Assembly (NCBI RefSeq): GCF_030295975.1 | Contig: NZ_AP027364.1 | Coordinates: 1,984,001-2,048,000, forward strand | Direction: 5' to 3' | Length of the DNA stretch: 64,000 nt | Source of the DNA: Thalassotalea atypica | GTDB taxonomy: Bacteria > Pseudomonadota > Gammaproteobacteria > Enterobacterales > Alteromonadaceae | Shown here: in pieces, positions 1 through 64,000 of the stretch | Numbering within the stretch: the first letter of the stretch is position 1 | How the letters are laid out: every line of letters begins with the position of its first letter | Program-made: the position numbers and the translations under genes | Notes under the pieces: generated by a model | Databases searched by the model: none | What the model saw: only the letters and a program-made list of their open reading frames with translations | Told to the model about the DNA's origin: nothing

Positions 1-1092
1 TTCAGGTAATTGCCACCCTAATATTTCACCCGTTTGCGGCATAAAATTGTTGCTTGGATCCTCAGCGTAAAGGCGTACTTCCATGGCGTGACCAGTCAAT
101 TCTATTTGTTGTTGAGATAAAGGGAGGTCTTCACCAGCTGCTACTCTTAATTGCCATGCAACAAGATCTAAGCCCGTGATTAATTCAGTAACTGGGTGCT
201 CAACTTGCAAACGCGTATTCATTTCTAGGAAATAAAAGTGCTCGTCATTGTCAACTAAAAACTCTACGGTACCTGCGCCTGAATATTGGCAAGCTTTCGC
301 AGCATTAACGGCAGCGTTTCCCATTTTTTCTCGCAAATTCTCGTCAACAAAAGGGGAAGGGGCCTCTTCGACTACTTTTTGATGGCGGCGTTGAATCGAG
401 CAATCGCGTTCACCTAAATAGACCGTATTACCAGCATTATCAGCAAACACTTGAATTTCAATATGGCGTGGCTCTATCACGGCGCGTTCTAATATGAGTT
501 CGCCACTGCCAAAAGCTGATTGTGCTTCAGAGCGGGCGCTCTTGAGCGCTGCAGCCACTTCATCTGCTGAAAACACCAATCGCATACCACGACCACCACC
601 ACCGGCGGAGGCTTTGATCATCAATGGAAAACCAATTTTATTGGCTTCTTTGAGTAAGCATTCGTCGCTTTGGTCATCACCTTGATAGCCAGGAATACAC
701 GGTACATTCGCTGCAATCATGGCTAATTTCGATAACCGCTTACTGCCCATTAATTCGATAGCTTCTGCTGATGGGCCAATAAATGTAATATTGTGTTGTG
801 CACATAACTTAGCAAAGTCAGCGTTTTCTGATAGAAAGCCATATCCAGGGTGAATGGCATCAGCCCCAGTTTGTTTAGCGGCATCAATGAGTTTTTGTGC
901 AACCAAATAGGATTCACTAACTGCAGGAGCGCCGATTAGGACAGCCTGATCGGCAAGTTCAACATGTAAAGCTGATTCGTCTGCTTTACTGTAAACTGCA
1001 ACGGTTCTATAGCCCATTGCTTTGGCCGTTTTTATTACTCTAACGGCTATTTCACCACGGTTAGCAATTAAAATTTTTGAAAAATCTGTCAT
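1..1092 (-). CDS. atuF: Biotin carboxylase subunit of an acyl-CoA carboxylase (AtuF-like), C-terminus cut by window edge
   Basis: The 364 visible residues are the N-terminal part of the biotin-carboxylase (alpha) subunit of an acyl-CoA carboxylase. It carboxylates biotin with ATP and bicarbonate for the partner carboxyltransferase encoded at 3151-4764. Seen directly: the start ANRGEIAVRV near residue 9, the ATP-grasp glycine loop SAGGGGRGMR, the RDCSIQRRHQK segment, and the catalytic signature EMNTRLQVEHPVTE. The biotinyl lysine domain lies beyond base 1 and cannot be seen. The ATG at 1092-1090 gives the canonical N-terminus. Order and neighbours match the Pseudomonas atu operon (SDR, CT, ACD, ECH, BC), so a geranyl-CoA carboxylase alpha role is favoured. 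Methylcrotonyl-CoA carboxylase is the main alternative; the symbol is by synteny and not proven. Confidence 0.85.
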   Translation of the reverse strand, partial: MTDFSKILIANRGEIAVRVIKTAKAMGYRTVAVYSKADESALHVELADQAVLIGAPAVSESYLVAQKLIDAAKQTGADAIHPGYGFLSENADFAKLCAQHNITFIGPSAEAIELMGSKRLSKLAMIAANVPCIPGYQGDDQSDECLLKEANKIGFPLMIKASAGGGGRGMRLVFSADEVAAALKSARSEAQSAFGSGELILERAVIEPRHIEIQVFADNAGNTVYLGERDCSIQRRHQKVVEEAPSPFVDENLREKMGNAAVNAAKACQYSGAGTVEFLVDNDEHFYFLEMNTRLQVEHPVTELITGLDLVAWQLRVAAGEDLPLSQQQIELTGHAMEVRLYAEDPSNNFMPQTGEILGWQLPE

Positions 1093-1148
1093 AGGAATAC
1101 TCTTTTCTTTCTGGCCGCGCATTATTGGATGATTAGTTTCGTTTTCAT

Positions 1149-1967
1149 TTATCTGACCCAGTAGGCTGGGCGTTTTTCAATAAAAGCATTGGTACCTTCA
1201 ATACCTTCTTCACTTTGAATTGCCGATGAAAAGTCATCAGCAGCGTTATCGAGTAAGGTATCATTGTCTACTTTGCCAACGGCTAACATGAGTCGTTTAG
1301 TGGTACGATTGGCATGAAGTGCACAGCGCTGAATTTGTTTTATTTGCTGTGCTAAAATGCCTAACATTTCCTTAGTGCTGTTACTAACAAAATGGACTAC
1401 ACCTAAGTTTTTAGCTTCATTACCATTGAAACGTGATCCGGTTAACATCAAGCGTCTGGCTTGCATTAAACCAATTCTTTGTACAACAAATGGTGCAATT
1501 TGAGCTGGCGGTAAACCTAAACTGGTTTCTGGCAATCCAAATTGTGTATCACTGTCAGCAATGGCGATATCGCTAATACAAGCAAGTCCAAAACCGCCGC
1601 CAAGTACAATGCCTTCAAGTAGTGTGATTACCACTTGAGGGGCGGCATTAATTTGGCTGATCATTTTTCCAAACTCACGATTTAAAAGATAAAATGGATC
1701 TTTACCATCTCCATTGCTTGTTTTATGTGCCTTGCGCGCATTCGTCATATCTTTAAGGTCGCCGCCAGCGCAAAAGTTACCGTTAGCACCTTTTAATACC
1801 ACGGCTTTGATTTCGGTATTGCTTTCAATGGCAGTAAAAACTTCCATAAGTTGCGTGACCAATGCTAAATTCATAGCATTACGCACATCAGGACGATTCA
1901 AGGTGATATCGAGCACACCATTGTGCTCGTTTAGTATGAGATGCTCACAGTTAGGTAAGTTATTCAT
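1149..1967 (-). CDS. atuE: Enoyl-CoA hydratase/isomerase family (AtuE-like isohexenylglutaconyl-CoA hydratase)
   Basis: A 272-residue crotonase-fold hydratase of usual family length. Visible motifs are the oxyanion-hole segment NFCAGGDLKDM near residue 64 and the second glycine-rich loop LLEGIVLGGGFGLAC with SDIAIAD after it, followed by FGLPETSLGLPPAQIAPFVV, which I associate with AtuE-type hydratases. It would hydrate the branched glutaconyl-CoA made by the carboxylase. Its ATG overlaps the TAA of the upstream dehydrogenase gene by one base (TAATG), implying translational coupling. LiuC-like 3-methylglutaconyl-CoA hydratase is the alternative; gene order (after the dehydrogenase, before the biotin carboxylase) favours AtuE. 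Confidence 0.8.
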   Translation of the reverse strand: MNNLPNCEHLILNEHNGVLDITLNRPDVRNAMNLALVTQLMEVFTAIESNTEIKAVVLKGANGNFCAGGDLKDMTNARKAHKTSNGDGKDPFYLLNREFGKMISQINAAPQVVITLLEGIVLGGGFGLACISDIAIADSDTQFGLPETSLGLPPAQIAPFVVQRIGLMQARRLMLTGSRFNGNEAKNLGVVHFVSNSTKEMLGILAQQIKQIQRCALHANRTTKRLMLAVGKVDNDTLLDNAADDFSSAIQSEEGIEGTNAFIEKRPAYWVR

Positions 1968-3124
1968 TACTTATTTTTTCCAGGGTGTGTGCCCATCATT
2001 TTGCTGATGATACCCATCATTACTTCATCAGCACCGCCACCGATAGCCGTTAAGCGACAATCCCTATAGATACGGTTTACGATGGTTTCTTCGATATAAC
2101 CCATACCTCCCCAGAACTGTAAACAAGCGTCTGGGATTTCTCGGGTTAATTTTCCGGCTTTTAGCTTCGTCATTGAAGCAAGTAGGCTGACATCGTCACC
2201 GTTAACGTGCATTTGAGTTGAGCGGTACAACATAGATCTTAACGCTTCTACTTCGGATTGCATTTCAGCTAAACGAAAATGAATGACTTGGTTATCCAGT
2301 AAAGATTGGCCAAAGGCTTTGCGGTCCCGGGTGTAGTCAATGGTACTGTTGATACACAATTCCAAATACTTGAGATTCATGGCGGCACCAAATAACCTTT
2401 CTTCTTGAAATTGGAGCATTTGGTAGGTGAATCCATTGCCTTCTTCACCTATTAAATAACGCTGTGGTACGCGAACATTATCAAAAAATATCGGCGCAGT
2501 ATCTGAAGAGCGCATGCCTAATTTATTTAGCTTTTCACCAATAGTAATGCCAGGTAAATTAGCAGGCACAATGATCAACGATTTATTGCGATGGCGACTA
2601 CCGTCACTGGTATTGGCCAATAAGCAAAAAAAGTCAGCCTGCGTGGCGTTGGTAATCCACATTTTACTGCCATTGATAATGTAATCATCACCATCTTTGA
2701 TTGCATTAGTCGTGATAGAAGCTACATCAGAGCCTGCTGCTGGCTCGGATACTGCAATACTAGCGACCATCTCTCCAGCGAGAGCGGGCGCTAAAAATTC
2801 ATGTCTAAGTTCATTGCTACCAAACTGAGCTAGCGCGGGTGTGGCCATATTAGTTTGAACACCAATAGCTAAGGGAACACCACCACACATAGCCCCACCA
2901 ATTTCTTCTGCAAAGGCAACTTCATAGCTGTAATCAAGGGCGATTCCGCCAAACTGTTCTGGTTTGGTGATGCCTAGTAAACCGAGATTCCCCATTTTTT
3001 TAAAAACCTCTTTGGCTGGGAAGTGACCAGCCAGTTCCCATTCTTCAACAAATGGATTAATTTCGTTCTCTATAAAGCTTTTTGTTGTTCTTCGTAACTC
3101 TTCATGTTCTTGAGTAAATATCAT
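1967..3124 (-). CDS. atuD: Acyl-CoA dehydrogenase (AtuD-like, citronellyl-CoA dehydrogenase type)
   Basis: FAD-dependent acyl-CoA dehydrogenase of 385 residues that introduces the alpha-beta double bond into an acyl-CoA. Seen: AVSEPAAGSDVASI and KMWITNATQAD (FAD/substrate contacts) and the C-terminal LQFWGGMGYIEET. The usual catalytic glutamate context near the C-terminus (YEGT in medium-chain enzymes) reads IGGGADE here, while a Glu is present in QEERLFGAA, the position used by isovaleryl-CoA dehydrogenase. This fits a branched substrate such as citronellyl-CoA. I chose the ATG at 3124, preceded by AAGGATCC, over an upstream start at 3211: the longer form adds an unrelated 29-residue tail and overlaps the carboxyltransferase gene. 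Confidence 0.82.
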   Translation of the reverse strand: MIFTQEHEELRRTTKSFIENEINPFVEEWELAGHFPAKEVFKKMGNLGLLGITKPEQFGGIALDYSYEVAFAEEIGGAMCGGVPLAIGVQTNMATPALAQFGSNELRHEFLAPALAGEMVASIAVSEPAAGSDVASITTNAIKDGDDYIINGSKMWITNATQADFFCLLANTSDGSRHRNKSLIIVPANLPGITIGEKLNKLGMRSSDTAPIFFDNVRVPQRYLIGEEGNGFTYQMLQFQEERLFGAAMNLKYLELCINSTIDYTRDRKAFGQSLLDNQVIHFRLAEMQSEVEALRSMLYRSTQMHVNGDDVSLLASMTKLKAGKLTREIPDACLQFWGGMGYIEETIVNRIYRDCRLTAIGGGADEVMMGIISKMMGTHPGKNK

Positions 3125-3150
3125 TTGAGGATCCTTAATAAAACCTTTGA

Positions 3151-4764
3151 TTAAAAGCGCGAAACACCAAACGTATTGGCACGAGTTTCTCTTCGCTCTG
3201 CTTGTAGACAAATATCTAGTAGCAGGGCGACTATCTTGCGGGTATCTCTAGGGTCAATAAGACCGTCATCTTCAATTCTAGCGGTGCAGGCCAATGCAGT
3301 TGTTTTACTTTGCATCATGTCGCTGGTTGCTTTTTCAATAGAAGCCAACTTTTCTTCGTCTACCTTGCCGTGTTTACGCATTTTTGCTTCTGAAACGATA
3401 CGCAACACCATACCTGCTTGTGCTGCGCCCATGACAGCTGTCGTGCTATTAGGCCAAGAAAAAAGAAAGCGAGGGTCGAAACCTCGACCACACATGGCAT
3501 AGTTTCCTGCGCCATATGAACCGCCAACATTAATGCTTAATTTGGGCACCGTCGCATTAGCCACCGCTTGGATGAGCTTTGAGCCATGCTTGATGATGCC
3601 GCTGTGCTCTGGCTCAGTACCGACCATAAAGCCCGTGATATTGTGTAGAAACAATAGCGGGGTGTTAGACTGCTCACACAATTGAATAAACTGTCCAGCT
3701 TTTGCAGCACCAGCGGAAGTAATAGGACCGTTATTACCTATAATTCCACAACTTTTTCCTGCCATTTTGACGTGACCACAAATCGTTTGATGATCGTATT
3801 CTTGTTTAAATTCTAAGAAGTTTGAGCCATCAACAATTCTAGCGATGATTTCTCTACAGTCATAAGGCGTTTTAGGGTCTGCGGGTACGATACCAATTAA
3901 CTCTTCCTCGCTATAAAGCGGCTGTGAGTAATCATGAGTATCTTGATGTTCAATTTGTTCATTCCATGGTATTTGTGCCAAAATGTCACGGGCGATGCGA
4001 ATGCCGTCAGCATCATTTTCTGCAAGGTAATCACCTACACCTGATTCACTGGTATGCATGTTGGCACCACCGAGTGTCTCATCATCAGCAATTTCACCTG
4101 TTGCCGCTTTCAATAGTGGTGGACCTGCAAGGTACATAGTGGCTTGTTCTCGTACCATGATGATGTAATCAGATAATCCTGGCTGATATGCGCCACCAGC
4201 GGTTGCGCTGCCGTGAACGACGGTTATTTGCGGAATGCCCGCTGCTGATAGTCTTGCTTGGTTGGCAAACCCTCGGCCACCTTGTACAAATGTTTCAGCA
4301 GCATACGTTAAGTTTGCACCACCACTTTGTGCTAGCGACACAATCGGTAGTTTATTTTCTAGTGCGATTTGTTGTAGGCGTAATTTTTTTTGCAAACCAA
4401 TCGGGGTGATGGTGCCGCCTTTGATAGCAAAATTGTCTACAATTATTAGGCACCGAACGCCACTAACGTAGCCAATTCCAGAAATAACTCCAGCTCCAGC
4501 ACCGGTGCCATCGGTATCGTCATACATCATGAAACCAGCAAGAGAGCTCAATTCTAAAAAAACTGAGCCCTGATCGAGTAGTAAATTTAAACGCTCTCGG
4601 GGCAACAAAATGCCTTTTTTCTCAAAACGAACACGCACATGTTCCGCTTTTTCTATGACCTTATTTTCGATATCTCGAAAACAGTCTATTGCCTTGGTCA
4701 TTGCGTTGCGGCTTTCTAAAAACTCAAGGCTGTTGGTATCGATACTCGATGCTAATATTGGCAT
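3151..4764 (-). CDS. atuC: Acyl-CoA carboxylase carboxyltransferase (beta) subunit, AtuC-like
   Basis: A 537-residue biotin-dependent carboxyltransferase with tandem crotonase-like CoA-binding halves. It would move the carboxyl group from biotinyl-AtuF to the gamma-methyl of an alpha,beta-unsaturated branched acyl-CoA. Visible: LSGFMM-like N-half core (LAGFMMYDDTDGTGAGAG), QSGGANLTYAAE, HGSATAGGAYQPGLSD, and in the C-half NNGPITSAGAAKAGQF, NITGFMVGTEPE, and GGSYGAGNYAMCGRGFDPRF. Length is as for AtuC or MccB. The 26-base gap to the dehydrogenase gene fits one operon. Methylcrotonyl-CoA versus geranyl-CoA specificity cannot be decided from motifs alone; synteny supports the latter. Confidence 0.85.
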   Translation of the reverse strand: MPILASSIDTNSLEFLESRNAMTKAIDCFRDIENKVIEKAEHVRVRFEKKGILLPRERLNLLLDQGSVFLELSSLAGFMMYDDTDGTGAGAGVISGIGYVSGVRCLIIVDNFAIKGGTITPIGLQKKLRLQQIALENKLPIVSLAQSGGANLTYAAETFVQGGRGFANQARLSAAGIPQITVVHGSATAGGAYQPGLSDYIIMVREQATMYLAGPPLLKAATGEIADDETLGGANMHTSESGVGDYLAENDADGIRIARDILAQIPWNEQIEHQDTHDYSQPLYSEEELIGIVPADPKTPYDCREIIARIVDGSNFLEFKQEYDHQTICGHVKMAGKSCGIIGNNGPITSAGAAKAGQFIQLCEQSNTPLLFLHNITGFMVGTEPEHSGIIKHGSKLIQAVANATVPKLSINVGGSYGAGNYAMCGRGFDPRFLFSWPNSTTAVMGAAQAGMVLRIVSEAKMRKHGKVDEEKLASIEKATSDMMQSKTTALACTARIEDDGLIDPRDTRKIVALLLDICLQAERRETRANTFGVSRF

Positions 4765-4813
4765 AAGGTTAATCTCATAAATTTAAATATTGCTGACTCA
4801 ATTTGAGCCCTAT

Positions 4814-5698
4814 TTATTTGTTGGTCGTGTCAAATACCTTCGGCAACTCAGCGCGATGAAAGCCTGAGAAGGAATTACTGTTAGTGGCTTCTTTATTGGA
4901 CAATGGACACACGACTGAACTTGAACCCAGAGAAGATGCGCCATCGACTCTGATTGTTTGACCACTGATATAATTGGCACCTTGGCTGATTAGGAAACAC
5001 AGTACTGAGCTGATCTCGGCTTCGGTAGCAACACGTTTCAGTGGCACATGGTCTTTAAGGTTAAGAATCATGGCTTTCATTGACTCATCATAAGTATCAA
5101 AACCACTAGAATTGACCCAACCCGGCGCAACCGCATTTACACGAACTCCATATTGCCCCCATTCCCAAGCTTGGGTTTTTGTTAGGTTTTCAACTCCAGC
5201 TCTCGCTGCTCCAGAATGTCCCATATTTGGCATCCCATTTAAGTTATCTGCAGTAATGTTGACGATGGCGCCGCCATGTTTTTTCATGCTCTGACGGAAC
5301 ACTTCACGAGACATTAAGAAGCCGCCAGTCAGGTTATTGGCGATAACAGCTTCAAACCCTTTTTTGGAGATACTCTCCATTTTGGCAGGAAATTGGCCGC
5401 CAGCATTGTTGACTAAGCCATGAATAACGCCATGGTTATCTATTAGTCGACTGACGCAATTGCTCACAGCTTCTTCATCTCGAATATCTAAGCTATAGCT
5501 ATCAACTAAACCGTTATCTTGACCTATTTCAGCAGCAACTTTATCTAGCTTGGATTGAGTGCGGCCAACTAGAATGACTCTGGCTCCAAGGCTGGCCAAT
5601 TCATGGGCGGTGCAGCGGCCTATACCACTGCCACCACCGGTGATAATGATGGTTTGTCCACTGAATGTATTTGCCGCTAGTGTTGACTGATAACGCAT
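4814..5698 (-). CDS. atuB: SDR-family oxidoreductase of the 2,4-dienoyl/trans-2-enoyl-CoA reductase type (AtuB-like)
   Basis: NAD(P)-dependent short-chain dehydrogenase of 294 residues. The Rossmann motif TGGGSGIG lies near residue 21, VNNAGG near 98, and the C-terminal ISGQTIRVDG near 249. The classical YxxxK catalytic pair is absent: the expected stretch reads GHSGAARAGVENLTKT, the arrangement of peroxisomal enoyl-CoA and 2,4-dienoyl-CoA reductases. It therefore more likely reduces or dehydrogenates a CoA thioester than an alcohol. It sits directly upstream of the carboxyltransferase gene, the AtuB position. A 30-residue serine-rich tail follows the fold. The substrate is not known. Confidence 0.72.
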   Translation of the reverse strand: MRYQSTLAANTFSGQTIIITGGGSGIGRCTAHELASLGARVILVGRTQSKLDKVAAEIGQDNGLVDSYSLDIRDEEAVSNCVSRLIDNHGVIHGLVNNAGGQFPAKMESISKKGFEAVIANNLTGGFLMSREVFRQSMKKHGGAIVNITADNLNGMPNMGHSGAARAGVENLTKTQAWEWGQYGVRVNAVAPGWVNSSGFDTYDESMKAMILNLKDHVPLKRVATEAEISSVLCFLISQGANYISGQTIRVDGASSLGSSSVVCPLSNKEATNSNSFSGFHRAELPKVFDTTNK

Positions 5699-5720
5699 AA
5701 TTGATTTCTATCGTTAAGTT

Positions 5721-6575
5721 TTATAAGAAAATTTTTCTGGCTTCTTTTGGCGTCGCTATTGTTCGACCTGCGTCTTCAGCATACTTCACTAAAGTCTCAA
5801 TAAGTTGGCCATTACCTCTGGTGCGGCTGCCGTCTGGTAAATAAAAGGTATCTTCAACACCCGTTCGCAGGTGACCACCGAGTTCTGCGGTTTTGCGGTG
5901 TACGGGCCAAATCTCTTCTCGCCCGATCAAAGTAGTTTGCCAGTGAGCCCCTGGTTTAAGGTATTTCATCAGTAACTGGAGTAAGTCAGCATCAACTGGC
6001 ATACCCGAATTAACACCCATAACTAGGTTGTAATCTAAGCGGTCGATAATACCGACTTCTTGAAACATCCCAACGGCACGTACGATCCCAACATCAAAAC
6101 ATTCGAATTCTGCTCGCGTACCAGACTCTTTCATTACCGCAAGAATTTCTTCGATTTTGTCGACTGGATTTTCAAAAAGCATCGGTGGCCATGCCCACTG
6201 CCCATTACTTTTAACTTTTAGATAATTGAGGCTACCAGCGTTACATGCTGCAATTTCGGGCTTACCACGGCGAATACAATCAATCGGCCCTTGTTGGTCA
6301 CGTGTTATCGTTCCTGTGGTGTAATTGATGATCACATCAGGGCAAGCGGCTCGAATAGCGTCAGACATTTCAAGTGCGATTTCAGGATCCCAGCACATTA
6401 AATGTCCTTTGCCGTCTTCTTGTTGGCGAAAATGAATATGCATACAGCTGGCGCCAGCATCGTAAGCTTCTTTAGCTGAAGCAGCCATTTGAGCAGGAGT
6501 CACAGGCACAGGGTGCTGCTTTGGGTCTGTTAGTACTCCAGTTAAAGAACAAGTGATGACCGCTTTATCAGACAT
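5721..6575 (-). CDS. BKACE-family beta-keto acid cleavage enzyme (DUF849)
   Basis: 284-residue TIM-barrel protein of the beta-keto acid cleavage enzyme family (type member 3-keto-5-aminohexanoate cleavage enzyme), which splits a beta-keto acid with acetyl-CoA. Seen: N-terminal VITCSLTG, the metal-binding MHIHFR (His-x-His) near residue 45, and the C-terminal GGHLRTGVEDTFYLPDG with the third histidine and acidic residue. It is the first gene of the minus-strand operon, 22 bases upstream of the SDR gene and with GGAGAG ahead of its ATG. In Pseudomonas atu operons this place is held by AtuA (unrelated DUF1446), so it may handle the 3-oxo product of the pathway. That last point is inference. Confidence 0.82.
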   Translation of the reverse strand: MSDKAVITCSLTGVLTDPKQHPVPVTPAQMAASAKEAYDAGASCMHIHFRQQEDGKGHLMCWDPEIALEMSDAIRAACPDVIINYTTGTITRDQQGPIDCIRRGKPEIAACNAGSLNYLKVKSNGQWAWPPMLFENPVDKIEEILAVMKESGTRAEFECFDVGIVRAVGMFQEVGIIDRLDYNLVMGVNSGMPVDADLLQLLMKYLKPGAHWQTTLIGREEIWPVHRKTAELGGHLRTGVEDTFYLPDGSRTRGNGQLIETLVKYAEDAGRTIATPKEARKIFL

Positions 6576-6642
6576 TTATACTCTCCAAAAATATGATTAA
6601 CGTGATTGCTATTAAGAGCGATTTATTTAATACTACGGTAAC

Positions 6643-6660
6643 CAAGCAAGCGCTTGGTTG
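6643..6660. promoter_or_regulatory. Palindromic operator candidate for the TetR repressor
   Basis: CAAGCAAGCGCTTGGTTG is an 18-base inverted repeat with one mismatched pair and a perfect 10-base core CAAGCGCTTG. It lies in the 155-base divergent region between the BKACE operon and the tetR gene, 71 bases before the tetR ATG and 68 bases before the BKACE ATG. That position suits repression of both directions by the adjacent AtuR-like regulator. Binding is inferred. Confidence 0.55.
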
Positions 6661-6730
6661 TCAAATAAAATAATTTGGTTATTATCAAAAAGCTAAATAT
6701 TCGGAGTGAGAGGACAAAGTTAGGGGGCAT

Positions 6731-7330
6731 ATGGTTGGGAAAGACAAGTGCATTGATGGTATTGAGCTTACAGATGCCAATTCTGCGAAAGGCAAGTTAA
6801 TTAACACGGCGGCAAAACTGTTCAAAGCCAAAGGGTATGCCAGAACCACTGTGAGAGATATTGCGGCTGAATTGGGCATTCTCTCGGGTAGTCTATTTCA
6901 TCATTTCCCAAATAAAGAAGCTATTTTGTGCACAGCGATGGCAGAAGCCATATTGAAAGTAATTTCTTCTATGGAGCAAGAACTGAAAAGCACAGGTGAC
7001 TCTAAAGAACAATTAAGAATACTCATTCATTGTGAAGTGAGGGCTTTACATAATGAAAACTCACCGGGGTTTCAGTTGATGGTGCCAGAATGGCGCTCCC
7101 TTAATGCTGATAATCGAGCATATATTTTGTCACTTCGAACACGTTATGAAGCTCATTGGCATGAGATTCTAGATACTTTGCTATTGTCGGGCGTTGTGAA
7201 TGTTGAAGCAAAATTTCAAAGGCACTTTATTCGCGGTTCTTTATTGGAAACATGCAATTGGTATAAGCCTAGCGGAACCCTTACAGAGCAAGAGTTAGCC
7301 GACAAAGTATTCCAAAGTATAGTTTATTAA
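6731..7330 (+). CDS. TetR/AcrR-family transcriptional regulator (AtuR/LiuR-like role)
   Basis: 199-residue regulator with a typical N-terminal TetR helix-turn-helix: IAAELGILSGSLFHHFPNKE at about residues 43-62, then an all-helical ligand domain. The ATG follows AGGGGGC. It is divergent from the catabolic operon and 40 bases ahead of the acyl-CoA synthetase gene, with which it is probably co-transcribed. By analogy with AtuR it would repress the cluster until an acyl-CoA intermediate binds. The effector is not deducible here. Confidence 0.85.
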   Translation: MVGKDKCIDGIELTDANSAKGKLINTAAKLFKAKGYARTTVRDIAAELGILSGSLFHHFPNKEAILCTAMAEAILKVISSMEQELKSTGDSKEQLRILIHCEVRALHNENSPGFQLMVPEWRSLNADNRAYILSLRTRYEAHWHEILDTLLLSGVVNVEAKFQRHFIRGSLLETCNWYKPSGTLTEQELADKVFQSIVY

Positions 7331-7369
7331 CTAATTGAAAATAATTATAAAATAATAGAAGGAAGACAA

Positions 7370-9022
7370 ATGTCTATAAAATTACAACAACCATTGGAGC
7401 GTTTGTATTACTGGGAAACAACCAAACCTGAAACGGTCTATTTAAGGCAATCCTATCAGGAGAAATTTATTGAATATACGTGGGGAGACGTTGCTCGTCG
7501 AGCACGTCAACTAACGGCCTATTTGCAAGAGCTCAGTTATCCAGCTGGCACACGAATTGCCATTTACGCTCAAAACAGCCCAGATTGGTTTATTGTAGAC
7601 TTGGCCATAATGATGAGTGGGCATGTAAGCGTTCCTTTATATACGGGACAGTCAAAGCAATCGATGAAATATGTGCTAAATCATAGCGATTGCCAACTTA
7701 TTTTTATTGGACACGCTGATACACCAATAACGATTGAAGAAGCATTAGACGGTACGTGCATTAAACGAGTCGGCTTAATGGGGTGTAATTCACCTTGTGA
7801 TGATTATTTGGCTGATATCATTGAGCACTATCAGCCTATAAATGGGCAGCCTTTACGTGATTTAGAGTCGCTTTATACTCTTATGTATACCTCTGGAACG
7901 ACCGGTAATCCTAAAGGTGTTATGCATCATTTTGACAATGTTTCTTTAGCGGTAACCCATATGGCTGAAGACTTTAATCTTAATGAGCATACTCGATTTT
8001 TCTCGTACCTACCTTTATCTCATACCGCAGAGCGGGTGCTTGTGTTGCTTTATAGTTTATACACTGGTGGTACCGTAGCTTTTCCTGAGTCCATGGAAAC
8101 ATTTAGTAATGATCTAAAACGAGCAAAACCAACGTTCTTCTTTTCTGTTCCAAGGCTTTGGCAAAAATTTAAAGAGGCAATAGAAAGTAAAGTATCGCCT
8201 GAAAATATAGAGAAAATGCTGAGTGATCCAGACAAAGAAAAAGTTGCGCATTTTAAACAACAAATGAGAGAACAACTGGGTTTAAGTTGCGCAGATATTA
8301 TTATTACTGGCTCTTCGCCAACGCCATTAGAATTACAAATGTGGTACCAAAACTTAGGTATAGCATTAAAAAATGGTTATGGCATGACCGAAAATTGTAT
8401 TCATGGCTGTATCTGCCTAGATGATAACCCCGTACCAGGCACCGTGGGTAAACCGTTTAATGGTTGTGAAGTTAAAATTGGCACCAATAACGAAATTTTG
8501 TTTAAGAGTAAGGCGCTAATGAAGGGCTATTATTTGAACCCAGAAAAGACAGCAGAGGTGTTACGTGACGGCTACTATCACACCGGAGACACCGGAATGA
8601 TAGACGAGCAAGGCTTGTTGCACGTTACAGGACGTTTAAGTGAAGTGTTTAAAACAACTAAGGGCAAATTTGTTAAGCCAACAAACATTGAAGACCTGTT
8701 GTCTAATGTCACCTGTTTGGGACAAATGTGTGTAATTGGTCATGGTATGGATGCACCATTTTTAATAGCCGGTTTGTCTGAATTAGGCGTTACGATGAGT
8801 AAATCGGATGTTACTGCGATGATTGAAGAAAAGCTTCCAGAAATTAACCTGCAACTTGAGCCGTTCGAGCGTGTTAAGCAAGTATTATTGGTGAATAGTG
8901 AATGGACAATTGAAAATGAATTATTAACACCAACAATGAAGTTAAGACGCAATTCAATTGCTGAGCGTTATATTGAAACCATTAATGGTTTAGCCAAAGA
9001 TCAATGCATTAACTGGGAATAA
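7370..9022 (+). CDS. AMP-dependent long-chain-type acyl-CoA synthetase
   Basis: 550-residue ANL-superfamily ligase that adenylates a carboxylic acid and transfers it to CoA. Seen: the P-loop-like TLMYTSGTTGNPKGVMHH near residue 168, FFSYLPLSHTAER, and YGMTEN near residue 339. The later YYHTGDTG and VTGRLSEVFKTTKGKFV give the C-terminal hinge and lysine region, though the lid domain is somewhat divergent. AAGGAAGAC precedes the ATG. Lying next to the TetR gene and the atu-like operon, it probably activates the acid that feeds that pathway, the role proposed for AtuH. Exact substrate unknown; FadD-type fatty acid activation remains possible. Confidence 0.85.
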   Translation: MSIKLQQPLERLYYWETTKPETVYLRQSYQEKFIEYTWGDVARRARQLTAYLQELSYPAGTRIAIYAQNSPDWFIVDLAIMMSGHVSVPLYTGQSKQSMKYVLNHSDCQLIFIGHADTPITIEEALDGTCIKRVGLMGCNSPCDDYLADIIEHYQPINGQPLRDLESLYTLMYTSGTTGNPKGVMHHFDNVSLAVTHMAEDFNLNEHTRFFSYLPLSHTAERVLVLLYSLYTGGTVAFPESMETFSNDLKRAKPTFFFSVPRLWQKFKEAIESKVSPENIEKMLSDPDKEKVAHFKQQMREQLGLSCADIIITGSSPTPLELQMWYQNLGIALKNGYGMTENCIHGCICLDDNPVPGTVGKPFNGCEVKIGTNNEILFKSKALMKGYYLNPEKTAEVLRDGYYHTGDTGMIDEQGLLHVTGRLSEVFKTTKGKFVKPTNIEDLLSNVTCLGQMCVIGHGMDAPFLIAGLSELGVTMSKSDVTAMIEEKLPEINLQLEPFERVKQVLLVNSEWTIENELLTPTMKLRRNSIAERYIETINGLAKDQCINWE

Positions 9023-9127
9023 ATTTTCTTCTCATTATTGCTTAGTTTTTGTAAAGCGTGAAAAATTTAAACTAGGTGATAACTTGCTGATCTTCAGTTA
9101 AATATAATCACAAAAAAATAATGAATA

Positions 9128-9157
9128 AAGGCCACTTACAGCGTTAGTGGCTTTTTT
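9128..9157 (+). terminator. Rho-independent terminator after the acyl-CoA synthetase gene
   Basis: Stem GCCACT/AGTGGC with a nine-base loop at 9131-9151, followed by six T residues. It ends the tetR-acyl-CoA synthetase unit. The rest of 9023-9287 shows no gene. Confidence 0.75.
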
Positions 9158-9287
9158 ACGTTTTAGGCCAATTACTATATTGCATTGCCATTTCTAATCG
9201 TCTTGATTTCTGGATTATAAGCTATTCAATATAAAAGGGTAATTGTATCTATTTCTTTCTTTATGTTGACTAAGATCAGCTTCAGAA

Positions 9288-9707
9288 TTGAGTAAGTCGG
9301 GCACAATAATCAAAATACTTTTAGGTTTAGTTGTTATGCTGTACTTATATTTTGGTTATTTAATTGTTCAACTCACTACAATTGTTAAGGTAATGGGGAG
9401 TGCGACAATGTCGATAGACGCAATAGTATTCTCCATTGTTGTTTTTTTAATTTGGTCATTTATTCCTTTTTTAGGTTACGTAATTGCCAAGATGTTTAAG
9501 GCAAAAGGGCGATCAAGTGGATTGTTTTTATTTGCTTACGGTGCAGCAGTAGGGCTAAGTGAAAAAGGACTTTTGAAACTTGATATTCTATCGATTGATA
9601 ATCAATACATCGGCTATATCGGCGCTATCGTTCTATTTACCGCTGTGGCATATGTATCAGTCCAATTTCCTGCTAGAAAACAAGACAAACTTTTACTTGT
9701 TAGGTAA
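9288..9707 (+). CDS. Small hydrophobic membrane protein, unknown
   Basis: 139 residues with three to four predicted membrane segments: about residues 7-30 (ILLGLVVMLYLYFGYLIV), 45-67 (IVFSIVVFLIWSFIPFLGYV), a weaker one near 78-92, and 108-126. Charged residues occur mainly in the loops and in the C-terminal tail ARKQDK. The frame opens at a TTG with no strong ribosome site; the ATG at residue 17 would cut into the first segment, so the TTG is preferred, weakly. I recognise no family. It stands alone between terminators and is not obviously part of a neighbouring operon. Confidence 0.5.
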   Translation: MSKSGTIIKILLGLVVMLYLYFGYLIVQLTTIVKVMGSATMSIDAIVFSIVVFLIWSFIPFLGYVIAKMFKAKGRSSGLFLFAYGAAVGLSEKGLLKLDILSIDNQYIGYIGAIVLFTAVAYVSVQFPARKQDKLLLVR

Positions 9708-9915
9708 CGAGTTATGTTCCCCACCTCTAACTAACTGAAATAAAAATGTTATTTTAAAGGAGGGGTGATAGAAGGTTTTAGATGAGTATATTCGCTGACT
9801 ATATAGAGTTGGGGAATGTATAGAGCCTTAACCCACTCCTTTTACACCTTTATCTGTCGTTTACAGAAAGCGAAGTTAAAGCTAATTGTTCGTTTTTTCT
9901 CAAACTCAGTAGTAC

Positions 9916-10095
9916 GAGAAACAAACCACTGAAGATGTCATTAATACAATCCGTGGCGATCACCAAACAGTCAATCCGCCAATATTAATTGATCAGTATT
10001 ATTTAACCAGTCTGTTTAACCAATATTTGTTTGCTCTTCATTCACTTCAATCTTCTGCCACAGAAAATTTAAAGGCACCTTTTTATGCGTTTTAA
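9916..10095 (+). pseudogene. Possible C-terminal remnant of a decayed gene
   Basis: A 59-codon open stretch with protein-like composition (reading TTEDVINTIRGDHQTVNPP near its start) ends at TAA 10093-10095. It has no start codon and an in-frame TAG just upstream. The text and its lack of a start suggest a 3' fragment of a lost gene, but it could be chance. The rest of 9708-10125 shows only a hairpin. Confidence 0.25.
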
Positions 10096-10108
10096 CTGGT
10101 GCCTTTAA
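10069..10108 (-). terminator. Hairpin terminator downstream of the VOC gene
   Basis: Eleven-base perfect stem TTAAAGGCACC/GGTGCCTTTAA with an 18-base loop, 18 bases past the stop of the minus-strand VOC gene. On that strand the stem is followed by ATTTTCTG, a weak T tract. Confidence 0.5.
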
Positions 10109-10125
10109 GTAAAACGATACAGGGG

Positions 10126-10494
10126 CTATGTCATACAGAAAAAATTAAGTTTGTTGCCATCTAAATCGCGGAAATAGCCAGCATAAAAATTGTCACCGCG
10201 ATTGCCAGGTGTACCCTCATTTGTTGCCCCAAGTTCAATCGCTTTTGTGTATAAGGCATCAACTTGTTGTGGGTTTTCTAGCACTATAGCAACCATTACA
10301 CCGTTGCCTATTGTTGCAGGCTTACCATTAAAGGGCTTGATGATAGCGATGCTCGGCTTCTCTGGGTCTACAGCCCATGCAATAAAAGTATCATCTTCCA
10401 TAAATCTTTTTGCGCCAATCTCTGCGAGTAACTCATCATAAAATTTAGCTGATTTATCAAAGTCGTTTGTCCCTAAAGTTACGTATCCGATCAT
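10126..10494 (-). CDS. VOC/glyoxalase-superfamily protein
   Basis: 122-residue single-module vicinal-oxygen-chelate protein. It starts MIGYVTLGTNDFDKSAKFYD, the usual opening beta strand and helix, and ends with FRDLDGNKLNFFCM, where the glutamate expected in metal-binding VOC enzymes (GNxxE) is replaced by asparagine. It may therefore bind no metal at that site. The ATG at 10494 with AAGGC upstream is chosen; an upstream in-frame start at 10548 would add an unrelated Lys-rich tail. A glyoxalase-like or antibiotic-resistance-like role cannot be assigned. It sits alone, divergent from the DUF2878 operon. Confidence 0.8.
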   Translation of the reverse strand: MIGYVTLGTNDFDKSAKFYDELLAEIGAKRFMEDDTFIAWAVDPEKPSIAIIKPFNGKPATIGNGVMVAIVLENPQQVDALYTKAIELGATNEGTPGNRGDNFYAGYFRDLDGNKLNFFCMT

Positions 10495-10661
10495 TATCTT
10501 TGCCTTCTTTGTTTGAGTGAAATGTTTATTGTTATATAGATATAGCATGTGACTGTATAAATGAACAGTATGCAGAATGTAAGAAAATATTTATCTACAA
10601 CTAATCCAATTAGATCATTTCACCGTATAACAGATTATTAAATTCATGTACGAGAATTTGA

Positions 10662-11144
10662 ATGTTGATAAACGTTATAGGTTTTAATTTGTGCTGGTTT
10701 GGATTGGTTATATGGGAGAACAGCTTTATTCCAGTAGCTTTGATAATGTTAATTGCACACATCGTAAGTGTTAACCATCGCCAACATGAACTACTACTAA
10801 TTCTTATTACGTCAAGCATTGGTATCTGTGTTGACTCAGTTTTCCAATACCTTGGTTTCTTCATATTTTCTGAAACTCAACATATTCCATTTTGGCTAAT
10901 GACGTTATGGGCTTGTTTTGCTGCCACATTGGGTCATAGTTTATCGTTTCTCGATTCATCTTACGTATTACAGAGCACGGTTGGTGCTGTATTCGCTCCG
11001 TTAAGTTACATTGGCGGATTTAAATTAAATGTGGTCGACTTTGCTCAGTCAATACTTATTACATACATTACTTTGAGCACAGTATGGGCTTGTTTATTTC
11101 TCGTTTTCTTTTTCATCAAAAGCAGGGTGTATGGCATTCGTTAG
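10662..11144 (+). CDS. DUF2878 family membrane protein
   Basis: 160-residue protein with about five membrane segments and few soluble stretches. Motifs such as NLCWFGLVIW near the N-terminus and FPLSY-like APLSYIGG near residue 113 agree with DUF2878, a family commonly found beside photolyase/ChrR gene sets in marine gammaproteobacteria. The gene opens at ATG with CGAGAA upstream and overlaps the next gene by 14 bases, so the three genes here (DUF2878, chalcone-isomerase-like, DUF3833) look like one operon. Biochemical function is not known. Confidence 0.7.
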   Translation: MLINVIGFNLCWFGLVIWENSFIPVALIMLIAHIVSVNHRQHELLLILITSSIGICVDSVFQYLGFFIFSETQHIPFWLMTLWACFAATLGHSLSFLDSSYVLQSTVGAVFAPLSYIGGFKLNVVDFAQSILITYITLSTVWACLFLVFFFIKSRVYGIR

Positions 11145-11709
11145 TCGCACGCTGAGGCACTCTATTTTTACATTAGCACTTATGTTTGTTCCACAAGAGG
11201 TACAAGCCTGTAAGAGGTTTGAAACTTCGCTAGTGCCTTGTAATCTCAGTGACATTATTGAAAGTAGTAAACTGTTGCCTATGGGGAAAGCTATGTTTAC
11301 TGTCCTGTTTTGGGACATTTATGAGAGCAAACTATATACGTCTTCAGGTAGGTACCCTATCGATATAGTAAATGAGCAACTCTTATTTGAAATTAAATAT
11401 TTAACTGATATTTCAAATGAAGAGTTGATTAGGCGAACGATAGAGCAATGGCAATATATAGGGTTTATTGATGTACATTATCAGAAGTTCATTCCTGAGC
11501 TAAAACGTCTATGGCCTGATATCACAGACGGGGACAGTCTTTCGCTTCTTATCAATAACAATCGAAGCTATTTCTACTTCAATCGTGATTATCTTGGGGA
11601 GATCCAATCAAGTATGTTCGGACAAATGTTTATCGATATTTGGCTATCAGAGAGAACAAGTCAGCCAAGGCTAAGAAAGCAACTAATGGGAGAAATCTAT
11701 AATGAATGA
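11131..11709 (+). CDS. Exported chalcone isomerase-like protein
   Basis: 192 residues with an N-terminal signal peptide ending about VQACKRF (residues 1-26). The rest matches the chalcone-isomerase-like family in layout: GKAMFTVLFWDIYESKLYT near residue 52 and the terminal FGQMFIDIWLSE. Bacterial members are periplasmic and of unknown reaction, although the fold is that of plant chalcone isomerase and fatty-acid-binding proteins. It overlaps the DUF2878 gene by 14 bases and the DUF3833 gene by 8 bases, indicating co-translation. A lipid- or fatty-acid-binding role would suit the nearby lipid-modification genes; that is inference. Confidence 0.72.
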   Translation: MAFVSRTLRHSIFTLALMFVPQEVQACKRFETSLVPCNLSDIIESSKLLPMGKAMFTVLFWDIYESKLYTSSGRYPIDIVNEQLLFEIKYLTDISNEELIRRTIEQWQYIGFIDVHYQKFIPELKRLWPDITDGDSLSLLINNNRSYFYFNRDYLGEIQSSMFGQMFIDIWLSERTSQPRLRKQLMGEIYNE

Positions 11710-12325
11710 CGTGTTTAACCTAGCTTCCTCAATGAAAAAGTTCTATACATATTTTGAAAGTATTATTTCTCGCTACAGATTCATCACTGTGGTCGCCGCA
11801 AGCTCATCAATGTTATTAGCGGGTTGTACGACGGATATAACAGAATACAAGCGCCAAGTTGAAAGCCAGAGTTTCGATATTAAAACGTACTTTTCCGGCG
11901 ATCTTATCGCATATGGTATCGTACAAGATTATACCCAAAAGGTGACTAGACGTTTTTGCGTTGAACTCAATGGTACATGGGATAAAAGTAAAGGCATATT
12001 AGCCGAAAAATTTTTCTTTCAAGATGGTGAGATAAGCTATCGGAATTGGAATTTAACTAAAGTGTCAGAAAAGCACTATCAAGGAACAGCTGAAGATGTC
12101 GAGGGGGTAGCAAAGGGCAGACTCAGTGGCTTCGCCTTTCAATTTACATATGACTTATTGTTGGCAGTGGAAAATGACACGTATTCAGTATCTATGGATG
12201 ATTGGATGTACCAAATAGATGAATACAGAGTAATAAATCATACAACTATGTCAAAGCTAGGTATTACCGTGGCTAAGATAAGTATATTTTTCGATAAAGA
12301 GACGCCTCACCAGCAATGTCAGTAG
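11702..12325 (+). CDS. DUF3833 family lipoprotein
   Basis: 207-residue protein with a membrane-targeting N-terminus and a lipobox LLAGC at about residues 38-42, so it is predicted to be an outer-membrane or periplasmic lipoprotein. The body resembles DUF3833 (short motifs FSGDLIAYGIVQDYT and FFQDGEISYRNW). An internal ATG at 11732 would give a shorter signal and is an acceptable alternative start. It overlaps the preceding gene by 8 bases. The family recurs in ChrR-sigma-controlled photolyase clusters with DUF2878 and DUF1365 proteins; its role is unknown. Confidence 0.75.
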   Translation: MNDVFNLASSMKKFYTYFESIISRYRFITVVAASSSMLLAGCTTDITEYKRQVESQSFDIKTYFSGDLIAYGIVQDYTQKVTRRFCVELNGTWDKSKGILAEKFFFQDGEISYRNWNLTKVSEKHYQGTAEDVEGVAKGRLSGFAFQFTYDLLLAVENDTYSVSMDDWMYQIDEYRVINHTTMSKLGITVAKISIFFDKETPHQQCQ

Positions 12326-12363
12326 GGTATCGGGCGATACTCTATTGGGCTAAAAAAGTTGGA

Positions 12364-13263
12364 CTAAAACAAATCTTTGAATGCTTGATCAATTGTTGAG
12401 TGCTTGAATTTGTACCCCGCATCCATTAGCTTTTTAGGCATAACGCTTTGACCAAACAGCAACAAGTCAGACATTTCCCCGAGTATAAGTCTCAGTAGCC
12501 ACGCAGGGGTTGTAAAAATACCTGGTCTATTGAGCTGCGTTGCTAGTGCTTGGCTAAATACTTTGTTCGATACTGGCGTTGGTGCCGTTAAGTTGATTGG
12601 GCCTACAAGTGTCTTATTCTCTTCGATGTACTTTATTGCATCCACCATGTCCTGAATATGTATCCAAGACATCATTTGTTTACCGTCACTCACTTTACCA
12701 CCTAAGCCTATCTTGAACGGAAATAACATTTTTCTCAGCGCTCCACCTTGACTCGATAACACAATACCTGTCCTTATTACTGCTACTCTTGTTGCTTTAT
12801 CTGGCAAGGATAAAGCTATTTTTTCCCAATGGGTACATACATCATGTGTAAATTCTTGATGGTAATTTGTATAACTTTCATCAACGACACATTTAGCTTG
12901 CCTGCCATACATACCTATCGCACTGCCAGAAATCAGTAATTTTGGTGGTGTTTCAGCTCTTTTTATTAATTCGACTAGTTGTCGCGTAATGCCCCATCTA
13001 CTTTGGCAAATAACACTTTTCTGACTCTCTGACCAACGTTTGTCGGCAATAGGCTCGCCAGCAAGGTTTAAAATAACATCTGCTTGTTCTACATGATACA
13101 AAGACAATTTTTCAATAGCTGTTATGTGATTACCCAACAGATAACGTGCCTTATTAGCATCTCTAGTCAGGACCATAATGGTCGCACATCGTGTTGATAA
13201 GGATTCAATAAACGCTTTACCTACAAGGCCTGTGCCGCCGGTAATCAAGTATGTTTTCGTCAT
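12364..13263 (-). CDS. TIGR01777-family NAD(P)-binding epimerase
   Basis: 299-residue Rossmann protein: N-terminal YLITGGTGLVGKAF, NLAGEPIADKRW near residue 67, ISGSAIGMYG near 110, and a C-terminal segment ending MPKKLMDAGYKFKHST typical of the DUF1731 tail. The family (E. coli YfcH, cyanobacterial and plant SulA relatives) has no firmly known substrate. GGAG precedes its ATG by nine bases. An ECF-type promoter (TGATCC-N16-CGTA) lies just upstream, placing it in the ChrR-sigma regulon, back to back with the FAS1 gene. Confidence 0.85.
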   Translation of the reverse strand: MTKTYLITGGTGLVGKAFIESLSTRCATIMVLTRDANKARYLLGNHITAIEKLSLYHVEQADVILNLAGEPIADKRWSESQKSVICQSRWGITRQLVELIKRAETPPKLLISGSAIGMYGRQAKCVVDESYTNYHQEFTHDVCTHWEKIALSLPDKATRVAVIRTGIVLSSQGGALRKMLFPFKIGLGGKVSDGKQMMSWIHIQDMVDAIKYIEENKTLVGPINLTAPTPVSNKVFSQALATQLNRPGIFTTPAWLLRLILGEMSDLLLFGQSVMPKKLMDAGYKFKHSTIDQAFKDLF

Positions 13264-13289
13264 TATAGAAGCTCCGTTTTAACACATTT

Positions 13290-13317
13290 AATACGTAATA
13301 TTCATCAATCAGGATCA
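13290..13317 (-). promoter_or_regulatory. Predicted ChrR-dependent ECF sigma promoter for the epimerase gene
   Basis: On the minus strand TGATCC (13317-13312) is followed after 16 bases by CGTATT (13295-13290), 27 bases before the ATG. The same arrangement occurs at three other start sites in this window. The resemblance to sigma-E (ECF11) promoters of ChrR systems is from known consensus; activity is not tested. Confidence 0.7.
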
Positions 13318-13352
13318 TTTAAAAATATATTTCTAATCTCTACTGAAATTTA

Positions 13353-13380
13353 TGATCTTTGTTCAGTTTGTTGACGTAAA
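13353..13380 (+). promoter_or_regulatory. Predicted ChrR-dependent ECF sigma promoter for the FAS1 gene
   Basis: TGATCT (13353-13358), 16 bases, then CGTAAA (13375-13380), 30 bases before the GTG start. It is divergent from the epimerase promoter in the same 146-base intergenic region. Confidence 0.7.
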
Positions 13381-13409
13381 TCTGCTTAACAAACAACCGG
13401 AGAATACCT

Positions 13410-15248
13410 GTGAAATACTTCAGAATGATAAGCGTAACAATGCTCAGTATAATGTTTATTCAAGCATGCAATGATAATGATTCTTATAGCGAAACACCCA
13501 CTGTTCAAGAGGCACCAACGCCCGTAGCAACAACAATAATAGATGCAGCAAAAAGTAATGGCAGCTTCACTACGTTAGTCGCTGCATTAGAAGCGACAGG
13601 TCTCGACGCGACACTATATGACGAAAGCGCTTCATTCACGGTGTTTGCGCCAACTGACGATGCATTTGCTTTACTTGGAAGCGCAACAATAGACGCGCTT
13701 TTAGCAGATACTGAAACATTATCAGATATCCTAACTTATCATGTATTTGACGGCGAAGTTGATGCTGCTACGGCGATAGACTTGGCAGGCTCTACCATAG
13801 ATATGGTCAATGGAGATAAGTTGGCATTATCATTAGATGGTAGCGAATTATTAGTAAATACAGTAACAGTAACGGCGACAGACATACAAACAGATAATGG
13901 TATTATTCACGTGATTGATGCCGTGCTGCTTCCACCTGAAAAAGTGATGACACAAACAGCAAACATCGTTGAAACAGCCGTCGCTAATGGCAGTTTTACT
14001 ACACTGGTCGCAGCGCTTCAAGCAACAGGATTAGATTCGGTGTTGGCTGATGAAAGTAGTACCTTTACTGTTTTTGCTCCCACAGACGATGCGTTTGCAA
14101 TCATTGGTTCAGAGACAATTGCCACGCTACTTGAAAACACTGATGTATTGTCAAATATCCTGCTTCAGCACGTTATCGCTGATGTAGCTGTTGATTCGAT
14201 TACAGCGTACAGCTTGAACAATACCAATGTTACTACAGCTTCTCTGGCGGATGTTCTTCTTCGTATTAACTCAACCACTGATATGTTGACATTCGGTGGA
14301 GCAAATATTGTTATTAAAGATTTACACACCACTAACGGCATTATCCACGTAATAGATGCTGTGATTGTGGGTAATGTTGATATTCCAACACCAGCGATGA
14401 GTATCGTGGATGTTGCACAAGCCAATGGTAGCTTTACTACTTTAGTGTCAGCCCTCCAGTCAACGGGCTTGGATTCAACACTGGCTGATTTGGATGCAAG
14501 TTTTACGGTATTTGCACCAACGGATGCTGCATTTGCAAAATTACCAGCGGGAACAATTGAGAATTTAACTACAGAACAATTATCTAATATTCTGCTTTAT
14601 CATGTAGTACCTGAAAAAGTATTGTCAGATGCTGCCATTACATTGGCTCAATCATCAGACAACAAAGCTATAACCGCTAACACTAGTGAAATCGCGCTTT
14701 CATTTGTTGACTCAACGTTATTTATAAATGGTTCAAAAGTTAGTGCCGCTGACGTAATGGCAGATAATGGTGTGATACATGTTGTTGATACTGTAATTTT
14801 ACCTCCAGCAATGATGGGGACACCTACTCAGAATATTGTAGAAGTTGCAATTGCGGACTCCGAAAACTTTTCTACCCTTGTCACTGCTCTAACAGCCGCT
14901 GATTTAGTCACAACATTATCAGATGAAAGTGCTACATTTACTGTATTTGCGCCAACTAATGCCGCTTTCGACAAAATTGATCCGGATGCTCTTTCAGCGC
15001 TATTAGGTGATACGACAGCACTTACCAATGTCCTATTATCACATGTAGTCAGTGGTACCGCTATTGGTTCATTAGATGCCTTTGCTGCAAATGGTTCAGC
15101 CTTAACAACTGCCTCAGGTGAAACGATTGACGTCACAATAGATGCTGATACTGGCATGTTAGTCATAGAAGGTTCGACCGTTGTAATTGAAGATGTATAC
15201 ACCACCAATGGTGTTATCCATGTCATTGATACGGTGATTCTTGACTAA
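13410..15248 (+). CDS. Lipoprotein with four fasciclin (FAS1) domains
   Basis: 612 residues. The N-terminus is a short signal with cysteine at about residue 20 (FIQAC), consistent with a lipoprotein. Four FAS1 domains follow, at about residues 43-165, 186-312, 330-462 and 475-612. Each has the two hallmark boxes: FTVFAPTDDAFA (variants PTDAAFA, PTNAAFD) and NGIIHVIDAV (variants VIHVVDTV). The domains are close to one another in sequence, indicating recent internal duplication. Translation begins at GTG with CGGAG upstream. FAS1 domains usually mediate adhesion or matrix contact. A ChrR-sigma promoter lies upstream and a strong terminator follows, so it is a single-gene unit of the light-stress regulon. 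Confidence 0.88.
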   Translation: MKYFRMISVTMLSIMFIQACNDNDSYSETPTVQEAPTPVATTIIDAAKSNGSFTTLVAALEATGLDATLYDESASFTVFAPTDDAFALLGSATIDALLADTETLSDILTYHVFDGEVDAATAIDLAGSTIDMVNGDKLALSLDGSELLVNTVTVTATDIQTDNGIIHVIDAVLLPPEKVMTQTANIVETAVANGSFTTLVAALQATGLDSVLADESSTFTVFAPTDDAFAIIGSETIATLLENTDVLSNILLQHVIADVAVDSITAYSLNNTNVTTASLADVLLRINSTTDMLTFGGANIVIKDLHTTNGIIHVIDAVIVGNVDIPTPAMSIVDVAQANGSFTTLVSALQSTGLDSTLADLDASFTVFAPTDAAFAKLPAGTIENLTTEQLSNILLYHVVPEKVLSDAAITLAQSSDNKAITANTSEIALSFVDSTLFINGSKVSAADVMADNGVIHVVDTVILPPAMMGTPTQNIVEVAIADSENFSTLVTALTAADLVTTLSDESATFTVFAPTNAAFDKIDPDALSALLGDTTALTNVLLSHVVSGTAIGSLDAFAANGSALTTASGETIDVTIDADTGMLVIEGSTVVIEDVYTTNGVIHVIDTVILD

Positions 15249-15296
15249 GAAAAATTCCTAGCTGTGCACATGTTTAGATGTACACATATGCTCTTT

Positions 15297-15320
15297 GCCC
15301 CTTTTAAAAGGGGCTTTTTT
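15297..15320 (+). terminator. Rho-independent terminator after the FAS1 gene
   Basis: Perfect GCCCCTTTT/AAAAGGGGC stem at 15297-15314 followed by six T residues, 49 bases beyond the stop codon. Confidence 0.85.
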
Positions 15321-15339
15321 ATGTCAAATATTTATTAAG

Positions 15340-15367
15340 TGATCAATTATGGCGTTCATTACGTATT
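15340..15367 (+). promoter_or_regulatory. Predicted ChrR-dependent ECF sigma promoter for the LON-domain gene
   Basis: TGATCA (15340-15345), 16 bases, then CGTATT (15362-15367), 24 bases before the ATG. Same pattern as the epimerase, FAS1 and sigma-factor upstream sites. Confidence 0.7.
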
Positions 15368-15390
15368 GGTTACTATGAATCTATTAAGAA

Positions 15391-15972
15391 ATGTTTTCGT
15401 CAATGAGCTGTGTTGAATTTAAGTTACCGATTTTTCCTTTGCCGCTTTTTTTACTTCCTGGTGGTATTACACGATTGCGAATCTTCGAACGCCGCTATTT
15501 AAAAATGGTTCGAGTCGCCTCTCAAGGGGCGGGGTTCATCATTTGGTCAGATATTGATGGTGTACAAGAACAAAAAGTCTTATGGGGGAGTTGGGTTGAA
15601 ATCATCAACTTTGATCACGGAAAAGACGGTGTGCTAGAGATTGACGTCAAATGTAAATCGCTTGTTGAAATTAAAGGTATGGAGCCAGACAATGATAAAT
15701 TGATGTTTGGGCAAGTGATAGTCATAGAACATTGGTCAGAAAATGACATAGGTACAATTTCAGCAGATCTTTCTTATTCATTGCAAAAAGTATTTGAAAA
15801 TGACAAAGGGCTTAATGAGCTGTATCAAATAAAAGAAATTGATAATGAAAGCTGGGTACTTGCACGTTGGTTAGAATTGCTACCTTTGGCAATAAATATC
15901 AAAAATTCATTTGTCTCAAAACACACCTATACGGAAGCAAAAAATTTCATACAGGCAATTATTTTAAAATAA
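15391..15972 (+). CDS. Stand-alone LON substrate-binding domain protein
   Basis: 193 residues corresponding to the N-terminal substrate-binding domain of Lon proteases without the ATPase or protease parts. The opening PIFPLPLFLLPGGITRLRIF and RRYLKMV are typical of the domain. Such solo proteins recur beside ChrR/ECF sigma pairs and may bind or chaperone damaged proteins, but no activity is established. A second in-frame ATG five codons in (15403) is equally possible, as neither has a clear ribosome site. It has its own predicted ECF promoter and precedes the sigma-factor gene by 78 bases. Confidence 0.8.
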   Translation: MFSSMSCVEFKLPIFPLPLFLLPGGITRLRIFERRYLKMVRVASQGAGFIIWSDIDGVQEQKVLWGSWVEIINFDHGKDGVLEIDVKCKSLVEIKGMEPDNDKLMFGQVIVIEHWSENDIGTISADLSYSLQKVFENDKGLNELYQIKEIDNESWVLARWLELLPLAINIKNSFVSKHTYTEAKNFIQAIILK

Positions 15973-15985
15973 ATTTAATTTCTAG

Positions 15986-16012
15986 TGATCTTTTTATTAA
16001 AAGCAGCGTATT
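15986..16012 (+). promoter_or_regulatory. Predicted autoregulatory ECF sigma promoter for rpoE-chrR
   Basis: TGATCT (15986-15991), 15 bases, then CGTATT (16007-16012), 39 bases before the sigma-factor ATG. The spacer is one base shorter than in the three other sites, which may weaken it or shift the -35 register. Autoregulation is known for ChrR-linked sigma factors. Confidence 0.6.
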
Positions 16013-16050
16013 AACAATATGAATAGCATTCAGCGAGGCACCTGAGAACA

Positions 16051-16668
16051 ATGCAAACTAACTTGCTAAGAAAAGAGACAAATGCTAAATCTATTAATAT
16101 GTCCGAAAAAATAGATCATACACAGCTTTGCCAATGGCTTAATGCCGTTGCAAACCAACGAGACAAACAGGCGTTTACCCATTTGTTTGAGTTTTTTGCT
16201 CCCAAAATATTACGAATCTCCCGTGGTAAGTTTCCGAACGAATCTCAAGCGAGTGAAGTTGTTCAAGAAACAATGAGTAACGTTTGGCGAAAAGCGCATT
16301 TATTTGATGAAAACAAAGGGGCAGCCACTACGTGGGTATACACGGTGATGAGAAATGTCACCTTTGATAGCTTAAGGAAAATTAAAGGGAATCAAGAAGA
16401 TAATTTAAGTGATGATATTTGGCCACTTGCGGAAAATGCAGTCACTAACGATGAATCCTTTGATGATCATTTAGGTAAAAGGCAGCTGCTGAGTGTCATT
16501 GAAAAACTACCTGAAACTCAGCAACAAGTGGTAAAAGGTTTTTACTTCATGGAAATGTCACAAGAACAGTTGGCAGTTCATCTCAATTTACCTCTAGGAA
16601 CTATAAAGTCCCGTTTGCGTTTAGCAATAGCAAAACTCAAATTGCAGTTAGGAGACAACCATGATTAA
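16051..16668 (+). CDS. rpoE: ECF sigma factor of the ChrR/singlet-oxygen group
   Basis: 205 residues with sigma region 2 (FTHLFEFFAPKILRISRGKF to VWRKAHLFDENKGAATTW, about residues 40-95) and region 4 with helix-turn-helix EMSQEQLAVHLNLPLGTIKS near residue 170, followed by RLRLAIAKLK. Adjacent to a ChrR anti-sigma gene with an 8-base overlap, it belongs to the ECF11-type family that answers singlet oxygen and organic peroxides in Rhodobacter and Vibrio. An in-frame ATG at 16099 is an alternative start. It probably drives the photolyase/lipid operon downstream and its own promoter. Confidence 0.88.
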   Translation: MQTNLLRKETNAKSINMSEKIDHTQLCQWLNAVANQRDKQAFTHLFEFFAPKILRISRGKFPNESQASEVVQETMSNVWRKAHLFDENKGAATTWVYTVMRNVTFDSLRKIKGNQEDNLSDDIWPLAENAVTNDESFDDHLGKRQLLSVIEKLPETQQQVVKGFYFMEMSQEQLAVHLNLPLGTIKSRLRLAIAKLKLQLGDNHD

Positions 16669-17347
16669 ACATCACCCTAAGTTTGAGTTGATTCAATCAT
16701 TTGTAAACGGCGATTTACCTGCCTCTTTATCAGCCGGAATAGCTATTCATGCCGATTTGTGTCCGGTATGCCAGCAAAAAATTGCACAACTCACTGAACA
16801 AGTCGCCGAGGTGAGCTTTGAAGAAGCATTTCTTGATAGGTTTATTGTAGAAGAGAAGCAATGTAATGAACGGGTTGCTGAGTTTGATATTGAAAAAATG
16901 ATTGATGGGATTACTGCTTCGTCGGACATCGATATAGTAGAGCCTAAAATAGAAAAAATAGTTTCATTTAAAGAAAGCACCTATTCGTTACCGTCAGTAC
17001 TAAGCAAAATGGATGTTGGTAAAGCAGCAAACATTGGAAAACTTTCGAGATCTCGAATTCACCTTAATGAATGTGAAATTCACACCAGTTTACTACATAT
17101 TGACCCCGGTGGTGGGGTACCAGAACATACGCACAGGGGGTTTGAACTAACTGTGTTACTTGAAGGCTCTTTTAGTGATGAATATGGTGAGTATGTAAAA
17201 GGCGATTTTATTATGCTTGATGGTAGCCATCAGCATAACCCTGTATCAGAAAATGGCTGCTTGTGTTACACAGTAGCTAATGATGCGTTGCAATTTACAC
17301 AGGGGATAAATAGGTTACTGAACCCAATTGGCTCGTTTATTTATTAG
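16661..17347 (+). CDS. chrR: ChrR-type zinc-binding anti-sigma factor with C-terminal cupin domain
   Basis: 228 residues. The N-terminal anti-sigma domain has His5, His30, Cys34 and Cys37 (H30ADLC34PVC37), each exactly one position before the zinc ligands His6, His31, Cys35, Cys38 known in Rhodobacter sphaeroides ChrR. The C-terminal cupin domain keeps PEHTHRGFE (His156, His158, Glu162) and GSHQHNP (His190). In the known system the anti-sigma domain holds the sigma factor, and the cupin domain is needed to respond to singlet oxygen. Its ATG lies inside the end of rpoE, so the two are co-translated. Confidence 0.92.
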   Translation: MIKHHPKFELIQSFVNGDLPASLSAGIAIHADLCPVCQQKIAQLTEQVAEVSFEEAFLDRFIVEEKQCNERVAEFDIEKMIDGITASSDIDIVEPKIEKIVSFKESTYSLPSVLSKMDVGKAANIGKLSRSRIHLNECEIHTSLLHIDPGGGVPEHTHRGFELTVLLEGSFSDEYGEYVKGDFIMLDGSHQHNPVSENGCLCYTVANDALQFTQGINRLLNPIGSFIY

Positions 17348-17359
17348 AGGGCGAAAATA

Positions 17360-18319
17360 ATGATTCATTCTGTTAGAAAAGAAGAACTGAAAATAGGGAT
17401 TAGTGCTTGTCTTATCGGCGAAAAAGTACGATTTGATGCAAGTAATAAACCGTCTACATTTTGTATTAATGAGCTTGGTCAGCACGTGACCTATAAGTCT
17501 TTTTGCCCTGAAGTTGCTATTGGTTTGCCTATTCCTAGACCCACCATTCGTCAAATAAAACAAGATGATATTATTCAGGTTTCAAGACCAGATGGTAGTG
17601 GTGATGTTACATCCGCTTTGAAAGCCTATGGTCAAAAAGTAGCGAAGCTAACTAACGATCTAAGTGGTTACGTTTTTTGTGCTAAAAGTCCTAGTTGTGG
17701 CATGGAGCGTGTGAAAGTGTATTCACCTGAAGGCAATGCACTCGTGTCGGACGGCATCGGTGTATTTGCAAAAGAAATCATGGATGCTAATCCACTGCTA
17801 CCTTGCGAAGAGAACGGTCGTTTGAATGATCCGTTGATCCGAGAAAATTTTGTTGCCCGAATTTTTGCGTACAAGCATTGGCAGAATTTAGTTGCATCAG
17901 ATTTAACTAAGCACAAGTTGATGACATTTCACAGTCAATATAAGTATACGGTGATGAGCCATGACTTAATTGCTTATAAAGAGCTAGGACAATTGTTGGC
18001 ACAACCTGGAATGCCTTTAGAAAAAATGGCTGAACTGTATATTTCAGGGCTAATGGCGGCGCTTAAAATAAAAGCGACTCGCAAAAAGCATGCGAATACA
18101 CTGTCTCATATTCAAGGGTATTTTTCTAAGCATCTGAAAAAAAATGAGCGAAAAGAATTATGTGAACAGATCGATGCCTATCGTGAAGGGTTAATTCCAC
18201 TAATTGCTCCGTTAACATTGATAAAGCACTATTTACTTCAATATCCGAAAGATTATCTAGCAAAACAATCGTATTTATCTCCTTATCCTGATGCACTAAA
18301 ACTCAGGTATGCCTATTAG
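17360..18319 (+). CDS. DUF523-DUF1722 (TudS-YbgA) fusion protein
   Basis: 319 residues. Residues about 10-155 are DUF523, with the cysteine motifs GISACLIGEKVRFD, FCPEV and AKSPSCGMERV. These are the cluster-type cysteines used in TudS-like thiouracil desulfurases. Residues about 160-305 are DUF1722 (YbgA), with KLMTFHSQYKYTVMSH and the late IKHYLLQYPKDYLAKQSYL. The gene starts 12 bases after chrR and ends 33 bases before phrB. Fusions of this kind accompany photolyase in ChrR regulons; desulfuration of modified bases or thiolated substrates is possible but untested. Confidence 0.82.
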   Translation: MIHSVRKEELKIGISACLIGEKVRFDASNKPSTFCINELGQHVTYKSFCPEVAIGLPIPRPTIRQIKQDDIIQVSRPDGSGDVTSALKAYGQKVAKLTNDLSGYVFCAKSPSCGMERVKVYSPEGNALVSDGIGVFAKEIMDANPLLPCEENGRLNDPLIRENFVARIFAYKHWQNLVASDLTKHKLMTFHSQYKYTVMSHDLIAYKELGQLLAQPGMPLEKMAELYISGLMAALKIKATRKKHANTLSHIQGYFSKHLKKNERKELCEQIDAYREGLIPLIAPLTLIKHYLLQYPKDYLAKQSYLSPYPDALKLRYAY

Positions 18320-18352
18320 TCTTTAAACTATTTGACGTTTTAAGGAACACTT

Positions 18353-19768
18353 TTGATTTTTTGGTTTCGTAATGACCTAAGAACCCATGATAATCCTGCC
18401 TTACGCTACTTTATCGATCAGACAGTTGATTGCACTGAGCGTAAGGCATTTTTTTTCATTACAGAAAAACAGTGGGATGAACATGACTGGGCACCAATAA
18501 AAATTGACTTTATTAAGCGCCATGCTGCAGCACTGGTTATAGAACTTAAAGCTTTGGGCGTAGATCTCCAGTTAATTACTGTCCTTGATTTTGAAAGCCA
18601 AGCTACCTTTATCGATAACTACTGCACAACAAATGGTGACTTTACCGTAGTTGCTAATGGCGAAGTTGAATATAATGAACAGCGACGCGATAAGTCGCTT
18701 GCTAAGAAAGGAATTGACCTGCGTTTGTTTGAGTCTGATGTCGTTGTTCCAAAGGGCAAAGTACTTAACCAATCAGGCCATATGTTTAAGGTATTCACGC
18801 CATTTAAACGTGCCTGGTTGAAATACGTACGAGAAAATGGGTTCGATTATGAAGGGAAAATAGTTGATGATAACCAGTTGCAGTTAAGCAATGAAAGGTC
18901 TTTGAGGAAAAGCAAATCATCGGTGGACAGTAAAAGAGCTAACTATAGTTTGTCGGAAGCTTGGCCATTGTCTACGGTATTCGAACGCGATGTTCTTCCA
19001 CTATTCTATCAACAAAAACTGCATGATTATCACAAGAATCGAGACATTCCATCCATTAAGGGAACTTCAGGCCTGTCACCTTATTTAGCCGCTGGTGTTA
19101 TAAGCCCACGTGCTGTATTAATGACATTATTAACACAATTTCCAGACATACTTTTAGCGACAGACAGCGCAGAATTTTCTTGGTTGAATGAACTTATCTG
19201 GCGTGAGTTTTATCGTCATTTACTGTTCCATGAACAACGTTTATGCAAGCACCAGTGTTTTAATGAAAAATATCAATCCTTTACGTGGCCTGCCCAGCAA
19301 AATGCTTTTGACGCATGGTGTGCGGGAAAAACAGGTTACCCAATTGTTGATGCAGCGATGAGGCAACTTAATCAAACGGGCTGGATGCATAATCGACTCA
19401 GAATGGTGGTGGCGAGCTTTTTAACCAAACATCTGTTGATAGATTGGCGCCAAGGCGAGAGATATTTCATGAAACACCTTATCGATGGAGATTTAGCTTC
19501 AAATAATGGTGGGTGGCAGTGGGCTGCTAGTACGGGGTGTGATGCTCAACCTTATTTTAGAATATTTAACCCAATTCGCCAAAGTGAACGTTTTGATCCA
19601 AATGGGAAATTCATACGTAAATATATACCAGAGCTAAATGATATCCCTGATAAAAAAATTCATTTTCCTCATCAGTATATTAACGAAAACAAAATCAATA
19701 CCTACTGGCCGGCAATAGTTGAACACAAAGAAGCAAGGATAAAAGCGCTTGCGTTCTATAAAGTTTAA
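18353..19768 (+). CDS. phrB: Deoxyribodipyrimidine photolyase (class I CPD photolyase)
   Basis: 471 residues, the same length as E. coli PhrB. The N-terminal alpha/beta antenna domain begins MIFWFRNDLRTHDNPAL. The C-terminal FAD domain shows GTSGLSPYLAAGVISPR, WLNELIWREFYRHLL, YPIVDAAMRQLNQTGWMHNR, and NNGGWQWAASTGCD. It repairs UV-made cyclobutane pyrimidine dimers using blue light. The frame opens at TTG (18353) with TAAGGAAC eight bases upstream. As the fourth gene of the rpoE-chrR operon it should be induced by light or singlet oxygen. A cryptochrome-only function is less likely because the catalytic core is intact. Confidence 0.93.
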   Translation: MIFWFRNDLRTHDNPALRYFIDQTVDCTERKAFFFITEKQWDEHDWAPIKIDFIKRHAAALVIELKALGVDLQLITVLDFESQATFIDNYCTTNGDFTVVANGEVEYNEQRRDKSLAKKGIDLRLFESDVVVPKGKVLNQSGHMFKVFTPFKRAWLKYVRENGFDYEGKIVDDNQLQLSNERSLRKSKSSVDSKRANYSLSEAWPLSTVFERDVLPLFYQQKLHDYHKNRDIPSIKGTSGLSPYLAAGVISPRAVLMTLLTQFPDILLATDSAEFSWLNELIWREFYRHLLFHEQRLCKHQCFNEKYQSFTWPAQQNAFDAWCAGKTGYPIVDAAMRQLNQTGWMHNRLRMVVASFLTKHLLIDWRQGERYFMKHLIDGDLASNNGGWQWAASTGCDAQPYFRIFNPIRQSERFDPNGKFIRKYIPELNDIPDKKIHFPHQYINENKINTYWPAIVEHKEARIKALAFYKV

Positions 19769-19849
19769 TTGCTCAGCCCGTTACAACTTAATTGGTAGCT
19801 TTTAATTGAAAAATCACACTGAAAAGCAATCAAAAATACTCATACCCTT

Positions 19850-20332
19850 ATGGTAACTATCATGGAACAACACGCAGTAAAAGATAATGACATAATTCCA
19901 TCAAACGAGCCTTATTGGTTGAGGATTTTCGTCAATACTTATCAAGAGCTTTCTACAGACAACCTCGACTTGTTGGAAGAAATTTATCATAGCGATGTCA
20001 CGTTTGTTGATCCCATTCATCAAATCCATGGTTTTGATAATTTATATGTCTATTTTGAAAAGCTCTATGAAAATCTTTCTTCATGTCATTTCACCATAGA
20101 TAACATGATATTCGATAATGAGCAGGCATCGATTTATTGGACAATGGTTTATGAACATTCAACCCTGAATCATGGGAGAAAAGTCACCATTAATGGTTGT
20201 ACACATATTAAAGGCAGCGAAGGTAAAGTGTTTTATCACCGTGACTATCTTGATTTGGGCGCAATGATCTATGAACAACTCCCGATTCTCGGCCGAGTAG
20301 TGAAGTGGATAAAAAAGAAGGCTGCACAATAA
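19850..20332 (+). CDS. SnoaL-like (NTF2 fold) protein
   Basis: 160-residue NTF2-like domain: WLRIFVNTYQELSTDNLDLL, YHSDVTFVDPIHQIHG and a later YHRDYLDLGAMIYEQLP. These folds bind small hydrophobic molecules or act as isomerase-like enzymes; members in ChrR clusters are unassigned. The ATG at 19850 is taken, with another ATG four codons in. It starts 81 bases after phrB and its TAA overlaps the ATG of the following SDR gene (TAATG), so the lipid genes form one translationally coupled run. Confidence 0.78.
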   Translation: MVTIMEQHAVKDNDIIPSNEPYWLRIFVNTYQELSTDNLDLLEEIYHSDVTFVDPIHQIHGFDNLYVYFEKLYENLSSCHFTIDNMIFDNEQASIYWTMVYEHSTLNHGRKVTINGCTHIKGSEGKVFYHRDYLDLGAMIYEQLPILGRVVKWIKKKAAQ

Positions 20333-21057
20333 TGGCATCGGTAACTGTGCTAATAACGGGAGCTACTTCAGGTATTGGGCTGTCTTTATTTGAAGAATAT
20401 GTTAATGCAGGACATCAAGTTATAGCGTGTGGTAGAAACAAAGAGAAGTTATCTACATTAAGTCAACGTGGGGCACAGGTATGTGCCTTTGATGTAACTG
20501 TTCCACAATCCATTAAGCAAAATACTGAATCGATAGGTGAGTTAGATTTACTCATTCTTAACGCTGGTGATTGTATATATATAGACGATGTAATGAAATT
20601 CGACGGCCAATCTTTTGCTAATGTTATTGGCACTAATCTCACGTCTATCGGTTGGCTTTTGCAATACTTGTTGCCCAAAGTAAAACGAGGGGGACAAGTT
20701 GTTCTGGTGAGTTCAAGTGCAACTATCTTACCGTTTCCTCGCAGTGAAGCTTATGGCGCCTCGAAAGCCGGGCTGGATTATTTGGCAAACAGCTTGCGAC
20801 TCGATATAGCAAAGTATGGAATCGATGTGACTTTAGTTCACCCAGGGTTTGTTAAAACGCCTCTTACCGATAAGAATGATTTTCCTATGCCATTCTTGTT
20901 AACGAGTGAACAAGCGGCTAAACGCATGTTCAAAGGCATTCAATCTCGTAAAAAATATCTACATTTTCCTAAGCGGTTAACATTGCTACTGAAGTTGTTC
21001 TCCTATTTGCCCGCAGTTGTTTGGCAGTCGATCATTTTAAGGAATCATACTACATGA
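20332..21057 (+). CDS. SDR-family NAD(P)-dependent oxidoreductase
   Basis: 241-residue classical short-chain dehydrogenase: VLITGATSGIG at the N-terminus, LILNAGD, a catalytic serine in LVSSSATILPFPRSEAYGASKAG and the YxxxK pair YGASK. The ATG at 20332 shares a base with the stop of the SnoaL gene; a longer in-frame opening at 20305 would overlap that gene by 28 bases and is not preferred. Its stop overlaps the next ATG (ATGA). Substrate unknown; position suggests a step or support role in lipid modification. Confidence 0.85.
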   Translation: MASVTVLITGATSGIGLSLFEEYVNAGHQVIACGRNKEKLSTLSQRGAQVCAFDVTVPQSIKQNTESIGELDLLILNAGDCIYIDDVMKFDGQSFANVIGTNLTSIGWLLQYLLPKVKRGGQVVLVSSSATILPFPRSEAYGASKAGLDYLANSLRLDIAKYGIDVTLVHPGFVKTPLTDKNDFPMPFLLTSEQAAKRMFKGIQSRKKYLHFPKRLTLLLKLFSYLPAVVWQSIILRNHTT

Positions 21058-22328
21058 AAAATATAGCAATTATCGGCTCAGGCATATCAGGCCTAACAAC
21101 GGCTTACTTATTGTCTAAAAAGTATAAAGTGACTGTGTATGAAAAGAATGATCGAATTGGTGGTCACACGGCCACCGTAGATGTCAATGTTGATGGTAAA
21201 GATTATGCAATCGACACAGGTTTTATTGTATTTAATAATAAAACCTATCCTAATTACTTAGCACTACTATCCGAGCTAGGCGTAGGTAGACAAGCAACAG
21301 AGATGAGCTTTTCTGTCCATAACTGTATAACTGGTTTGGAGTATAACGGACATAACCTGAATACATTATTTGCTCAAAGACGAAATATTTTTAGACCCAA
21401 ATTCTGGATGTTGGTCAAAGAAATACTGCGTTTCAATAAGTTATGTAAAACGGTGTTTGAAAGACAAGATTATTATGACGGATACACTTTAGGACAATTT
21501 TTAAAAGACAATGGCTTTGGTTCGTTTTTTGCGGATCACTATATTCTGCCAATGGGCGCTGCTATATGGTCCAGTTCTTTAGCGCAAATGGAATTATTTG
21601 AGTTACGATTTTTTGTGCAATTCTTTCACCATCATGGCCTGTTAAATATTGCCGACCGCCCGCAATGGTATGTTATCCCAGAAGGTTCTAGGAACTATTT
21701 ACCACCGTTAACTAAATCATTTGCGAATCAAATTAAACTAAATTCTCGTATTTCAGGCATATCTAGAAGTGACGAAAAGGTAATCATTCATATGGAAGAT
21801 GGCGATGCTGAAACGTATGATGAGGTGGTTATTGCCTGCCATTCAGATGAAGCATTAGCTCTTTTACTCGATCCAAGTGATGCTGAACGCTCTGTGCTTT
21901 CGGCCATGCCTTACAGTGAAAATTCAGTTATTTTACATACTGATGAGCGGTTATTGCCTAATAGAAAGAACGCTTGGGCGAGCTGGAACTATCAACTCAG
22001 TGATGATCGAGATAAAGCCGCCAGTGTGACCTACAACATGAATATTTTACAAGGTATAGAAAGCGAACATACTTTCTGCGTCACGTTAAACCAAAAAGCT
22101 GATATTGATCCTAATAAAATACTACGGGAGTTCACCTATCATCATCCTACATTTTCTAGTGCCTCAATTAACGCTCAGAAGCAAAGGCATTTAATATGTG
22201 GCTTAAAGCATACGCATTTCGCTGGTGCCTACTGGCATAGCGGATTTCACGAAGATGGTGTGAGAAGCGGTGTTGAAGTTGCTCAACGCTTTCATTGCTA
22301 TTTAAAAGAGTTTGAACCTAAAAGCTAA
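21054..22328 (+). CDS. FAD-dependent oxidoreductase (flavin amine-oxidase fold), UfaD-like candidate
   Basis: 424 residues with the dinucleotide-binding start IAIIGSGISGLTTAYLL and VYEKNDRIGGHTATVDV, then DTGFIVFN and YPNYLALLSELGV. These belong to the family found with CFA-like synthases. The C-terminal FAGAYWHSGFHEDGVRSG is the FAD-binding close of the fold. TAAGGAATC lies nine bases before the ATG; an in-frame start at 21021 lies inside the SDR gene and is rejected. In Rhodobacter sphaeroides a ChrR-controlled protein of this type (UfaD) works with a methylase to make furan fatty acids; that function is inferred here from context. Confidence 0.82.
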   Translation: MKNIAIIGSGISGLTTAYLLSKKYKVTVYEKNDRIGGHTATVDVNVDGKDYAIDTGFIVFNNKTYPNYLALLSELGVGRQATEMSFSVHNCITGLEYNGHNLNTLFAQRRNIFRPKFWMLVKEILRFNKLCKTVFERQDYYDGYTLGQFLKDNGFGSFFADHYILPMGAAIWSSSLAQMELFELRFFVQFFHHHGLLNIADRPQWYVIPEGSRNYLPPLTKSFANQIKLNSRISGISRSDEKVIIHMEDGDAETYDEVVIACHSDEALALLLDPSDAERSVLSAMPYSENSVILHTDERLLPNRKNAWASWNYQLSDDRDKAASVTYNMNILQGIESEHTFCVTLNQKADIDPNKILREFTYHHPTFSSASINAQKQRHLICGLKHTHFAGAYWHSGFHEDGVRSGVEVAQRFHCYLKEFEPKS

Positions 22329-23095
22329 TGAATACACCTTTTTCAAAGAGCTACATTTATGTAGGACAAATCAATCATCGACGTTTTAGTCCTAAAAAGC
22401 ATTGCTTTAGCTATTCATTGTACATGCTTGCTCTGAATGTATCTGATGTTGAGAAAAATACGACATCACAGGGCATATTTGGTTTTTCTTGGTATCACCC
22501 ATTACGATTTGTTGAAAAAGATTACTTACGAGGTGAACCACAAACACTATCTCAACGTATAACCAGTAAAGTAGCCGAATTGCAGGGACATGCGGATATT
22601 TCAAGTATTGTGATGTTAGTGCAAGTCCGATGTTTCGGCGTTTATTTCAGTCCTGCTAATTTCTACTTTTGCTATGACAGTAGAGGGCAATGTACTCAAA
22701 TGCTTGCAGAAGTCAGTAATACGCCGTGGAACGAACGACATTATTATTGGGTTGATTTACAAACGACAGATGACAAGGTCACTAAAAAAGCGTTTCAAGT
22801 CTCTCCATTTATGGATTTAGACATGAGCTACTTTTGGCAGGTGACGCCGCCGTCGAAAGACAGCGATAAGTTATTGGTCAAAATTGAAAATAAAAGAACA
22901 AATTCACAAGGCCAACCGTTAGAAAAATTATTTGACGCCAGCTTAGTGATGCATAAACAAGAGTTCTCAAGCCATAGCCTTTTTAAGGTTTGGTGCCAGT
23001 TACCAATAATGACAGTTAAGGTAGTAGCCACTATTTATTGGCAAGCAATGAAGCTATTAGTGAAGCGTATACCGTTTATTGGTTATCAAAAATAA
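22328..23095 (+). CDS. DUF1365 family protein
   Basis: 255 residues typical of DUF1365: opening YVGQINHRRFSPKKHCFSYS, then FSPANFYFCYD and AEVSNTPWNERHYY. It is nearly always encoded between the flavin oxidoreductase and the CFA-like methyltransferase, as here. TAA of the preceding gene shares a base with its ATG (TAATG). The protein ends with a hydrophobic stretch and a basic tail, possibly membrane-associated. Function is not known; a role in the fatty-acid modification pathway is inferred from fixed gene order. Confidence 0.88.
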   Translation: MNTPFSKSYIYVGQINHRRFSPKKHCFSYSLYMLALNVSDVEKNTTSQGIFGFSWYHPLRFVEKDYLRGEPQTLSQRITSKVAELQGHADISSIVMLVQVRCFGVYFSPANFYFCYDSRGQCTQMLAEVSNTPWNERHYYWVDLQTTDDKVTKKAFQVSPFMDLDMSYFWQVTPPSKDSDKLLVKIENKRTNSQGQPLEKLFDASLVMHKQEFSSHSLFKVWCQLPIMTVKVVATIYWQAMKLLVKRIPFIGYQK

Positions 23096-23140
23096 CGCTT
23101 GTAAAGCGAAGTCACACGAAATACATATTGGGGCGTAAGA

Positions 23141-24367
23141 ATGGAACAAGTTGAAATGGTAAACACGTTACAGTCAGCTAGTTGGATAGACAAACGTTGT
23201 CGTAACATAGTTCACACTGTTTTCTCAAAACTCACTTATGGGCAGCTAGAAATTGTAGAAAAGGAGACTAAATATACTTTTCCGAAATGCTCTAGTGATA
23301 CAAGTATTACAGGCAAAATATGTGTTCATGATATGAGTGTTTATAGAGACTTTGTTAAAGGCGGCAGTATTGGTGCTGCAGAAGCATTCATTGCGGGTAA
23401 GTGGAGTAGCCCAAATTTAACTAACGTCATACGAATATTTGCTAAAGCGCAACAACAAACCGATAGTTTAGAACAAAATAAATCATGGTTTACTAAACTG
23501 AAAAATTCATTTTCTCATTGGCAAAATAGAAACAGCCAGTCGGGTTCAAAGCGAAACATTCTTGCACATTACGACCTAGGCAACGAGCTTTACACACGAT
23601 TTTTAGATCCTACCATGATGTATTCATCTGCGGTTTATCCGTCATCAGAAGCAACACTGCATGAAGCACAACTGTACAAACTAAAAACCATTTGTGACAA
23701 GCTTGAATTGACCGAGAACGACCACCTATTAGAAATTGGAACTGGGTGGGGAGGTTTGGCTATATACGCTGCTCGACATTATGGATGCCGTGTCACCACA
23801 ACGACGATTTCTGACGCGCAATATGCATATGCGCAAAAACGTATTGAAGAAGTAGGGTTAAGTGAACAAATCACACTATTGAAAGACGACTACCGAGATT
23901 TAGCTGGTAGCTACGACAAAGTTGTTTCTATTGAAATGATTGAAGCCGTTGGATTTCAGTATTTACCAAGTTTTTTTAAGCAATGTAATGATCGCCTTAA
24001 ATACGGTGGAAAGTTATTAATTCAATCCATTACTATTGCTGATCAGCGCTTTGACTATTACAAGAATAACGTGGATTTTATTCAGCGTTATATTTTTCCT
24101 GGAGGGTTTTTACCTTCCGTTAATGTCTTGTCAGAGCACTTAACAAAAAACAGCAGTTTAGTGTTTGAATCTCTCGATGACATCGGTTTAGATTACGCAA
24201 GAACCTTGAGCGATTGGAGAGATAACTTTTTGTCTTCGTGGGCTGAACTAAAAACATTGGGGTACGATGACACTTTCAAGCGTTTATGGTTATATTATTT
24301 TGCGTATTGCGAAGGTGCATTTTTAGAACGCTCGACTAGCACAATTCAGCTCATTGCTAGAAAGTAA
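23141..24367 (+). CDS. Cyclopropane-fatty-acid-synthase-family SAM methyltransferase (CFA/UfaM-like)
   Basis: 408 residues. Seen: the phospholipid/substrate region AHYDLGNELYTRFLDPTMMY, the SAM site LLEIGTGWGG near residue 196, KVVSIEMIEAVGFQYLP, and the family signature DFIQRYIFPGGFLPS. It methylates double bonds of membrane phospholipid acyl chains. A true CFA synthase yields cyclopropane rings; the relatives in ChrR regulons (UfaM) instead give methylated unsaturated chains that lead to furan fatty acids. The companion flavin oxidoreductase two genes upstream favours the latter. Last gene of the run that starts at rpoE. Confidence 0.88.
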   Translation: MEQVEMVNTLQSASWIDKRCRNIVHTVFSKLTYGQLEIVEKETKYTFPKCSSDTSITGKICVHDMSVYRDFVKGGSIGAAEAFIAGKWSSPNLTNVIRIFAKAQQQTDSLEQNKSWFTKLKNSFSHWQNRNSQSGSKRNILAHYDLGNELYTRFLDPTMMYSSAVYPSSEATLHEAQLYKLKTICDKLELTENDHLLEIGTGWGGLAIYAARHYGCRVTTTTISDAQYAYAQKRIEEVGLSEQITLLKDDYRDLAGSYDKVVSIEMIEAVGFQYLPSFFKQCNDRLKYGGKLLIQSITIADQRFDYYKNNVDFIQRYIFPGGFLPSVNVLSEHLTKNSSLVFESLDDIGLDYARTLSDWRDNFLSSWAELKTLGYDDTFKRLWLYYFAYCEGAFLERSTSTIQLIARK

Positions 24368-24959
24368 AAGGAGTCAATAACTAACCGCTCTGTGGTTACG
24401 CGTAACCTAATGATTCCATCTTATCTAATTGTATTTATTGATTAATGTTGATTTGATTTTAACATTTCTTCTATGGCGGCTAACCGTTTCGCCTTATCTT
24501 TTAACTGATGCCTTACTAGTCAGCCTTAAACTCTTTACGATGTTGTTTCTAGTGCTTAAAGGCTTTGGAAGTTGCCGAACCCTAGGTTAGACAGCATAGG
24601 GTATACAAACAAAAATTATATCCTGTAAATTACTTAATGAGGCACAACAAAAAATTAACCTATTGCTGCAGCGGTTTATGAAGGAAACGTTATCAGTATG
24701 TTTGGAACGTTATATAAAAATACATTGATAACAGAAAATGAAGTGAAAAAGCTGCAAGAGCAGCTCACTTGCTCAAAGCCTGCAAAGCTGTATTTAGAAT
24801 AAATATTAGTGAAAGCTGAGTCATAACTTATCCATTTTGAGTTATTTTTCATCAAACAGTAAAAAAAGTGAAATTTATCTCAATTATCCCTTTACAAATA
24901 AATCTACAGTCATTAATATTCGCCTCGTTCTGAAGCAGCAATGCTCGCTTTAGAGTTCA
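24368..24959. other. 592-base region between the CFA-like gene and tRNA-Ser
   Basis: No convincing protein gene. A 34-codon ORF (24698-24802, opening MFGTLYKNTL, with AAGGAAACG upstream) is too short to trust. A perfect 14-base palindrome GGTTACGCGTAACC lies at 24394-24407 and could be an operator. No clear terminator for the preceding operon was found. Confidence 0.4.
24394..24407. repeat. Perfect 14-base palindrome
   Basis: GGTTACGCGTAACC is its own reverse complement, 27 bases after the CFA-like gene stop. It has no T tract, so it is more like a protein-binding site than a terminator. Binder unknown. Confidence 0.5.
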
Positions 24960-25050
24960 GGTGAGATGGCTGAGTGGTCGAAAGCACCGGTCTTGAAAAC
25001 CGGCAAGGGTTTGTAGCCCTTCTAGAGTTCAAATCTCTATCTCACCGCCA
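24960..25050 (+). tRNA. tRNA-Ser (UGA anticodon)
   Basis: 91 bases including an encoded CCA. Acceptor arms GGTGAGA (24960-24966) and TCTCACC (25040-25046) pair fully, with discriminator G. The anticodon loop CTTGAAA has TGA at 24994-24996. A long variable arm (AGGGTTTGTAGCCCT) marks it as a class II serine tRNA, and GTTCAAATC gives the T loop. A hairpin terminator follows within 11 bases. Confidence 0.97.
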
Positions 25051-25060
25051 TATTTAGAAA

Positions 25061-25090
25061 AACCGCTAATCGAAAGATTAGCGGTTTTTT
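25061..25090 (+). terminator. Terminator downstream of tRNA-Ser
   Basis: Ten-base stem AACCGCTAAT/ATTAGCGGTT with a six-base loop (25061-25086), then a T tract. Confidence 0.85.
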
Positions 25091-25202
25091 GCTTTTAAAC
25101 GCATTAAAAATGCTGATGAGTTTAAAGCTTTATAAGTTAAATACTTACATACAAAATACTTTTTTTAGATCGCGATACAGCCGTACTAACAATTGAGTAA
25201 CG

Positions 25203-25958
25203 CTACGCTTTAAACCTGAATACAAAGCGATCGGTTTTGCCTCTTACAGACGGTTCAAAAACCATTTTACTGTAATCGTCATTAGGGTTTCTTAAAAAGG
25301 CGGCTTCTGCATCTAATACAAAGCCAGCTTCTTTAAAGTCGTCACGAACATCTTGATGATGTATACGGTGTAAATCTTTGTTGTGTACCGTAGTGCCTGA
25401 CTCCATATCTATCAAACCTAAAATGCCACCGGGTTTTAGGGTAGCTTTTAAGGTCTTTAATATTTCTATGCGTTTCTCTTTTGAAAAGTTGGAGTAAAAA
25501 TCATGGTAGTTCAATACGATGGTAACAACGTCAATTTCGTTTTTAAGGTCAATGTCGTCAAATTCACTCTTGTAGTGAGTAACGTTGCTTAAACGATTGT
25601 TCGCTGTGCGCTCGGCAAACTCTTTGGCAAATCGGCCATTTAATACTTCAAGAATGAATTTATTATTTTGCGCATACACTTTGCCTGACCCGCCCACACG
25701 GTGAGAAAGTACCTCGGTGTAGTAACCGCCACTTGCCAGGACTTCTAATACCTTCATGCCGGGCTTTACACCAAAAAACTTCATCACTTTGCTAGGCTTT
25801 CTATTTTCATCTCTAGCTTTGTCAGCATCGGCACGTTCGCTCGATTGCATTGCTGCCATAAATTGCTTATCAGCTGGCGTACCTGCTTGTACGATGGCAG
25901 AGGACAAAATGCTCATTAATCCTAGTGCGATCAAAGGTGTAGATATTATCTTGTTCAT
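25203..25958 (-). CDS. Exported methyltransferase-fold protein
   Basis: 251 residues with a signal peptide cleaved about ...IVQAG (residues 1-25). The remainder keeps a SAM-methyltransferase Rossmann fold: GVKPGMKVLEVLASGGYYTEVL (motif I region, with VLASGG), then LKPGGILGLIDME. Related exported methyltransferase-like proteins occur in many proteobacteria, but SAM is not expected in the periplasm, so it may have another activity or act before export. It lies 41 bases downstream of the MATE gene on the same strand and probably shares its transcript. Confidence 0.78.
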   Translation of the reverse strand: MNKIISTPLIALGLMSILSSAIVQAGTPADKQFMAAMQSSERADADKARDENRKPSKVMKFFGVKPGMKVLEVLASGGYYTEVLSHRVGGSGKVYAQNNKFILEVLNGRFAKEFAERTANNRLSNVTHYKSEFDDIDLKNEIDVVTIVLNYHDFYSNFSKEKRIEILKTLKATLKPGGILGLIDMESGTTVHNKDLHRIHHQDVRDDFKEAGFVLDAEAAFLRNPNDDYSKMVFEPSVRGKTDRFVFRFKA

Positions 25959-25999
25959 ATGCTTGTTACCTTTTTAATTTAAGTTAACTTCTATGTTGG

Positions 26000-27481
26000 T
26001 TAGTGGTTTTCGTTAAGTACATTCATTGGCGTTGTAGTATTTCGTTGATGCGCTGCTGAATTCGTTAGGGTTCTATTTTTGTATAGGAATAGCAAGACCA
26101 GCAAGCCACTAACGATATGCCCAATTAATATGCCTTGGTAAAAATTATCGTTGATACTGACAGCGGCATTGATCACATGGCCGTATTCTATACCTTGATA
26201 AAAGTCTTCTTGCAGCGCTAATTGGGAGCCAACGTAAGCAAAAAGTAGCAATAGTACAATTCTATGTAATACGCCTAACACCAGCGCTTGCATGGTTTTG
26301 CCTTTTGCGTTTAGGCACGATTGGTAAACCATGATGCAGCCCACTGATAGGTAGCCCCATGACACCCAGATGAAATATCGACTGATGTAAGTGACAACCG
26401 TATCTTGTTTACATACAAAATGGGAAAGGGAAGGGATATAAAAATACAACAGTGCGGCGATAATAAATTGGATTAAAATAATAAAAGAAAACGTGATCAA
26501 ATACGCTTGTACAACGCGTTGCTTATTACCTACCCAGTAATTACTCCCAATGATCGCCGGTATCGATGTGGTAAGCACCATCGGAATTAATAGAAACAGT
26601 GACTCCATTCTTAAAATAAATGCAAAGGCAGCAACATACGCGTAGTCAATACTCGCGGCAATAATGGTTAGTAGTGAAATACTAACAGGCGTTATAAGTT
26701 GCTGTAGCAAAACAACGATAACGTCTTTTTTTGGCGTCTTTAGTTGTGACTTCATTACGTTAACGCGAGGAAAAACCAACTTCAATTTTTTAGCTAAAAT
26801 GGCAACAGACAGTAACGCGAACAGTAAATCACTAGTTACATGTACATAGCTTAGTGCCTTAATTGCTACAATAGAGAACTCACTTGAGGGTAACAGCAAT
26901 AACGACGCTAAGATGCTTTTTATGGTTAACCAACTCAGCATTAAGTTACTTGCCAGTACGCCGTGGCCAAGCGCTCTCAATATGGCGTTAACTTGCCATA
27001 TTAGGGCTAAAAATATCCAGCCGAAATATCGCGCGGCCATATATTGATTTTGCTGACTGACTAATGCGAGCTTTTCATTGGATAAATTTGTTTGCGCCCA
27101 TGATTCACTTCCCATCAATGCAAGTAGTTGTGCATTACTTGCGTAAGCAAATAATGCTAAAAATCCAACGATCAGCACGGACATAAGTAATGACGTGGTA
27201 ATGACGTTATTTACGTTTGACCTTTCTAAACAGCCCGACTTAACCACTTTATTGTTGGTTCTTATACTTAGCCCTATAGCTATGGCTGTCATTGCGGTTG
27301 TTAAAGGTATGGTAAAGCCAAGCGCGGCTAGGGTGTTTACACCGCTCAAGGCAAGTAAACTGGACTCAAAAAGGTCATAACAGAGCAAGGCAAGAATTGC
27401 GCCTAACATTGGAAGGCTTGTTTTCCATATCAGATGACTGAGTTTATTTTTGTTGAAGCAAAAGTTTTCTGGGTATTCCAT
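26000..27481 (-). CDS. MATE-family multidrug/toxin efflux transporter
   Basis: 493 residues with about twelve hydrophobic segments arranged as two six-helix halves, as in MATE proteins. N-terminal LSHLIWKTSLPMLGAILALL and the internal TTSIPAIIGSNYWVGNKQRVV fit the family. It would export cationic compounds against Na+ or H+. An insert of about 15 residues (IEYGHVINAAVSINDNFYQ) between the last segments is unusual. No clear ribosome site was seen before the ATG at 27481. Confidence 0.75.
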   Translation of the reverse strand: MEYPENFCFNKNKLSHLIWKTSLPMLGAILALLCYDLFESSLLALSGVNTLAALGFTIPLTTAMTAIAIGLSIRTNNKVVKSGCLERSNVNNVITTSLLMSVLIVGFLALFAYASNAQLLALMGSESWAQTNLSNEKLALVSQQNQYMAARYFGWIFLALIWQVNAILRALGHGVLASNLMLSWLTIKSILASLLLLPSSEFSIVAIKALSYVHVTSDLLFALLSVAILAKKLKLVFPRVNVMKSQLKTPKKDVIVVLLQQLITPVSISLLTIIAASIDYAYVAAFAFILRMESLFLLIPMVLTTSIPAIIGSNYWVGNKQRVVQAYLITFSFIILIQFIIAALLYFYIPSLSHFVCKQDTVVTYISRYFIWVSWGYLSVGCIMVYQSCLNAKGKTMQALVLGVLHRIVLLLLFAYVGSQLALQEDFYQGIEYGHVINAAVSINDNFYQGILIGHIVSGLLVLLFLYKNRTLTNSAAHQRNTTTPMNVLNENH

Positions 27482-27822
27482 TTCTTTTTGTTAGCTATTA
27501 CTTTTGACGATAGTAGAAAGATAACCTATCACCACTATTTATTTCAGCGTGGAATGTAACATTTCATTTAAATATGTATTAACGTAAACATAACGTGAGC
27601 TTTGGATTACGTATTTAAGACATGAGCTTAATAGCTAAGGCGATAAGGTGAGGGTGTTAGCTCTTATATAATTAACGGGGAAGATACGAATAGGCTAACT
27701 TATAGTCTACAATTTTTATGTAATACTATATTATAAATTGATTTCCTTTATACCGTGTCTTAAGTTAAGTTTAACTCGTTTGAGGTTGGTAATTATAATA
27801 CTTTCTTATAAGGGCATAAAAA
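27482..27822. other. 341-base intergenic region
   Basis: AT-rich region between the divergent MATE and small cytosolic-protein genes. I see no gene, hairpin terminator or clear operator. It presumably holds both promoters. Confidence 0.4.
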
Positions 27823-28206
27823 GTGGAAAAACATCGGCTGAGTTTTGCCAAAATAAATATTTTAAATGATCGTATTGCAGAAGTTGTTTTTGATAAGGGT
27901 GTTAATGTTTCAATCGAAATGATGGAAAATATTGAAACCTTTGTGTGCGATAAGTTTGACCAAGATTTTGGGGTTTTGGTGAACAAACTATTTCCTTTTT
28001 CTTACACGCTTGAAGCTAAGTTAAATTTAGGCTCTATGGAGAAAATGAAGGCAATAGCATCGGTTAATTACAATGAGAATTCGTCAGCAATAACGCAAAG
28101 TATCATAGACATTCGCGCTACGGATCAACTCAATATTAAATCATTTAATGGTTTAGACCTTGGCTGGCAAGAAGCACACGATTGGTTAATTCAACAATTA
28201 ACCTAA
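27823..28206 (+). CDS. Small soluble protein, possibly STAS-like
   Basis: 127 residues with no signal or membrane segment. It begins at GTG with TAAGGGC nine bases upstream. The alternating beta/alpha pattern (RIAEVVFDKGVNVSIEMM, VLVNKLFPFSYTLEA, then a final helix WQEAHDWLIQQL) resembles small STAS/SpoIIAA-like proteins, but I do not recognise a definite family. It stands alone between the MATE gene and the galR-type gene. Confidence 0.6.
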   Translation: MEKHRLSFAKINILNDRIAEVVFDKGVNVSIEMMENIETFVCDKFDQDFGVLVNKLFPFSYTLEAKLNLGSMEKMKAIASVNYNENSSAITQSIIDIRATDQLNIKSFNGLDLGWQEAHDWLIQQLT

Positions 28207-28272
28207 TGTTGGTATCGTATTTATAGGGCGTATTACTCCAACACAAACATATTTACTTGCAAATGTAGGTCG

Positions 28273-29283
28273 TTATTTTGAGTTAAAATTAGTAGATTCA
28301 CGTTTCACAAGCCTTGGAATATACTTGCAGTTGACCTTAGGTAGTTCCTTTTCTCGCTGTTGAGTTAGTTCAATAGCAATTGTCGCTGCTTGAATTGCCA
28401 TTTCTTCAACAGGGTAGTTTAATGTGCTCAATTTAGGTCGTGAATACCTTGATAGTAAAACATCATCAAAACCAATAACTGAAATATCTGAAGGCACTTT
28501 AAAACCATTATCTTCTAATGTTGAAATAGCGCCAATAGCCATAGCGTCATTGTACACAAACAACGCAGAAAATCTTTTTCCTGAGGACAGTAGTTTCTGT
28601 GTGGCAAGTTCTCCCCCCTGCAGCGTGGGCTCTCCATATTCAACTAACTCTGCATCTAGTTCAACACCAGCAGCTGTTAACTCACTTTGAAAACCTTGTA
28701 ACCTCAGTAGCGGATCGTCAATTTGATGTTTGCTTGAAATACAGGCAAGGTTTTTGTGATCTAATGCGAGTAGGTGACGCGCCGCAATTTTTCCTCCCTC
28801 AAGGTTATCTAGCCAAACACATCGAGGGGCAATTTCTTCAATAAAACGGTCAATCAACACTAAGCCGGTCACTTTATTAGCCAATTCGATTAAGGCTTGA
28901 TCTGATAGCTTTTTGCTATGTACCACCATGACATCACATTGCCTCTCAATGAGTAAATTGATGGCCTGCATTTCAGTTTCAGCGCTCACTAAGCCAGTAC
29001 TTAATAACAATTGCATGTTTTTTTGTCGGGCGACTTGTTCAACACCGTGAGCCAACGAGGCGAAAAAAGGGTCAACCAAATCAGGTATAACAACACCGAG
29101 GGTGGTGCTTTTTTGAGTCACTAGTGCCCTAGCATTAGCATTAGGGGTATAGTTCAGCTCTTGCATTACCCTTGATACTTTATCAATTGTATCTTTACTG
29201 ACTTTAGGACCGTTATTTAATACTCGTGAGACGGATGCGACGGAAACGCCAGCAACACGAGCTACGTCTTTAATTGTTGCCAT
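28273..29283 (-). CDS. galR: LacI/GalR-family transcriptional repressor of the galactose operon
   Basis: 336 residues. The N-terminal helix-turn-helix is IKDVARVAGVSVASVSRVLNN (residues 4-24), then the hinge NANARALVTQKS and a periplasmic-binding-protein-like sugar domain with DLVDPFFASLAHGVEQVA, SVIGFDDVLLSRYSRP. It is divergent from galT-galK-symporter. Two sites of GalR-operator type lie in the 167-base gap (29288-29299 and 29397-29412). It would release DNA upon binding galactose; the ligand is inferred from position. Confidence 0.85.
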   Translation of the reverse strand: MATIKDVARVAGVSVASVSRVLNNGPKVSKDTIDKVSRVMQELNYTPNANARALVTQKSTTLGVVIPDLVDPFFASLAHGVEQVARQKNMQLLLSTGLVSAETEMQAINLLIERQCDVMVVHSKKLSDQALIELANKVTGLVLIDRFIEEIAPRCVWLDNLEGGKIAARHLLALDHKNLACISSKHQIDDPLLRLQGFQSELTAAGVELDAELVEYGEPTLQGGELATQKLLSSGKRFSALFVYNDAMAIGAISTLEDNGFKVPSDISVIGFDDVLLSRYSRPKLSTLNYPVEEMAIQAATIAIELTQQREKELPKVNCKYIPRLVKRESTNFNSK

Positions 29284-29287
29284 AAGG

Positions 29288-29299
29288 GTAAATGTTTAC
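29288..29299. promoter_or_regulatory. GalR-like half-conserved operator near galR start
   Basis: GTAAATGTTTAC matches the GTAANCGNTTAC pattern except for TG in place of the central CG. It lies five bases from the galR start codon, suited to autoregulation. Confidence 0.45.
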
Positions 29300-29349
29300 A
29301 TTTCTAATGTTCTTCTTAATCATGCTTGAAATATACACTAATACTGATA

Positions 29350-29366
29350 TGTTCATCAAGTGAACA
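29350..29366. repeat. Inverted repeat TGTTCA-N5-TGAACA
   Basis: Perfect six-base arms in the galR-galT divergent region. It differs from the GalR-type site and could be bound by another regulator. Confidence 0.4.
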
Positions 29367-29396
29367 ATAATATATAACAACTACTTGTACAAACAG

Positions 29397-29412
29397 GGGT
29401 AAACGATTACCC
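29397..29412. promoter_or_regulatory. GalR-type operator upstream of galT
   Basis: GGGTAAACGATTACCC: six-base arms GGGTAA/TTACCC about ACGA, holding GTAAACGATTAC, which fits the LacI/GalR core GTAANCGNTTAC. It lies 38 bases before the galT ATG, where it would overlap the promoter. Confidence 0.65.
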
Positions 29413-29450
29413 TTGCTTCATGTTTTCAATCTTTATGGTTCAAAAGTACT

Positions 29451-30494
29451 ATGACAACTGAGTTTGATCCGACGGAACATCCCCATAGAAGATATAACCC
29501 ATTAATCAATGAATGGATTTTGGTTTCCCCACATCGTGCTAAACGGCCTTGGCAGGGACAAGTAGAAAAGCTTGATGAATTAGAAAAGCCAGCCTATGAC
29601 AAAGACTGCTTTTTATGTGCCGGTAACACTCGTATCAATGGTGAAATAAATGATGACTATAAGGAAACGTTTGTTTTTACCAATGACTTTGCCGCGATAA
29701 AACAAGATACCCCTCAAGTATGTATTGACGATCCACTTTTTAAGATGGCAACGGAGCAAGGTGAAAGTAGAGTGATATGTTTTTCATCAGATCACAGTAA
29801 AACGTTGCCTCAACTTTCCGTAAATGAAATCACTTGCGTGGTTGATACCTGGCAGCGTCAGTGTGAAGAGCTGGGAAAAACGTATTTATCAGTGCAAGTT
29901 TTTGAAAACAAGGGCAGTGTTATGGGATGCTCTAATCCTCACCCTCATGGTCAAATTTGGGCGCAACAGCAATTACCCTCGTTAGTGCAGAGAAAACAAC
30001 AAGCACAATTAGCTTATTTCGAAGAACATGGCAGTAATTTATTACAAGACTACGTTGCAAGGGAAACTGAAAATAAAGAGCGGATTGTAGTGTCTAATGA
30101 AGATTGGCTTGTCGTTGTACCTTATTGGGCGGCGTGGCCATTTGAAACGTTACTACTTCCACGTTTTACTATTGCCCGAATGACAGAGTTAACCGAGGCA
30201 CAAAAGCTGTCTCTTGCTGATGTTATCAAACAAACAACCATCAAATACGACAATTTATTTAATTGTTCTTTTCCATATTCAATGGGCTGGCATGGCGCAC
30301 CTTTTGATGGTCAGCAGCATGATGAATGGACATTGCATGCGAGCTTCTTTCCACCACTGTTGAGATCGGCAACGGTACGAAAATTTATGGTGGGCTACGA
30401 AATGATGGCTGAAGCACAACGTGATTTAACTGCAGAGCAAGCAGCAAAACGTTTACGAGATTTGCCGACAGTTCACTATAAGGAGGAAAATTAA
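29451..30494 (+). CDS. galT: Galactose-1-phosphate uridylyltransferase
   Basis: 347 residues, usual length. It transfers UMP from UDP-glucose to galactose-1-phosphate (Leloir pathway). Seen: N-terminal [20 protein letters not shown], zinc-type cysteines DCFLCAGN, the nucleophilic-histidine motif NPHPHGQIW near residue 163, and [11 protein letters not shown]. First gene of the operon; its TAA shares a base with the galK ATG (TAATG). Confidence 0.95.
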
Positions 30495-31675
30495 TGACGT
30501 CAGTTGTTTTAGGGCAATTGGAGCTTGACGAGCAAGCCTTGGTAAAAGTTTTATTTGAACAACAGTTCCAATGTTCTGCGGTGCAAGTTTGTTATGCACC
30601 CGGTCGCGTTAACTTGATTGGTGATCATACGGATTATAACGATGGTTTTGTCCTTCCCGCCGCAATTAACTATGGCACGAGTATCGCTTCAGCAAAGCGT
30701 GAGGACAGTATTGTTAAGGTTTATGCGCACGATTGTGAGCAGCAAATCAGCGAGTTTACGCTCAATGAGATAGTGTTTGATGAGCAGATGATGTGGAGTA
30801 ATTATGTTAAAGGTACAATACAAGCATTACTGAAAAAATACCCAGATATTAAAGGAGCAAATTTAGTCGTTACAGGAAATGTACCGCAAGGCGCTGGGTT
30901 AAGTTCATCAGCGAGCTTTGAAATCGCCTTGTTGAAAACTTTTGCTCTGCTTTATCAATTAGATCTAACGGGAGTTGAGGCTGCGCTGCTTGGTCAACAA
31001 GCTGAAAATGATTTTGTCGGTTGTAATTGCGGCATCATGGATCAACTTATTTCGGCAATGGGACAACAGGGTCATGCTATGTTACTTGATTGCAAAGATT
31101 TATCTTTTGAAGATGCGCCCATTCCTGATGAACTAACGCTCGTTATTATTAACTCTAATGTTAAGCGTGGTTTGGTGGGCAGTGAATACAACTTAAGACG
31201 AGAACAGTGTGAAACAGTTGCCCAGTATTTTGGTGTGACCGCGTTACGTGATGTTACTTTAGCCCAACTAAATTCAGCCAAAGCACAAATTGAACCGATA
31301 TTATATAAGCGAGCTCGACATGTCATTACGGAAAATCACCGAGCCGTTAATACCTTCAAGGCATTGAAAGTTAACGATATGATGACAATCAGTGAGACAA
31401 TGAAAGCCTCTCATATTTCTTTACGTGATGATTTTGAAGTAACCACTAAAGAGATGGATGGTTTGGTTGAAATGATTGACGACGTATTAGGTGATAAGGG
31501 CGGCGTTAGAATGACAGGCGGCGGTTTTGGTGGTTGTGTTATCGCTTTAGTACCTAATGACCTTGTGACAAAAGTCAATGAGGTGGTGAATGACAAGTAC
31601 GAAAGTGAATTTGGCTTAAAGCCTAGCATCTATTTATGTACCGCCACTCAAGGTGCGTTTAGGTCAGCTAACTAA
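30494..31675 (+). CDS. galK: Galactokinase
   Basis: 393-residue GHMP kinase that phosphorylates galactose. Seen: the galactokinase signature GRVNLIGDHTDYNDGFVLP near residue 36, the ATP loop GNVPQGAGLSSSAS near residue 130, the catalytic-region CGIMDQL, and C-terminal TGGGFGGCVIAL. AAGGAGG lies just before the ATG. Co-translated with galT. No galE or galM is present in the window, so those steps must be encoded elsewhere. Confidence 0.95.
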   Translation: MTSVVLGQLELDEQALVKVLFEQQFQCSAVQVCYAPGRVNLIGDHTDYNDGFVLPAAINYGTSIASAKREDSIVKVYAHDCEQQISEFTLNEIVFDEQMMWSNYVKGTIQALLKKYPDIKGANLVVTGNVPQGAGLSSSASFEIALLKTFALLYQLDLTGVEAALLGQQAENDFVGCNCGIMDQLISAMGQQGHAMLLDCKDLSFEDAPIPDELTLVIINSNVKRGLVGSEYNLRREQCETVAQYFGVTALRDVTLAQLNSAKAQIEPILYKRARHVITENHRAVNTFKALKVNDMMTISETMKASHISLRDDFEVTTKEMDGLVEMIDDVLGDKGGVRMTGGGFGGCVIALVPNDLVTKVNEVVNDKYESEFGLKPSIYLCTATQGAFRSAN

Positions 31676-31766
31676 GCAATTATTTGATGTAAAAAATAAC
31701 AATAATTCACAAACTAAAAATTAGCTCGAACATAGAATTATAACTATAACGAAAAGGTAAAATAAT

Positions 31767-33350
31767 ATGGATTTCGCAAATAAACTGGGGACGATAGACA
31801 GTACTATTTTTATTGTTTATGTCATTGGATTACTGTGCCTTGCGCTTTGGATTTCTCGTAATGAGAAAAAGGAAGGCGCTAATACTGAAGATTACTTTTT
31901 GGCTAGTAAATCATTACCTTGGTGGGCAATTGGGGCATCATTAATTGCTGCTAATATTTCTGCTGAGCAAATCATTGGTATGTCAGGCTCAGGTTATGCT
32001 ATTGGCCTAGCGATAGCGTCATATGAATGGATGGCTGCTATTACCCTTATATTAGTGGGTAAGTACATGTTGCCTATTTTCTTAGAAAATAAAATTTTCA
32101 CTATGCCGCAATACCTTGAACAGCGCTTTGATAACAAAGTTAAAACCACCATGGCGGTGTTTTGGTTAGCGGTTTATACCTTTGTTAACTTAACTGCGGT
32201 GTTATGGCTGGGCGGCTTAGCTATTGAGACTGTTGCTGGCGTTGATTGGATGTTTGGCATGATATTCCTTGCGGTATTTTCAGTGGCTTATTCGCTATAC
32301 GGTGGTTTAAAAGCGGTTGCTTTTACTGATATTTTACAAGTGGTGCTGTTAGTTTTTGGTGGTTTATTACTGAGTTACTTAGCTCTAGATGCAGTTGCTG
32401 ATGGCCAAGGTGTATTAGCGGGCTTTGGTATTCTTACCGAAAAAATGCCTGAGCACTTTGATATGATTTTAAGCCCTGAAAATGAACATTACATGAGCCT
32501 GCCAGGTATTTCAGTATTAATCGGTGGTATGTGGGTGATGAACTTTAGTTACTGGGGCTTTAACCAATATATTATTCAGCGCGCATTAGCCGCTAAAGAT
32601 ATTAAAGAAGCGCAAAAGGGTATCGCTTTTGCTGCTTATCTTAAATTATTAATGCCATTAATTGTGGTGTTACCAGGTATTGCCGCGGTAGTTCTTTATC
32701 CGTCTTTAACCACGCCAGACCAAGCATATCCATCAATGATGGCATTGATGCCTGTTGGTATCAAAGGTTTAGTTTTTGCCGCTTTAGTTGCAGCAATTGT
32801 CTCTTCACTGGCCTCAATGACAAATAGTATTTCCACTATTTTTACTATGGATATTTATAGCCGTTTCAAGCCGAATGAAAGTCAGCGTCATTATGTTCAT
32901 ATTGGCCGAATTGCTGCCTTAGTATCTCTATGTATTGCGCTCATTGTTGCTCAGCCATTACTGGGTAAGTTTGATCAAGCGTTCCAATACATCCAGGAGT
33001 TCACAGGCTTCTTTACCCCTGGCATTGTGGTGATCTTTGTTATGGGCATGTTCTGGAAGCGTACGAGTTCTATGGGGGCGCTATCAGCAGCTTTAGGCTC
33101 AGCTATCTTTTCTTTAGTTCTTAAATTTGCATGGCCAGAATTACCGTTTATGGACCGTGTTGGTTTAGTGTTTTTACTGTGTTTAGGGCTTTGTTATATC
33201 GTTTCATTGATGGGCAAAGACAGTAGAACAGACATAAATGACAGCAGTGTTAGCCTAGCGCAAGTGAGCTTTGATACGACCAAGTCATTTAATGTGGCTG
33301 CTGTGGGCGTAGTGCTTATACTTAGCGCTTTATATGCTACATGGTGGTAA
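31767..33350 (+). CDS. sglT: Sodium/solute symporter family (SGLT-type) galactose transporter
   Basis: 527 residues with about fourteen hydrophobic segments, as in Vibrio vSGLT. Seen: DYFLASKSLPWWAIGASLIAA (first family block, truncated here), AYSLYGGLKAVAFTD, NFSYWGFNQYIIQRALAAK, and LVAAIVSSLASMTNSISTIF near residue 345 (the Na+-site helix). It would import galactose with Na+. The ATG follows AAAAGGTAAA. It lies 91 bases after galK and ends at a terminator, completing a galT-galK-symporter operon under GalR. Confidence 0.9.
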   Translation: MDFANKLGTIDSTIFIVYVIGLLCLALWISRNEKKEGANTEDYFLASKSLPWWAIGASLIAANISAEQIIGMSGSGYAIGLAIASYEWMAAITLILVGKYMLPIFLENKIFTMPQYLEQRFDNKVKTTMAVFWLAVYTFVNLTAVLWLGGLAIETVAGVDWMFGMIFLAVFSVAYSLYGGLKAVAFTDILQVVLLVFGGLLLSYLALDAVADGQGVLAGFGILTEKMPEHFDMILSPENEHYMSLPGISVLIGGMWVMNFSYWGFNQYIIQRALAAKDIKEAQKGIAFAAYLKLLMPLIVVLPGIAAVVLYPSLTTPDQAYPSMMALMPVGIKGLVFAALVAAIVSSLASMTNSISTIFTMDIYSRFKPNESQRHYVHIGRIAALVSLCIALIVAQPLLGKFDQAFQYIQEFTGFFTPGIVVIFVMGMFWKRTSSMGALSAALGSAIFSLVLKFAWPELPFMDRVGLVFLLCLGLCYIVSLMGKDSRTDINDSSVSLAQVSFDTTKSFNVAAVGVVLILSALYATWW

Positions 33351-34017
33351 TAAATCTATCCGATAAATTATAAAAAGGAATATCAATAACAAAAGGCCAA
33401 GTCATTGGCCTTTTTGACGTCTTAAAGTAATAAAGTGAAAGTACTAGTTACGGGGGGGGGACTTGACGTTGCCAATCAAACAACCTAAACCGTTACTTAG
33501 TGTCATGACTACACTAAAGACATTATCAAAAGTTATTAAACGGTTGTCATGATCAATGATTACGGCCTTTCGGCGTTACACCTGATGCAGCGTTCAAACT
33601 TTTCCACATACACCATGCTAGTATTTGTCCAGCTTTAATTTGAGTTTGGCTAAGTTAAACGTGTTTTCAGTTTAATACATAGCTCTAGTCGTAACTAACC
33701 TATCCTCTAGTTTTTTTTGGCTAGCGGATACACCAACACATTCTTGCCCTCGATAAATAAATTATTAGATGAATTGATTTTAAGGCCGGTGTTTTATTCG
33801 CCAAGCTTATACAGCTCTATTCGAAATTAGAATTTTTGATTTCATATTGCCTGTGTGAAGATAAGGCTAGCTCAAAAACTTGTCATAATTTATACACCAT
33901 GCTTAGAAATGATACGTTAAGCAATGTGGTCGTATATCGCTGAACGTTGTATGAGAGATGGATTGTCATTGGCGATACCTTAATTGACAAATACAATATA
34001 AAAAGAAGGCCGTAGAA
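33351..34017. other. 667-base intergenic region with a G9 tract
   Basis: Apart from the terminator at 33391-33415, I see no gene. A run of nine G at 33452-33460 is exceptional in this AT-rich sequence. The rest is AT-rich without repeats I can support; the promoter for the SDR gene at 34018 presumably lies near the right end. Confidence 0.4.
33391..33415 (+). terminator. Terminator of the gal operon
   Basis: Stem AAAAGGCCAA/TTGGCCTTTT with a four-base loop GTCA, ending in five T residues, 40 bases past the symporter stop. Confidence 0.85.
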
Positions 34018-34908
34018 ATGAATCAGTTTTCAGGAAAAACCGTTGTTGTTAGTGGAGGCGGCGCAGAAGGTATTGGTTTTGGTATTGCTCGTGCTATGGG
34101 AAAACAAGGCATGAATGTGGTACTCGGAGACATTGACAATAAGCAGCTTGATATTGCCCGTACAAAGCTAGAGAACGATGGAATTGAGGTATTAACGGTT
34201 CAAATGGACGTGACTCAGCTTGCTCAGTGGCAAAGTCTAGCTGATAAAGCCATAACACGTTTTGGACAAATTCATATGTTAGTTAACAATGCTGGCGTTG
34301 GCAGTATTCCTGGTACGGTAGAGCAAACTGACGATAAGGATTGGCGTTGGGTACTCGACGTTAACCTCATGGGTGTTATTTATGGTACGCAAACCATGGT
34401 GCCTTTAATGAAACAACATGATGAACAAGGCTGGGTCATCAACGTAGCGTCTATGGCCGGTATGATCGGCGTTCCTACTGCTGGCGCCTATACCGCTACT
34501 AAAGTTGCGGTAGTAGGCATGTCTGAAAGTTGGTACGTGGAGTTAAAACCTCACAATATCCAAGTCTCTGTACTTTGTCCTGCGTTCGTTAAAACGAGAA
34601 TTAACTTATCCGGCAGAAATAAACCTGATGAGATTAAGAGTCATAGAGAAAAAGGTGGCGATGCGTCACTTTTATCGGCGGCTAAGCATATGCAAAAAGT
34701 GATTGACAATGGTTTGTCGCCAGAGCTTGTTGGTGAACGTGTTGTTGAAGCTGTCGGTAATAAGGAACTTTACATTTTTACCCATCCAAATTATCGCAAA
34801 GTCGTGAATAAACGCTTTCAGGCGATTGATGATGCTTTTGCCCGTGCGGAGCAAAGTGAATTGCTAAGTAGTGTTCTCGATGAAGATGTTGCGCTTTACG
34901 CTAAATGA
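34018..34908 (+). CDS. SDR-family oxidoreductase
   Basis: 296-residue short-chain dehydrogenase with VSGGGAEGIGFGIARAMG, LVNNAGVG near residue 90, a serine in INVASMAGMIG and the catalytic YTATK near residue 160, plus a C-terminal extension of about 60 residues. GAAGGCCGTAGAA precedes its ATG. It is 53 bases upstream of the saccharopine-dehydrogenase-like gene, so the two probably act in one pathway, perhaps on a lipid or polyketide-like substrate; no specific substrate can be named. Confidence 0.85.
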   Translation: MNQFSGKTVVVSGGGAEGIGFGIARAMGKQGMNVVLGDIDNKQLDIARTKLENDGIEVLTVQMDVTQLAQWQSLADKAITRFGQIHMLVNNAGVGSIPGTVEQTDDKDWRWVLDVNLMGVIYGTQTMVPLMKQHDEQGWVINVASMAGMIGVPTAGAYTATKVAVVGMSESWYVELKPHNIQVSVLCPAFVKTRINLSGRNKPDEIKSHREKGGDASLLSAAKHMQKVIDNGLSPELVGERVVEAVGNKELYIFTHPNYRKVVNKRFQAIDDAFARAEQSELLSSVLDEDVALYAK

Positions 34909-34961
34909 GTAAAAAACATATTTTGACCGGACGCGTCAAAAAAATAAATTAAGGAAATATT

Positions 34962-36137
34962 ATGTCTACAGAAAAGCAATTTGGCATTGTCGTATACGGC
35001 GCTACAGGCTACACAGGTCGGCTAGTGTGTGAATATTTAAATAAACAGTACGGCGTTAATGGTGAGGTTAATTGGGCAATGGCAGGTAGAAGCCTTGATA
35101 AATTAGCGCAAGTTCGTGATGAAATGCAGATACCACATACTGTGCCATTAGTTGTTGCCGATGCAAATAATATTGACTCACTAAAAGACATGCTTGAAAG
35201 CACTCAAGTAGTTTTAACAACTGTTGGACCTTATCAAAAATATGGTAGTGATTTGGTGAGGCTGTGCAGTGAAATAGGCACTGATTATGTTGACTTATGT
35301 GGTGAGCCTGCGTGGATGCACGAAATGATAAGGGCTCATGCTCTAACTGCAAAAGCGAGTGGTGCACGTATTGTGTTTTCTTGTGGCTTTGATTCCGTAC
35401 CGTTTGATTTAGGTGTTCATTTTCTACAAAAACACGCTATTGATAAGCTGGGTAAAGCTCTTCCGCGAGTAAAAGGTCGTGTCCGTGCAATGAAAGGCAC
35501 ATTTTCTGGGGGCACGTTAGAGAGTTTTCGCTTAACCATGAAAGCCGCAGCCAAAAACCCAGAATTAATTAAAGTATTAACCAATCCTTTCTCATTGTCT
35601 GATTCATTTACCGGGCCACAACAACCGTCTGGTATGAAACCTATTTTTGAAGAAGACTTAAATAGTTGGTCAGCGCCTTTTGTCATGGCAACGATTAATA
35701 CTAAGAATATCCATCGCAGTAATTTCTTATTGGATCATCAATATGGTGAAGATTTTGTTTACGATGAGATGATGTTAACGGGCGCAGGTGAAAAGGGCGA
35801 AGCTATGGCAAATATGGTGGCTGAAGACAAGTCTATGGCCAATGATCCAATGAAGCCGGGCGAAGGCCCATCCAAAGAATCGAGAGAAACAGGTTTTTAT
35901 GATGTGTTATTCGTTGGAAGTAACGATAACGGAGATACGTTAATAGCGAGCGTCAAAGGTGATAAAGATCCCGGTTATGGCTCTACTTGTAAAATGATCA
36001 GTGAAAGTGCTGTTTGCTTATTAAAGAATTTAGACATAGCCGGTGGTGGAATTTGGACGCCTGCTTCGGCCATGGGCACGTTACTCATTGAACGCCTGAC
36101 AGAAAATGCCGGGTTAACCTTTCAACTTGAGGGCTAA
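34962..36137 (+). CDS. Saccharopine dehydrogenase-like NADP-binding protein (trans-acting enoyl reductase type)
   Basis: 391 residues with an N-terminal Rossmann motif VVYGATGYTGRLVCEYL and MAGRSLDKLAQ, then VVLTTVGPYQKYG, YVDLCGEP, FSCGFDSVPFDLG. These are typical of the saccharopine-dehydrogenase-like/trans-acting enoyl reductase family (mycobacterial members reduce phthiocerol and glycolipid acyl chains). Lysine metabolism is unlikely: the lysine-biosynthesis saccharopine domains are absent. TTAAGGAAAT lies before the ATG. It is followed by a strong terminator. Confidence 0.82.
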   Translation: MSTEKQFGIVVYGATGYTGRLVCEYLNKQYGVNGEVNWAMAGRSLDKLAQVRDEMQIPHTVPLVVADANNIDSLKDMLESTQVVLTTVGPYQKYGSDLVRLCSEIGTDYVDLCGEPAWMHEMIRAHALTAKASGARIVFSCGFDSVPFDLGVHFLQKHAIDKLGKALPRVKGRVRAMKGTFSGGTLESFRLTMKAAAKNPELIKVLTNPFSLSDSFTGPQQPSGMKPIFEEDLNSWSAPFVMATINTKNIHRSNFLLDHQYGEDFVYDEMMLTGAGEKGEAMANMVAEDKSMANDPMKPGEGPSKESRETGFYDVLFVGSNDNGDTLIASVKGDKDPGYGSTCKMISESAVCLLKNLDIAGGGIWTPASAMGTLLIERLTENAGLTFQLEG

Positions 36138-36179
36138 TCACTGAGACGTTGTTGGCTATTAATTATTGTTTTAACTGAT

Positions 36180-36216
36180 AAAGGGCCAGTAATCAATTGC
36201 GCATTATTGGCCTTTT
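36180..36216 (+). terminator. Terminator after the enoyl-reductase-like gene
   Basis: Fourteen-base stem (two G-T pairs) AAAGGGCCAGTAAT/ATTATTGGCCTTTT around a nine-base loop, ending in four T residues. Confidence 0.8.
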
Positions 36217-36346
36217 AACATTTCTTTAGTTAGCGTCTGTTATGTCAAATAAAATATTACCTAGAATGGGTAACAATTCGTCTAAATACTCGTTATGCTA
36301 CAAACACAATAAATAGTGAAAGGTTAGCGTTGACCGTATAGCTAAT

Positions 36347-37054
36347 ATGGAAAATTCATTATCAATTCGCTCATACAGCACAAAACCAGTTAGTCACACC
36401 CATTATTATAACCAATTGGTATTGCCATTACGTGGCGTGATACAAATTGAGGTTGGCAATTTTAACGGCAAAGTAGCTCCTGGCGAATGTGTCGTTGTAA
36501 AAGCCAATGAACAACACTTTTTTACCGCCAACACTGAAGCGCGATTTGTTGTCGCAGACTTGCAAGACCTTCCAAATAATATTTGTTCGACTTCCCGTGT
36601 TGTTTTCGCAATAAATAGCTCATTAATTAGTTACTTGGCTTTTGTTGAGAAACAGTTAGAGCAGCAAATAAATGTGTTTTTGGAACAGGCAATGCTTGAA
36701 ACATTTAATTTACTACTGTTAGAGCAAGCGTTGCTGCCTAAGGTTGACAGCCGAATTGGTGCCGCACTTTTATTTATTGAACAATATATTGCGGAGCCTC
36801 TCCATATTAAGTCTTTGGCTAAAATTTCTTGCTTAAGTGAAACACAGTTTAAAAAGCTGTTTAAACAACAAATCGGCTTGACGGTGATGGGATATGTCAC
36901 AAAGCAGAGAATGGATAAAGCCCAAGCATTACTTACCCATACAGATTATCCGTTACAGATCATTGGCGAGAAAGTCGGCTATAAAGAACTGTCTACTTTT
37001 AGCCGACGTTTTTCGCAGTATTTTGGCCTTCCTCCTACACAATTCAAAAAATAA
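36347..37054 (+). CDS. AraC-family transcriptional regulator
   Basis: 235 residues. An N-terminal cupin-like sensor (YNQLVLPLRGVIQIEVGNF, GECVVVKANEQHFFTA) is followed by two helix-turn-helices: IKSLAKISCLSETQFKKLFK near residue 163 and the closing TDYPLQIIGEKVGYKELSTF, then SRRFSQYFGLPPTQFKK at the C-terminus. It lies 103 bases upstream of an EamA transporter gene and is likely its regulator. The inducer is unknown. Confidence 0.88.
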   Translation: MENSLSIRSYSTKPVSHTHYYNQLVLPLRGVIQIEVGNFNGKVAPGECVVVKANEQHFFTANTEARFVVADLQDLPNNICSTSRVVFAINSSLISYLAFVEKQLEQQINVFLEQAMLETFNLLLLEQALLPKVDSRIGAALLFIEQYIAEPLHIKSLAKISCLSETQFKKLFKQQIGLTVMGYVTKQRMDKAQALLTHTDYPLQIIGEKVGYKELSTFSRRFSQYFGLPPTQFKK

Positions 37055-37157
37055 CTTCAGTCTCATTAGTTAATAATAGCGTCGTAATTGTCAATTATTA
37101 TGTTGATAAAAGTGTACGCTTGTAACTATTAAAAATTTATCAAGACTCAGTATTTTT

Positions 37158-38096
37158 ATGATTAGATACAATAAAGAGTTAAACGGAGTGTTTGCCATTA
37201 TCTTGGCAAGTTTTCTGTGGGGAACAACAGGGACTGTCGCTAGTTTTTCTCCTGATATTAGTGCGATGGCAATCGGCGCGTTTTCAACGGGAAGTGCTGG
37301 AATTTTACTAGTTGTTACTGCTCGAAAAGCATTGTTTTCTCATTTAAAAGTGATGGTAGCTCAACCTTGGGTATTGCTGACAGGTACTTTTTCTGTGGCA
37401 ATTTATCCATTGGCGTTTTATAGCTCAATGCGATTGTCAGGCGTTGCCATTGGTACCGTCGTTTCTTTGGCCAGCGCACCAATGTTTTCTGCTATATTGG
37501 AGTGCCTTATCAGTAAAAAGCTAATATCGCGGCAATGGGTGTTTAGTTTTATAATTGGCGCACTTGGTATTATTTTGTTAACGATGGGAAAAGATCTTCG
37601 AAGCCTATCGTCAGATGATGCGCTTTTGCAAAGCATTGGCATAGTGCTTGGTTTAATCGCAGGTTTAACTTATGCAAATTATTCTTGGGCTGCCAAACAC
37701 TTCATTGATAGCGGCGTAAATGCTCAGTCAGCAGTGGCGAGCCTATTTGGCTTCGCCGCATTGATATTGCTGCCATCGTTGTGGTTTACGGGTGAAAATC
37801 TCTTTTCTAGTATACGTAATATTTGTGTATCTTTGTACATGGCGATTATCCCGATGTTTTTGGGTTATTTGCTGTTTGGCTTTGGACTGAAACGCATCGA
37901 AGCAAGTAAAGTGACACTTATTACTTTGATTGAGCCACTGGTGGCGACTATTTTGGCTGTAATTATTATAGGTGAAAAACTTCAGATGATTGGCTGGTTG
38001 GGTATGGTGCTATTGTGTTGTTGTCTTATTATGCAATCGATTGAATTTGGAGCTCGTGCAAAACTTAACGCGTTTAAAGGTGATCGCATAACGTAA
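37158..38096 (+). CDS. EamA/DMT-superfamily transporter
   Basis: 312 residues with ten hydrophobic segments in two EamA halves: LASFLWGTTGTVASFSPD at the start, IIGALGIILLTMG at the end of the first half, and RIEASKVTLITLIEPLVATI in the second. Members export amino acids, purines or drugs. Its coupling to an upstream AraC regulator suggests an inducible exporter. A perfect hairpin follows it. Confidence 0.85.
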   Translation: MIRYNKELNGVFAIILASFLWGTTGTVASFSPDISAMAIGAFSTGSAGILLVVTARKALFSHLKVMVAQPWVLLTGTFSVAIYPLAFYSSMRLSGVAIGTVVSLASAPMFSAILECLISKKLISRQWVFSFIIGALGIILLTMGKDLRSLSSDDALLQSIGIVLGLIAGLTYANYSWAAKHFIDSGVNAQSAVASLFGFAALILLPSLWFTGENLFSSIRNICVSLYMAIIPMFLGYLLFGFGLKRIEASKVTLITLIEPLVATILAVIIIGEKLQMIGWLGMVLLCCCLIMQSIEFGARAKLNAFKGDRIT

Positions 38097-38117
38097 TAAA
38101 CTGAGAGACCTAAATAA

Positions 38118-38144
38118 GAAAACCAGCAATGGTTGCTGGTTTTC
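38118..38144. terminator. Bidirectional-type hairpin between EamA and DUF3083 genes
   Basis: Perfect twelve-base stem GAAAACCAGCAA/TTGCTGGTTTTC with a three-base loop. It lies between convergent genes and can terminate both directions, with a weak T tract on each strand. Confidence 0.75.
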
Positions 38145-38179
38145 TTTGTGGTTTGATGATCAGTCGTTTAAAAGAAAAA

Positions 38180-39304
38180 CTACACTTGCATCATAATGTG
38201 TTGATGAACACGAACCATAATATCATCACTGTCTTTTTTCCAATTAACCTCATCAGCAAAGGCTCTAACCGCATTGATGGCTTGGTTAACAAATTTACCG
38301 TAGTTGTGATGAGTTTCATCGCTATTATCTGCAATAAAGACAAAACGTAGTGTATCTACCAATTTGTCGGCATCCCAATGCACGCAAAAACGCGTTTCAG
38401 CATTGTTAGGGTTTATGCCAATGGAAATAAGCTCGCCGCGGATTTCTGATGTTTCGCTTTCGTCATATCGAACAAATGGTGAAACGCCATTTGCAAGCAA
38501 TGCGGCTTGGTTAATTTTGTTGGCATTACATGACGAACTGAATGCCTGTTCAATTTTTTCATAAAGCTTAGTAAAAGGTGTATCTGACGTATAGTCAATA
38601 TCGGCACCTTTCAATAATCGACGTGCCATTGGAATACTGGCTACAGCGTAAGTAATTGACGTATGCTCATCTTTTATATCTTGATCTTGGCTTTTATAAC
38701 GATCAGCTATTTCACGGAAAGTGTGGCTAAGCGTATTACTAGCACCTTTATCACGTGCGAAAACATCAAAAGTTAAATGCTGATGATCTCGTAGTTTAAT
38801 TTCATGCTCTGCTAGACCAATGCTATTGGAAATGTCTTTAACAGCTTTATACACCTGATTATGGAATTTTCCTGAGTTTAATCTTAGCTCTTCACCTGTT
38901 GCTAAGAAGAGTACTTTTACTTTACGAGCTCGTACATTTGCGTCGAAGTAGCATTTGAACGTACTGTTGTGCTGTGGGCAGTAGAAGAAAAATGATTGTT
39001 GTTCAGAATGCAGAACTTGTTGCTCGCCACTATACCTTACACGGATTAAACGGTTATTAGCGACAAAATTTACATGTGCAAGTCCATGCTTTTCGACAAT
39101 TTCAAAGATCTTATGTGATAGCGTTTGGTAAAATTTTTGGTAAGGTTTAGCTGATGACTCGTCAACGTTGCCGCAAACTAACTCAATTAATTTATCGGTA
39201 AGTGGTATTTCAGCTAAAATGTATTGGTTGTCACGTGAATCACTTGGCAAATACACGTGTTCTCCGGCGCGATGTTTCTTTAATATTGATGACGAACGTC
39301 TCAT
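38180..39304 (-). CDS. DUF3083 family protein with internal duplication
   Basis: 374 residues, soluble, no signal. I place it in DUF3083, a family restricted to marine gammaproteobacteria, with moderate certainty. Two halves echo one another. KVLFLATGEE...GKFHNQVYKAVKDI...VHQHL-like RDHQHLTFDVFA (about residues 130-185) corresponds to RFVFIADNSD...GKFVNQAINAVRAF...RVHQHIMMQV at the C-terminus. The N-terminal segment is rich in Arg/Lys (MRRSSSILKKHR). Function is unknown. Confidence 0.6.
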   Translation of the reverse strand: MRRSSSILKKHRAGEHVYLPSDSRDNQYILAEIPLTDKLIELVCGNVDESSAKPYQKFYQTLSHKIFEIVEKHGLAHVNFVANNRLIRVRYSGEQQVLHSEQQSFFFYCPQHNSTFKCYFDANVRARKVKVLFLATGEELRLNSGKFHNQVYKAVKDISNSIGLAEHEIKLRDHQHLTFDVFARDKGASNTLSHTFREIADRYKSQDQDIKDEHTSITYAVASIPMARRLLKGADIDYTSDTPFTKLYEKIEQAFSSSCNANKINQAALLANGVSPFVRYDESETSEIRGELISIGINPNNAETRFCVHWDADKLVDTLRFVFIADNSDETHHNYGKFVNQAINAVRAFADEVNWKKDSDDIMVRVHQHIMMQV

Positions 39305-39614
39305 AATCCCTCTCTAATCTATTCGTGATTGTACTCATAAAATCTATGGCTACTTTATACCACATTTACTCAAAATAATTAATAATAATAAGGAATTATA
39401 TGACCAAAAAATCGTTTGCTATTGTTTAGGATGACAGCAACATATTTGTTTCATTTTGATGTCATTCTTTTTAAAAATTTATTAATGTTTTCAGACGAAA
39501 GGTCTGCTTACAAATTACCATTATTGTTTCTTTTGTCTGTGCTCAGATTTGTTAACCTACGCAATAATCAAATTAACATTTTATGACTTTTAATCTTTGT
39601 TAGAGATAAAATAC
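39305..39614. other. 310-base divergent intergenic region
   Basis: Contains the likely promoters of the DUF3083 and DUF3750 genes. A nine-codon ORF at 39400-39429 has a good AAGGA site but ends at once in TAG, so it is probably chance or a gene remnant. Nothing else is supported. Confidence 0.35.
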
Positions 39615-40148
39615 ATGATGAATCGTATTGTCTTGTTGTGCTTTGTATTGTTGCTGTCTAGCTGTAGTAATCAGGATTGGCGAACGGCAAGTAGAGAGCC
39701 TGCTGGAATAGCTTCTACGCCTAAGGAAGATACTAGGGCGGTAATTGAATTTTATGCTGCTGATGCCTTTAGCTGGCGAGGTTGGTTTGCGGTTCACCCT
39801 TGGATTGCATTAAAGGGAGCTAATGCATCGCAATATACGGTCTATGAAGTGATTGGTTGGCGCTTGAATCGTGGCCTTTCCGTAGTTAGGGATTATAAAA
39901 CAGAGACGCCAGACAGATATTGGTATGGCTCAAAACCTAAGTTATTACTTTCAATAAAAGGAGAGCAAGCGGCTAAGCTTATCCCTAAAATTCAAGATGC
40001 GATTCATCGTTACCCATGGGCAAATGAATACACGGTATTCCCAGGACCAAACAGTAACACTTTTGTTGCATGGGTAGGGCAGCAAGTCCCAGAGCTTGAA
40101 TTAGACTTACCATTTAGCGCAATTGGCAGTGGCTATATTACAAAATAG
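39615..40148 (+). CDS. DUF3750 family lipoprotein
   Basis: 177 residues from the ATG at 39615 (a second ATG follows directly; TTAGAGAT is upstream). The signal peptide ends in a lipobox LLLSSC, predicting a lipoprotein. The body contains FSWRGWFAVHPWIALKG and YPWANEYTVFPGPNSNTFVAW, which match DUF3750. The His, Tyr and Asn residues in these blocks suggest a papain-like/NlpC-type fold, an inference only. It stands alone before the injection-system operon. Confidence 0.75.
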   Translation: MMNRIVLLCFVLLLSSCSNQDWRTASREPAGIASTPKEDTRAVIEFYAADAFSWRGWFAVHPWIALKGANASQYTVYEVIGWRLNRGLSVVRDYKTETPDRYWYGSKPKLLLSIKGEQAAKLIPKIQDAIHRYPWANEYTVFPGPNSNTFVAWVGQQVPELELDLPFSAIGSGYITK

Positions 40149-40315
40149 TCCCAAGCTTAAATCCCGTAAAAATCCCATTTACATGATCAATTGCGTGAAT
40201 TGCCACACCTCCTTAAAAGACAAAACCACATAGCCATAGTTTTTTAACGTTTGGTAAACAGCACCAATCAATAACATAACTGCCAAAATAAAATTTTTAT
40301 GTCAATTTTTTGAAA

Positions 40316-40330
40316 TAGAAATTATTTCTA
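40316..40330. promoter_or_regulatory. Inverted repeat in the eCIS leader
   Basis: TAGAAA-TTA-TTTCTA, perfect six-base arms, about 100 bases before the first eCIS gene. A candidate regulator site; binder unknown. Confidence 0.4.
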
Positions 40331-40371
40331 CTATTGTTATTAGCACCCAATGCAATTTAGATGCATGGGAG

Positions 40372-40394
40372 GTGATTTGGTTTAAATCACTTTT
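40372..40394 (+). promoter_or_regulatory. Hairpin with T tract in the eCIS leader
   Basis: GTGATTT/AAATCAC with a five-base loop, then TTTT, 35 bases before the first eCIS start. Its form is that of a weak terminator or attenuator ahead of the operon. It could alternatively end transcription from upstream. Confidence 0.4.
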
Positions 40395-40428
40395 ACTAGG
40401 AAAGTAACAATAACAGGGAGTGTTGTCT

Positions 40429-40998
40429 TTGTTTAACTTGGCCGTATCGCATATTGCTAACTATTTGAACCAGTTTCTACAGCGTCAGTTTGAGCTGCAT
40501 GAAGATATAGTTGTGGTTTCAAACTTGGTTGGTATCGACGGCGCTTCACCTATTGATATTCAAAATAGAATCGTTATTTCAATCATTAATATTGAAAAAG
40601 ATCACGGCTTCAAAAATCAAAGACAAGCTTTACCCGGGAAAGACAGTGTCGGCGTTAAATCACCTCCGCTTTATATTAATTTTAATATTATAGTTTCTGC
40701 TAATTTTGCAAAATATTCCGAGGGACTAAAGTTACTGTCTGCTACCTGTCAGTATTTTCAAATCCAACCTGTTTTTGATCACCATAATTCTCCCGATCTC
40801 GATGCCAATATCCATAAGCTAATCTTGGAATTTGAAAATTTAAGCCTTCAAGATCTCAGTAGTTTATGGAGTATCATTGGTGGTAAATATCTTCCCTCTG
40901 TTATTTACAAACTCAGAACCGTGATATTGAATTCAGACAATATCATCGGGCGTAAAGAACTTGCTGATTCTCCTTCTGTCGATGTAGGTGCCGAGTAA
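40429..40998 (+). CDS. eCIS DUF4255 (Pvc16/Afp16-type) cap or terminator protein
   Basis: 189 residues of the DUF4255 family: SHIANYLNQFLQRQFEL, DIVVVSNLVGIDG, IQNRIVISIINIEKD, PLYINFNIIVSAN, and SLQDLSSLWSIIGGKYLPSV. Afp16 relatives form the ring that ends tube and sheath growth. The TTG at 40429, with AGGGAG eight bases before it, is preferred to a GTG at 40420 that overlaps that ribosome site. It is the first gene of the operon, whereas in Afp/PVC loci the homologue is last. It is followed five bases later by the next gene. Confidence 0.8.
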   Translation: MFNLAVSHIANYLNQFLQRQFELHEDIVVVSNLVGIDGASPIDIQNRIVISIINIEKDHGFKNQRQALPGKDSVGVKSPPLYINFNIIVSANFAKYSEGLKLLSATCQYFQIQPVFDHHNSPDLDANIHKLILEFENLSLQDLSSLWSIIGGKYLPSVIYKLRTVILNSDNIIGRKELADSPSVDVGAE

Positions 40999-41003
40999 TC
41001 GCC

Positions 41004-41930
41004 ATGCATAGCACTATTGTGAATGTATCAGTTAGACACGACTACTATGTAGGCGGCTTTTTGCAGGCGTTTGATTATCAATTAAGTAATCAATCCAAGA
41101 TCCTATTTCATAATGCTGATGCGATTTTTCGAACACATATTAACGGCTTTGAAATATTAGCGACAGAGGAAACGCGAAACATATTTCAAGAGTTGGTTAA
41201 TGAATACGAAACCGACGTTATTGAAGCTAAAAAGGTAAACGTTAACAAAACGAAAAATGACGAAAAAGTCGCATTGCCGACACCGCCTGCAATTATTGTC
41301 AGGGCTTATGATGTAGATAGACGTTTTATTCAATTAACAAGTACATCCATACGCCCTAATAACACATGTTATTTCATATCCAACATAACTGCCCAGTTGA
41401 GTAATTTACCATTTTTACATGTTAATCAATATGTTGGTGAAGAAAACGTTAAGAGTTTAAATCATGTTGAACTGATGCCTTGGTTAGTTAGAAAGGACTG
41501 GTTTAATACACCTGTCATCCTCTTTTGCTTTTATCTTTCCGATGTTTTGCTCCAATTGAATCAAAACCAAGAAAGTGACCATGGCCTTAACTACACCATA
41601 GGCTTTGAACCAAGACAAAACATTTGGAAGTATCTAATTTTTGGTGCGGAAAAATATCAAGGAATCACAATCAAAGATTTAGATAACAACGTCAACTTTC
41701 AATTTGAAGGAAGCGAAACTGTAGGTGGAAAAACATCATTAGTTTACACATCTAAAGAACCAGTAAAACTCAAGGAAAATACTAATCAACGCTTTCAGCT
41801 AAAAGCTGAAGTTAACGAAATAGAGACCATATTAATAAAGCGGCTGCCTTTAGCGTCAATAACGCAAGTAAATTCGAAGACACTCAATGGTAAACAAACA
41901 GTAGTATCTGAAATATTTGTAAATTTATAA
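41004..41930 (+). CDS. Unknown eCIS operon protein between cap and sheath
   Basis: 308 residues, no signal peptide. The N-terminal VSVRHDYYVGGFLQAFDYQLSN, a lysine-rich stretch near residue 77 (AKKVNVNKTKNDEKV), and a beta-rich C-terminal half (IKDLDNNVNFQFEGSE, VYTSKEPVKLKE) are seen. I recognise no family. Other eCIS loci, notably in Bacteroidota, often have an unassigned gene at this place, so a structural role at the distal or sheath end is possible. Same strand, 5 and 19 bases from its neighbours. Confidence 0.6.
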   Translation: MHSTIVNVSVRHDYYVGGFLQAFDYQLSNQSKILFHNADAIFRTHINGFEILATEETRNIFQELVNEYETDVIEAKKVNVNKTKNDEKVALPTPPAIIVRAYDVDRRFIQLTSTSIRPNNTCYFISNITAQLSNLPFLHVNQYVGEENVKSLNHVELMPWLVRKDWFNTPVILFCFYLSDVLLQLNQNQESDHGLNYTIGFEPRQNIWKYLIFGAEKYQGITIKDLDNNVNFQFEGSETVGGKTSLVYTSKEPVKLKENTNQRFQLKAEVNEIETILIKRLPLASITQVNSKTLNGKQTVVSEIFVNL

Positions 41931-41949
41931 CTAATTTGAGGAAAAAAAG

Positions 41950-43533
41950 ATGGGAACCATGAAAACACCTGGTGTTTATATTCTAGAAAAAAATGCCTTT
42001 CCTAATTCAGTGGTTGAAGTAGCGACAGCAGTACCTGCTTTTATTGGATATACAGAAAAAGCGATAAAAGACAAAAAGTCATTGACTAAAAAGCCGATTC
42101 GAATTTCATCGATGGCTGAATTTCACAATTATTTTGGTGAGGCGCCACAGCCGACGTTTTATATTAAAGAATTTAAAGGTGATGGTTCAGATACTAAATT
42201 GGAATCCGATCTTCAAATAGGTTCAATCAATTATACATTAGAACGATCTAAGTTTTCCCCTGTATATCGCCTGTATTACAGCATGAAAATGTTCTTTCAA
42301 AACGGTGGTGGGCCATGTTATATCGTTTCTGTTGGTGACTACAAAAGTGGAAATGATGCGATTGAAGCCATAAAAGAAAGCGACATGACAGATGGCATTA
42401 AAACACTACTAAAAGAGCAAGAGCCTACCATGGTCGTTATACCTGATGCGGTATCGTTAAGCACAGGGACTGTTTGCTATACCGTACAACAAGCAATGTT
42501 AAAGCACTGTGGTGAAGTCATGAAAAGCCGAGTTGCTTTACTTGACGTCTATAACGGTGCAGACGGTGGCGATTCGGTTAAGGAGTTTCGAGATGGAATT
42601 ATTGGTAATAGATTAGATTTTGGCGCGGCATATTACCCGTGGTTAAAAGCCAATGTCGTTGCAGAATACGAAGTCAGTTATAAGAACTTTAGTCGCGAAA
42701 CAGATGAAACAGACGACGGCGGAGCGGCGAAACTGGTTGATATCATTATAAAAGATGTTGGTGTTAGTGATGCTGAAATTGCTGCATTGCCAGAAAAGGA
42801 ACAACCCCAAGCTCAAGAGAAAAACGATAAAATCCAATTAATACTTGATGATGAAGTGATCAAAGACGATGAAAAATCAAAAGAGCTTGATAACAGCTTA
42901 AAAGCAATGAGTGATGAATACAAAATGCTACTTAAGGAAATTCAAAGTGCATTGAATTTGATGCCGCCATCAGGTGCTATGGCAGGTATATACACTGCCA
43001 TTGATAATTCACGAGGTGTTTGGAAGGCGCCTGCCAATGTCGGCGTCAATGGTGTTAGTGGACCTTCAATTGAAATTTCACATGAAGAACAAGAAACCTT
43101 AAATGTTGATGTAAATGGTAAGTCAATCAACGCTATTCGTTCGTTCATCGGTGAAGGAACGCTTGTTTGGGGTGCAAGAACACTTGATGGCAACAGCCTA
43201 GATTGGCGCTACATCAGTGTGCGCCGCACGATGATAATGCTTCAGCAATCGATAAAACTTGCTACCAAGGCTTATGTCTTTGAAGCCAATGACGCCCAAA
43301 CTTGGGTTACCGTTAAAAGCATGATCAGTAATTTCTTAACGGGTATCTGGAAACGAGGAGGACTCGCTGGTGCATCTCCGTCTGATGCCTTTAGTGTTCA
43401 TGTAGGGTTAGGGGAAACCATGACACCTGAAGATATTTTAGAAGGGATCATGAGAGTTTCTGTTTTAGTTGCCATGACCCGGCCAGCAGAATTTATTGAA
43501 ATTACCTTTAAACAACAAATGCAAAAATCTTAA
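41950..43533 (+). CDS. Contractile tail sheath protein
   Basis: 527 residues. The N-terminal MKTPGVYILEKNAFPNSVVEV and VPAFIGYTEK, and the C-terminal NAIRSFIGEGTLVWGARTLD, SVRRTMIMLQQSI, MRVSVLVAMTRPAEFIEI are those of Afp/PVC and phage sheath proteins. Contraction of this outer cylinder drives the inner tube into the target. An acidic/lysine-rich insert (about residues 255-325, e.g. PEKEQPQAQEKND) lies between the domains and is likely surface exposed. GAGGAAAAAAAG precedes the ATG. Confidence 0.95.
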   Translation: MGTMKTPGVYILEKNAFPNSVVEVATAVPAFIGYTEKAIKDKKSLTKKPIRISSMAEFHNYFGEAPQPTFYIKEFKGDGSDTKLESDLQIGSINYTLERSKFSPVYRLYYSMKMFFQNGGGPCYIVSVGDYKSGNDAIEAIKESDMTDGIKTLLKEQEPTMVVIPDAVSLSTGTVCYTVQQAMLKHCGEVMKSRVALLDVYNGADGGDSVKEFRDGIIGNRLDFGAAYYPWLKANVVAEYEVSYKNFSRETDETDDGGAAKLVDIIIKDVGVSDAEIAALPEKEQPQAQEKNDKIQLILDDEVIKDDEKSKELDNSLKAMSDEYKMLLKEIQSALNLMPPSGAMAGIYTAIDNSRGVWKAPANVGVNGVSGPSIEISHEEQETLNVDVNGKSINAIRSFIGEGTLVWGARTLDGNSLDWRYISVRRTMIMLQQSIKLATKAYVFEANDAQTWVTVKSMISNFLTGIWKRGGLAGASPSDAFSVHVGLGETMTPEDILEGIMRVSVLVAMTRPAEFIEITFKQQMQKS

Positions 43534-43580
43534 TTTGCATATTAACTCATTTAAGTAAACGTCTAGTTTAGGAGAACATC

Positions 43581-44039
43581 ATGGCTGATGATGGAAGTGC
43601 ACAATCAACAACAGTATGGCCAATGCCCAAATTTCACTTTCAAGTGAAGTGGGACTCGGAGGTCATGTCATTTCAAGAGGTTTCAGGCTTGGATCTTGAA
43701 GCTCAAATCATTGAGTATCGCTCAGGTGATAGCAAACAATTTTCTACAGTGAAAATGCCAGGCATACAAAAATCAGGCAATGTCACCATGAAAAAAGGGG
43801 TATTTAAATCAGACAACAAGTTTTGGGATTGGTTTAGTCAAATTAAGATGAACACCATTAAAAGAGTACCAGTCACTATTAGCTTGCTAGATGAAACGGG
43901 CGCACCAACAATGGTTTGGACTCTAGCAAATGCTTGGCCAACAAAAATAACAGGGACTGATCTTAAGTCCGACGGTAATGAAGTGGCGATCGAGTCGATA
44001 GAAATTGCACATGAAGGTTTAGTGATTGCTAATGGTTAG
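43581..44039 (+). CDS. Inner tube protein 1 (T4 gp19-like)
   Basis: 152 residues, the standard length. Hallmarks are WPMPKFHFQVKWDSEVMSF, QEVSGLDLEAQIIEYRSGD, KMPGIQKSGNVTMKKGVF, and NAWPTKITGTDLKSDGNEVA. Many hexameric rings of such proteins stack to form the tube that carries cargo. AGGAGAACATC precedes its ATG. A second, divergent tube gene follows at once; the main tube polymer is probably this one. Confidence 0.95.
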   Translation: MADDGSAQSTTVWPMPKFHFQVKWDSEVMSFQEVSGLDLEAQIIEYRSGDSKQFSTVKMPGIQKSGNVTMKKGVFKSDNKFWDWFSQIKMNTIKRVPVTISLLDETGAPTMVWTLANAWPTKITGTDLKSDGNEVAIESIEIAHEGLVIANG

Positions 44040-44091
44040 TTAATTGCTAGTTGTGTTGTTAACAACACTTGCTTTGCTAAGGAGCTTAAGT

Positions 44092-44571
44092 TTGTCTTTA
44101 TCTGTCCCTTCATTATTGAAAAGTGATGAATATCCACCACCAGCATTTCACTTTAAGGTGGTTTTCTCTGCCACGGCTGGACTTTCTGATACGGCGTTTC
44201 AGGAAGTCTCTGGCATTAGTTCGGAAATAGATACCGAAGAATATGCAGAGGGCGGTGAAAACAGATATCTACACAATTTACCCAAAGCTGTTAAACACCC
44301 CAAATTGGTGCTTAAACGCGGTATTGCGAAGCTAAGTTCGCCTTTGGTGATTTGGTGTAAAAGTGTTTTTGAAGGTGATTTTATGGTGCCAATTGTACCC
44401 ATGCCGATTCTCGTATTTTTGGTAAACGAGAAAGGCATGCCAAGCCGTATTTGGTCTTTTGCCAATGCGTATCCGGTCAATTGGGAAGTTGAAACATTTA
44501 ATTCAACTAAAAATGAAGTAGCGATTGAGAAGATTGAACTTAGGTATAACTATTCAAATCGGATGCTTTAA
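44092..44571 (+). CDS. Inner tube protein 2 / tube initiator (gp19-like)
   Basis: 159 residues of the same tube family: PAFHFKVVFSATAGLSDTAF, QEVSGISSEIDTEEY, LPKAVKHPKLVLKRGIA, and FANAYPVNWEVETFNSTKNE. In Afp and PVC a second tube protein (Afp5/Pvc5-like) starts the tube on the baseplate; that role is inferred. The start is TTG at 44092 with a perfect AAGGAG seven bases upstream. An in-frame TTG at 44044 would add sixteen hydrophobic residues and lacks such a site. Confidence 0.88.
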   Translation: MSLSVPSLLKSDEYPPPAFHFKVVFSATAGLSDTAFQEVSGISSEIDTEEYAEGGENRYLHNLPKAVKHPKLVLKRGIAKLSSPLVIWCKSVFEGDFMVPIVPMPILVFLVNEKGMPSRIWSFANAYPVNWEVETFNSTKNEVAIEKIELRYNYSNRML

Positions 44572-44574
44572 CTT

Positions 44575-44754
44575 ATGAGTTTAGAAATAAAACAATTGGT
44601 TATTAAGTCTGAAGTTAAAGACAAAGATAATAATGAAATCGCACAAGTAAATGGTGCTGATATTAGTTGTGAATTGGATGAATTTAAAACAGAGCTACTA
44701 AATCATTGCCGTAAAATTGTAGCTGAACAACTACGAAAATCTAAGGAAAGGTAA
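44575..44754 (+). CDS. DUF5908 small eCIS protein
   Basis: 59 residues starting MSLEIKQLVIKSEVKD and ending in a helix KIVAEQLRKSKER. DUF5908 proteins of this size recur between tube and LysM genes in eCIS loci; role unknown, perhaps a linker or chaperone of the baseplate. ATG lies three bases after the tube gene and its TAA abuts the GTG of the next gene. Confidence 0.78.
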   Translation: MSLEIKQLVIKSEVKDKDNNEIAQVNGADISCELDEFKTELLNHCRKIVAEQLRKSKER

Positions 44755-45450
44755 GTGAGCGGTATTAGTACAGGGTTGAAACAAAAGTTAACCATTAATG
44801 AATGTAAGCTCAACGATGGTCAAATTTCTATTGTTCAAAGCAATAAATTTGAAGTGATGTTAAATCCGTCAAATTATTCGCATAAGCAGTCTATTTGCTA
44901 CAATAAGAAGAAGACATTGGGGCAATTAGGCAGCGAAAATAAATTTAACGCACTTAATTCAGATAACGTTAACTTTTCCATTATGATTGATGGAACTGGA
45001 GTCGTAAATCTACCTATTCCAGGAATTGGCTCACCGGACGTTAAAACCCAAATTAGACAACTCAATAGTGTTGTTTATAAATATGACGGTAATGACCATG
45101 AACCGAATCAAGTTCGCTTACTATGGGGTAGCTTTATTTTATTTGGTCGCTTAGAGTCTATGACGACTGACTTTACCTTGTTTAAGCCCAATGGCGATCC
45201 TTTACGCGCCAAAGTGAATTTGGCGTTTGTTGGCTTTTTAAGTAAAGAAGAAGAGGCATTAAAAGCAAACCGTTCGTCCCCCGATTTATCGCATTTAATT
45301 GAAGTAAAAGCAGGCGATACACTACCGTTGCTTTGTTATCAAGTTTACAAAGATTGTAGCTATTATCGAGAAGTGGCCAGAGTAAACAACTTAGTTGATT
45401 TTCGCCACTTACAGCCTGGTACCAAACTCCACTTTCCGCCCTTGAGATAA
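44755..45450 (+). CDS. LysM-domain tube/spike adaptor (Afp7/Pvc7-like)
   Basis: 231 residues. The N-terminal part (FEVMLNPSNYSHKQ, KKTLGQLGSENKFN, VRLLWGSFILFGRLESM) is the CIS tube-adaptor domain; the C-terminus is a LysM module (HLIEVKAGDTLPLLCYQVY, ...VNNLVDFRHLQPGTKLHFPP). It joins the tube initiator to the spike. GTG start immediately after the DUF5908 stop, with AAGGAAAGG upstream. Confidence 0.92.
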   Translation: MSGISTGLKQKLTINECKLNDGQISIVQSNKFEVMLNPSNYSHKQSICYNKKKTLGQLGSENKFNALNSDNVNFSIMIDGTGVVNLPIPGIGSPDVKTQIRQLNSVVYKYDGNDHEPNQVRLLWGSFILFGRLESMTTDFTLFKPNGDPLRAKVNLAFVGFLSKEEEALKANRSSPDLSHLIEVKAGDTLPLLCYQVYKDCSYYREVARVNNLVDFRHLQPGTKLHFPPLR

Positions 45451-45452
45451 TC

Positions 45453-47240
45453 ATGGCCGACTCTCCAGCACTTAACTCTAGCGGTGTGATCAAATGCACC
45501 ATTTTTAGCGAAGGAAATTCGTTAAACCAAAACTATCGGTTGATATCCATTGTTATCGAAAAGAGGATTAATAAGATTGCCAGAGCTGAATTAGTGTTTA
45601 GCGACGGTGATATGCCCAACAAAAAATTTCCGTTAAGTGATGCTGAAGAAGTTAGTCCAGGAAAAAAAATCACTATCAAAGTGGGCTATGGTAATTCTGA
45701 AGATCAGATTTTTGAAGGTATCGTGATAAGACACGGTTTGCATATAGATGAAAGCACATCAATATTGAAAATACATTGTTTCGACGAGGCGTTGGCAATG
45801 ACTGTTGGCCGCAAAAACGCCAATTTTATCGATTTGAAAAACAGTGACATTATTTCTCAAATCCTCAATCAATATAACCAAATTACTAATGAAGTGACTG
45901 AAAGCACCACTAAATTTGCTGAGCTAGTTCAATACAATGCTAGTGATTGGGATTTTATGGTGGCAAGGGCAGAATCAAGCGGTTTATTGGTGGCTGTAGA
46001 AGACGGTAAAGTGTCAGTTTTTAACCCAAAAACACAAGGTGATGCTCTGTTAACGGTTACATACGGAGAAGACTTGATCGAATTTGAAGCCGATATTAAC
46101 GCCCAGCAATTATATAAAGAGGTTAAATCGATTGGTTGGAATTTAGATAATTTAGCAACACAAGAAGAAGCAATCTCTTCTTTAGCTCTCAACAAACAAG
46201 GGAACCTAACTGAATCAACGCTCGCTGAGATATTAAAACTTGATTCATATAGGTTACAAACTACTGTGCCATTAGAGCAATCTGCACTTAAAGAATGGGC
46301 GACCGGACAGCAACAAAAATCCAGTCTCTCTAAAATATGTGGTCGTATGACATTTCAAGGAAGTGCAAAGGCGAAACTTGCTGGTGTTATTGAAATAAAG
46401 GGTGTCGGTAAACGATTTAGTGGCAATGTATTTATCAGTGGTGTGCGTCATGAAGTGGTCAATGGCAATTGGATTACCGAAGTCCAGTTTGGCTTAGATG
46501 CAAAATTTTATACCGATGAGAATAATGTTCATAGCTCAAAAGCTGCTGGCCTAACACCAGGCGTTGAAGGGTTAATGACAGGAATAGTAGAACAGTTAGA
46601 CGAAGATCCTCAAGGGCAAAATAGGATCAAAGTGGTGGTACCCGTTTTACAAGCTGAAACACAAGGAGTGTGGGCGAGGCTAGTTCAATACTACGGTTCG
46701 TCGGGGTTTGGTAATTTCTTTATTCCCGAAATTGGCGATGAAGTGGTGCTTGGCTATTTCAATAATGACCCTTCAAATCCTGTTGTTTTGGGGAGTTTAT
46801 ATAGCAGCAAACACACGCCACCTTACGATCTTACTGCTGATAACTTTATTAAGGCCTTAGTAACTAGAAGTGGTCATAAGGTGGAATTTGATGATGATAA
46901 AAAAATTATCACTATTGTCACACCGAGTGAAAACTCGATCGTTTTAAGTGATGACGATAAATCAATCACCTTAGCTGACCAAAATAGTAATACGGTGACA
47001 TTAAATACCAGCGGTATTGCGTTAGACAGCCCCAAAGACATCTCAATCAAAGCCAAGGGGACTATTAATATTGATGCTGTAGGGAAAATCTCGGTTTCAT
47101 CAAAGGCAGATATTGCGCAGTCAGGTTTAAATATAAGTAATACTGCCAACGTTGGTTTTACTGCAAAAGGTAATGCAACTGCCGAACTATCTGCATCGGG
47201 ACAAACCACCGTAAAAGGTGCGATCGTCATGATTAACTAA
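45453..47240 (+). CDS. VgrG-like spike protein (Afp8/Pvc8-like)
   Basis: 595 residues. The N-terminal gp27-like half (GYGNSEDQIFEGIVIRHG, IHCFDEALAMTVGR) is followed by a gp5-like OB fold (MTGIVEQLDEDPQGQNRIKV, IPEIGDEVVLGYFNNDPS, NPVVLGSLYSS) and a C-terminal beta-helix (KDISIKAKGTINIDAVGKIS). It forms the central trimeric spike under the tube. Two bases after the LysM gene. Confidence 0.95.
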   Translation: MADSPALNSSGVIKCTIFSEGNSLNQNYRLISIVIEKRINKIARAELVFSDGDMPNKKFPLSDAEEVSPGKKITIKVGYGNSEDQIFEGIVIRHGLHIDESTSILKIHCFDEALAMTVGRKNANFIDLKNSDIISQILNQYNQITNEVTESTTKFAELVQYNASDWDFMVARAESSGLLVAVEDGKVSVFNPKTQGDALLTVTYGEDLIEFEADINAQQLYKEVKSIGWNLDNLATQEEAISSLALNKQGNLTESTLAEILKLDSYRLQTTVPLEQSALKEWATGQQQKSSLSKICGRMTFQGSAKAKLAGVIEIKGVGKRFSGNVFISGVRHEVVNGNWITEVQFGLDAKFYTDENNVHSSKAAGLTPGVEGLMTGIVEQLDEDPQGQNRIKVVVPVLQAETQGVWARLVQYYGSSGFGNFFIPEIGDEVVLGYFNNDPSNPVVLGSLYSSKHTPPYDLTADNFIKALVTRSGHKVEFDDDKKIITIVTPSENSIVLSDDDKSITLADQNSNTVTLNTSGIALDSPKDISIKAKGTINIDAVGKISVSSKADIAQSGLNISNTANVGFTAKGNATAELSASGQTTVKGAIVMIN

Positions 47241-47264
47241 ATTAGAACAATGTAAGGATAAATT

Positions 47265-47564
47265 ATGCCTCCAGCAGCAAGACTTACCGACTTACATGCC
47301 TGTCCTATGGTAACACCTGGCTTACCGCCGATCCCTCATGTGGGCGGTCCAGTTATAGGACCTGGTGTTGTCACTGTATTGATAGGAAGTATTCCCGCTG
47401 CTGTAGTTGGTGATAGTGCTATTTGTGTTGGCCCTCCTGACACCATTATAAAGGGCTCGGCGACTGTAATGATAGGTGGAAAACCTGCAGCCCGAGTAGG
47501 TGATAACACTGCCCATGGTGGCTCAATTGTTATTGGTTTACCGACTGTGATCATAGGAGGTTAA
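47265..47564 (+). CDS. PAAR-domain spike tip protein
   Basis: 99 residues, almost all PAAR repeats: MPPAARLTDLHACP, GPVIGPGVVTVLIGSIPAAV, GGKPAARVGDNTAHGGSIVIG. It caps the spike and sharpens it. No extra toxin domain is attached. In Afp/PVC the PAAR gene follows gp25; here it precedes it. Confidence 0.95.
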   Translation: MPPAARLTDLHACPMVTPGLPPIPHVGGPVIGPGVVTVLIGSIPAAVVGDSAICVGPPDTIIKGSATVMIGGKPAARVGDNTAHGGSIVIGLPTVIIGG

Positions 47565-47566
47565 TA

Positions 47567-47989
47567 ATGAGTGAGTCTACAACATTATTTTTAGGCAAGG
47601 GTTGGAGCTTTCCTCCTACGTTTAGTCAACAAAATAAACGTGTTGATATAGTTTCCTATGAAGACGACATTTATCAAAGCTTAATAATCATCCTTTCTAC
47701 TAATCCTGGAGAAAGAGTAATGCATCCGACTTTTGGTTGCGGGCTAAAATTGATGGTGTTTGATGTTATAACGGAAAGTACTGTGACTGAAATCATCGAT
47801 CTAGTGGAACGAGCGATTCTGTTTTTTGAAACACGTATAACGCTCAATGAAGTCGTTGTAAATATTGATGACTTTTATGAAGGGCGGATCGATATTTTAT
47901 TGGACTATACGATCAGAAAAATCAATACCAGAAGTAACATGGTTTACCCATTTTACTTCTCTGAAGGCACGGACTTGCCATCATCATGA
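47567..47989 (+). CDS. gp25-like baseplate wedge protein (Afp9/Pvc9-like)
   Basis: 140 residues with GKGWSFPPTF, YQSLIIILSTNPGERVMHP and TFGCGLKLMVFD, the typical gp25/Afp9 blocks. It forms part of the baseplate wedge and starts sheath assembly. Its TGA overlaps the next ATG (ATGA), so it is co-translated with the large baseplate gene. Confidence 0.93.
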   Translation: MSESTTLFLGKGWSFPPTFSQQNKRVDIVSYEDDIYQSLIIILSTNPGERVMHPTFGCGLKLMVFDVITESTVTEIIDLVERAILFFETRITLNEVVVNIDDFYEGRIDILLDYTIRKINTRSNMVYPFYFSEGTDLPSS

Positions 47990-50900
47990 AAAACAAAATA
48001 TCAGACGTTAAGCGATATAATATTCATCGTGTTTCTTTTCAGGAACAAAGGTACCCGCCTGCTTTAGAAGACAATTATGCGTTGGTTGATGATGCAACAT
48101 TTGAAGAGTTGCTTGCATACAGTGCTGAGTTGTCGAGTTTATTCAGTTTTTATAATCTAAACCTTCAACGCGAGGGGGATTGGTCTTCTTTATTTGAACA
48201 CAGTAAAGTATCAATTTTTGCAGATATTATTAGTTATTGTGATATTAGCATTGAGAAAAAGTCGTCAAGTTCAGCCTGTATAGGTGCCAATGAAAAAGCA
48301 CAAATGAGCTATGAACATGCAGTTAGATTAGATCAGTGGTATCGTCGTTTATGCGCATATGGGCAACATGAAGGCAGTATTTTAGCCGAAGAAATAAAAA
48401 ATCTGGTTGAGGATAAACTGGCTAGGGAAATTCATACGTTAGGATTCTTAATTGAGCGTTTTCCAACTTTTCTCAACGTTAATATAACGCAACCTTTTCA
48501 TGAGTTTGATCGTCTATGGAAGTTTGGCCTTTCATGTGATGATTTATTTCCGTATTCAAACGTAGATGATTCGATTAATAAAGAGCAACTTCATACCGTG
48601 AATGACGGTATATATTTGTCTGTTGTAAGCCGTATTTCGTATCTTAAGTCTTTATGTGCAACTCAATTGTGCGAAACTTTATCTAAGCAAGAACATGAAC
48701 CAACCATCGCACTTTTCATTACGTTTCTAACGCTTTATGAACAAGTTCAAAATAAGATAAACGCATATGCATCAAATCATCGGGATCATTATTATTTTGA
48801 ACTATTAGAAATTAGGAATGAACGCGAAAACTTTGAACGCGCCATATTGAGGGTTGAGCCCCAAGTGCAAGTACCATATGCCACTATTGTTAAAGGTCAA
48901 CAGTTTAGAGACCAAGCAACAACGAGGGACAGTAACCTTTTTAAAAGCCAGTCTGATTATTTAGTCAGCCAGATGAAAGTTGAGCAATTGTTTACCGTTT
49001 ATCTAGAGCGTGATAGCTATATTTCACCTGAGTATTTGTTTAATTATGTGACTCGTATTAAGCGAAATAACCTGCTGCTGCAGACATTAGAACTCGATGA
49101 ATCTGAATTGAAAAGTTGGCCTCTCTTTGGGAAAAACAGTCGTTCGTCATACAAAACAGAAGGAATAGATGCCGATTTAGGTTTTGCTATTGCATCCAAT
49201 TCGTTTCAATTGAAAGAAGGTTGCCGGGCCGTTTCGTTAGAGTTTGAACTTGTTGAAAAAGATGAGCATAACTCAACGATAAATCACACGTTAATTCAAA
49301 ATGCAGAGCGCAAGCAAACAGCCTTACCACATCAGCAAGAAGCGCTGAATCTGCAATGTTTAAGCAATTGTTTTCATGAAGTATGTAAATCAATGTCATT
49401 TGAGCCGATCATGAATTTTGATGAATTGAGCATGAGAATTAATCGTTGTTATATCAGCAATTACTTTGGACAAAGTATCAAGAGGCAACAAGATGCTCTA
49501 TTGAAGTTTTTCCTTTTGAACTTGTTAGAGCATTCATTTGCTACTAAAGATTACTTCTTTGCAATTGGTAAAATCTTTAATCGTCAACTTTTATCTAAAA
49601 CTCAATGGTTAACTAGCAAAGAGTTGTCACAAATTCTTGTTATTAATCAGGAGAAACTTCTACAGCAAGGCTTTGAAAAAGTCCCCTATGAAGCTATACA
49701 CAATATTTTAACAAGTGTTGAGCCTTACGAACACAATCATATTATCAGCAATGCATTTACATTAAGAATTACCACGGAAAGTGGCTGGACAGAGGTTGAT
49801 CATCAACGTTTGGAAATACTACCTAATGCTAACGGGAACTTTCAAATAAAAGTAGTATTGCACTTATCTGCTGGTGAAGAGTCGGTGATAGGTTATCAAC
49901 CGGAAATTCATGGGGAACATTTTCATTCCAAGTTACCAATATTGAAATTTTCTCTTAACAGCGGGGCTAATTTTTACGCTTATTCGTTATTTTCAGATTT
50001 TAACCTTTCCGTTCTCACCATTGATACGCGCGTTAAAGATCTCTCTACGTTTGTTGCTTTTAATCAATATGGGCAAATTGATAGTAGTAAACCGTTTGAT
50101 GTCTTTGGCCCGATCCCTCATCAACATTCGTATTTAATGATAGGTAGTTTTGAACCGGCTAAAAAAAATATCACAGAATTATCTTTGAATATTCGATGGG
50201 GAAACCTCCCGGCAATATCTGGTGGTTTTTATTCATATTTTAAAGATTATGATCTACATATCGACAATGACAGTTTTAAGCTGTCGCAATCTATTTTACA
50301 AGATGGTCAATGGAAATTCGTTGATAATATCAACATGTTCTCAATGGAGGATGAAGAATTTCTTTCAAAATATAAAACATTAAAATATCGTATGGCCGAA
50401 GTTATTTCACCAATTCGAGAGCACGTCAGTGAGGAAGATTTTAATGGCTTTACCCATGTGAAAAATGGGTTCTATAAGTTTTCTTTATCAGAGCCATTTA
50501 CGGGGTTCGGACATGATGTATACCCTAAAATTATGTCTTCGATAATGACCCAGAATACCAAGTTAAAGGTACCGAAAGAACTACCTCAAAAACCTTTTAC
50601 ACCCAATATTGAGTCGTTATCACTTGATTATAGTTCAACAGAAAAAATAGACTTTAACCTTAAGAAGAAAAATAGAAATTTTTCAAAAAGTCAGTTTATT
50701 CACTGCCACGGTAATGGCAATACTCTGGCTCATATACAAAGTAAAAATTTCTTGCCAACCGTTTTGCCTGATTTTTGCAAAGATGGTTTCTTATACATTG
50801 GCCTTTCTGGTGAAAAATTACCCCAAACGCTTTCCTTGTTTTTCCAGTTACTTGATGACAGTACATTACAAGTAAAAGAGAAGACTCCAGGCATTGAATG

Positions 50901-52005
50901 GGCTGTTTATACGCTATCTGGCTGGGTTAATCTTTCAACAAACCAGATCTTACATGACGGCACTTCATCCTTAACTGTTGCGGGAGTCGTGACACTAAGT
51001 TTGCCCGCGAATATGGCCATTGATATCAATGCCGTACCTAATAATCTCTATTGGGTAAGACTCTCAGCGGATGCTAGTTTAGAGTATTTTTCCAGCGTAG
51101 CGCGAGTGGTCACCAACTGTATTGAAGTAGAACGCATTCATAACGGAGAAGAAAAACATCAAATAGGTAACAAATGGACGCCAAGCATTCCAATCGAAGG
51201 TATAAGAGGCTTAAAGGCAGTAATAACGCATAGACCTTTGCATTACCAAACCAATAAACGGCAACTAATAACATCTACAAGTGAATCGTTACGACACAAA
51301 AACCGATTGGTAACACCATGGGATTATGAACGGTTTATTTTGAATAAATTTCCGGAATTGCATTTAGTTAAATGCTTTTCAAACTTGTCTTCTCGATCTG
51401 TAGAGCCTCAGCCAGGCAATGTTTTGATAATTGTTGTTCCAAAACTAAAAACATCACAAAACATATCTGACGGTGTGCGAGCAGATACCACATTACTCAG
51501 AAGCATATACCAAGAAGTTAAACCTTATATCTCTGGTTATTCAACCATTGAAGTCAGTAACCCAAGATACGAGCGGATACAGGTAAGGTGTTCAGTACTT
51601 TTTGATAACCCAATACTTTCAGGAAAATACTGCCAAGAACTTAATGAAAAAGTGTCTGAATATTTTAGTGTATGGAAATCAATAGGAAAACCTATGTTAT
51701 TTGGCTGGCAGCTTACTTGCGAAGAGATTGTTTCTTTCATACTGCAACAAACGAATGTTTCTGCGGTAACTAATTTTTCTGTTTTGCATATTTCTGAATA
51801 TGCCAAAAAACGTTATGTGCTTAACGATACGGTAACCATGAAACAGCAAGGCGTGACAGTAATCGAATCTACCTATCCGTGGTGTTTACCTGTACCTGAT
51901 AAGGTGCATGCCATAGAAATTCTGTCGGAAAATAAAGTACAAATGGCTAATGTTACAGGCATTAATGAAATGGAAATTGGAAATAACTTTATTGTCGGGA
52001 GTTAA
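47986..52005 (+). CDS. Giant baseplate J-like protein (Afp11/Pvc11-like)
   Basis: 1339 residues. The C-terminal part has the J-like arrangement: RHKNRLVTPWDYERFILNKF, FPELHLVKCFS, PGNVLIIVVP, GYSTIEVSNPRYERIQVRCS, and SVWKSIGKPMLFGWQL. The N-terminal and middle parts (about residues 1-1000) are not obviously homologous to short J proteins and include an immunoglobulin-like or fibre-attachment-like middle (YEHNHIISNAFTLRITTESG). It would form the wedge arms. The gene follows gp25 by overlap. No stop or frameshift is seen in this long frame. Confidence 0.85.
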   Translation: MKNKISDVKRYNIHRVSFQEQRYPPALEDNYALVDDATFEELLAYSAELSSLFSFYNLNLQREGDWSSLFEHSKVSIFADIISYCDISIEKKSSSSACIGANEKAQMSYEHAVRLDQWYRRLCAYGQHEGSILAEEIKNLVEDKLAREIHTLGFLIERFPTFLNVNITQPFHEFDRLWKFGLSCDDLFPYSNVDDSINKEQLHTVNDGIYLSVVSRISYLKSLCATQLCETLSKQEHEPTIALFITFLTLYEQVQNKINAYASNHRDHYYFELLEIRNERENFERAILRVEPQVQVPYATIVKGQQFRDQATTRDSNLFKSQSDYLVSQMKVEQLFTVYLERDSYISPEYLFNYVTRIKRNNLLLQTLELDESELKSWPLFGKNSRSSYKTEGIDADLGFAIASNSFQLKEGCRAVSLEFELVEKDEHNSTINHTLIQNAERKQTALPHQQEALNLQCLSNCFHEVCKSMSFEPIMNFDELSMRINRCYISNYFGQSIKRQQDALLKFFLLNLLEHSFATKDYFFAIGKIFNRQLLSKTQWLTSKELSQILVINQEKLLQQGFEKVPYEAIHNILTSVEPYEHNHIISNAFTLRITTESGWTEVDHQRLEILPNANGNFQIKVVLHLSAGEESVIGYQPEIHGEHFHSKLPILKFSLNSGANFYAYSLFSDFNLSVLTIDTRVKDLSTFVAFNQYGQIDSSKPFDVFGPIPHQHSYLMIGSFEPAKKNITELSLNIRWGNLPAISGGFYSYFKDYDLHIDNDSFKLSQSILQDGQWKFVDNINMFSMEDEEFLSKYKTLKYRMAEVISPIREHVSEEDFNGFTHVKNGFYKFSLSEPFTGFGHDVYPKIMSSIMTQNTKLKVPKELPQKPFTPNIESLSLDYSSTEKIDFNLKKKNRNFSKSQFIHCHGNGNTLAHIQSKNFLPTVLPDFCKDGFLYIGLSGEKLPQTLSLFFQLLDDSTLQVKEKTPGIEWAVYTLSGWVNLSTNQILHDGTSSLTVAGVVTLSLPANMAIDINAVPNNLYWVRLSADASLEYFSSVARVVTNCIEVERIHNGEEKHQIGNKWTPSIPIEGIRGLKAVITHRPLHYQTNKRQLITSTSESLRHKNRLVTPWDYERFILNKFPELHLVKCFSNLSSRSVEPQPGNVLIIVVPKLKTSQNISDGVRADTTLLRSIYQEVKPYISGYSTIEVSNPRYERIQVRCSVLFDNPILSGKYCQELNEKVSEYFSVWKSIGKPMLFGWQLTCEEIVSFILQQTNVSAVTNFSVLHISEYAKKRYVLNDTVTMKQQGVTVIESTYPWCLPVPDKVHAIEILSENKVQMANVTGINEMEIGNNFIVGS

Positions 52006-52012
52006 CCGGAAT

Positions 52013-52897
52013 ATGGCAAAGCGTGATAGAGAAACTTTAAAGCGATTCTTTCAACGGGGGGCTTTACCTTCAGCAGATCATTTTTCAGATTTTATTGATT
52101 CATCATTGAATATGCGGGAAGACGGTTTTAGCAAAACACCTGAAGAGGGTTTTCAAATATCTACTTTGGCGAACAAAAATTCGTTAATCAGCTTTTATCA
52201 ACGTAATGACTTTAATGAGCCAATATGGTCGTTCAAGTTTAATGAAAGCACTCTAAATAACTTGGATCTGGTACAAAAGATTAACGAAAAGCAACCTCGT
52301 AATATAGTGTCATTTAATCCTTTAGGTTATGTCGGCATCAATAATGACTCTCCTGCGCGAGCGCTAGATGTCAATGGTAATATCAGAGCACATGGCAGGG
52401 AAGGAGCTGAGCCAAAAGTTGTTTATGCCGATTCTACATTTTATGATATTACTGAAGGCCTAGACGGCTGTCATGCCATTGATGTAGTGGCTGGAGTTGG
52501 TCTTAAATTCTCAGGCATGTATGCACTCTTACACGCAACGGCAATGAACACATTTCATCCAGATAATTTGTTCGAAAAAATATTTTCATTTAAAAAAAGG
52601 ATTAAAAAACAGCACAGTTATTATTCTTCTTTTTCCCACCGAATTAAGTTGCGATGGCACAAAAAAGTTGATGGAAAATATTATCTACAATTAGGAACTC
52701 ATTGCGATTATTCAAAAAAACACCAAGACACAGCCAAGTCAAATAGTGAAAAAGTCAGGGTCAGATACCACTTAACATTTCTTTGGCATGATCCGTTTAT
52801 GTCGAGCTGCTTAGAAACAGCGCCGGATGAAAACACCTTGGATAACGTGAAAGCTTCTAATAGCGATACAGCGTCTAATGCAGATAAGTGCGAGTAA
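52013..52897 (+). CDS. eCIS baseplate/fibre-associated protein, unassigned
   Basis: 294 residues from the ATG at 52013, eight bases after the baseplate gene. An upstream in-frame start at 51950 lies inside that gene and is not preferred. The middle has the fibre-like pattern GYVGINNDSPARALDVNGN, then IRAHGREG, and a longer block DITEGLDGCHAIDVVAGVG with MYALLHATAMNTF seen in other eCIS loci. A receptor-binding or needle-cage role is plausible but unproven. It lacks the length of the Afp13-type fibre. Confidence 0.65.
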   Translation: MAKRDRETLKRFFQRGALPSADHFSDFIDSSLNMREDGFSKTPEEGFQISTLANKNSLISFYQRNDFNEPIWSFKFNESTLNNLDLVQKINEKQPRNIVSFNPLGYVGINNDSPARALDVNGNIRAHGREGAEPKVVYADSTFYDITEGLDGCHAIDVVAGVGLKFSGMYALLHATAMNTFHPDNLFEKIFSFKKRIKKQHSYYSSFSHRIKLRWHKKVDGKYYLQLGTHCDYSKKHQDTAKSNSEKVRVRYHLTFLWHDPFMSSCLETAPDENTLDNVKASNSDTASNADKCE

Positions 52898-52906
52898 GGC
52901 CAGCGG

Positions 52907-55438
52907 ATGAAAGCCGAATCAGTATTTATAGACAAACACAGCCTAGTTGACCCATGTTCATTCGACGCGCTTAAAAAACAAGGCTTATTAAAAGTACAAG
53001 AACTATCAGGGCATGTTTGGACGGATTATAACGTACATGATCCCGGCGTTACTATTCTTGAGCAACTCTGCTTTGTACTATCTGATGTCTCTTATCGTGC
53101 AGGTGCAGATGTTACTGATTACTTAGGCGAAAATACAGTAAAGCAATTATTAAACCGCTCCTCGCTACTGGCACCGGAAGATGCATTTCCGTGTCACGCT
53201 ACGACGTTAATGGATCTAAAGCAAATAATACTAGACGCTGTCCCCGAATTGGACAATATACATATCGAAACAATAGGAGAGCAACCTTACCGTTTTGGTT
53301 TGTACAACGTATATATCAGCATCAGTCCATTAGCCAAGATAGAGAACTCAGACATCGAAAAGTCCGCCCTCAAACATAGGGTCTTAGCTTGTTATGGTGC
53401 CAACCGAAATTTGTGTGAAAACATAAATGAAATACATATCAGTGAAGATGTTCCATTTACCATTGAGGCTGAAATTGAAGTTGACGATAGCAATAATAGT
53501 GCTGAAGTTTTGGCAAACATATACTTGAATTGCACCCATAAAATAGCCAATCAAATTAGTTCAAGTAAAGCGTCAGAGGACACTAAAGAATTATCATTAC
53601 AGCAGTCATTGATTGGCCCAAGCGTTATTCATGAACGTCAACACTACGATATTAGCCATAAAACGATAATCCCAGTATTCGAATTTTATGCGGTAATCAA
53701 CGAAATTTCTGAAGTCAAAGCAATCAAATCGTTATCATTTTTCGACAAGAAAGGAAATCGAGTTGATGCCTTATCTGTAGAAAACTATAAACAGCATATT
53801 CGTCTTACACTCCCTGACAGTTCTGAAGGTATTAAAATTAATCTGGTTGCTAATGGACGGATTATACCGACTAATTTTTCAAATTATCAAATGAAATATC
53901 ACGAGTTAATCACCGAACATTTCAGTAATAAATACCATAAAAGGCAATTTGATGATTTTTCCAAAAAAACCAAAAGCAAAGAACTTTACCTAACACAATA
54001 TTCAGGACTTCAAGATCAATTTCCTGCGAACTATGGTATTAATTTTCGAGGTATACCGATTTCATATACGGCTCAACGCAGAGCACAAGCATTTCAGTTG
54101 AAAGGATATTTGGCGATTTTTGAGCAGATCATACTAAATCAAATCCATAAAATAGATGAAATAAGATATCTCTTTTCGCCATTATTGCACGTCCATAAAG
54201 ATCCAACTTCAGTTTTCCTAAATAACAACATCATCCCGGATTTTGATCAAATCAAAAACGAGAATTATGAGCAAAAACTAATGGAGCAGGATGGCAGGTT
54301 CAGTAGTTTTTATCGGCGTGCTAATAAAGTTGTCGATTATTTGCTTGCATTATATGGTGAGGAGTTCGGTCAATATATATTTCAGCAATATGGTACGAAT
54401 AATGGTAATAAGATTACCGATAGAATCGCCTATGAACATAAATTAAGGCTGTTATCACATATTGGTAAGGTAACCAAAAACAGACTTAAAGCAACGGATG
54501 TAACGCAATTTGCCTGGAATACGGATAATATTAGTGGCTGGCAACTTAAAGTCAGCATTTTACTTGGGTTTGGTTGCTTGAAGTTACAATCGTTAAGCTT
54601 TGGTGTCTTTAGAAACGACGTAAATATAGATTTTGCTCAAGACCATGAAAGTAAAGATAAACTGGACTCAGCGTTGTCAGAGTCATTTTTTGATTTTCAT
54701 ATTGATACAGAAGATATATATCAACACTTCCACGCCTTACCTTATCAAGCTATAAAACAAGTGACTCTGACGTCGATTAACAAGTATTTCCCGCTTAAAT
54801 TTACTTGTAAAGAAAAACCTATCAGTCAACGTTTTCTTCAATCAGCGACTAATATTGAAAATTATAAAATAGGACGCTTTACTCAAGGAAATTCTGATAT
54901 TTCAGCAATAGAGTCATTTGAAGATTTGTCCCATATTGCTTTTTACGACCAAGAAGAAAATAGCCACTTTTCAATTGGCAGTTTTCAAGACTTAGCTACC
55001 GCCATCACCGCAGCTAATACATTAATATCCTACTTCCAAAGTATCAGTAAACAATCTGAAGGTATGCACATTATTGAGCACAGCCTCTTGGCTCAATACA
55101 GTGATGTAGAGCAATTGAAAGAGAATTATCCAATTAGCTTTTTTGGAAGTAGAGTGACAGTTATATTGCCAAATTGGACTGCTAAAACCTCTACTCGAAC
55201 TTTTCAAAAACTGGCAGAGGAAACAATTGCTATGCATTGTCCTGCGCATATATACCCTATGTTTTTGTGGTTAGATCTAAGACGAATGTATCACCTGGAA
55301 GTGCGTTACCGGAAGTGGCTTAAGGCTATAGCAACTAATGATGTTGATGTAAAACAGACAAATAAGCTCACACAGCAATTGCTTCATTTTATCTACCATC
55401 TTCACATTAGTGAAGAGAGGGGGGTAAATGAACAATAA
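52907..55438 (+). CDS. Second baseplate wedge protein (Afp12/Pvc12-like)
   Basis: 843 residues. The N-terminus carries the wedge signature VWTDYNVHDPGVTILEQLCF near residue 37, then LSDVSYRAGADVTDYL, matching eCIS J-type/Afp12 proteins. The remainder is long, with helical segments such as RRAQAFQLKGYLAIFEQIIL (residues about 388-407). It would pair with the giant J-like protein to build wedges. Ten-base gap after the previous gene and 11-base overlap with the next. Confidence 0.82.
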   Translation: MKAESVFIDKHSLVDPCSFDALKKQGLLKVQELSGHVWTDYNVHDPGVTILEQLCFVLSDVSYRAGADVTDYLGENTVKQLLNRSSLLAPEDAFPCHATTLMDLKQIILDAVPELDNIHIETIGEQPYRFGLYNVYISISPLAKIENSDIEKSALKHRVLACYGANRNLCENINEIHISEDVPFTIEAEIEVDDSNNSAEVLANIYLNCTHKIANQISSSKASEDTKELSLQQSLIGPSVIHERQHYDISHKTIIPVFEFYAVINEISEVKAIKSLSFFDKKGNRVDALSVENYKQHIRLTLPDSSEGIKINLVANGRIIPTNFSNYQMKYHELITEHFSNKYHKRQFDDFSKKTKSKELYLTQYSGLQDQFPANYGINFRGIPISYTAQRRAQAFQLKGYLAIFEQIILNQIHKIDEIRYLFSPLLHVHKDPTSVFLNNNIIPDFDQIKNENYEQKLMEQDGRFSSFYRRANKVVDYLLALYGEEFGQYIFQQYGTNNGNKITDRIAYEHKLRLLSHIGKVTKNRLKATDVTQFAWNTDNISGWQLKVSILLGFGCLKLQSLSFGVFRNDVNIDFAQDHESKDKLDSALSESFFDFHIDTEDIYQHFHALPYQAIKQVTLTSINKYFPLKFTCKEKPISQRFLQSATNIENYKIGRFTQGNSDISAIESFEDLSHIAFYDQEENSHFSIGSFQDLATAITAANTLISYFQSISKQSEGMHIIEHSLLAQYSDVEQLKENYPISFFGSRVTVILPNWTAKTSTRTFQKLAEETIAMHCPAHIYPMFLWLDLRRMYHLEVRYRKWLKAIATNDVDVKQTNKLTQQLLHFIYHLHISEERGVNEQ

Positions 55439-58400
55439 CATTGTCATAGATCAAGCAGCGCTTGAAGTAACTTTTCAAAATCATACTCAGGCAACAAGTT
55501 ACGAGCATGAATTGACCGCAATTTGTCAGGATTCGTTATTGCCCATTATTGAACGTAAGCTTAGCTCGGCATTGTCTTTAAAGTCGCAAACTATTGACTA
55601 CCTCGAGCTTAATTTGGGCACGCTAAATAGCGCAAATTTGCAAAATGAGATGACATTCAGATTGGCCTTTGAGTTAGAACGGATTTTAGGTGAAGTAAAT
55701 AGCAATAAGTCTAAAAATGAACAAGACTTAGTCAAGTTATGCACCAAAAAAGAAAAACTACAGGATTCAGAAAAGTGTCAATTAATCAGCTGGCTACTTA
55801 ATGTAGCCAGCTTTTCAGACAAAGAATTAGCGGCACACTACCAAGATATATACAATTTGTTGAAGAAAGTAATTGAACTACAGCCACGTATTATTGCAAT
55901 AGTTTTACGTGAGCATGTAGATAGCATTGAAAACGTAAAGCGTCTAGTCAGTTTGATTGACCATGAACAACTAACGAAAATTTTTAAAGAATTGTGTAAA
56001 AAATTGAGTACTGAGAAAATTCATTTTCTGCAAGAGATTTTTAGTAAAACGATTGAAAATAGAGAATTGACTACGGCGCAAAAATATCATACAGAGCAGT
56101 TACTTGCGTCGCTTATTTGCTTCTCAGCCCAATCTAACTTCAGTGGTTTTGATGCTTATAACATAAAACACATAATTAGAAAATTAGGACTAAAACTAGA
56201 ATTTAACACCATATCTGATGATACATTATCATCTATATTCACAGAGCCTTCGCATTGTCGAAGAGTTAACCAAGCAATTGTATATGAAAATAATGAAGGC
56301 TGTTCATTGCTGAGCGGATTTTCCAGAGCGTTAAAAACAAATGATCGCGATGCTTGTAGAAAATACCTAGAACTTTTGCTACTTAATTCTCCACTCGCAC
56401 TAGTTGAATTTATTCGATGCTATCAAAATAAGCAGTTGATCATTAAAACATTGTGCCACCATTTACTAGATAAACAGCTGATAAATGTCATTACGCATTA
56501 TGACAAAGAGCATACAGAATTAGTCGATTGGCTGCCATTTTTTACCCTGTCGATATCATTAGAAACATTGCCTTTGTCCTCGATGAAAATTAGCAGACAA
56601 GAAAGTAAAAGCATTGCATCAATAATCGCCAAAGAGGCATGGCGACATTTGTTTTGGTCGATAACGCTTGAATATCTCTTTGTTCAAAAAAGACACCTTA
56701 ATACTCAACAAGCATTTTTGTGTTACTTACTCTACAACTTGGCCAACAACAATGGTTTAAAACCAACGTCGTTGCTTGAGTATTTTCGTTTTAGCATCCG
56801 CAGTTTATCAGGAGCTAATTCTCTTAAATGTTTGTTGGATAGTTTATTTATAACACTAGAAAGTGACTATGAGTCTGAATCGGTGAAACAAAAATATATC
56901 AACGATATTGATCAGCAAATTGTTCACCATCAAGACATAGAGCTATTGATAGAAAGTACCTATAAACTAAAAAATAATAGAGAACAGCAGTTAAATCGAA
57001 TTGTGATTTCGTTACTAAACGGTTCGTCATTTACCAAGTTGATGTTATTTCAAGCGTTAAAAGCGCAAGTAATAAAGGGTATTGGGATTGACGTTCAACT
57101 GAGCAATAAAACACTATCTGAGTTACTAAAAACTAGCCTGATGACATTAAGTCACTGGAGTCAAGAAAACAGCAATCAGCTATTGAACTCAATAAATCGA
57201 ATAGCGGTAAATGAGCATGAAAAGTCAAAGTATTACCTATTGTCACTCGAAAAAAACTTACTAAATGAGGCTATTGATATAAGGCTGCTAAGCCAGTATG
57301 TGCAAAAAAATGTCCTAAATTCAGGTCTTGACCAAACTAACTCTTTATCTGCTACTAGCCATTATGATGCTGAGCCAGTTGAGAGGAATGAAATTGTAAA
57401 CTACTTAACTGAATTTTTAGAGCCTAACAATGCGTTGGCTATTGCGATGAAAAGCTCTGAACGAGCAAAACTATTTCACAACGACATGGTTATGGGAGCG
57501 CTTGAGCAGTGCCCTGATTTTTTGCGCAAAAAAGTCGAACACGCACTACATAATGAGACATCATTTTATAGTTTCATTCAGCACTTGAAAGAGTCATTGT
57601 TAATTCGATTAGCTATGTTACTCAATAGTAATCGATTTGTTGATATCTACCGTCGTTACAAGTGGTTATATATGGCTACGTACAACAGCGTCTATTCAGG
57701 AGGTAACTTTAATTTATTGAAATGGAATCACTTATTTCTTCAGTTGCAGGCTGATGTGCATTTCGATAATGGCGTTGATGGTGTAGATAGCTGGGTCAAA
57801 CAGGTTGCTAATAAAGTAGATAAACCACGCAGACTGACTAAAAATATCATCATGAAAAAACTATCATATTACATCGATGAAAAATATCTTGATGATAAAA
57901 ATGTGTTGGATTTTTTTAGAACAGATACCACAAATCAGCTCGTAAATTCCGCACGTGAAATAGACTTTGAAAAGAAATTAAGCCCAAAACTGTCAAGCAA
58001 TCACAGTGAATATAATTACTTTGAGTCAATACTATTCACTCTGTTTACCAGGAAAAACGCTAACATTTCGATGTCAGCGTATATCAGAGTCTTAGAGGCA
58101 AGTGCTGATATAGTCAGGCAATACTTCACTCAATACGTGGGGAATACTCAGCATCGCAATTGTTTCATTAGCAACATATCGAACAATGCACTTCAACAGA
58201 CCTGTTCGATATTGTTCAACGAAAAATACGATGGTCTATTGTGCAAACTGTTTGATGAGTTATCTTTAAATACTTATTGCGGTGGGCTACAAGGCACAAA
58301 AAGTGTAGACCGCATCATATGGTCTTGCTTACTGAGTTACTTTCATAATCAAGGGACTGAAGACTTCGTACTTGAACAGTGTATTGATTATTTATCTACC

Positions 58401-60131
58401 GAGTTTCAAAGGAATAATATTTATTTAACCGAGCCCGGTGTATGCCTTGACGATAATGCCAACGTTCGAAACCGATATTGTGCTATGTGGGAAAAAGTCA
58501 GAAATCGTCAAGCATCAAGTGGTGACAGTGAAGATACTACAGCATTAATGGCTAAACGTGAGAAATTGAGTCAAATAAAGAATCAGTTCTTAATATTACC
58601 CATTTCCGCAGAGTTACTTTCTAGTATTGGTCAAATGTGCAAGCAATGCGCTATGGAAGCACTAGCGTTTTACAACTGGCTAGTGAATTGCCAACTTTCA
58701 AAGAAAAACCTTAATGCATTATCGGTTAATCAGCTTAATGAACTAATTAAAAACTATTTGAATTTGATCATCCAAGACAAGCAAACATGTGCTGATTATA
58801 TGATTCAATTGGCGACATATATTACAAAGCATAGCTATGAAAAGCAGGCCCTAATTTATAGTTTAATACAATTAGTCACAACGAAGTTCATAGATTTTTC
58901 GAGTATTGAAATCCAAAACCGTATTAATGATTATCAAGAGAATAAGAATATTCCAAGCGACGAGACTTATAAAAAGCTCACTTTGGAAAAACATTCACCT
59001 GAACTTGCTAAACTGCCCGCATTGAGTGCTGCCCTTAAAGCGGGAAACGCTCAGAAAATTGTATTTGAAATACAACAATACATCGAAACGCATGCCAATC
59101 ATTATGAGTTAATTGACTTTTTGACTAATGATAACGTGTTTATGCAGCTAACCAATTGTGTGTCGGAATCTGACTTACTTATCATTTTGTCTTATTTTAA
59201 CGTTAAGAGCTTAGGTAAGACGCTAGAATTGACCACAATATTGCAGATGCTGCTATCGAGGAGGAACATTGGTGTTACTCAGGCAGAAATAAACCTGCAT
59301 CAATGGAAAGTTATTTTTGATTATTTCCTAATTCAAGGACTAAGTTTTAATCTTGCCTGGTTTATTCATCAATACTTTCATTCATATATTCTTAAGTACA
59401 AAAACGTATCTACTCAATTGAGCTCTGAGCTTGAATTACTGATCAGTGAACTTTCGTTTTATCAACTTGGCTTTGCTGAAATTTCTTTCAAAAAGACTGT
59501 TGAAGGGTTAGTTAAAACCCTATCGGGAAATATTTCAAATGAAAGGGGGCAAGCACCATTAGTGGCAACGGATACTCATCAACAAGATAATGTGAGAGAT
59601 GACGCATTTAAACATGATAAACCACAAATCGCGTATATCAATAATGCAGGTTTAGTGTTGTTATCTCCATATTTACCTAGATTATTCTCGATTATGGAGT
59701 TGACACAACACGGAAAATTTCGCGATCAATATCACCAAACAAAAGCAGTAAATGTCTTACAACATATTATAGCGCCTGAACGCGAATTTCATGAGCATCA
59801 ACTGGCATTAAACAAATTAATGTGTGGCATGGAGTTAAGCCAAAGCGTAAAGCCAGATCCCACTCTGAGCGATAAACAAAAAGAAGTCATCAATGATTTA
59901 CTCTCTGAAGTAATCAAACAATGGCCAGCACTTGGAAATACCAGTATTAATGGTTTACGCCAAACATTTTTAGCCAGGGAAGGTGCATTGTATAGGGAAG
60001 AAAACAACTGGCATCTTGACGTATTACCAGAGCCATTTGACATCTTATTAGACGGGCTTCCATGGACCTATTCAACGTTTAAGTATTCTTGGATGACGGG
60101 TTTATTATCAACTACATGGAGGGATTCATAG
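55428..60131 (+). CDS. CIS tape-measure-family protein, 1567 residues
   Basis: Assigned to the contractile injection system tape measure family by two ends. The N-terminal SLLPIIERKLSSALSLKSQ and DYLELNLGTL, and the C-terminal IAYINNAGLVLLSPYLPRLF, HQLALNKLMCGMELSQSV, QWPALGNTSINGLRQTF, and WHLDVLPEPFDILLDGLPW are characteristic. The roughly 1400 residues between are helix-rich without clear repeats. The family is thought to set tube length, so a long protein may mean a long particle. GAGAGGGGGG stands before its ATG. Confidence 0.88.
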   Translation: MNNNIVIDQAALEVTFQNHTQATSYEHELTAICQDSLLPIIERKLSSALSLKSQTIDYLELNLGTLNSANLQNEMTFRLAFELERILGEVNSNKSKNEQDLVKLCTKKEKLQDSEKCQLISWLLNVASFSDKELAAHYQDIYNLLKKVIELQPRIIAIVLREHVDSIENVKRLVSLIDHEQLTKIFKELCKKLSTEKIHFLQEIFSKTIENRELTTAQKYHTEQLLASLICFSAQSNFSGFDAYNIKHIIRKLGLKLEFNTISDDTLSSIFTEPSHCRRVNQAIVYENNEGCSLLSGFSRALKTNDRDACRKYLELLLLNSPLALVEFIRCYQNKQLIIKTLCHHLLDKQLINVITHYDKEHTELVDWLPFFTLSISLETLPLSSMKISRQESKSIASIIAKEAWRHLFWSITLEYLFVQKRHLNTQQAFLCYLLYNLANNNGLKPTSLLEYFRFSIRSLSGANSLKCLLDSLFITLESDYESESVKQKYINDIDQQIVHHQDIELLIESTYKLKNNREQQLNRIVISLLNGSSFTKLMLFQALKAQVIKGIGIDVQLSNKTLSELLKTSLMTLSHWSQENSNQLLNSINRIAVNEHEKSKYYLLSLEKNLLNEAIDIRLLSQYVQKNVLNSGLDQTNSLSATSHYDAEPVERNEIVNYLTEFLEPNNALAIAMKSSERAKLFHNDMVMGALEQCPDFLRKKVEHALHNETSFYSFIQHLKESLLIRLAMLLNSNRFVDIYRRYKWLYMATYNSVYSGGNFNLLKWNHLFLQLQADVHFDNGVDGVDSWVKQVANKVDKPRRLTKNIIMKKLSYYIDEKYLDDKNVLDFFRTDTTNQLVNSAREIDFEKKLSPKLSSNHSEYNYFESILFTLFTRKNANISMSAYIRVLEASADIVRQYFTQYVGNTQHRNCFISNISNNALQQTCSILFNEKYDGLLCKLFDELSLNTYCGGLQGTKSVDRIIWSCLLSYFHNQGTEDFVLEQCIDYLSTEFQRNNIYLTEPGVCLDDNANVRNRYCAMWEKVRNRQASSGDSEDTTALMAKREKLSQIKNQFLILPISAELLSSIGQMCKQCAMEALAFYNWLVNCQLSKKNLNALSVNQLNELIKNYLNLIIQDKQTCADYMIQLATYITKHSYEKQALIYSLIQLVTTKFIDFSSIEIQNRINDYQENKNIPSDETYKKLTLEKHSPELAKLPALSAALKAGNAQKIVFEIQQYIETHANHYELIDFLTNDNVFMQLTNCVSESDLLIILSYFNVKSLGKTLELTTILQMLLSRRNIGVTQAEINLHQWKVIFDYFLIQGLSFNLAWFIHQYFHSYILKYKNVSTQLSSELELLISELSFYQLGFAEISFKKTVEGLVKTLSGNISNERGQAPLVATDTHQQDNVRDDAFKHDKPQIAYINNAGLVLLSPYLPRLFSIMELTQHGKFRDQYHQTKAVNVLQHIIAPEREFHEHQLALNKLMCGMELSQSVKPDPTLSDKQKEVINDLLSEVIKQWPALGNTSINGLRQTFLAREGALYREENNWHLDVLPEPFDILLDGLPWTYSTFKYSWMTGLLSTTWRDS

Positions 60132-60186
60132 TGAATCCGGATAACGTACATGATTTCTTCTTGTGGTGGTTCAAAAGGAGTTATCT

Positions 60187-61575
60187 ATGATAAACGCCCA
60201 GCAATTGTATATCGCATTAAACAAAAGTGATGATCTCAAAGCGCTCAATGCAGAAGTGATGGAATTTGAAGTGCAATGGTTTCAAACAGTTTTGACACAA
60301 CGCCTAACTCATTATTTCGAATTAGATCAGGAATTTGATGTTTCAACCATTGTCCCTCCAAATATTAATGAACATAGCTCGGCGTATGCGCAATTTATAT
60401 GTCAAAACAACTTAAATTACTGCCAACGATTAGCTATTTTATTGGCGTTAATGCCTCATGTTAAGCCGGGTGTTCTGGATACATTTTTTATTAAGAATAC
60501 TAACCTTGAAAGAAATTATACCGAGTTTGGAGGACTTCAAGGAAAAGCGCATACAGGCTTCTTACCAACAGTTGAAACATTAATTTTTATTTTGTCAGGG
60601 AACAACATGAATGAACGCTTTACAGCATTACACTTGTTTGATGACGAAAGCACTTTAATAAAGAACAAAGTGGTGGAAATAAACCGTGAGCACAAGGATG
60701 AGCCATTTTTATCAAGTGGTCTTAGAATTGGTGTCGACTATCTCAATCTATTTACTACTGGTGTAGTACACAAACCTGATTTTAGTATGTCGTTTCCAGC
60801 CAAGAGGATCTCAACTCCGTTAGCATGGGAAGAACTTGTCTTAAATCATAATGTGCTTGACGAAATTGAACAAATCACGAGTTGGGTTAATTTTCAAAAT
60901 ACCATTATGGGCGAGTGGGAATTATCAAAGAATATCAAGCCGGGCTATCGCGCTGCACTATACGGTCCCCCAGGTACCGGGAAGTCACTGACTGCAACAT
61001 TGATAGGCAAGAAAACAGGAATGGATGTTTATCGAATTGATCTATCTGCTATTGTTTCTAAATATATTGGCGAGACGGAAAAGAACCTAGCAAATGTCTT
61101 TGACCAGGCTGAAAATAAAAACTGGATACTGTTTTTTGATGAGGCTGATGCTTTGTTTGGAAAACGCACTGGAGAATCTTCATCGAATGACCGTCATGCT
61201 AACCAAGAAATCGCTTATTTATTGCAGCGAACTGAGAGTTTTCCAGGGGTCATCATCTTAGCGACAAACTTAAAATGTAATATGGATGACGCATTTGTCA
61301 GACGGTTTCAGTCAGTCATCTATTTTCCAATGCCAGACGAAACACTTAGAGCAAAATTATGGCGAAATATTATCGGAGACAGGTGCCGCCTTGCCGATGA
61401 TGTTGATATACATGCCCTTGCGGAGCACTACGAATTATCTGGAGGCTCTATTATCAATGTTGTCAGACACGCAGCCATCAATGTGCTACGCAATAAAAAG
61501 GAACTGTTTCATCAACAGGATTTTATTCAAGGCATTAGAAAGGAAATGCTTAAAGAAGGGAAGGTGATATCGTGA
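60187..61575 (+). CDS. AAA+ ATPase (Afp15/Pvc15-like)
   Basis: 462 residues from the ATG at 60187, with AAAGGAGT seven bases upstream (an in-frame start at 60163 is less likely). Walker A GPPGTGKS at residues 260-267, Walker B ILFFDEAD with Asp318-Glu319, then sensor-1 region ILATNLKCNMDDAFVRRF with arginine finger pair. The N-terminal half is a substrate-binding region with no known catalysis. Afp15 relatives help particle assembly or cargo loading. Its stop overlaps the next start (GTGA). Confidence 0.93.
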   Translation: MINAQQLYIALNKSDDLKALNAEVMEFEVQWFQTVLTQRLTHYFELDQEFDVSTIVPPNINEHSSAYAQFICQNNLNYCQRLAILLALMPHVKPGVLDTFFIKNTNLERNYTEFGGLQGKAHTGFLPTVETLIFILSGNNMNERFTALHLFDDESTLIKNKVVEINREHKDEPFLSSGLRIGVDYLNLFTTGVVHKPDFSMSFPAKRISTPLAWEELVLNHNVLDEIEQITSWVNFQNTIMGEWELSKNIKPGYRAALYGPPGTGKSLTATLIGKKTGMDVYRIDLSAIVSKYIGETEKNLANVFDQAENKNWILFFDEADALFGKRTGESSSNDRHANQEIAYLLQRTESFPGVIILATNLKCNMDDAFVRRFQSVIYFPMPDETLRAKLWRNIIGDRCRLADDVDIHALAEHYELSGGSIINVVRHAAINVLRNKKELFHQQDFIQGIRKEMLKEGKVIS

Positions 61576-63785
61576 GCACCGTATTATCAGTTCGAAAAAT
61601 TAGCTGCTTCAATATGAGAACCTTTTATATATGTTTCATATTGAGTTGTATTTCAACTCTTACAATTGCTAATGATGTCAAAAGCAGTAGCGCTGAGTTG
61701 TCTTGTGAGCAGGCGTTGGACGAAAATCATCAGTTAACTAAATTACAAAATATGTTAATTCAAGTGGGGCTGTACCATGTCAATATGGAGTTCAAAGACG
61801 ATGTGCAACAATACAAACAGGACGCAAAACTACTCTCAGACAGTGTCGTCGGAAAGGTAACTCGCCAATGGCTCAGTAGTTTTTGTTCGTCGTTAATTGA
61901 ATATCAGAAAGCCAACGTGATCGCTACATTATTTATTTATTCGGCCATTAAAAAAGTTGAGCCAGATTGTAAAGCCGTCAGTAACATTTCAATGTTAAAT
62001 CAGTGGTTTAACAAACAAACACAAGGGATAGAAAAAGAGTGGGTCCAAGGGTTGCTGCGCCAATGCAGCCTTGATTCAGCAGAAACATTGATAGGGCAGA
62101 AGTCATATAAACCAAACTACTACATGTTAACGGCGGAAGACATGAAAACTATCTCCAAAAAAGATGAATCGAATAAAGCGCCAAACAATTTAACTATGGA
62201 AGTTGAATTTCCACAGAAAATATTGGATACCCTGAAACTAGTACAAGATAAACCATTTCCAACTTATCGACTATTTGCCAAAACATTACATTCTATTTTA
62301 AAGGAAGATTTAACATCGCCACAATTCGCGGGTGTAGAATCTCTGGCTAACAAAGGTATAGAGATTAATAATACGGTTTTGGGCAGTGCTGATTGTGGTT
62401 GTGTAAAAAATATTGAAGATAATAAAGTAACTTACAACATATATCCTGGTTGGTTGTATTCTGCAGCTGATAAAGAACACGTAGCACCAATGTCGAAGGA
62501 TAAAGAAAAAGCAAAGACAGACAAATTAAAGAAAATTGATTACAGCACTATTTCCCGGATAGGTTATCAAGGGCTAAGCCTTAGTGAAAATGGCAAATTT
62601 AATCACGAAACAGCTTTAAAGTATTGGTATAAGGCCAGTGAAAAATTTATTAAGCAAGCTAACCAGCACTACAGTAAAAAGGATATTATCGTAGAATTAG
62701 AAAACTGGAAATCGTGGGATAAATTAACTATTAAGGAAGCGCTTACCAGTTTTAAATACAATATCTTAAACCCTGAACACTATGCTGCCAGCTCCAAATC
62801 CATGCCAATAGATGGTGTTACTTTATATTTTCCTGACTATTCTTCAGAGTTTAATCTTCAATTATCAGAAATCGCTGATGAATTTATTAGCTTAAAGAAG
62901 GATCACGCTGAATTTCATGTCAACGTTTTGCTAGATATAGCAATTTGCGGGGCCAATATCGATTGCTCTACCGCGAAATTGAACACACCACTAGTTGACT
63001 TGAAAACGTGTGAAATTGCCATTGGTGGAAAAATTAAGAAGCAAGAAGAAAGTAGCCGATGCGCTGTGGTTAAATCGGAGGGCGCCACGATAGAAGAGCA
63101 AGAGGCCGCTAAACACAAAGTCGATATGGAAACATTAAATTACGTATTGATTTATTTACCAGAGAAAACAACCGAAACCAAAAAGCACTTACGAAGAGTA
63201 ATAGAAAACACCTTTAAAGGAGAAGGTCGTAGTAAAATGTTAAATAAAATCATCCCTATCATAGTGCCTTACGACTTATCTCAAGAACAGAGTTTCGAAC
63301 AAGTTGAAGATGATATCGTCTATGCGAAACATAATTTTGGCGGCATTGGTTTTTGGCCACTTCCACTTGAGGGAGAGCCTTCGTTCAAAAAACTACAGGG
63401 TATTATCAACACGCACCTTTTTAACAATGCCGAACAAAAATACATAGAGAAACTTGTTAGTAAAGTACTGCCTATAGAAATGTGTGATTTCATCTGCACT
63501 CAGCGGGGGTACTTCAGAACCGTATTAGGGACGCTTGTGTTTTTTCTAGTCGTTTCTGCTTTCGCCAAAAGCTCATCATGTTATGTCTGCAAAATTATTG
63601 AACAATACCAACGTACGTATTTATCTTCATGGATTGCTACTTTAGTTTTGGTACTTGCGATGCTTGGTTGTGATCGATTTTTTCAAGAACATGCAGACAA
63701 AGCAATGTCTGGGGTGGTTGTCACAATTGTGTTTTATTTTATTGGCAACTACATTATTAATATCAAAAAAAAGCAGTTGCCGTGA
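61572..63785 (+). CDS. Exported membrane-anchored protein coupled to the eCIS ATPase; possible degenerate GH18-like domain
   Basis: 737 residues. A hydrophobic N-terminal segment (RTFYICFILSCISTLTIAN, about residues 16-34) suggests a signal peptide or anchor; the internal ATG at 61614 is an alternative start. Many cysteines lie in the exported part. The block NIYPGWLYSAAD, IDYSTISRIGYQGLSL and DGVTLYFPDYSSE resembles the GH18-type barrel of uncharacterised exported proteins, but lacks the DxxDxDxE catalytic motif. Two or three membrane segments close the protein (VLGTLVFFLVVSAF, IATLVLVLAMLGC, VVTIVFYFIGNYII). It overlaps the ATPase gene by four bases. Function is not known. Confidence 0.65.
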   Translation: MSTVLSVRKISCFNMRTFYICFILSCISTLTIANDVKSSSAELSCEQALDENHQLTKLQNMLIQVGLYHVNMEFKDDVQQYKQDAKLLSDSVVGKVTRQWLSSFCSSLIEYQKANVIATLFIYSAIKKVEPDCKAVSNISMLNQWFNKQTQGIEKEWVQGLLRQCSLDSAETLIGQKSYKPNYYMLTAEDMKTISKKDESNKAPNNLTMEVEFPQKILDTLKLVQDKPFPTYRLFAKTLHSILKEDLTSPQFAGVESLANKGIEINNTVLGSADCGCVKNIEDNKVTYNIYPGWLYSAADKEHVAPMSKDKEKAKTDKLKKIDYSTISRIGYQGLSLSENGKFNHETALKYWYKASEKFIKQANQHYSKKDIIVELENWKSWDKLTIKEALTSFKYNILNPEHYAASSKSMPIDGVTLYFPDYSSEFNLQLSEIADEFISLKKDHAEFHVNVLLDIAICGANIDCSTAKLNTPLVDLKTCEIAIGGKIKKQEESSRCAVVKSEGATIEEQEAAKHKVDMETLNYVLIYLPEKTTETKKHLRRVIENTFKGEGRSKMLNKIIPIIVPYDLSQEQSFEQVEDDIVYAKHNFGGIGFWPLPLEGEPSFKKLQGIINTHLFNNAEQKYIEKLVSKVLPIEMCDFICTQRGYFRTVLGTLVFFLVVSAFAKSSSCYVCKIIEQYQRTYLSSWIATLVLVLAMLGCDRFFQEHADKAMSGVVVTIVFYFIGNYIINIKKKQLP

Positions 63786-63875
63786 TTGTACTAATAGCGG
63801 CAGCTATGTGGATTAAAATATAGGTAGAACAGTTGTCAGGTGTTAATCAACATGCTGTGTTAATCGAATGGATAA

Positions 63876-64000
63876 ATGATGAAAACATACAGTGAACAAT
63901 CTCGACAAGTTGCCAGTAAAGTAAAGGCCAATTCAAATAGCTATAGTCAAAATAACAAAAGCGGCAGTCACTTTTTTACGGATAAAAGGGCTACTACCGC
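63876..64000 (+). CDS. Putative eCIS cargo/leader protein, truncated at the window edge
   Basis: 41 residues visible, opening MMKTYSEQSRQ and reaching SHFFTDKRATT at the edge, with no stop. The MKTYSE... opening and the later F-x-D/N-R block resemble the N-terminal leader on eCIS-linked proteins, often followed by DUF4157 and toxin domains. Only the beginning is in the window, so product and length cannot be given. It lies 90 bases after the membrane protein; the ribosome site (ATGGATAA) is weak. Assignment is by N-terminal similarity from memory. Confidence 0.55.
   Translation, partial: MMKTYSEQSRQVASKVKANSNSYSQNNKSGSHFFTDKRATT

Follow-up and report, generated by a model that had tools for sequence, protein, structure and literature searches.

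The window, a 64,000-nucleotide stretch of Thalassotalea atypica DNA, holds at positions 40420-63785 one complete, apparently intact chromosomal operon for a contractile injection system (CIS), which belongs to the SalCIS/BIS clade. In the reading that we tentatively prefer, and to which we give somewhat under an even chance, the encoded machine would be attached by its baseplate side to the envelope of its own producer through a short Cis13 fibre and a 737-residue envelope protein, p737, roles that are predicted from sequence. The possible targets and uses of a CIS depend on whether it is set free or stays bound to the cell. The machine resembles a phage tail and is a further member of a family recognised in recent years; within it, p737 is a little-noticed component that can be tested experimentally and that, encoded beside the motor gene, may hold the machine to its producer cell.

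The Operon and Its Parts

All of the operon genes lie on the plus strand, and Pfam searches of the open reading frames bore out the order given in an earlier note on this DNA. The parts named there on one strand (sheath, two tube proteins, DUF5908, adaptor, spike, PAAR, gp25, wedges, tape measure and ATPase) were recovered by Pfam and PDB matches; the list was incomplete, Cis16b, the short Cis13-type fibre and p737 having been missed. The features are as follows.

40420..40998, +, Cis16a, cap protein (Pvc16_N / DUF4255, Pfam 5.2e-29)
41004..41930, +, Cis16b, probable second cap protein or cap adaptor (phmmer 7.6e-4 to PDB 9r9n_C "SalCis16b - cap"; same slot occupied in relatives)
41950..43533, +, Cis2, contractile sheath (Pfam 3e-10 and 5e-9; SalCIS sheath in PDB 2.5e-171)
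43581..44039, +, inner tube protein A (Phage_T4_gp19, 2.9e-49)
44044..44571, +, inner tube protein B (Phage_T4_gp19, 1.2e-37)
44575..44754, +, DUF5908, probable spike plug, Cis6-like by position (Pfam 1.8e-10)
44755..45450, +, Cis7, tube-to-baseplate adaptor with LysM-like end (CIS_tube 9.8e-43; LysM 0.008, under the cut-off)
45453..47240, +, Cis8, VgrG-like spike (Phage_base_V, 1.7e-21)
47265..47564, +, Cis10, PAAR tip (Pfam 5.6e-22)
47567..47989, +, Cis9, gp25 sheath initiator (Pfam 1.5e-20)
47986..52005, +, Cis11, long baseplate wedge, 1339 aa (PDB 9rce_A 5.1e-127, AlgoCIS 7aeb_G 7e-54, tCIS All3317 5e-47)
52013..52897, +, Cis13-type short fibre, p315 (14-row profile; listed ORF from 51950, likely start ATG 52013 by alignment)
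52907..55438, +, Cis12, baseplate wedge (PDB All3315 1e-49, SalCis12 4e-48, Alg12 1e-36)
55428..60131, +, Cis14, tape-measure protein (CIS_TMP, 3e-82)
60163..61575, +, Cis15, AAA+ ATPase (AAA, 1.8e-28)
61572..63785, +, p737, 737-aa envelope protein
63876..64000 and past the window edge (L002:1876-2520), +, start of eCIS_core (DUF4157, HExxH), 214 aa (Pfam 5.4e-11)

The clustering of cap, sheath, tube, spike, PAAR, gp25, Cis11/12, CIS_TMP and AAA+ genes, with an eCIS_core gene adjoining, places the system in the eCIS superfamily. Neither wedge protein (Cis11, Cis12) has a Pfam match; each is matched by a chain of PDB 9rce, the SalCIS baseplate. The 1339 aa of Cis11 put it in the length class of caged baseplates. 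The DUF5908 protein is probably the spike plug, by analogy with Alg6/Cis6. The fibre gene sits between those of Cis11 and Cis12. A genome search found one sheath gene in the whole genome.

Relation to Other Contractile Systems

The earlier note's description of an eCIS-type CIS, devoid of phage genes and of a T6SS membrane complex, held up. To the right of the operon no phage gene was recognised, either in the six proteins run against Pfam or by eye among the ORFs listed for the following 38 kb; this includes the capsid and terminase genes whose presence right of the window would have spoken against that description. IcmF/TssM (PF06761) is absent from the genome, with a positive E. coli control. 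In the PDB, the sheath matched SalCIS at 2.5e-171, phage and pyocin chains at 5e-7 or weaker, and one chain labelled "sheath" at 5.6e-8. A defective prophage, R-tailocin or T6SS shares tail ancestry with the operon, but the lack of recognised phage genes on the right side and of IcmF in the genome, the presence of DUF4255, CIS_TMP and eCIS_core, and a phage collection whose 473 matching records include none that spans 80% of the sheath make any of these extremely improbable.

Afp and PVC have a long Afp13 fibre and the cap gene last. The window has core tail genes in common with them but falls outside their clade (Ia): as the earlier note had said, the cap gene comes first (the Pvc16_N gene opens the operon) and there is no long Afp13-type fibre, the fibre being 294 codons from its likely start; moreover, Afp and PVC have several sheath proteins against the one in this genome, and a shorter Cis11 of 607-728 aa. 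The order had been called non-canonical. It is indeed unlike that of Afp/PVC and like that of BIS, but within its own clade, which takes in Pseudomonadota, Desulfoluna and the Bacteroidales BIS, it is usual: the loci inspected from Gamma- and Betaproteobacteria, Desulfoluna and Bacteroidales all have it. That clade is widespread, with at least 579 relatives, of which 80 were kept, and counts gut BIS among its members.

By sequence comparison, the closest solved relative is SalCIS (PDB 9r9h, 9r9i, 9r9n and 9rce); PDB 9r9a probably comes from the same study, to judge by the codes and homology. SalCIS is evidently gammaproteobacterial, since its sheath is 80-82% identical to those of Marinomonas and of genomes G169 and G105. 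Its sheath, Cis11, Cis12, Cis16b and membrane protein match the window system, but the window sheath stands on a different branch of the sheath tree. The BIS (group Ib) have the identical order from cap to Cis12, relatives of Cis13 and, after the ATPase, a membrane protein with a GH18 fold and three segments, as in the window. They differ in their sheaths, which form a clade of their own, in the variable order of tape measure, eCIS_core and ATPase, and in a shorter Cis11, Cis12 and membrane protein. AlgoCIS and MACs, as described in PMC8894135, share with the window the cap adaptor, the plug and the long caged Cis11 class, whereas AlgoCIS differs in its Alg19 fibres and in lying free in the cytoplasm.

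Sheath Phylogeny

The earlier note had also proposed a transfer from Bacteroidota, which found no support in sheath trees and AU tests. In the tree, for which long branches and near copies (36 of the 105 rows) were removed to leave 69, the window grouped with three genomes of its own order (98/87), and this clade fell outside nine Bacteroidia rows (94/84). Nesting of the window within Bacteroidia was rejected (p-AU 0.020); a grouping of Bacteroidia with the window alone was borderline (0.090), and one with the four-row window clade was not rejected (0.267). A weak branch (84/91) unites the window clade with Bacteroidia and one Alteromonadaceae MAG and carries no direction.

The Short Fibre and p737

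The 14-row fibre profile matched tCIS Cis13/All3316 with its N-terminus (2e-5) and the Bd2133 fibre with its shaft (7.5e-10), and the window fibre could be aligned with Bacteroidales fibres. The T6SSiv Cis13 of Amoebophilus (Aasi_0556) is reported in PMC12210884 to be 30.4% identical to a BIS one. The tCIS of Anabaena has a long Cis11 and the Cis13 N-terminus in common with the window, but its Cis13 carries a C-terminal membrane helix, whereas p315 has no hydrophobic segment and a separate membrane protein is present instead. The Cis13 tip is conserved across phyla, in a comparison made without a known target-binding fibre as control; conservation is higher for the sheath, tubes, PAAR, spike, gp25 and ATPase than for Cis13 (48-77%).

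That membrane protein, p737, is laid out as a signal segment, a peptidoglycan-binding-like segment (~57-106), a GH18 fold (~271-620) and three C-terminal membrane helices. A fold search identified the GH18 barrel, with GH18 chi-lectins and SleL as relatives by fold, from which p737 differs by an incomplete catalytic motif and by its fusion to three membrane segments. The complete motif DxxDxDxE occurs in 0 of 21 p737-family rows, which argues against p737 being an enzyme. Peptidoglycan binding is suggested by a motif and by sub-threshold Pfam matches (0.022 and 0.053). As modelled, with a predicted topology, p737 has nothing on its cytoplasmic side but short loops and a tail roughly 5 residues long, so the docking of a cytoplasmic baseplate on it is not obvious.

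Of 34 clade loci examined, 30 encode a member of the p737 family, or a Bacteroidales protein of the same plan, either beside the ATPase gene or where the operon ends. Some of the 34 are near copies of one another (Rheinheimera G335, G249 and G401), and one of the positive loci, L188, runs into a contig end and was scored from its profile match alone. With G239 and G308, which have distant sheaths and no such membrane protein after the ATPase and stand outside the 34, the count is 30/36. No such protein follows the ATPase in Desulfoluna (two genomes), Tannerellaceae L189 (frames of 220 aa or more) or the Alteromonadaceae MAG L202. In the profile search the Rheinheimera genomes nearly duplicated rows already contained in the search model, and an Aureibacter plasmid row was part of the first p737 alignment and of neither the later alignments nor the structure model. 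In G278, housekeeping genes directly follow the p737 relative.

The Bacteroidales membrane protein also models as GH18, in a weak model (pLDDT 64.9). A first profile comparison with p737 was weak (10.9%), and with more sequences there was support for the transmembrane module only, sequence homology of the periplasmic parts being without support (3%); the two proteins agree in fold, as far as the weak Bacteroidales model goes. No description of a p737-type protein was found in the portions of the literature searched, including those of PMC7394362, PMC8213781, PMC12210884 and PMC12923769.

Mode of Action

In the preferred reading, the particle would be put together in the cytoplasm and would function while bound to the producer's own envelope, without being freed. 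The short Cis13 fibre, with its conserved tip, and p737 would make the attachment on the baseplate side, p737 sitting in the inner membrane and gripping the cell wall with its periplasmic part, that is, the peptidoglycan-binding-like segment and the GH18 barrel lacking the catalytic motif. Upon a trigger, the sheath would contract and push tube, spike and load outward across the envelope or else into the producing cell. The role of p737 would thus resemble that of the membrane complex in T6SS, of CisA in the Streptomyces CIS and of the Cis13 membrane helix in the Anabaena tCIS, with a different design. The evidence favours such an attached particle, of the kind described for tCIS and T6SSiv, rather than free release, because a p737-type protein is kept in 30 of 34 loci and the Cis13 tip across phyla; that AlgoCIS, a clade Ib relative, lies free in the cytoplasm (PMC8894135) counts against attachment.

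We think the extracellular mode less likely. A classical extracellular CIS would be freed by lysis, with p737 as a wall-remodelling or lysis aid and Cis13 binding a widespread target. Released systems (AlgoCIS, AFP, PVC) are among the solved relatives of the parts, an eCIS_core gene stands at the operon end and the GH18 relatives of p737 include the cortex-lytic enzyme SleL. We nevertheless consider this reading unlikely, given the catalytic motif missing from 21/21 rows, the lack of any recognised lysis gene among the six rightward proteins run against Pfam, and a Cis13 kept across phyla.

Attached particles might also fire within a stressed producer and bring about its programmed death, as proposed for the Streptomyces CIS and the Anabaena tCIS (PMC8894136 and PMC12237407). 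Besides this precedent, the lack of a long Afp13-type fibre and a sole eCIS_core protein that is small and has no further Pfam domain fit such a self-directed device, but no expression or death data for the clade were found and no effector was identified here, and we hold it to be improbable. That p737 is itself a load or effector, or has an immunity or other unrelated role, is more improbable still, with its position kept in 30/34 loci, its export signal and membrane segments, and the G278 housekeeping genes all speaking against this reading.

Beyond attachment in Thalassotalea, the whole branch, from marine Gammaproteobacteria to human-gut BIS, would perhaps be unreleased, its machines built onto the envelope by a wall-gripping inner-membrane pseudo-chitinase and a conserved-tip Cis13. 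We regard this extension as rather doubtful; if true, it would represent an anchoring design distinct from all three of those named above.

Cargo and Flanks

To the left of the operon, the two proteins run against Pfam were DUF3750 and DUF3083. The DUF3750 gene is present in 2 of 7 genus genomes, its own included, and the 40 kb around it in G001 have no other tested flank gene in common with the window; no insertion boundary can therefore be drawn. At the right, the eCIS_core gene straddles the window edge and is the single one found in the genome. The pentapeptide/TM gene that follows it, a 278-aa membrane gene and a ligand-gated-channel-like gene, the last present in 1 of 7 genus genomes, were considered as cargo and found no support as operon members. 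Between 1600 and 6600 of L002, promoter-like sites are no more frequent than expected by chance (16 vs 16.7), and the first plus-strand terminator-like site lies at 5599.

Clade membership and gene order

The contractile injection system (CIS) of the window, which occupies 1984001-2048000 of C1, the single 4.39-Mb contig of the genome, is a member of an already known clade that includes SalCIS and the Bacteroidales injection systems (BIS). The CIS papers drawn on are PMC8894136, PMC8894135, PMC12237407, PMC12923769, PMC13314943, PMC8213781, PMC7394362 and PMC12210884. The parts list of the earlier note was upheld by Pfam, and PDB sequence searches placed three proteins that Pfam did not recognise: a 308-aa protein resembling Cis16b, Cis11 (1339 aa) and Cis12 (843 aa). 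The same searches gave SalCIS as the top relative of the sheath (2.5e-171). SalCIS evidently has a gammaproteobacterial host, since its sheath is 80-82% identical to those of Marinomonas and of genomes G169 and G105.

A scan of genome contigs found at least 579 relatives, and the 80 loci kept belong to Pseudomonadota, Desulfobacterota, Bacteroidales and single MAGs of other phyla. The host's own genome carries one sheath gene and is the only one of seven in the genus to have any; within its taxonomic order 46 of 394 genomes match, many weakly, and 10 of the 394, the own one counted, at E <= 1.6e-170.

The order cap16a-cap16b-sheath-tube-tube-(DUF5908)-Cis7-spike-PAAR-gp25-Cis11-Cis13-Cis12-tape measure-ATPase-p737 is common to G278, G335, G249 and G169 and recurs in Rheinheimera, Undibacterium, Nitrosomonas, Roseateles and Oryzomicrobium, with DUF5908 detected in some of these loci. 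In G269 it was seen from cap16b to the ATPase, where the stretch read ends; the ATPase is displaced in G105 and Marinomonas. Bacteroidales keep the order from cap to Cis12, beyond which tape measure, eCIS_core and ATPase are placed variably. Within the clade this arrangement is thus the norm, and "non-canonical", the word of the earlier note, does not mark it as special.

Several loci have peculiarities of their own. In Desulfoluna (L181/L182) the post-ATPase slot is taken not by a p737-type protein but by a TPR protein, which has two hydrophobic segments. An Alistipes MAG (L191) has ATPase and membrane protein in a single 896-aa frame, a fusion or an assembly error. Plasmid 20 of Parabacteroides (L038; 52 kb, circular) may carry a partial CIS: the 23 kb read has a cap gene, a hypothetical gene, a sheath gene and two tube genes, after which the genes are no longer of CIS type.

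Sheath phylogeny

Both sheath trees, a quick one of 105 rows and a careful one of 69, show the Bacteroidia as one clade within a mainly proteobacterial radiation and the window sheath outside it, grouped with G143 and G115 and, in the careful tree, also G278. Nesting of the window within the Bacteroidia was rejected by the AU test (p 0.020); Bacteroidia plus the window gave p 0.090, and Bacteroidia plus the four-row window clade p 0.267. No Bacteroidota donor is shown, and the suggested transfer is not supported.

In G143 (L010), G115 (L013) and G171 (L009/L043), sheath genes with 58-63% identity to that of the window stand as intact orphans. The stretches read around them hold no other CIS genes, and ATPase matches in these genomes are at FtsH level only. 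In G115 the orphan lies next to a gene for a PAS/histidine kinase, in G171 next to one for Bax1-I.

The short fibre

The Cis13-type fibre between Cis11 and Cis12 was listed as a 315-codon frame, of which residue 22 is probably the true start, judging by the alignment. Its family profile matches the N-terminus of Anabaena Cis13 (All3316, 2e-5) and the shaft of the Bdellovibrio fibre protein Bd2133 (7.5e-10); the window fibre as a single sequence reaches 0.44 against All3316. Median pairwise identity to the window across 14 relatives is 39.5% for the fibre, 28.2% for Cis11, 27.9% for Cis12 and 61.4% for the sheath, and across 11 relatives 49.0% for the ATPase; counted by alignment columns, the median over the C-terminal part of the fibre is 38% in the 13 other rows. 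With the other CIS proteins as yardstick, such conservation may be read as unlike that of a variable target-binding fibre. Anabaena Cis13 keeps the particle in the thylakoid membrane (PMC8894136), and the T6SSiv Cis13 protein, which has a BIS homologue, was proposed to aid inner-membrane anchoring (PMC12210884). Hydrophobic segments are absent from the window fibre.

The envelope protein and a proposed mode of action

The operon and its envelope protein are located as follows.

40420-63785: CIS operon
61572..63785 (+): p737, 737-aa envelope protein, after the ATPase

p737 is predicted to be an inner-membrane, wall-facing protein, and has a GH18 fold without the catalytic motif. At least the depositors of PDB 9r9a were already aware of this type of protein; literature searches returned no description. 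The proline aligned with its last residue (last codon, 63780-63782) is invariant in the family alignment and is the final residue in 18 of 21 rows; proline is likewise the last residue of all nine Bacteroidales membrane proteins whose C-terminus was read.

A full particle, a wall-facing protein whose GH18 fold lacks the catalytic motif, and a fibre that different phyla have conserved together suggest a contractile particle that would be attached to its producer's envelope, with p737 and the fibre as the attachment parts. This reading is preferred, tentatively, and its main weakness is that p737 exposes little cytoplasmic surface. A released eCIS, for which p737 would serve as a release aid, is judged less likely, and a self-directed death device less likely again.

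The right flank

An eCIS_core gene crosses the right edge of the window and is followed by pentapeptide/TM, 278-aa membrane, channel-like, DUF2750 and metabolic genes. Two of these are placed as follows in L002, the stretch spanning that edge.

L002:2513-3961: pentapeptide-repeat protein, directly adjoining eCIS_core
L002:4884-5981: ligand-gated ion-channel-like gene, two genes past the pentapeptide gene

The absence of capsid and terminase genes noted earlier holds here, none being recognised among six right-flank proteins (Pfam) or by eye in the ORF lists; nor was IcmF found in the own genome, in line with the reported lack of T6SS membrane-complex genes. The channel-like gene has no match in the other six genomes of the genus; it gave TIGR00860 at 3.5e-6, under the cut-off, and a proton-gated channel in PDB at 0.001. 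The pentapeptide-repeat protein has one N-terminal and three C-terminal hydrophobic segments.
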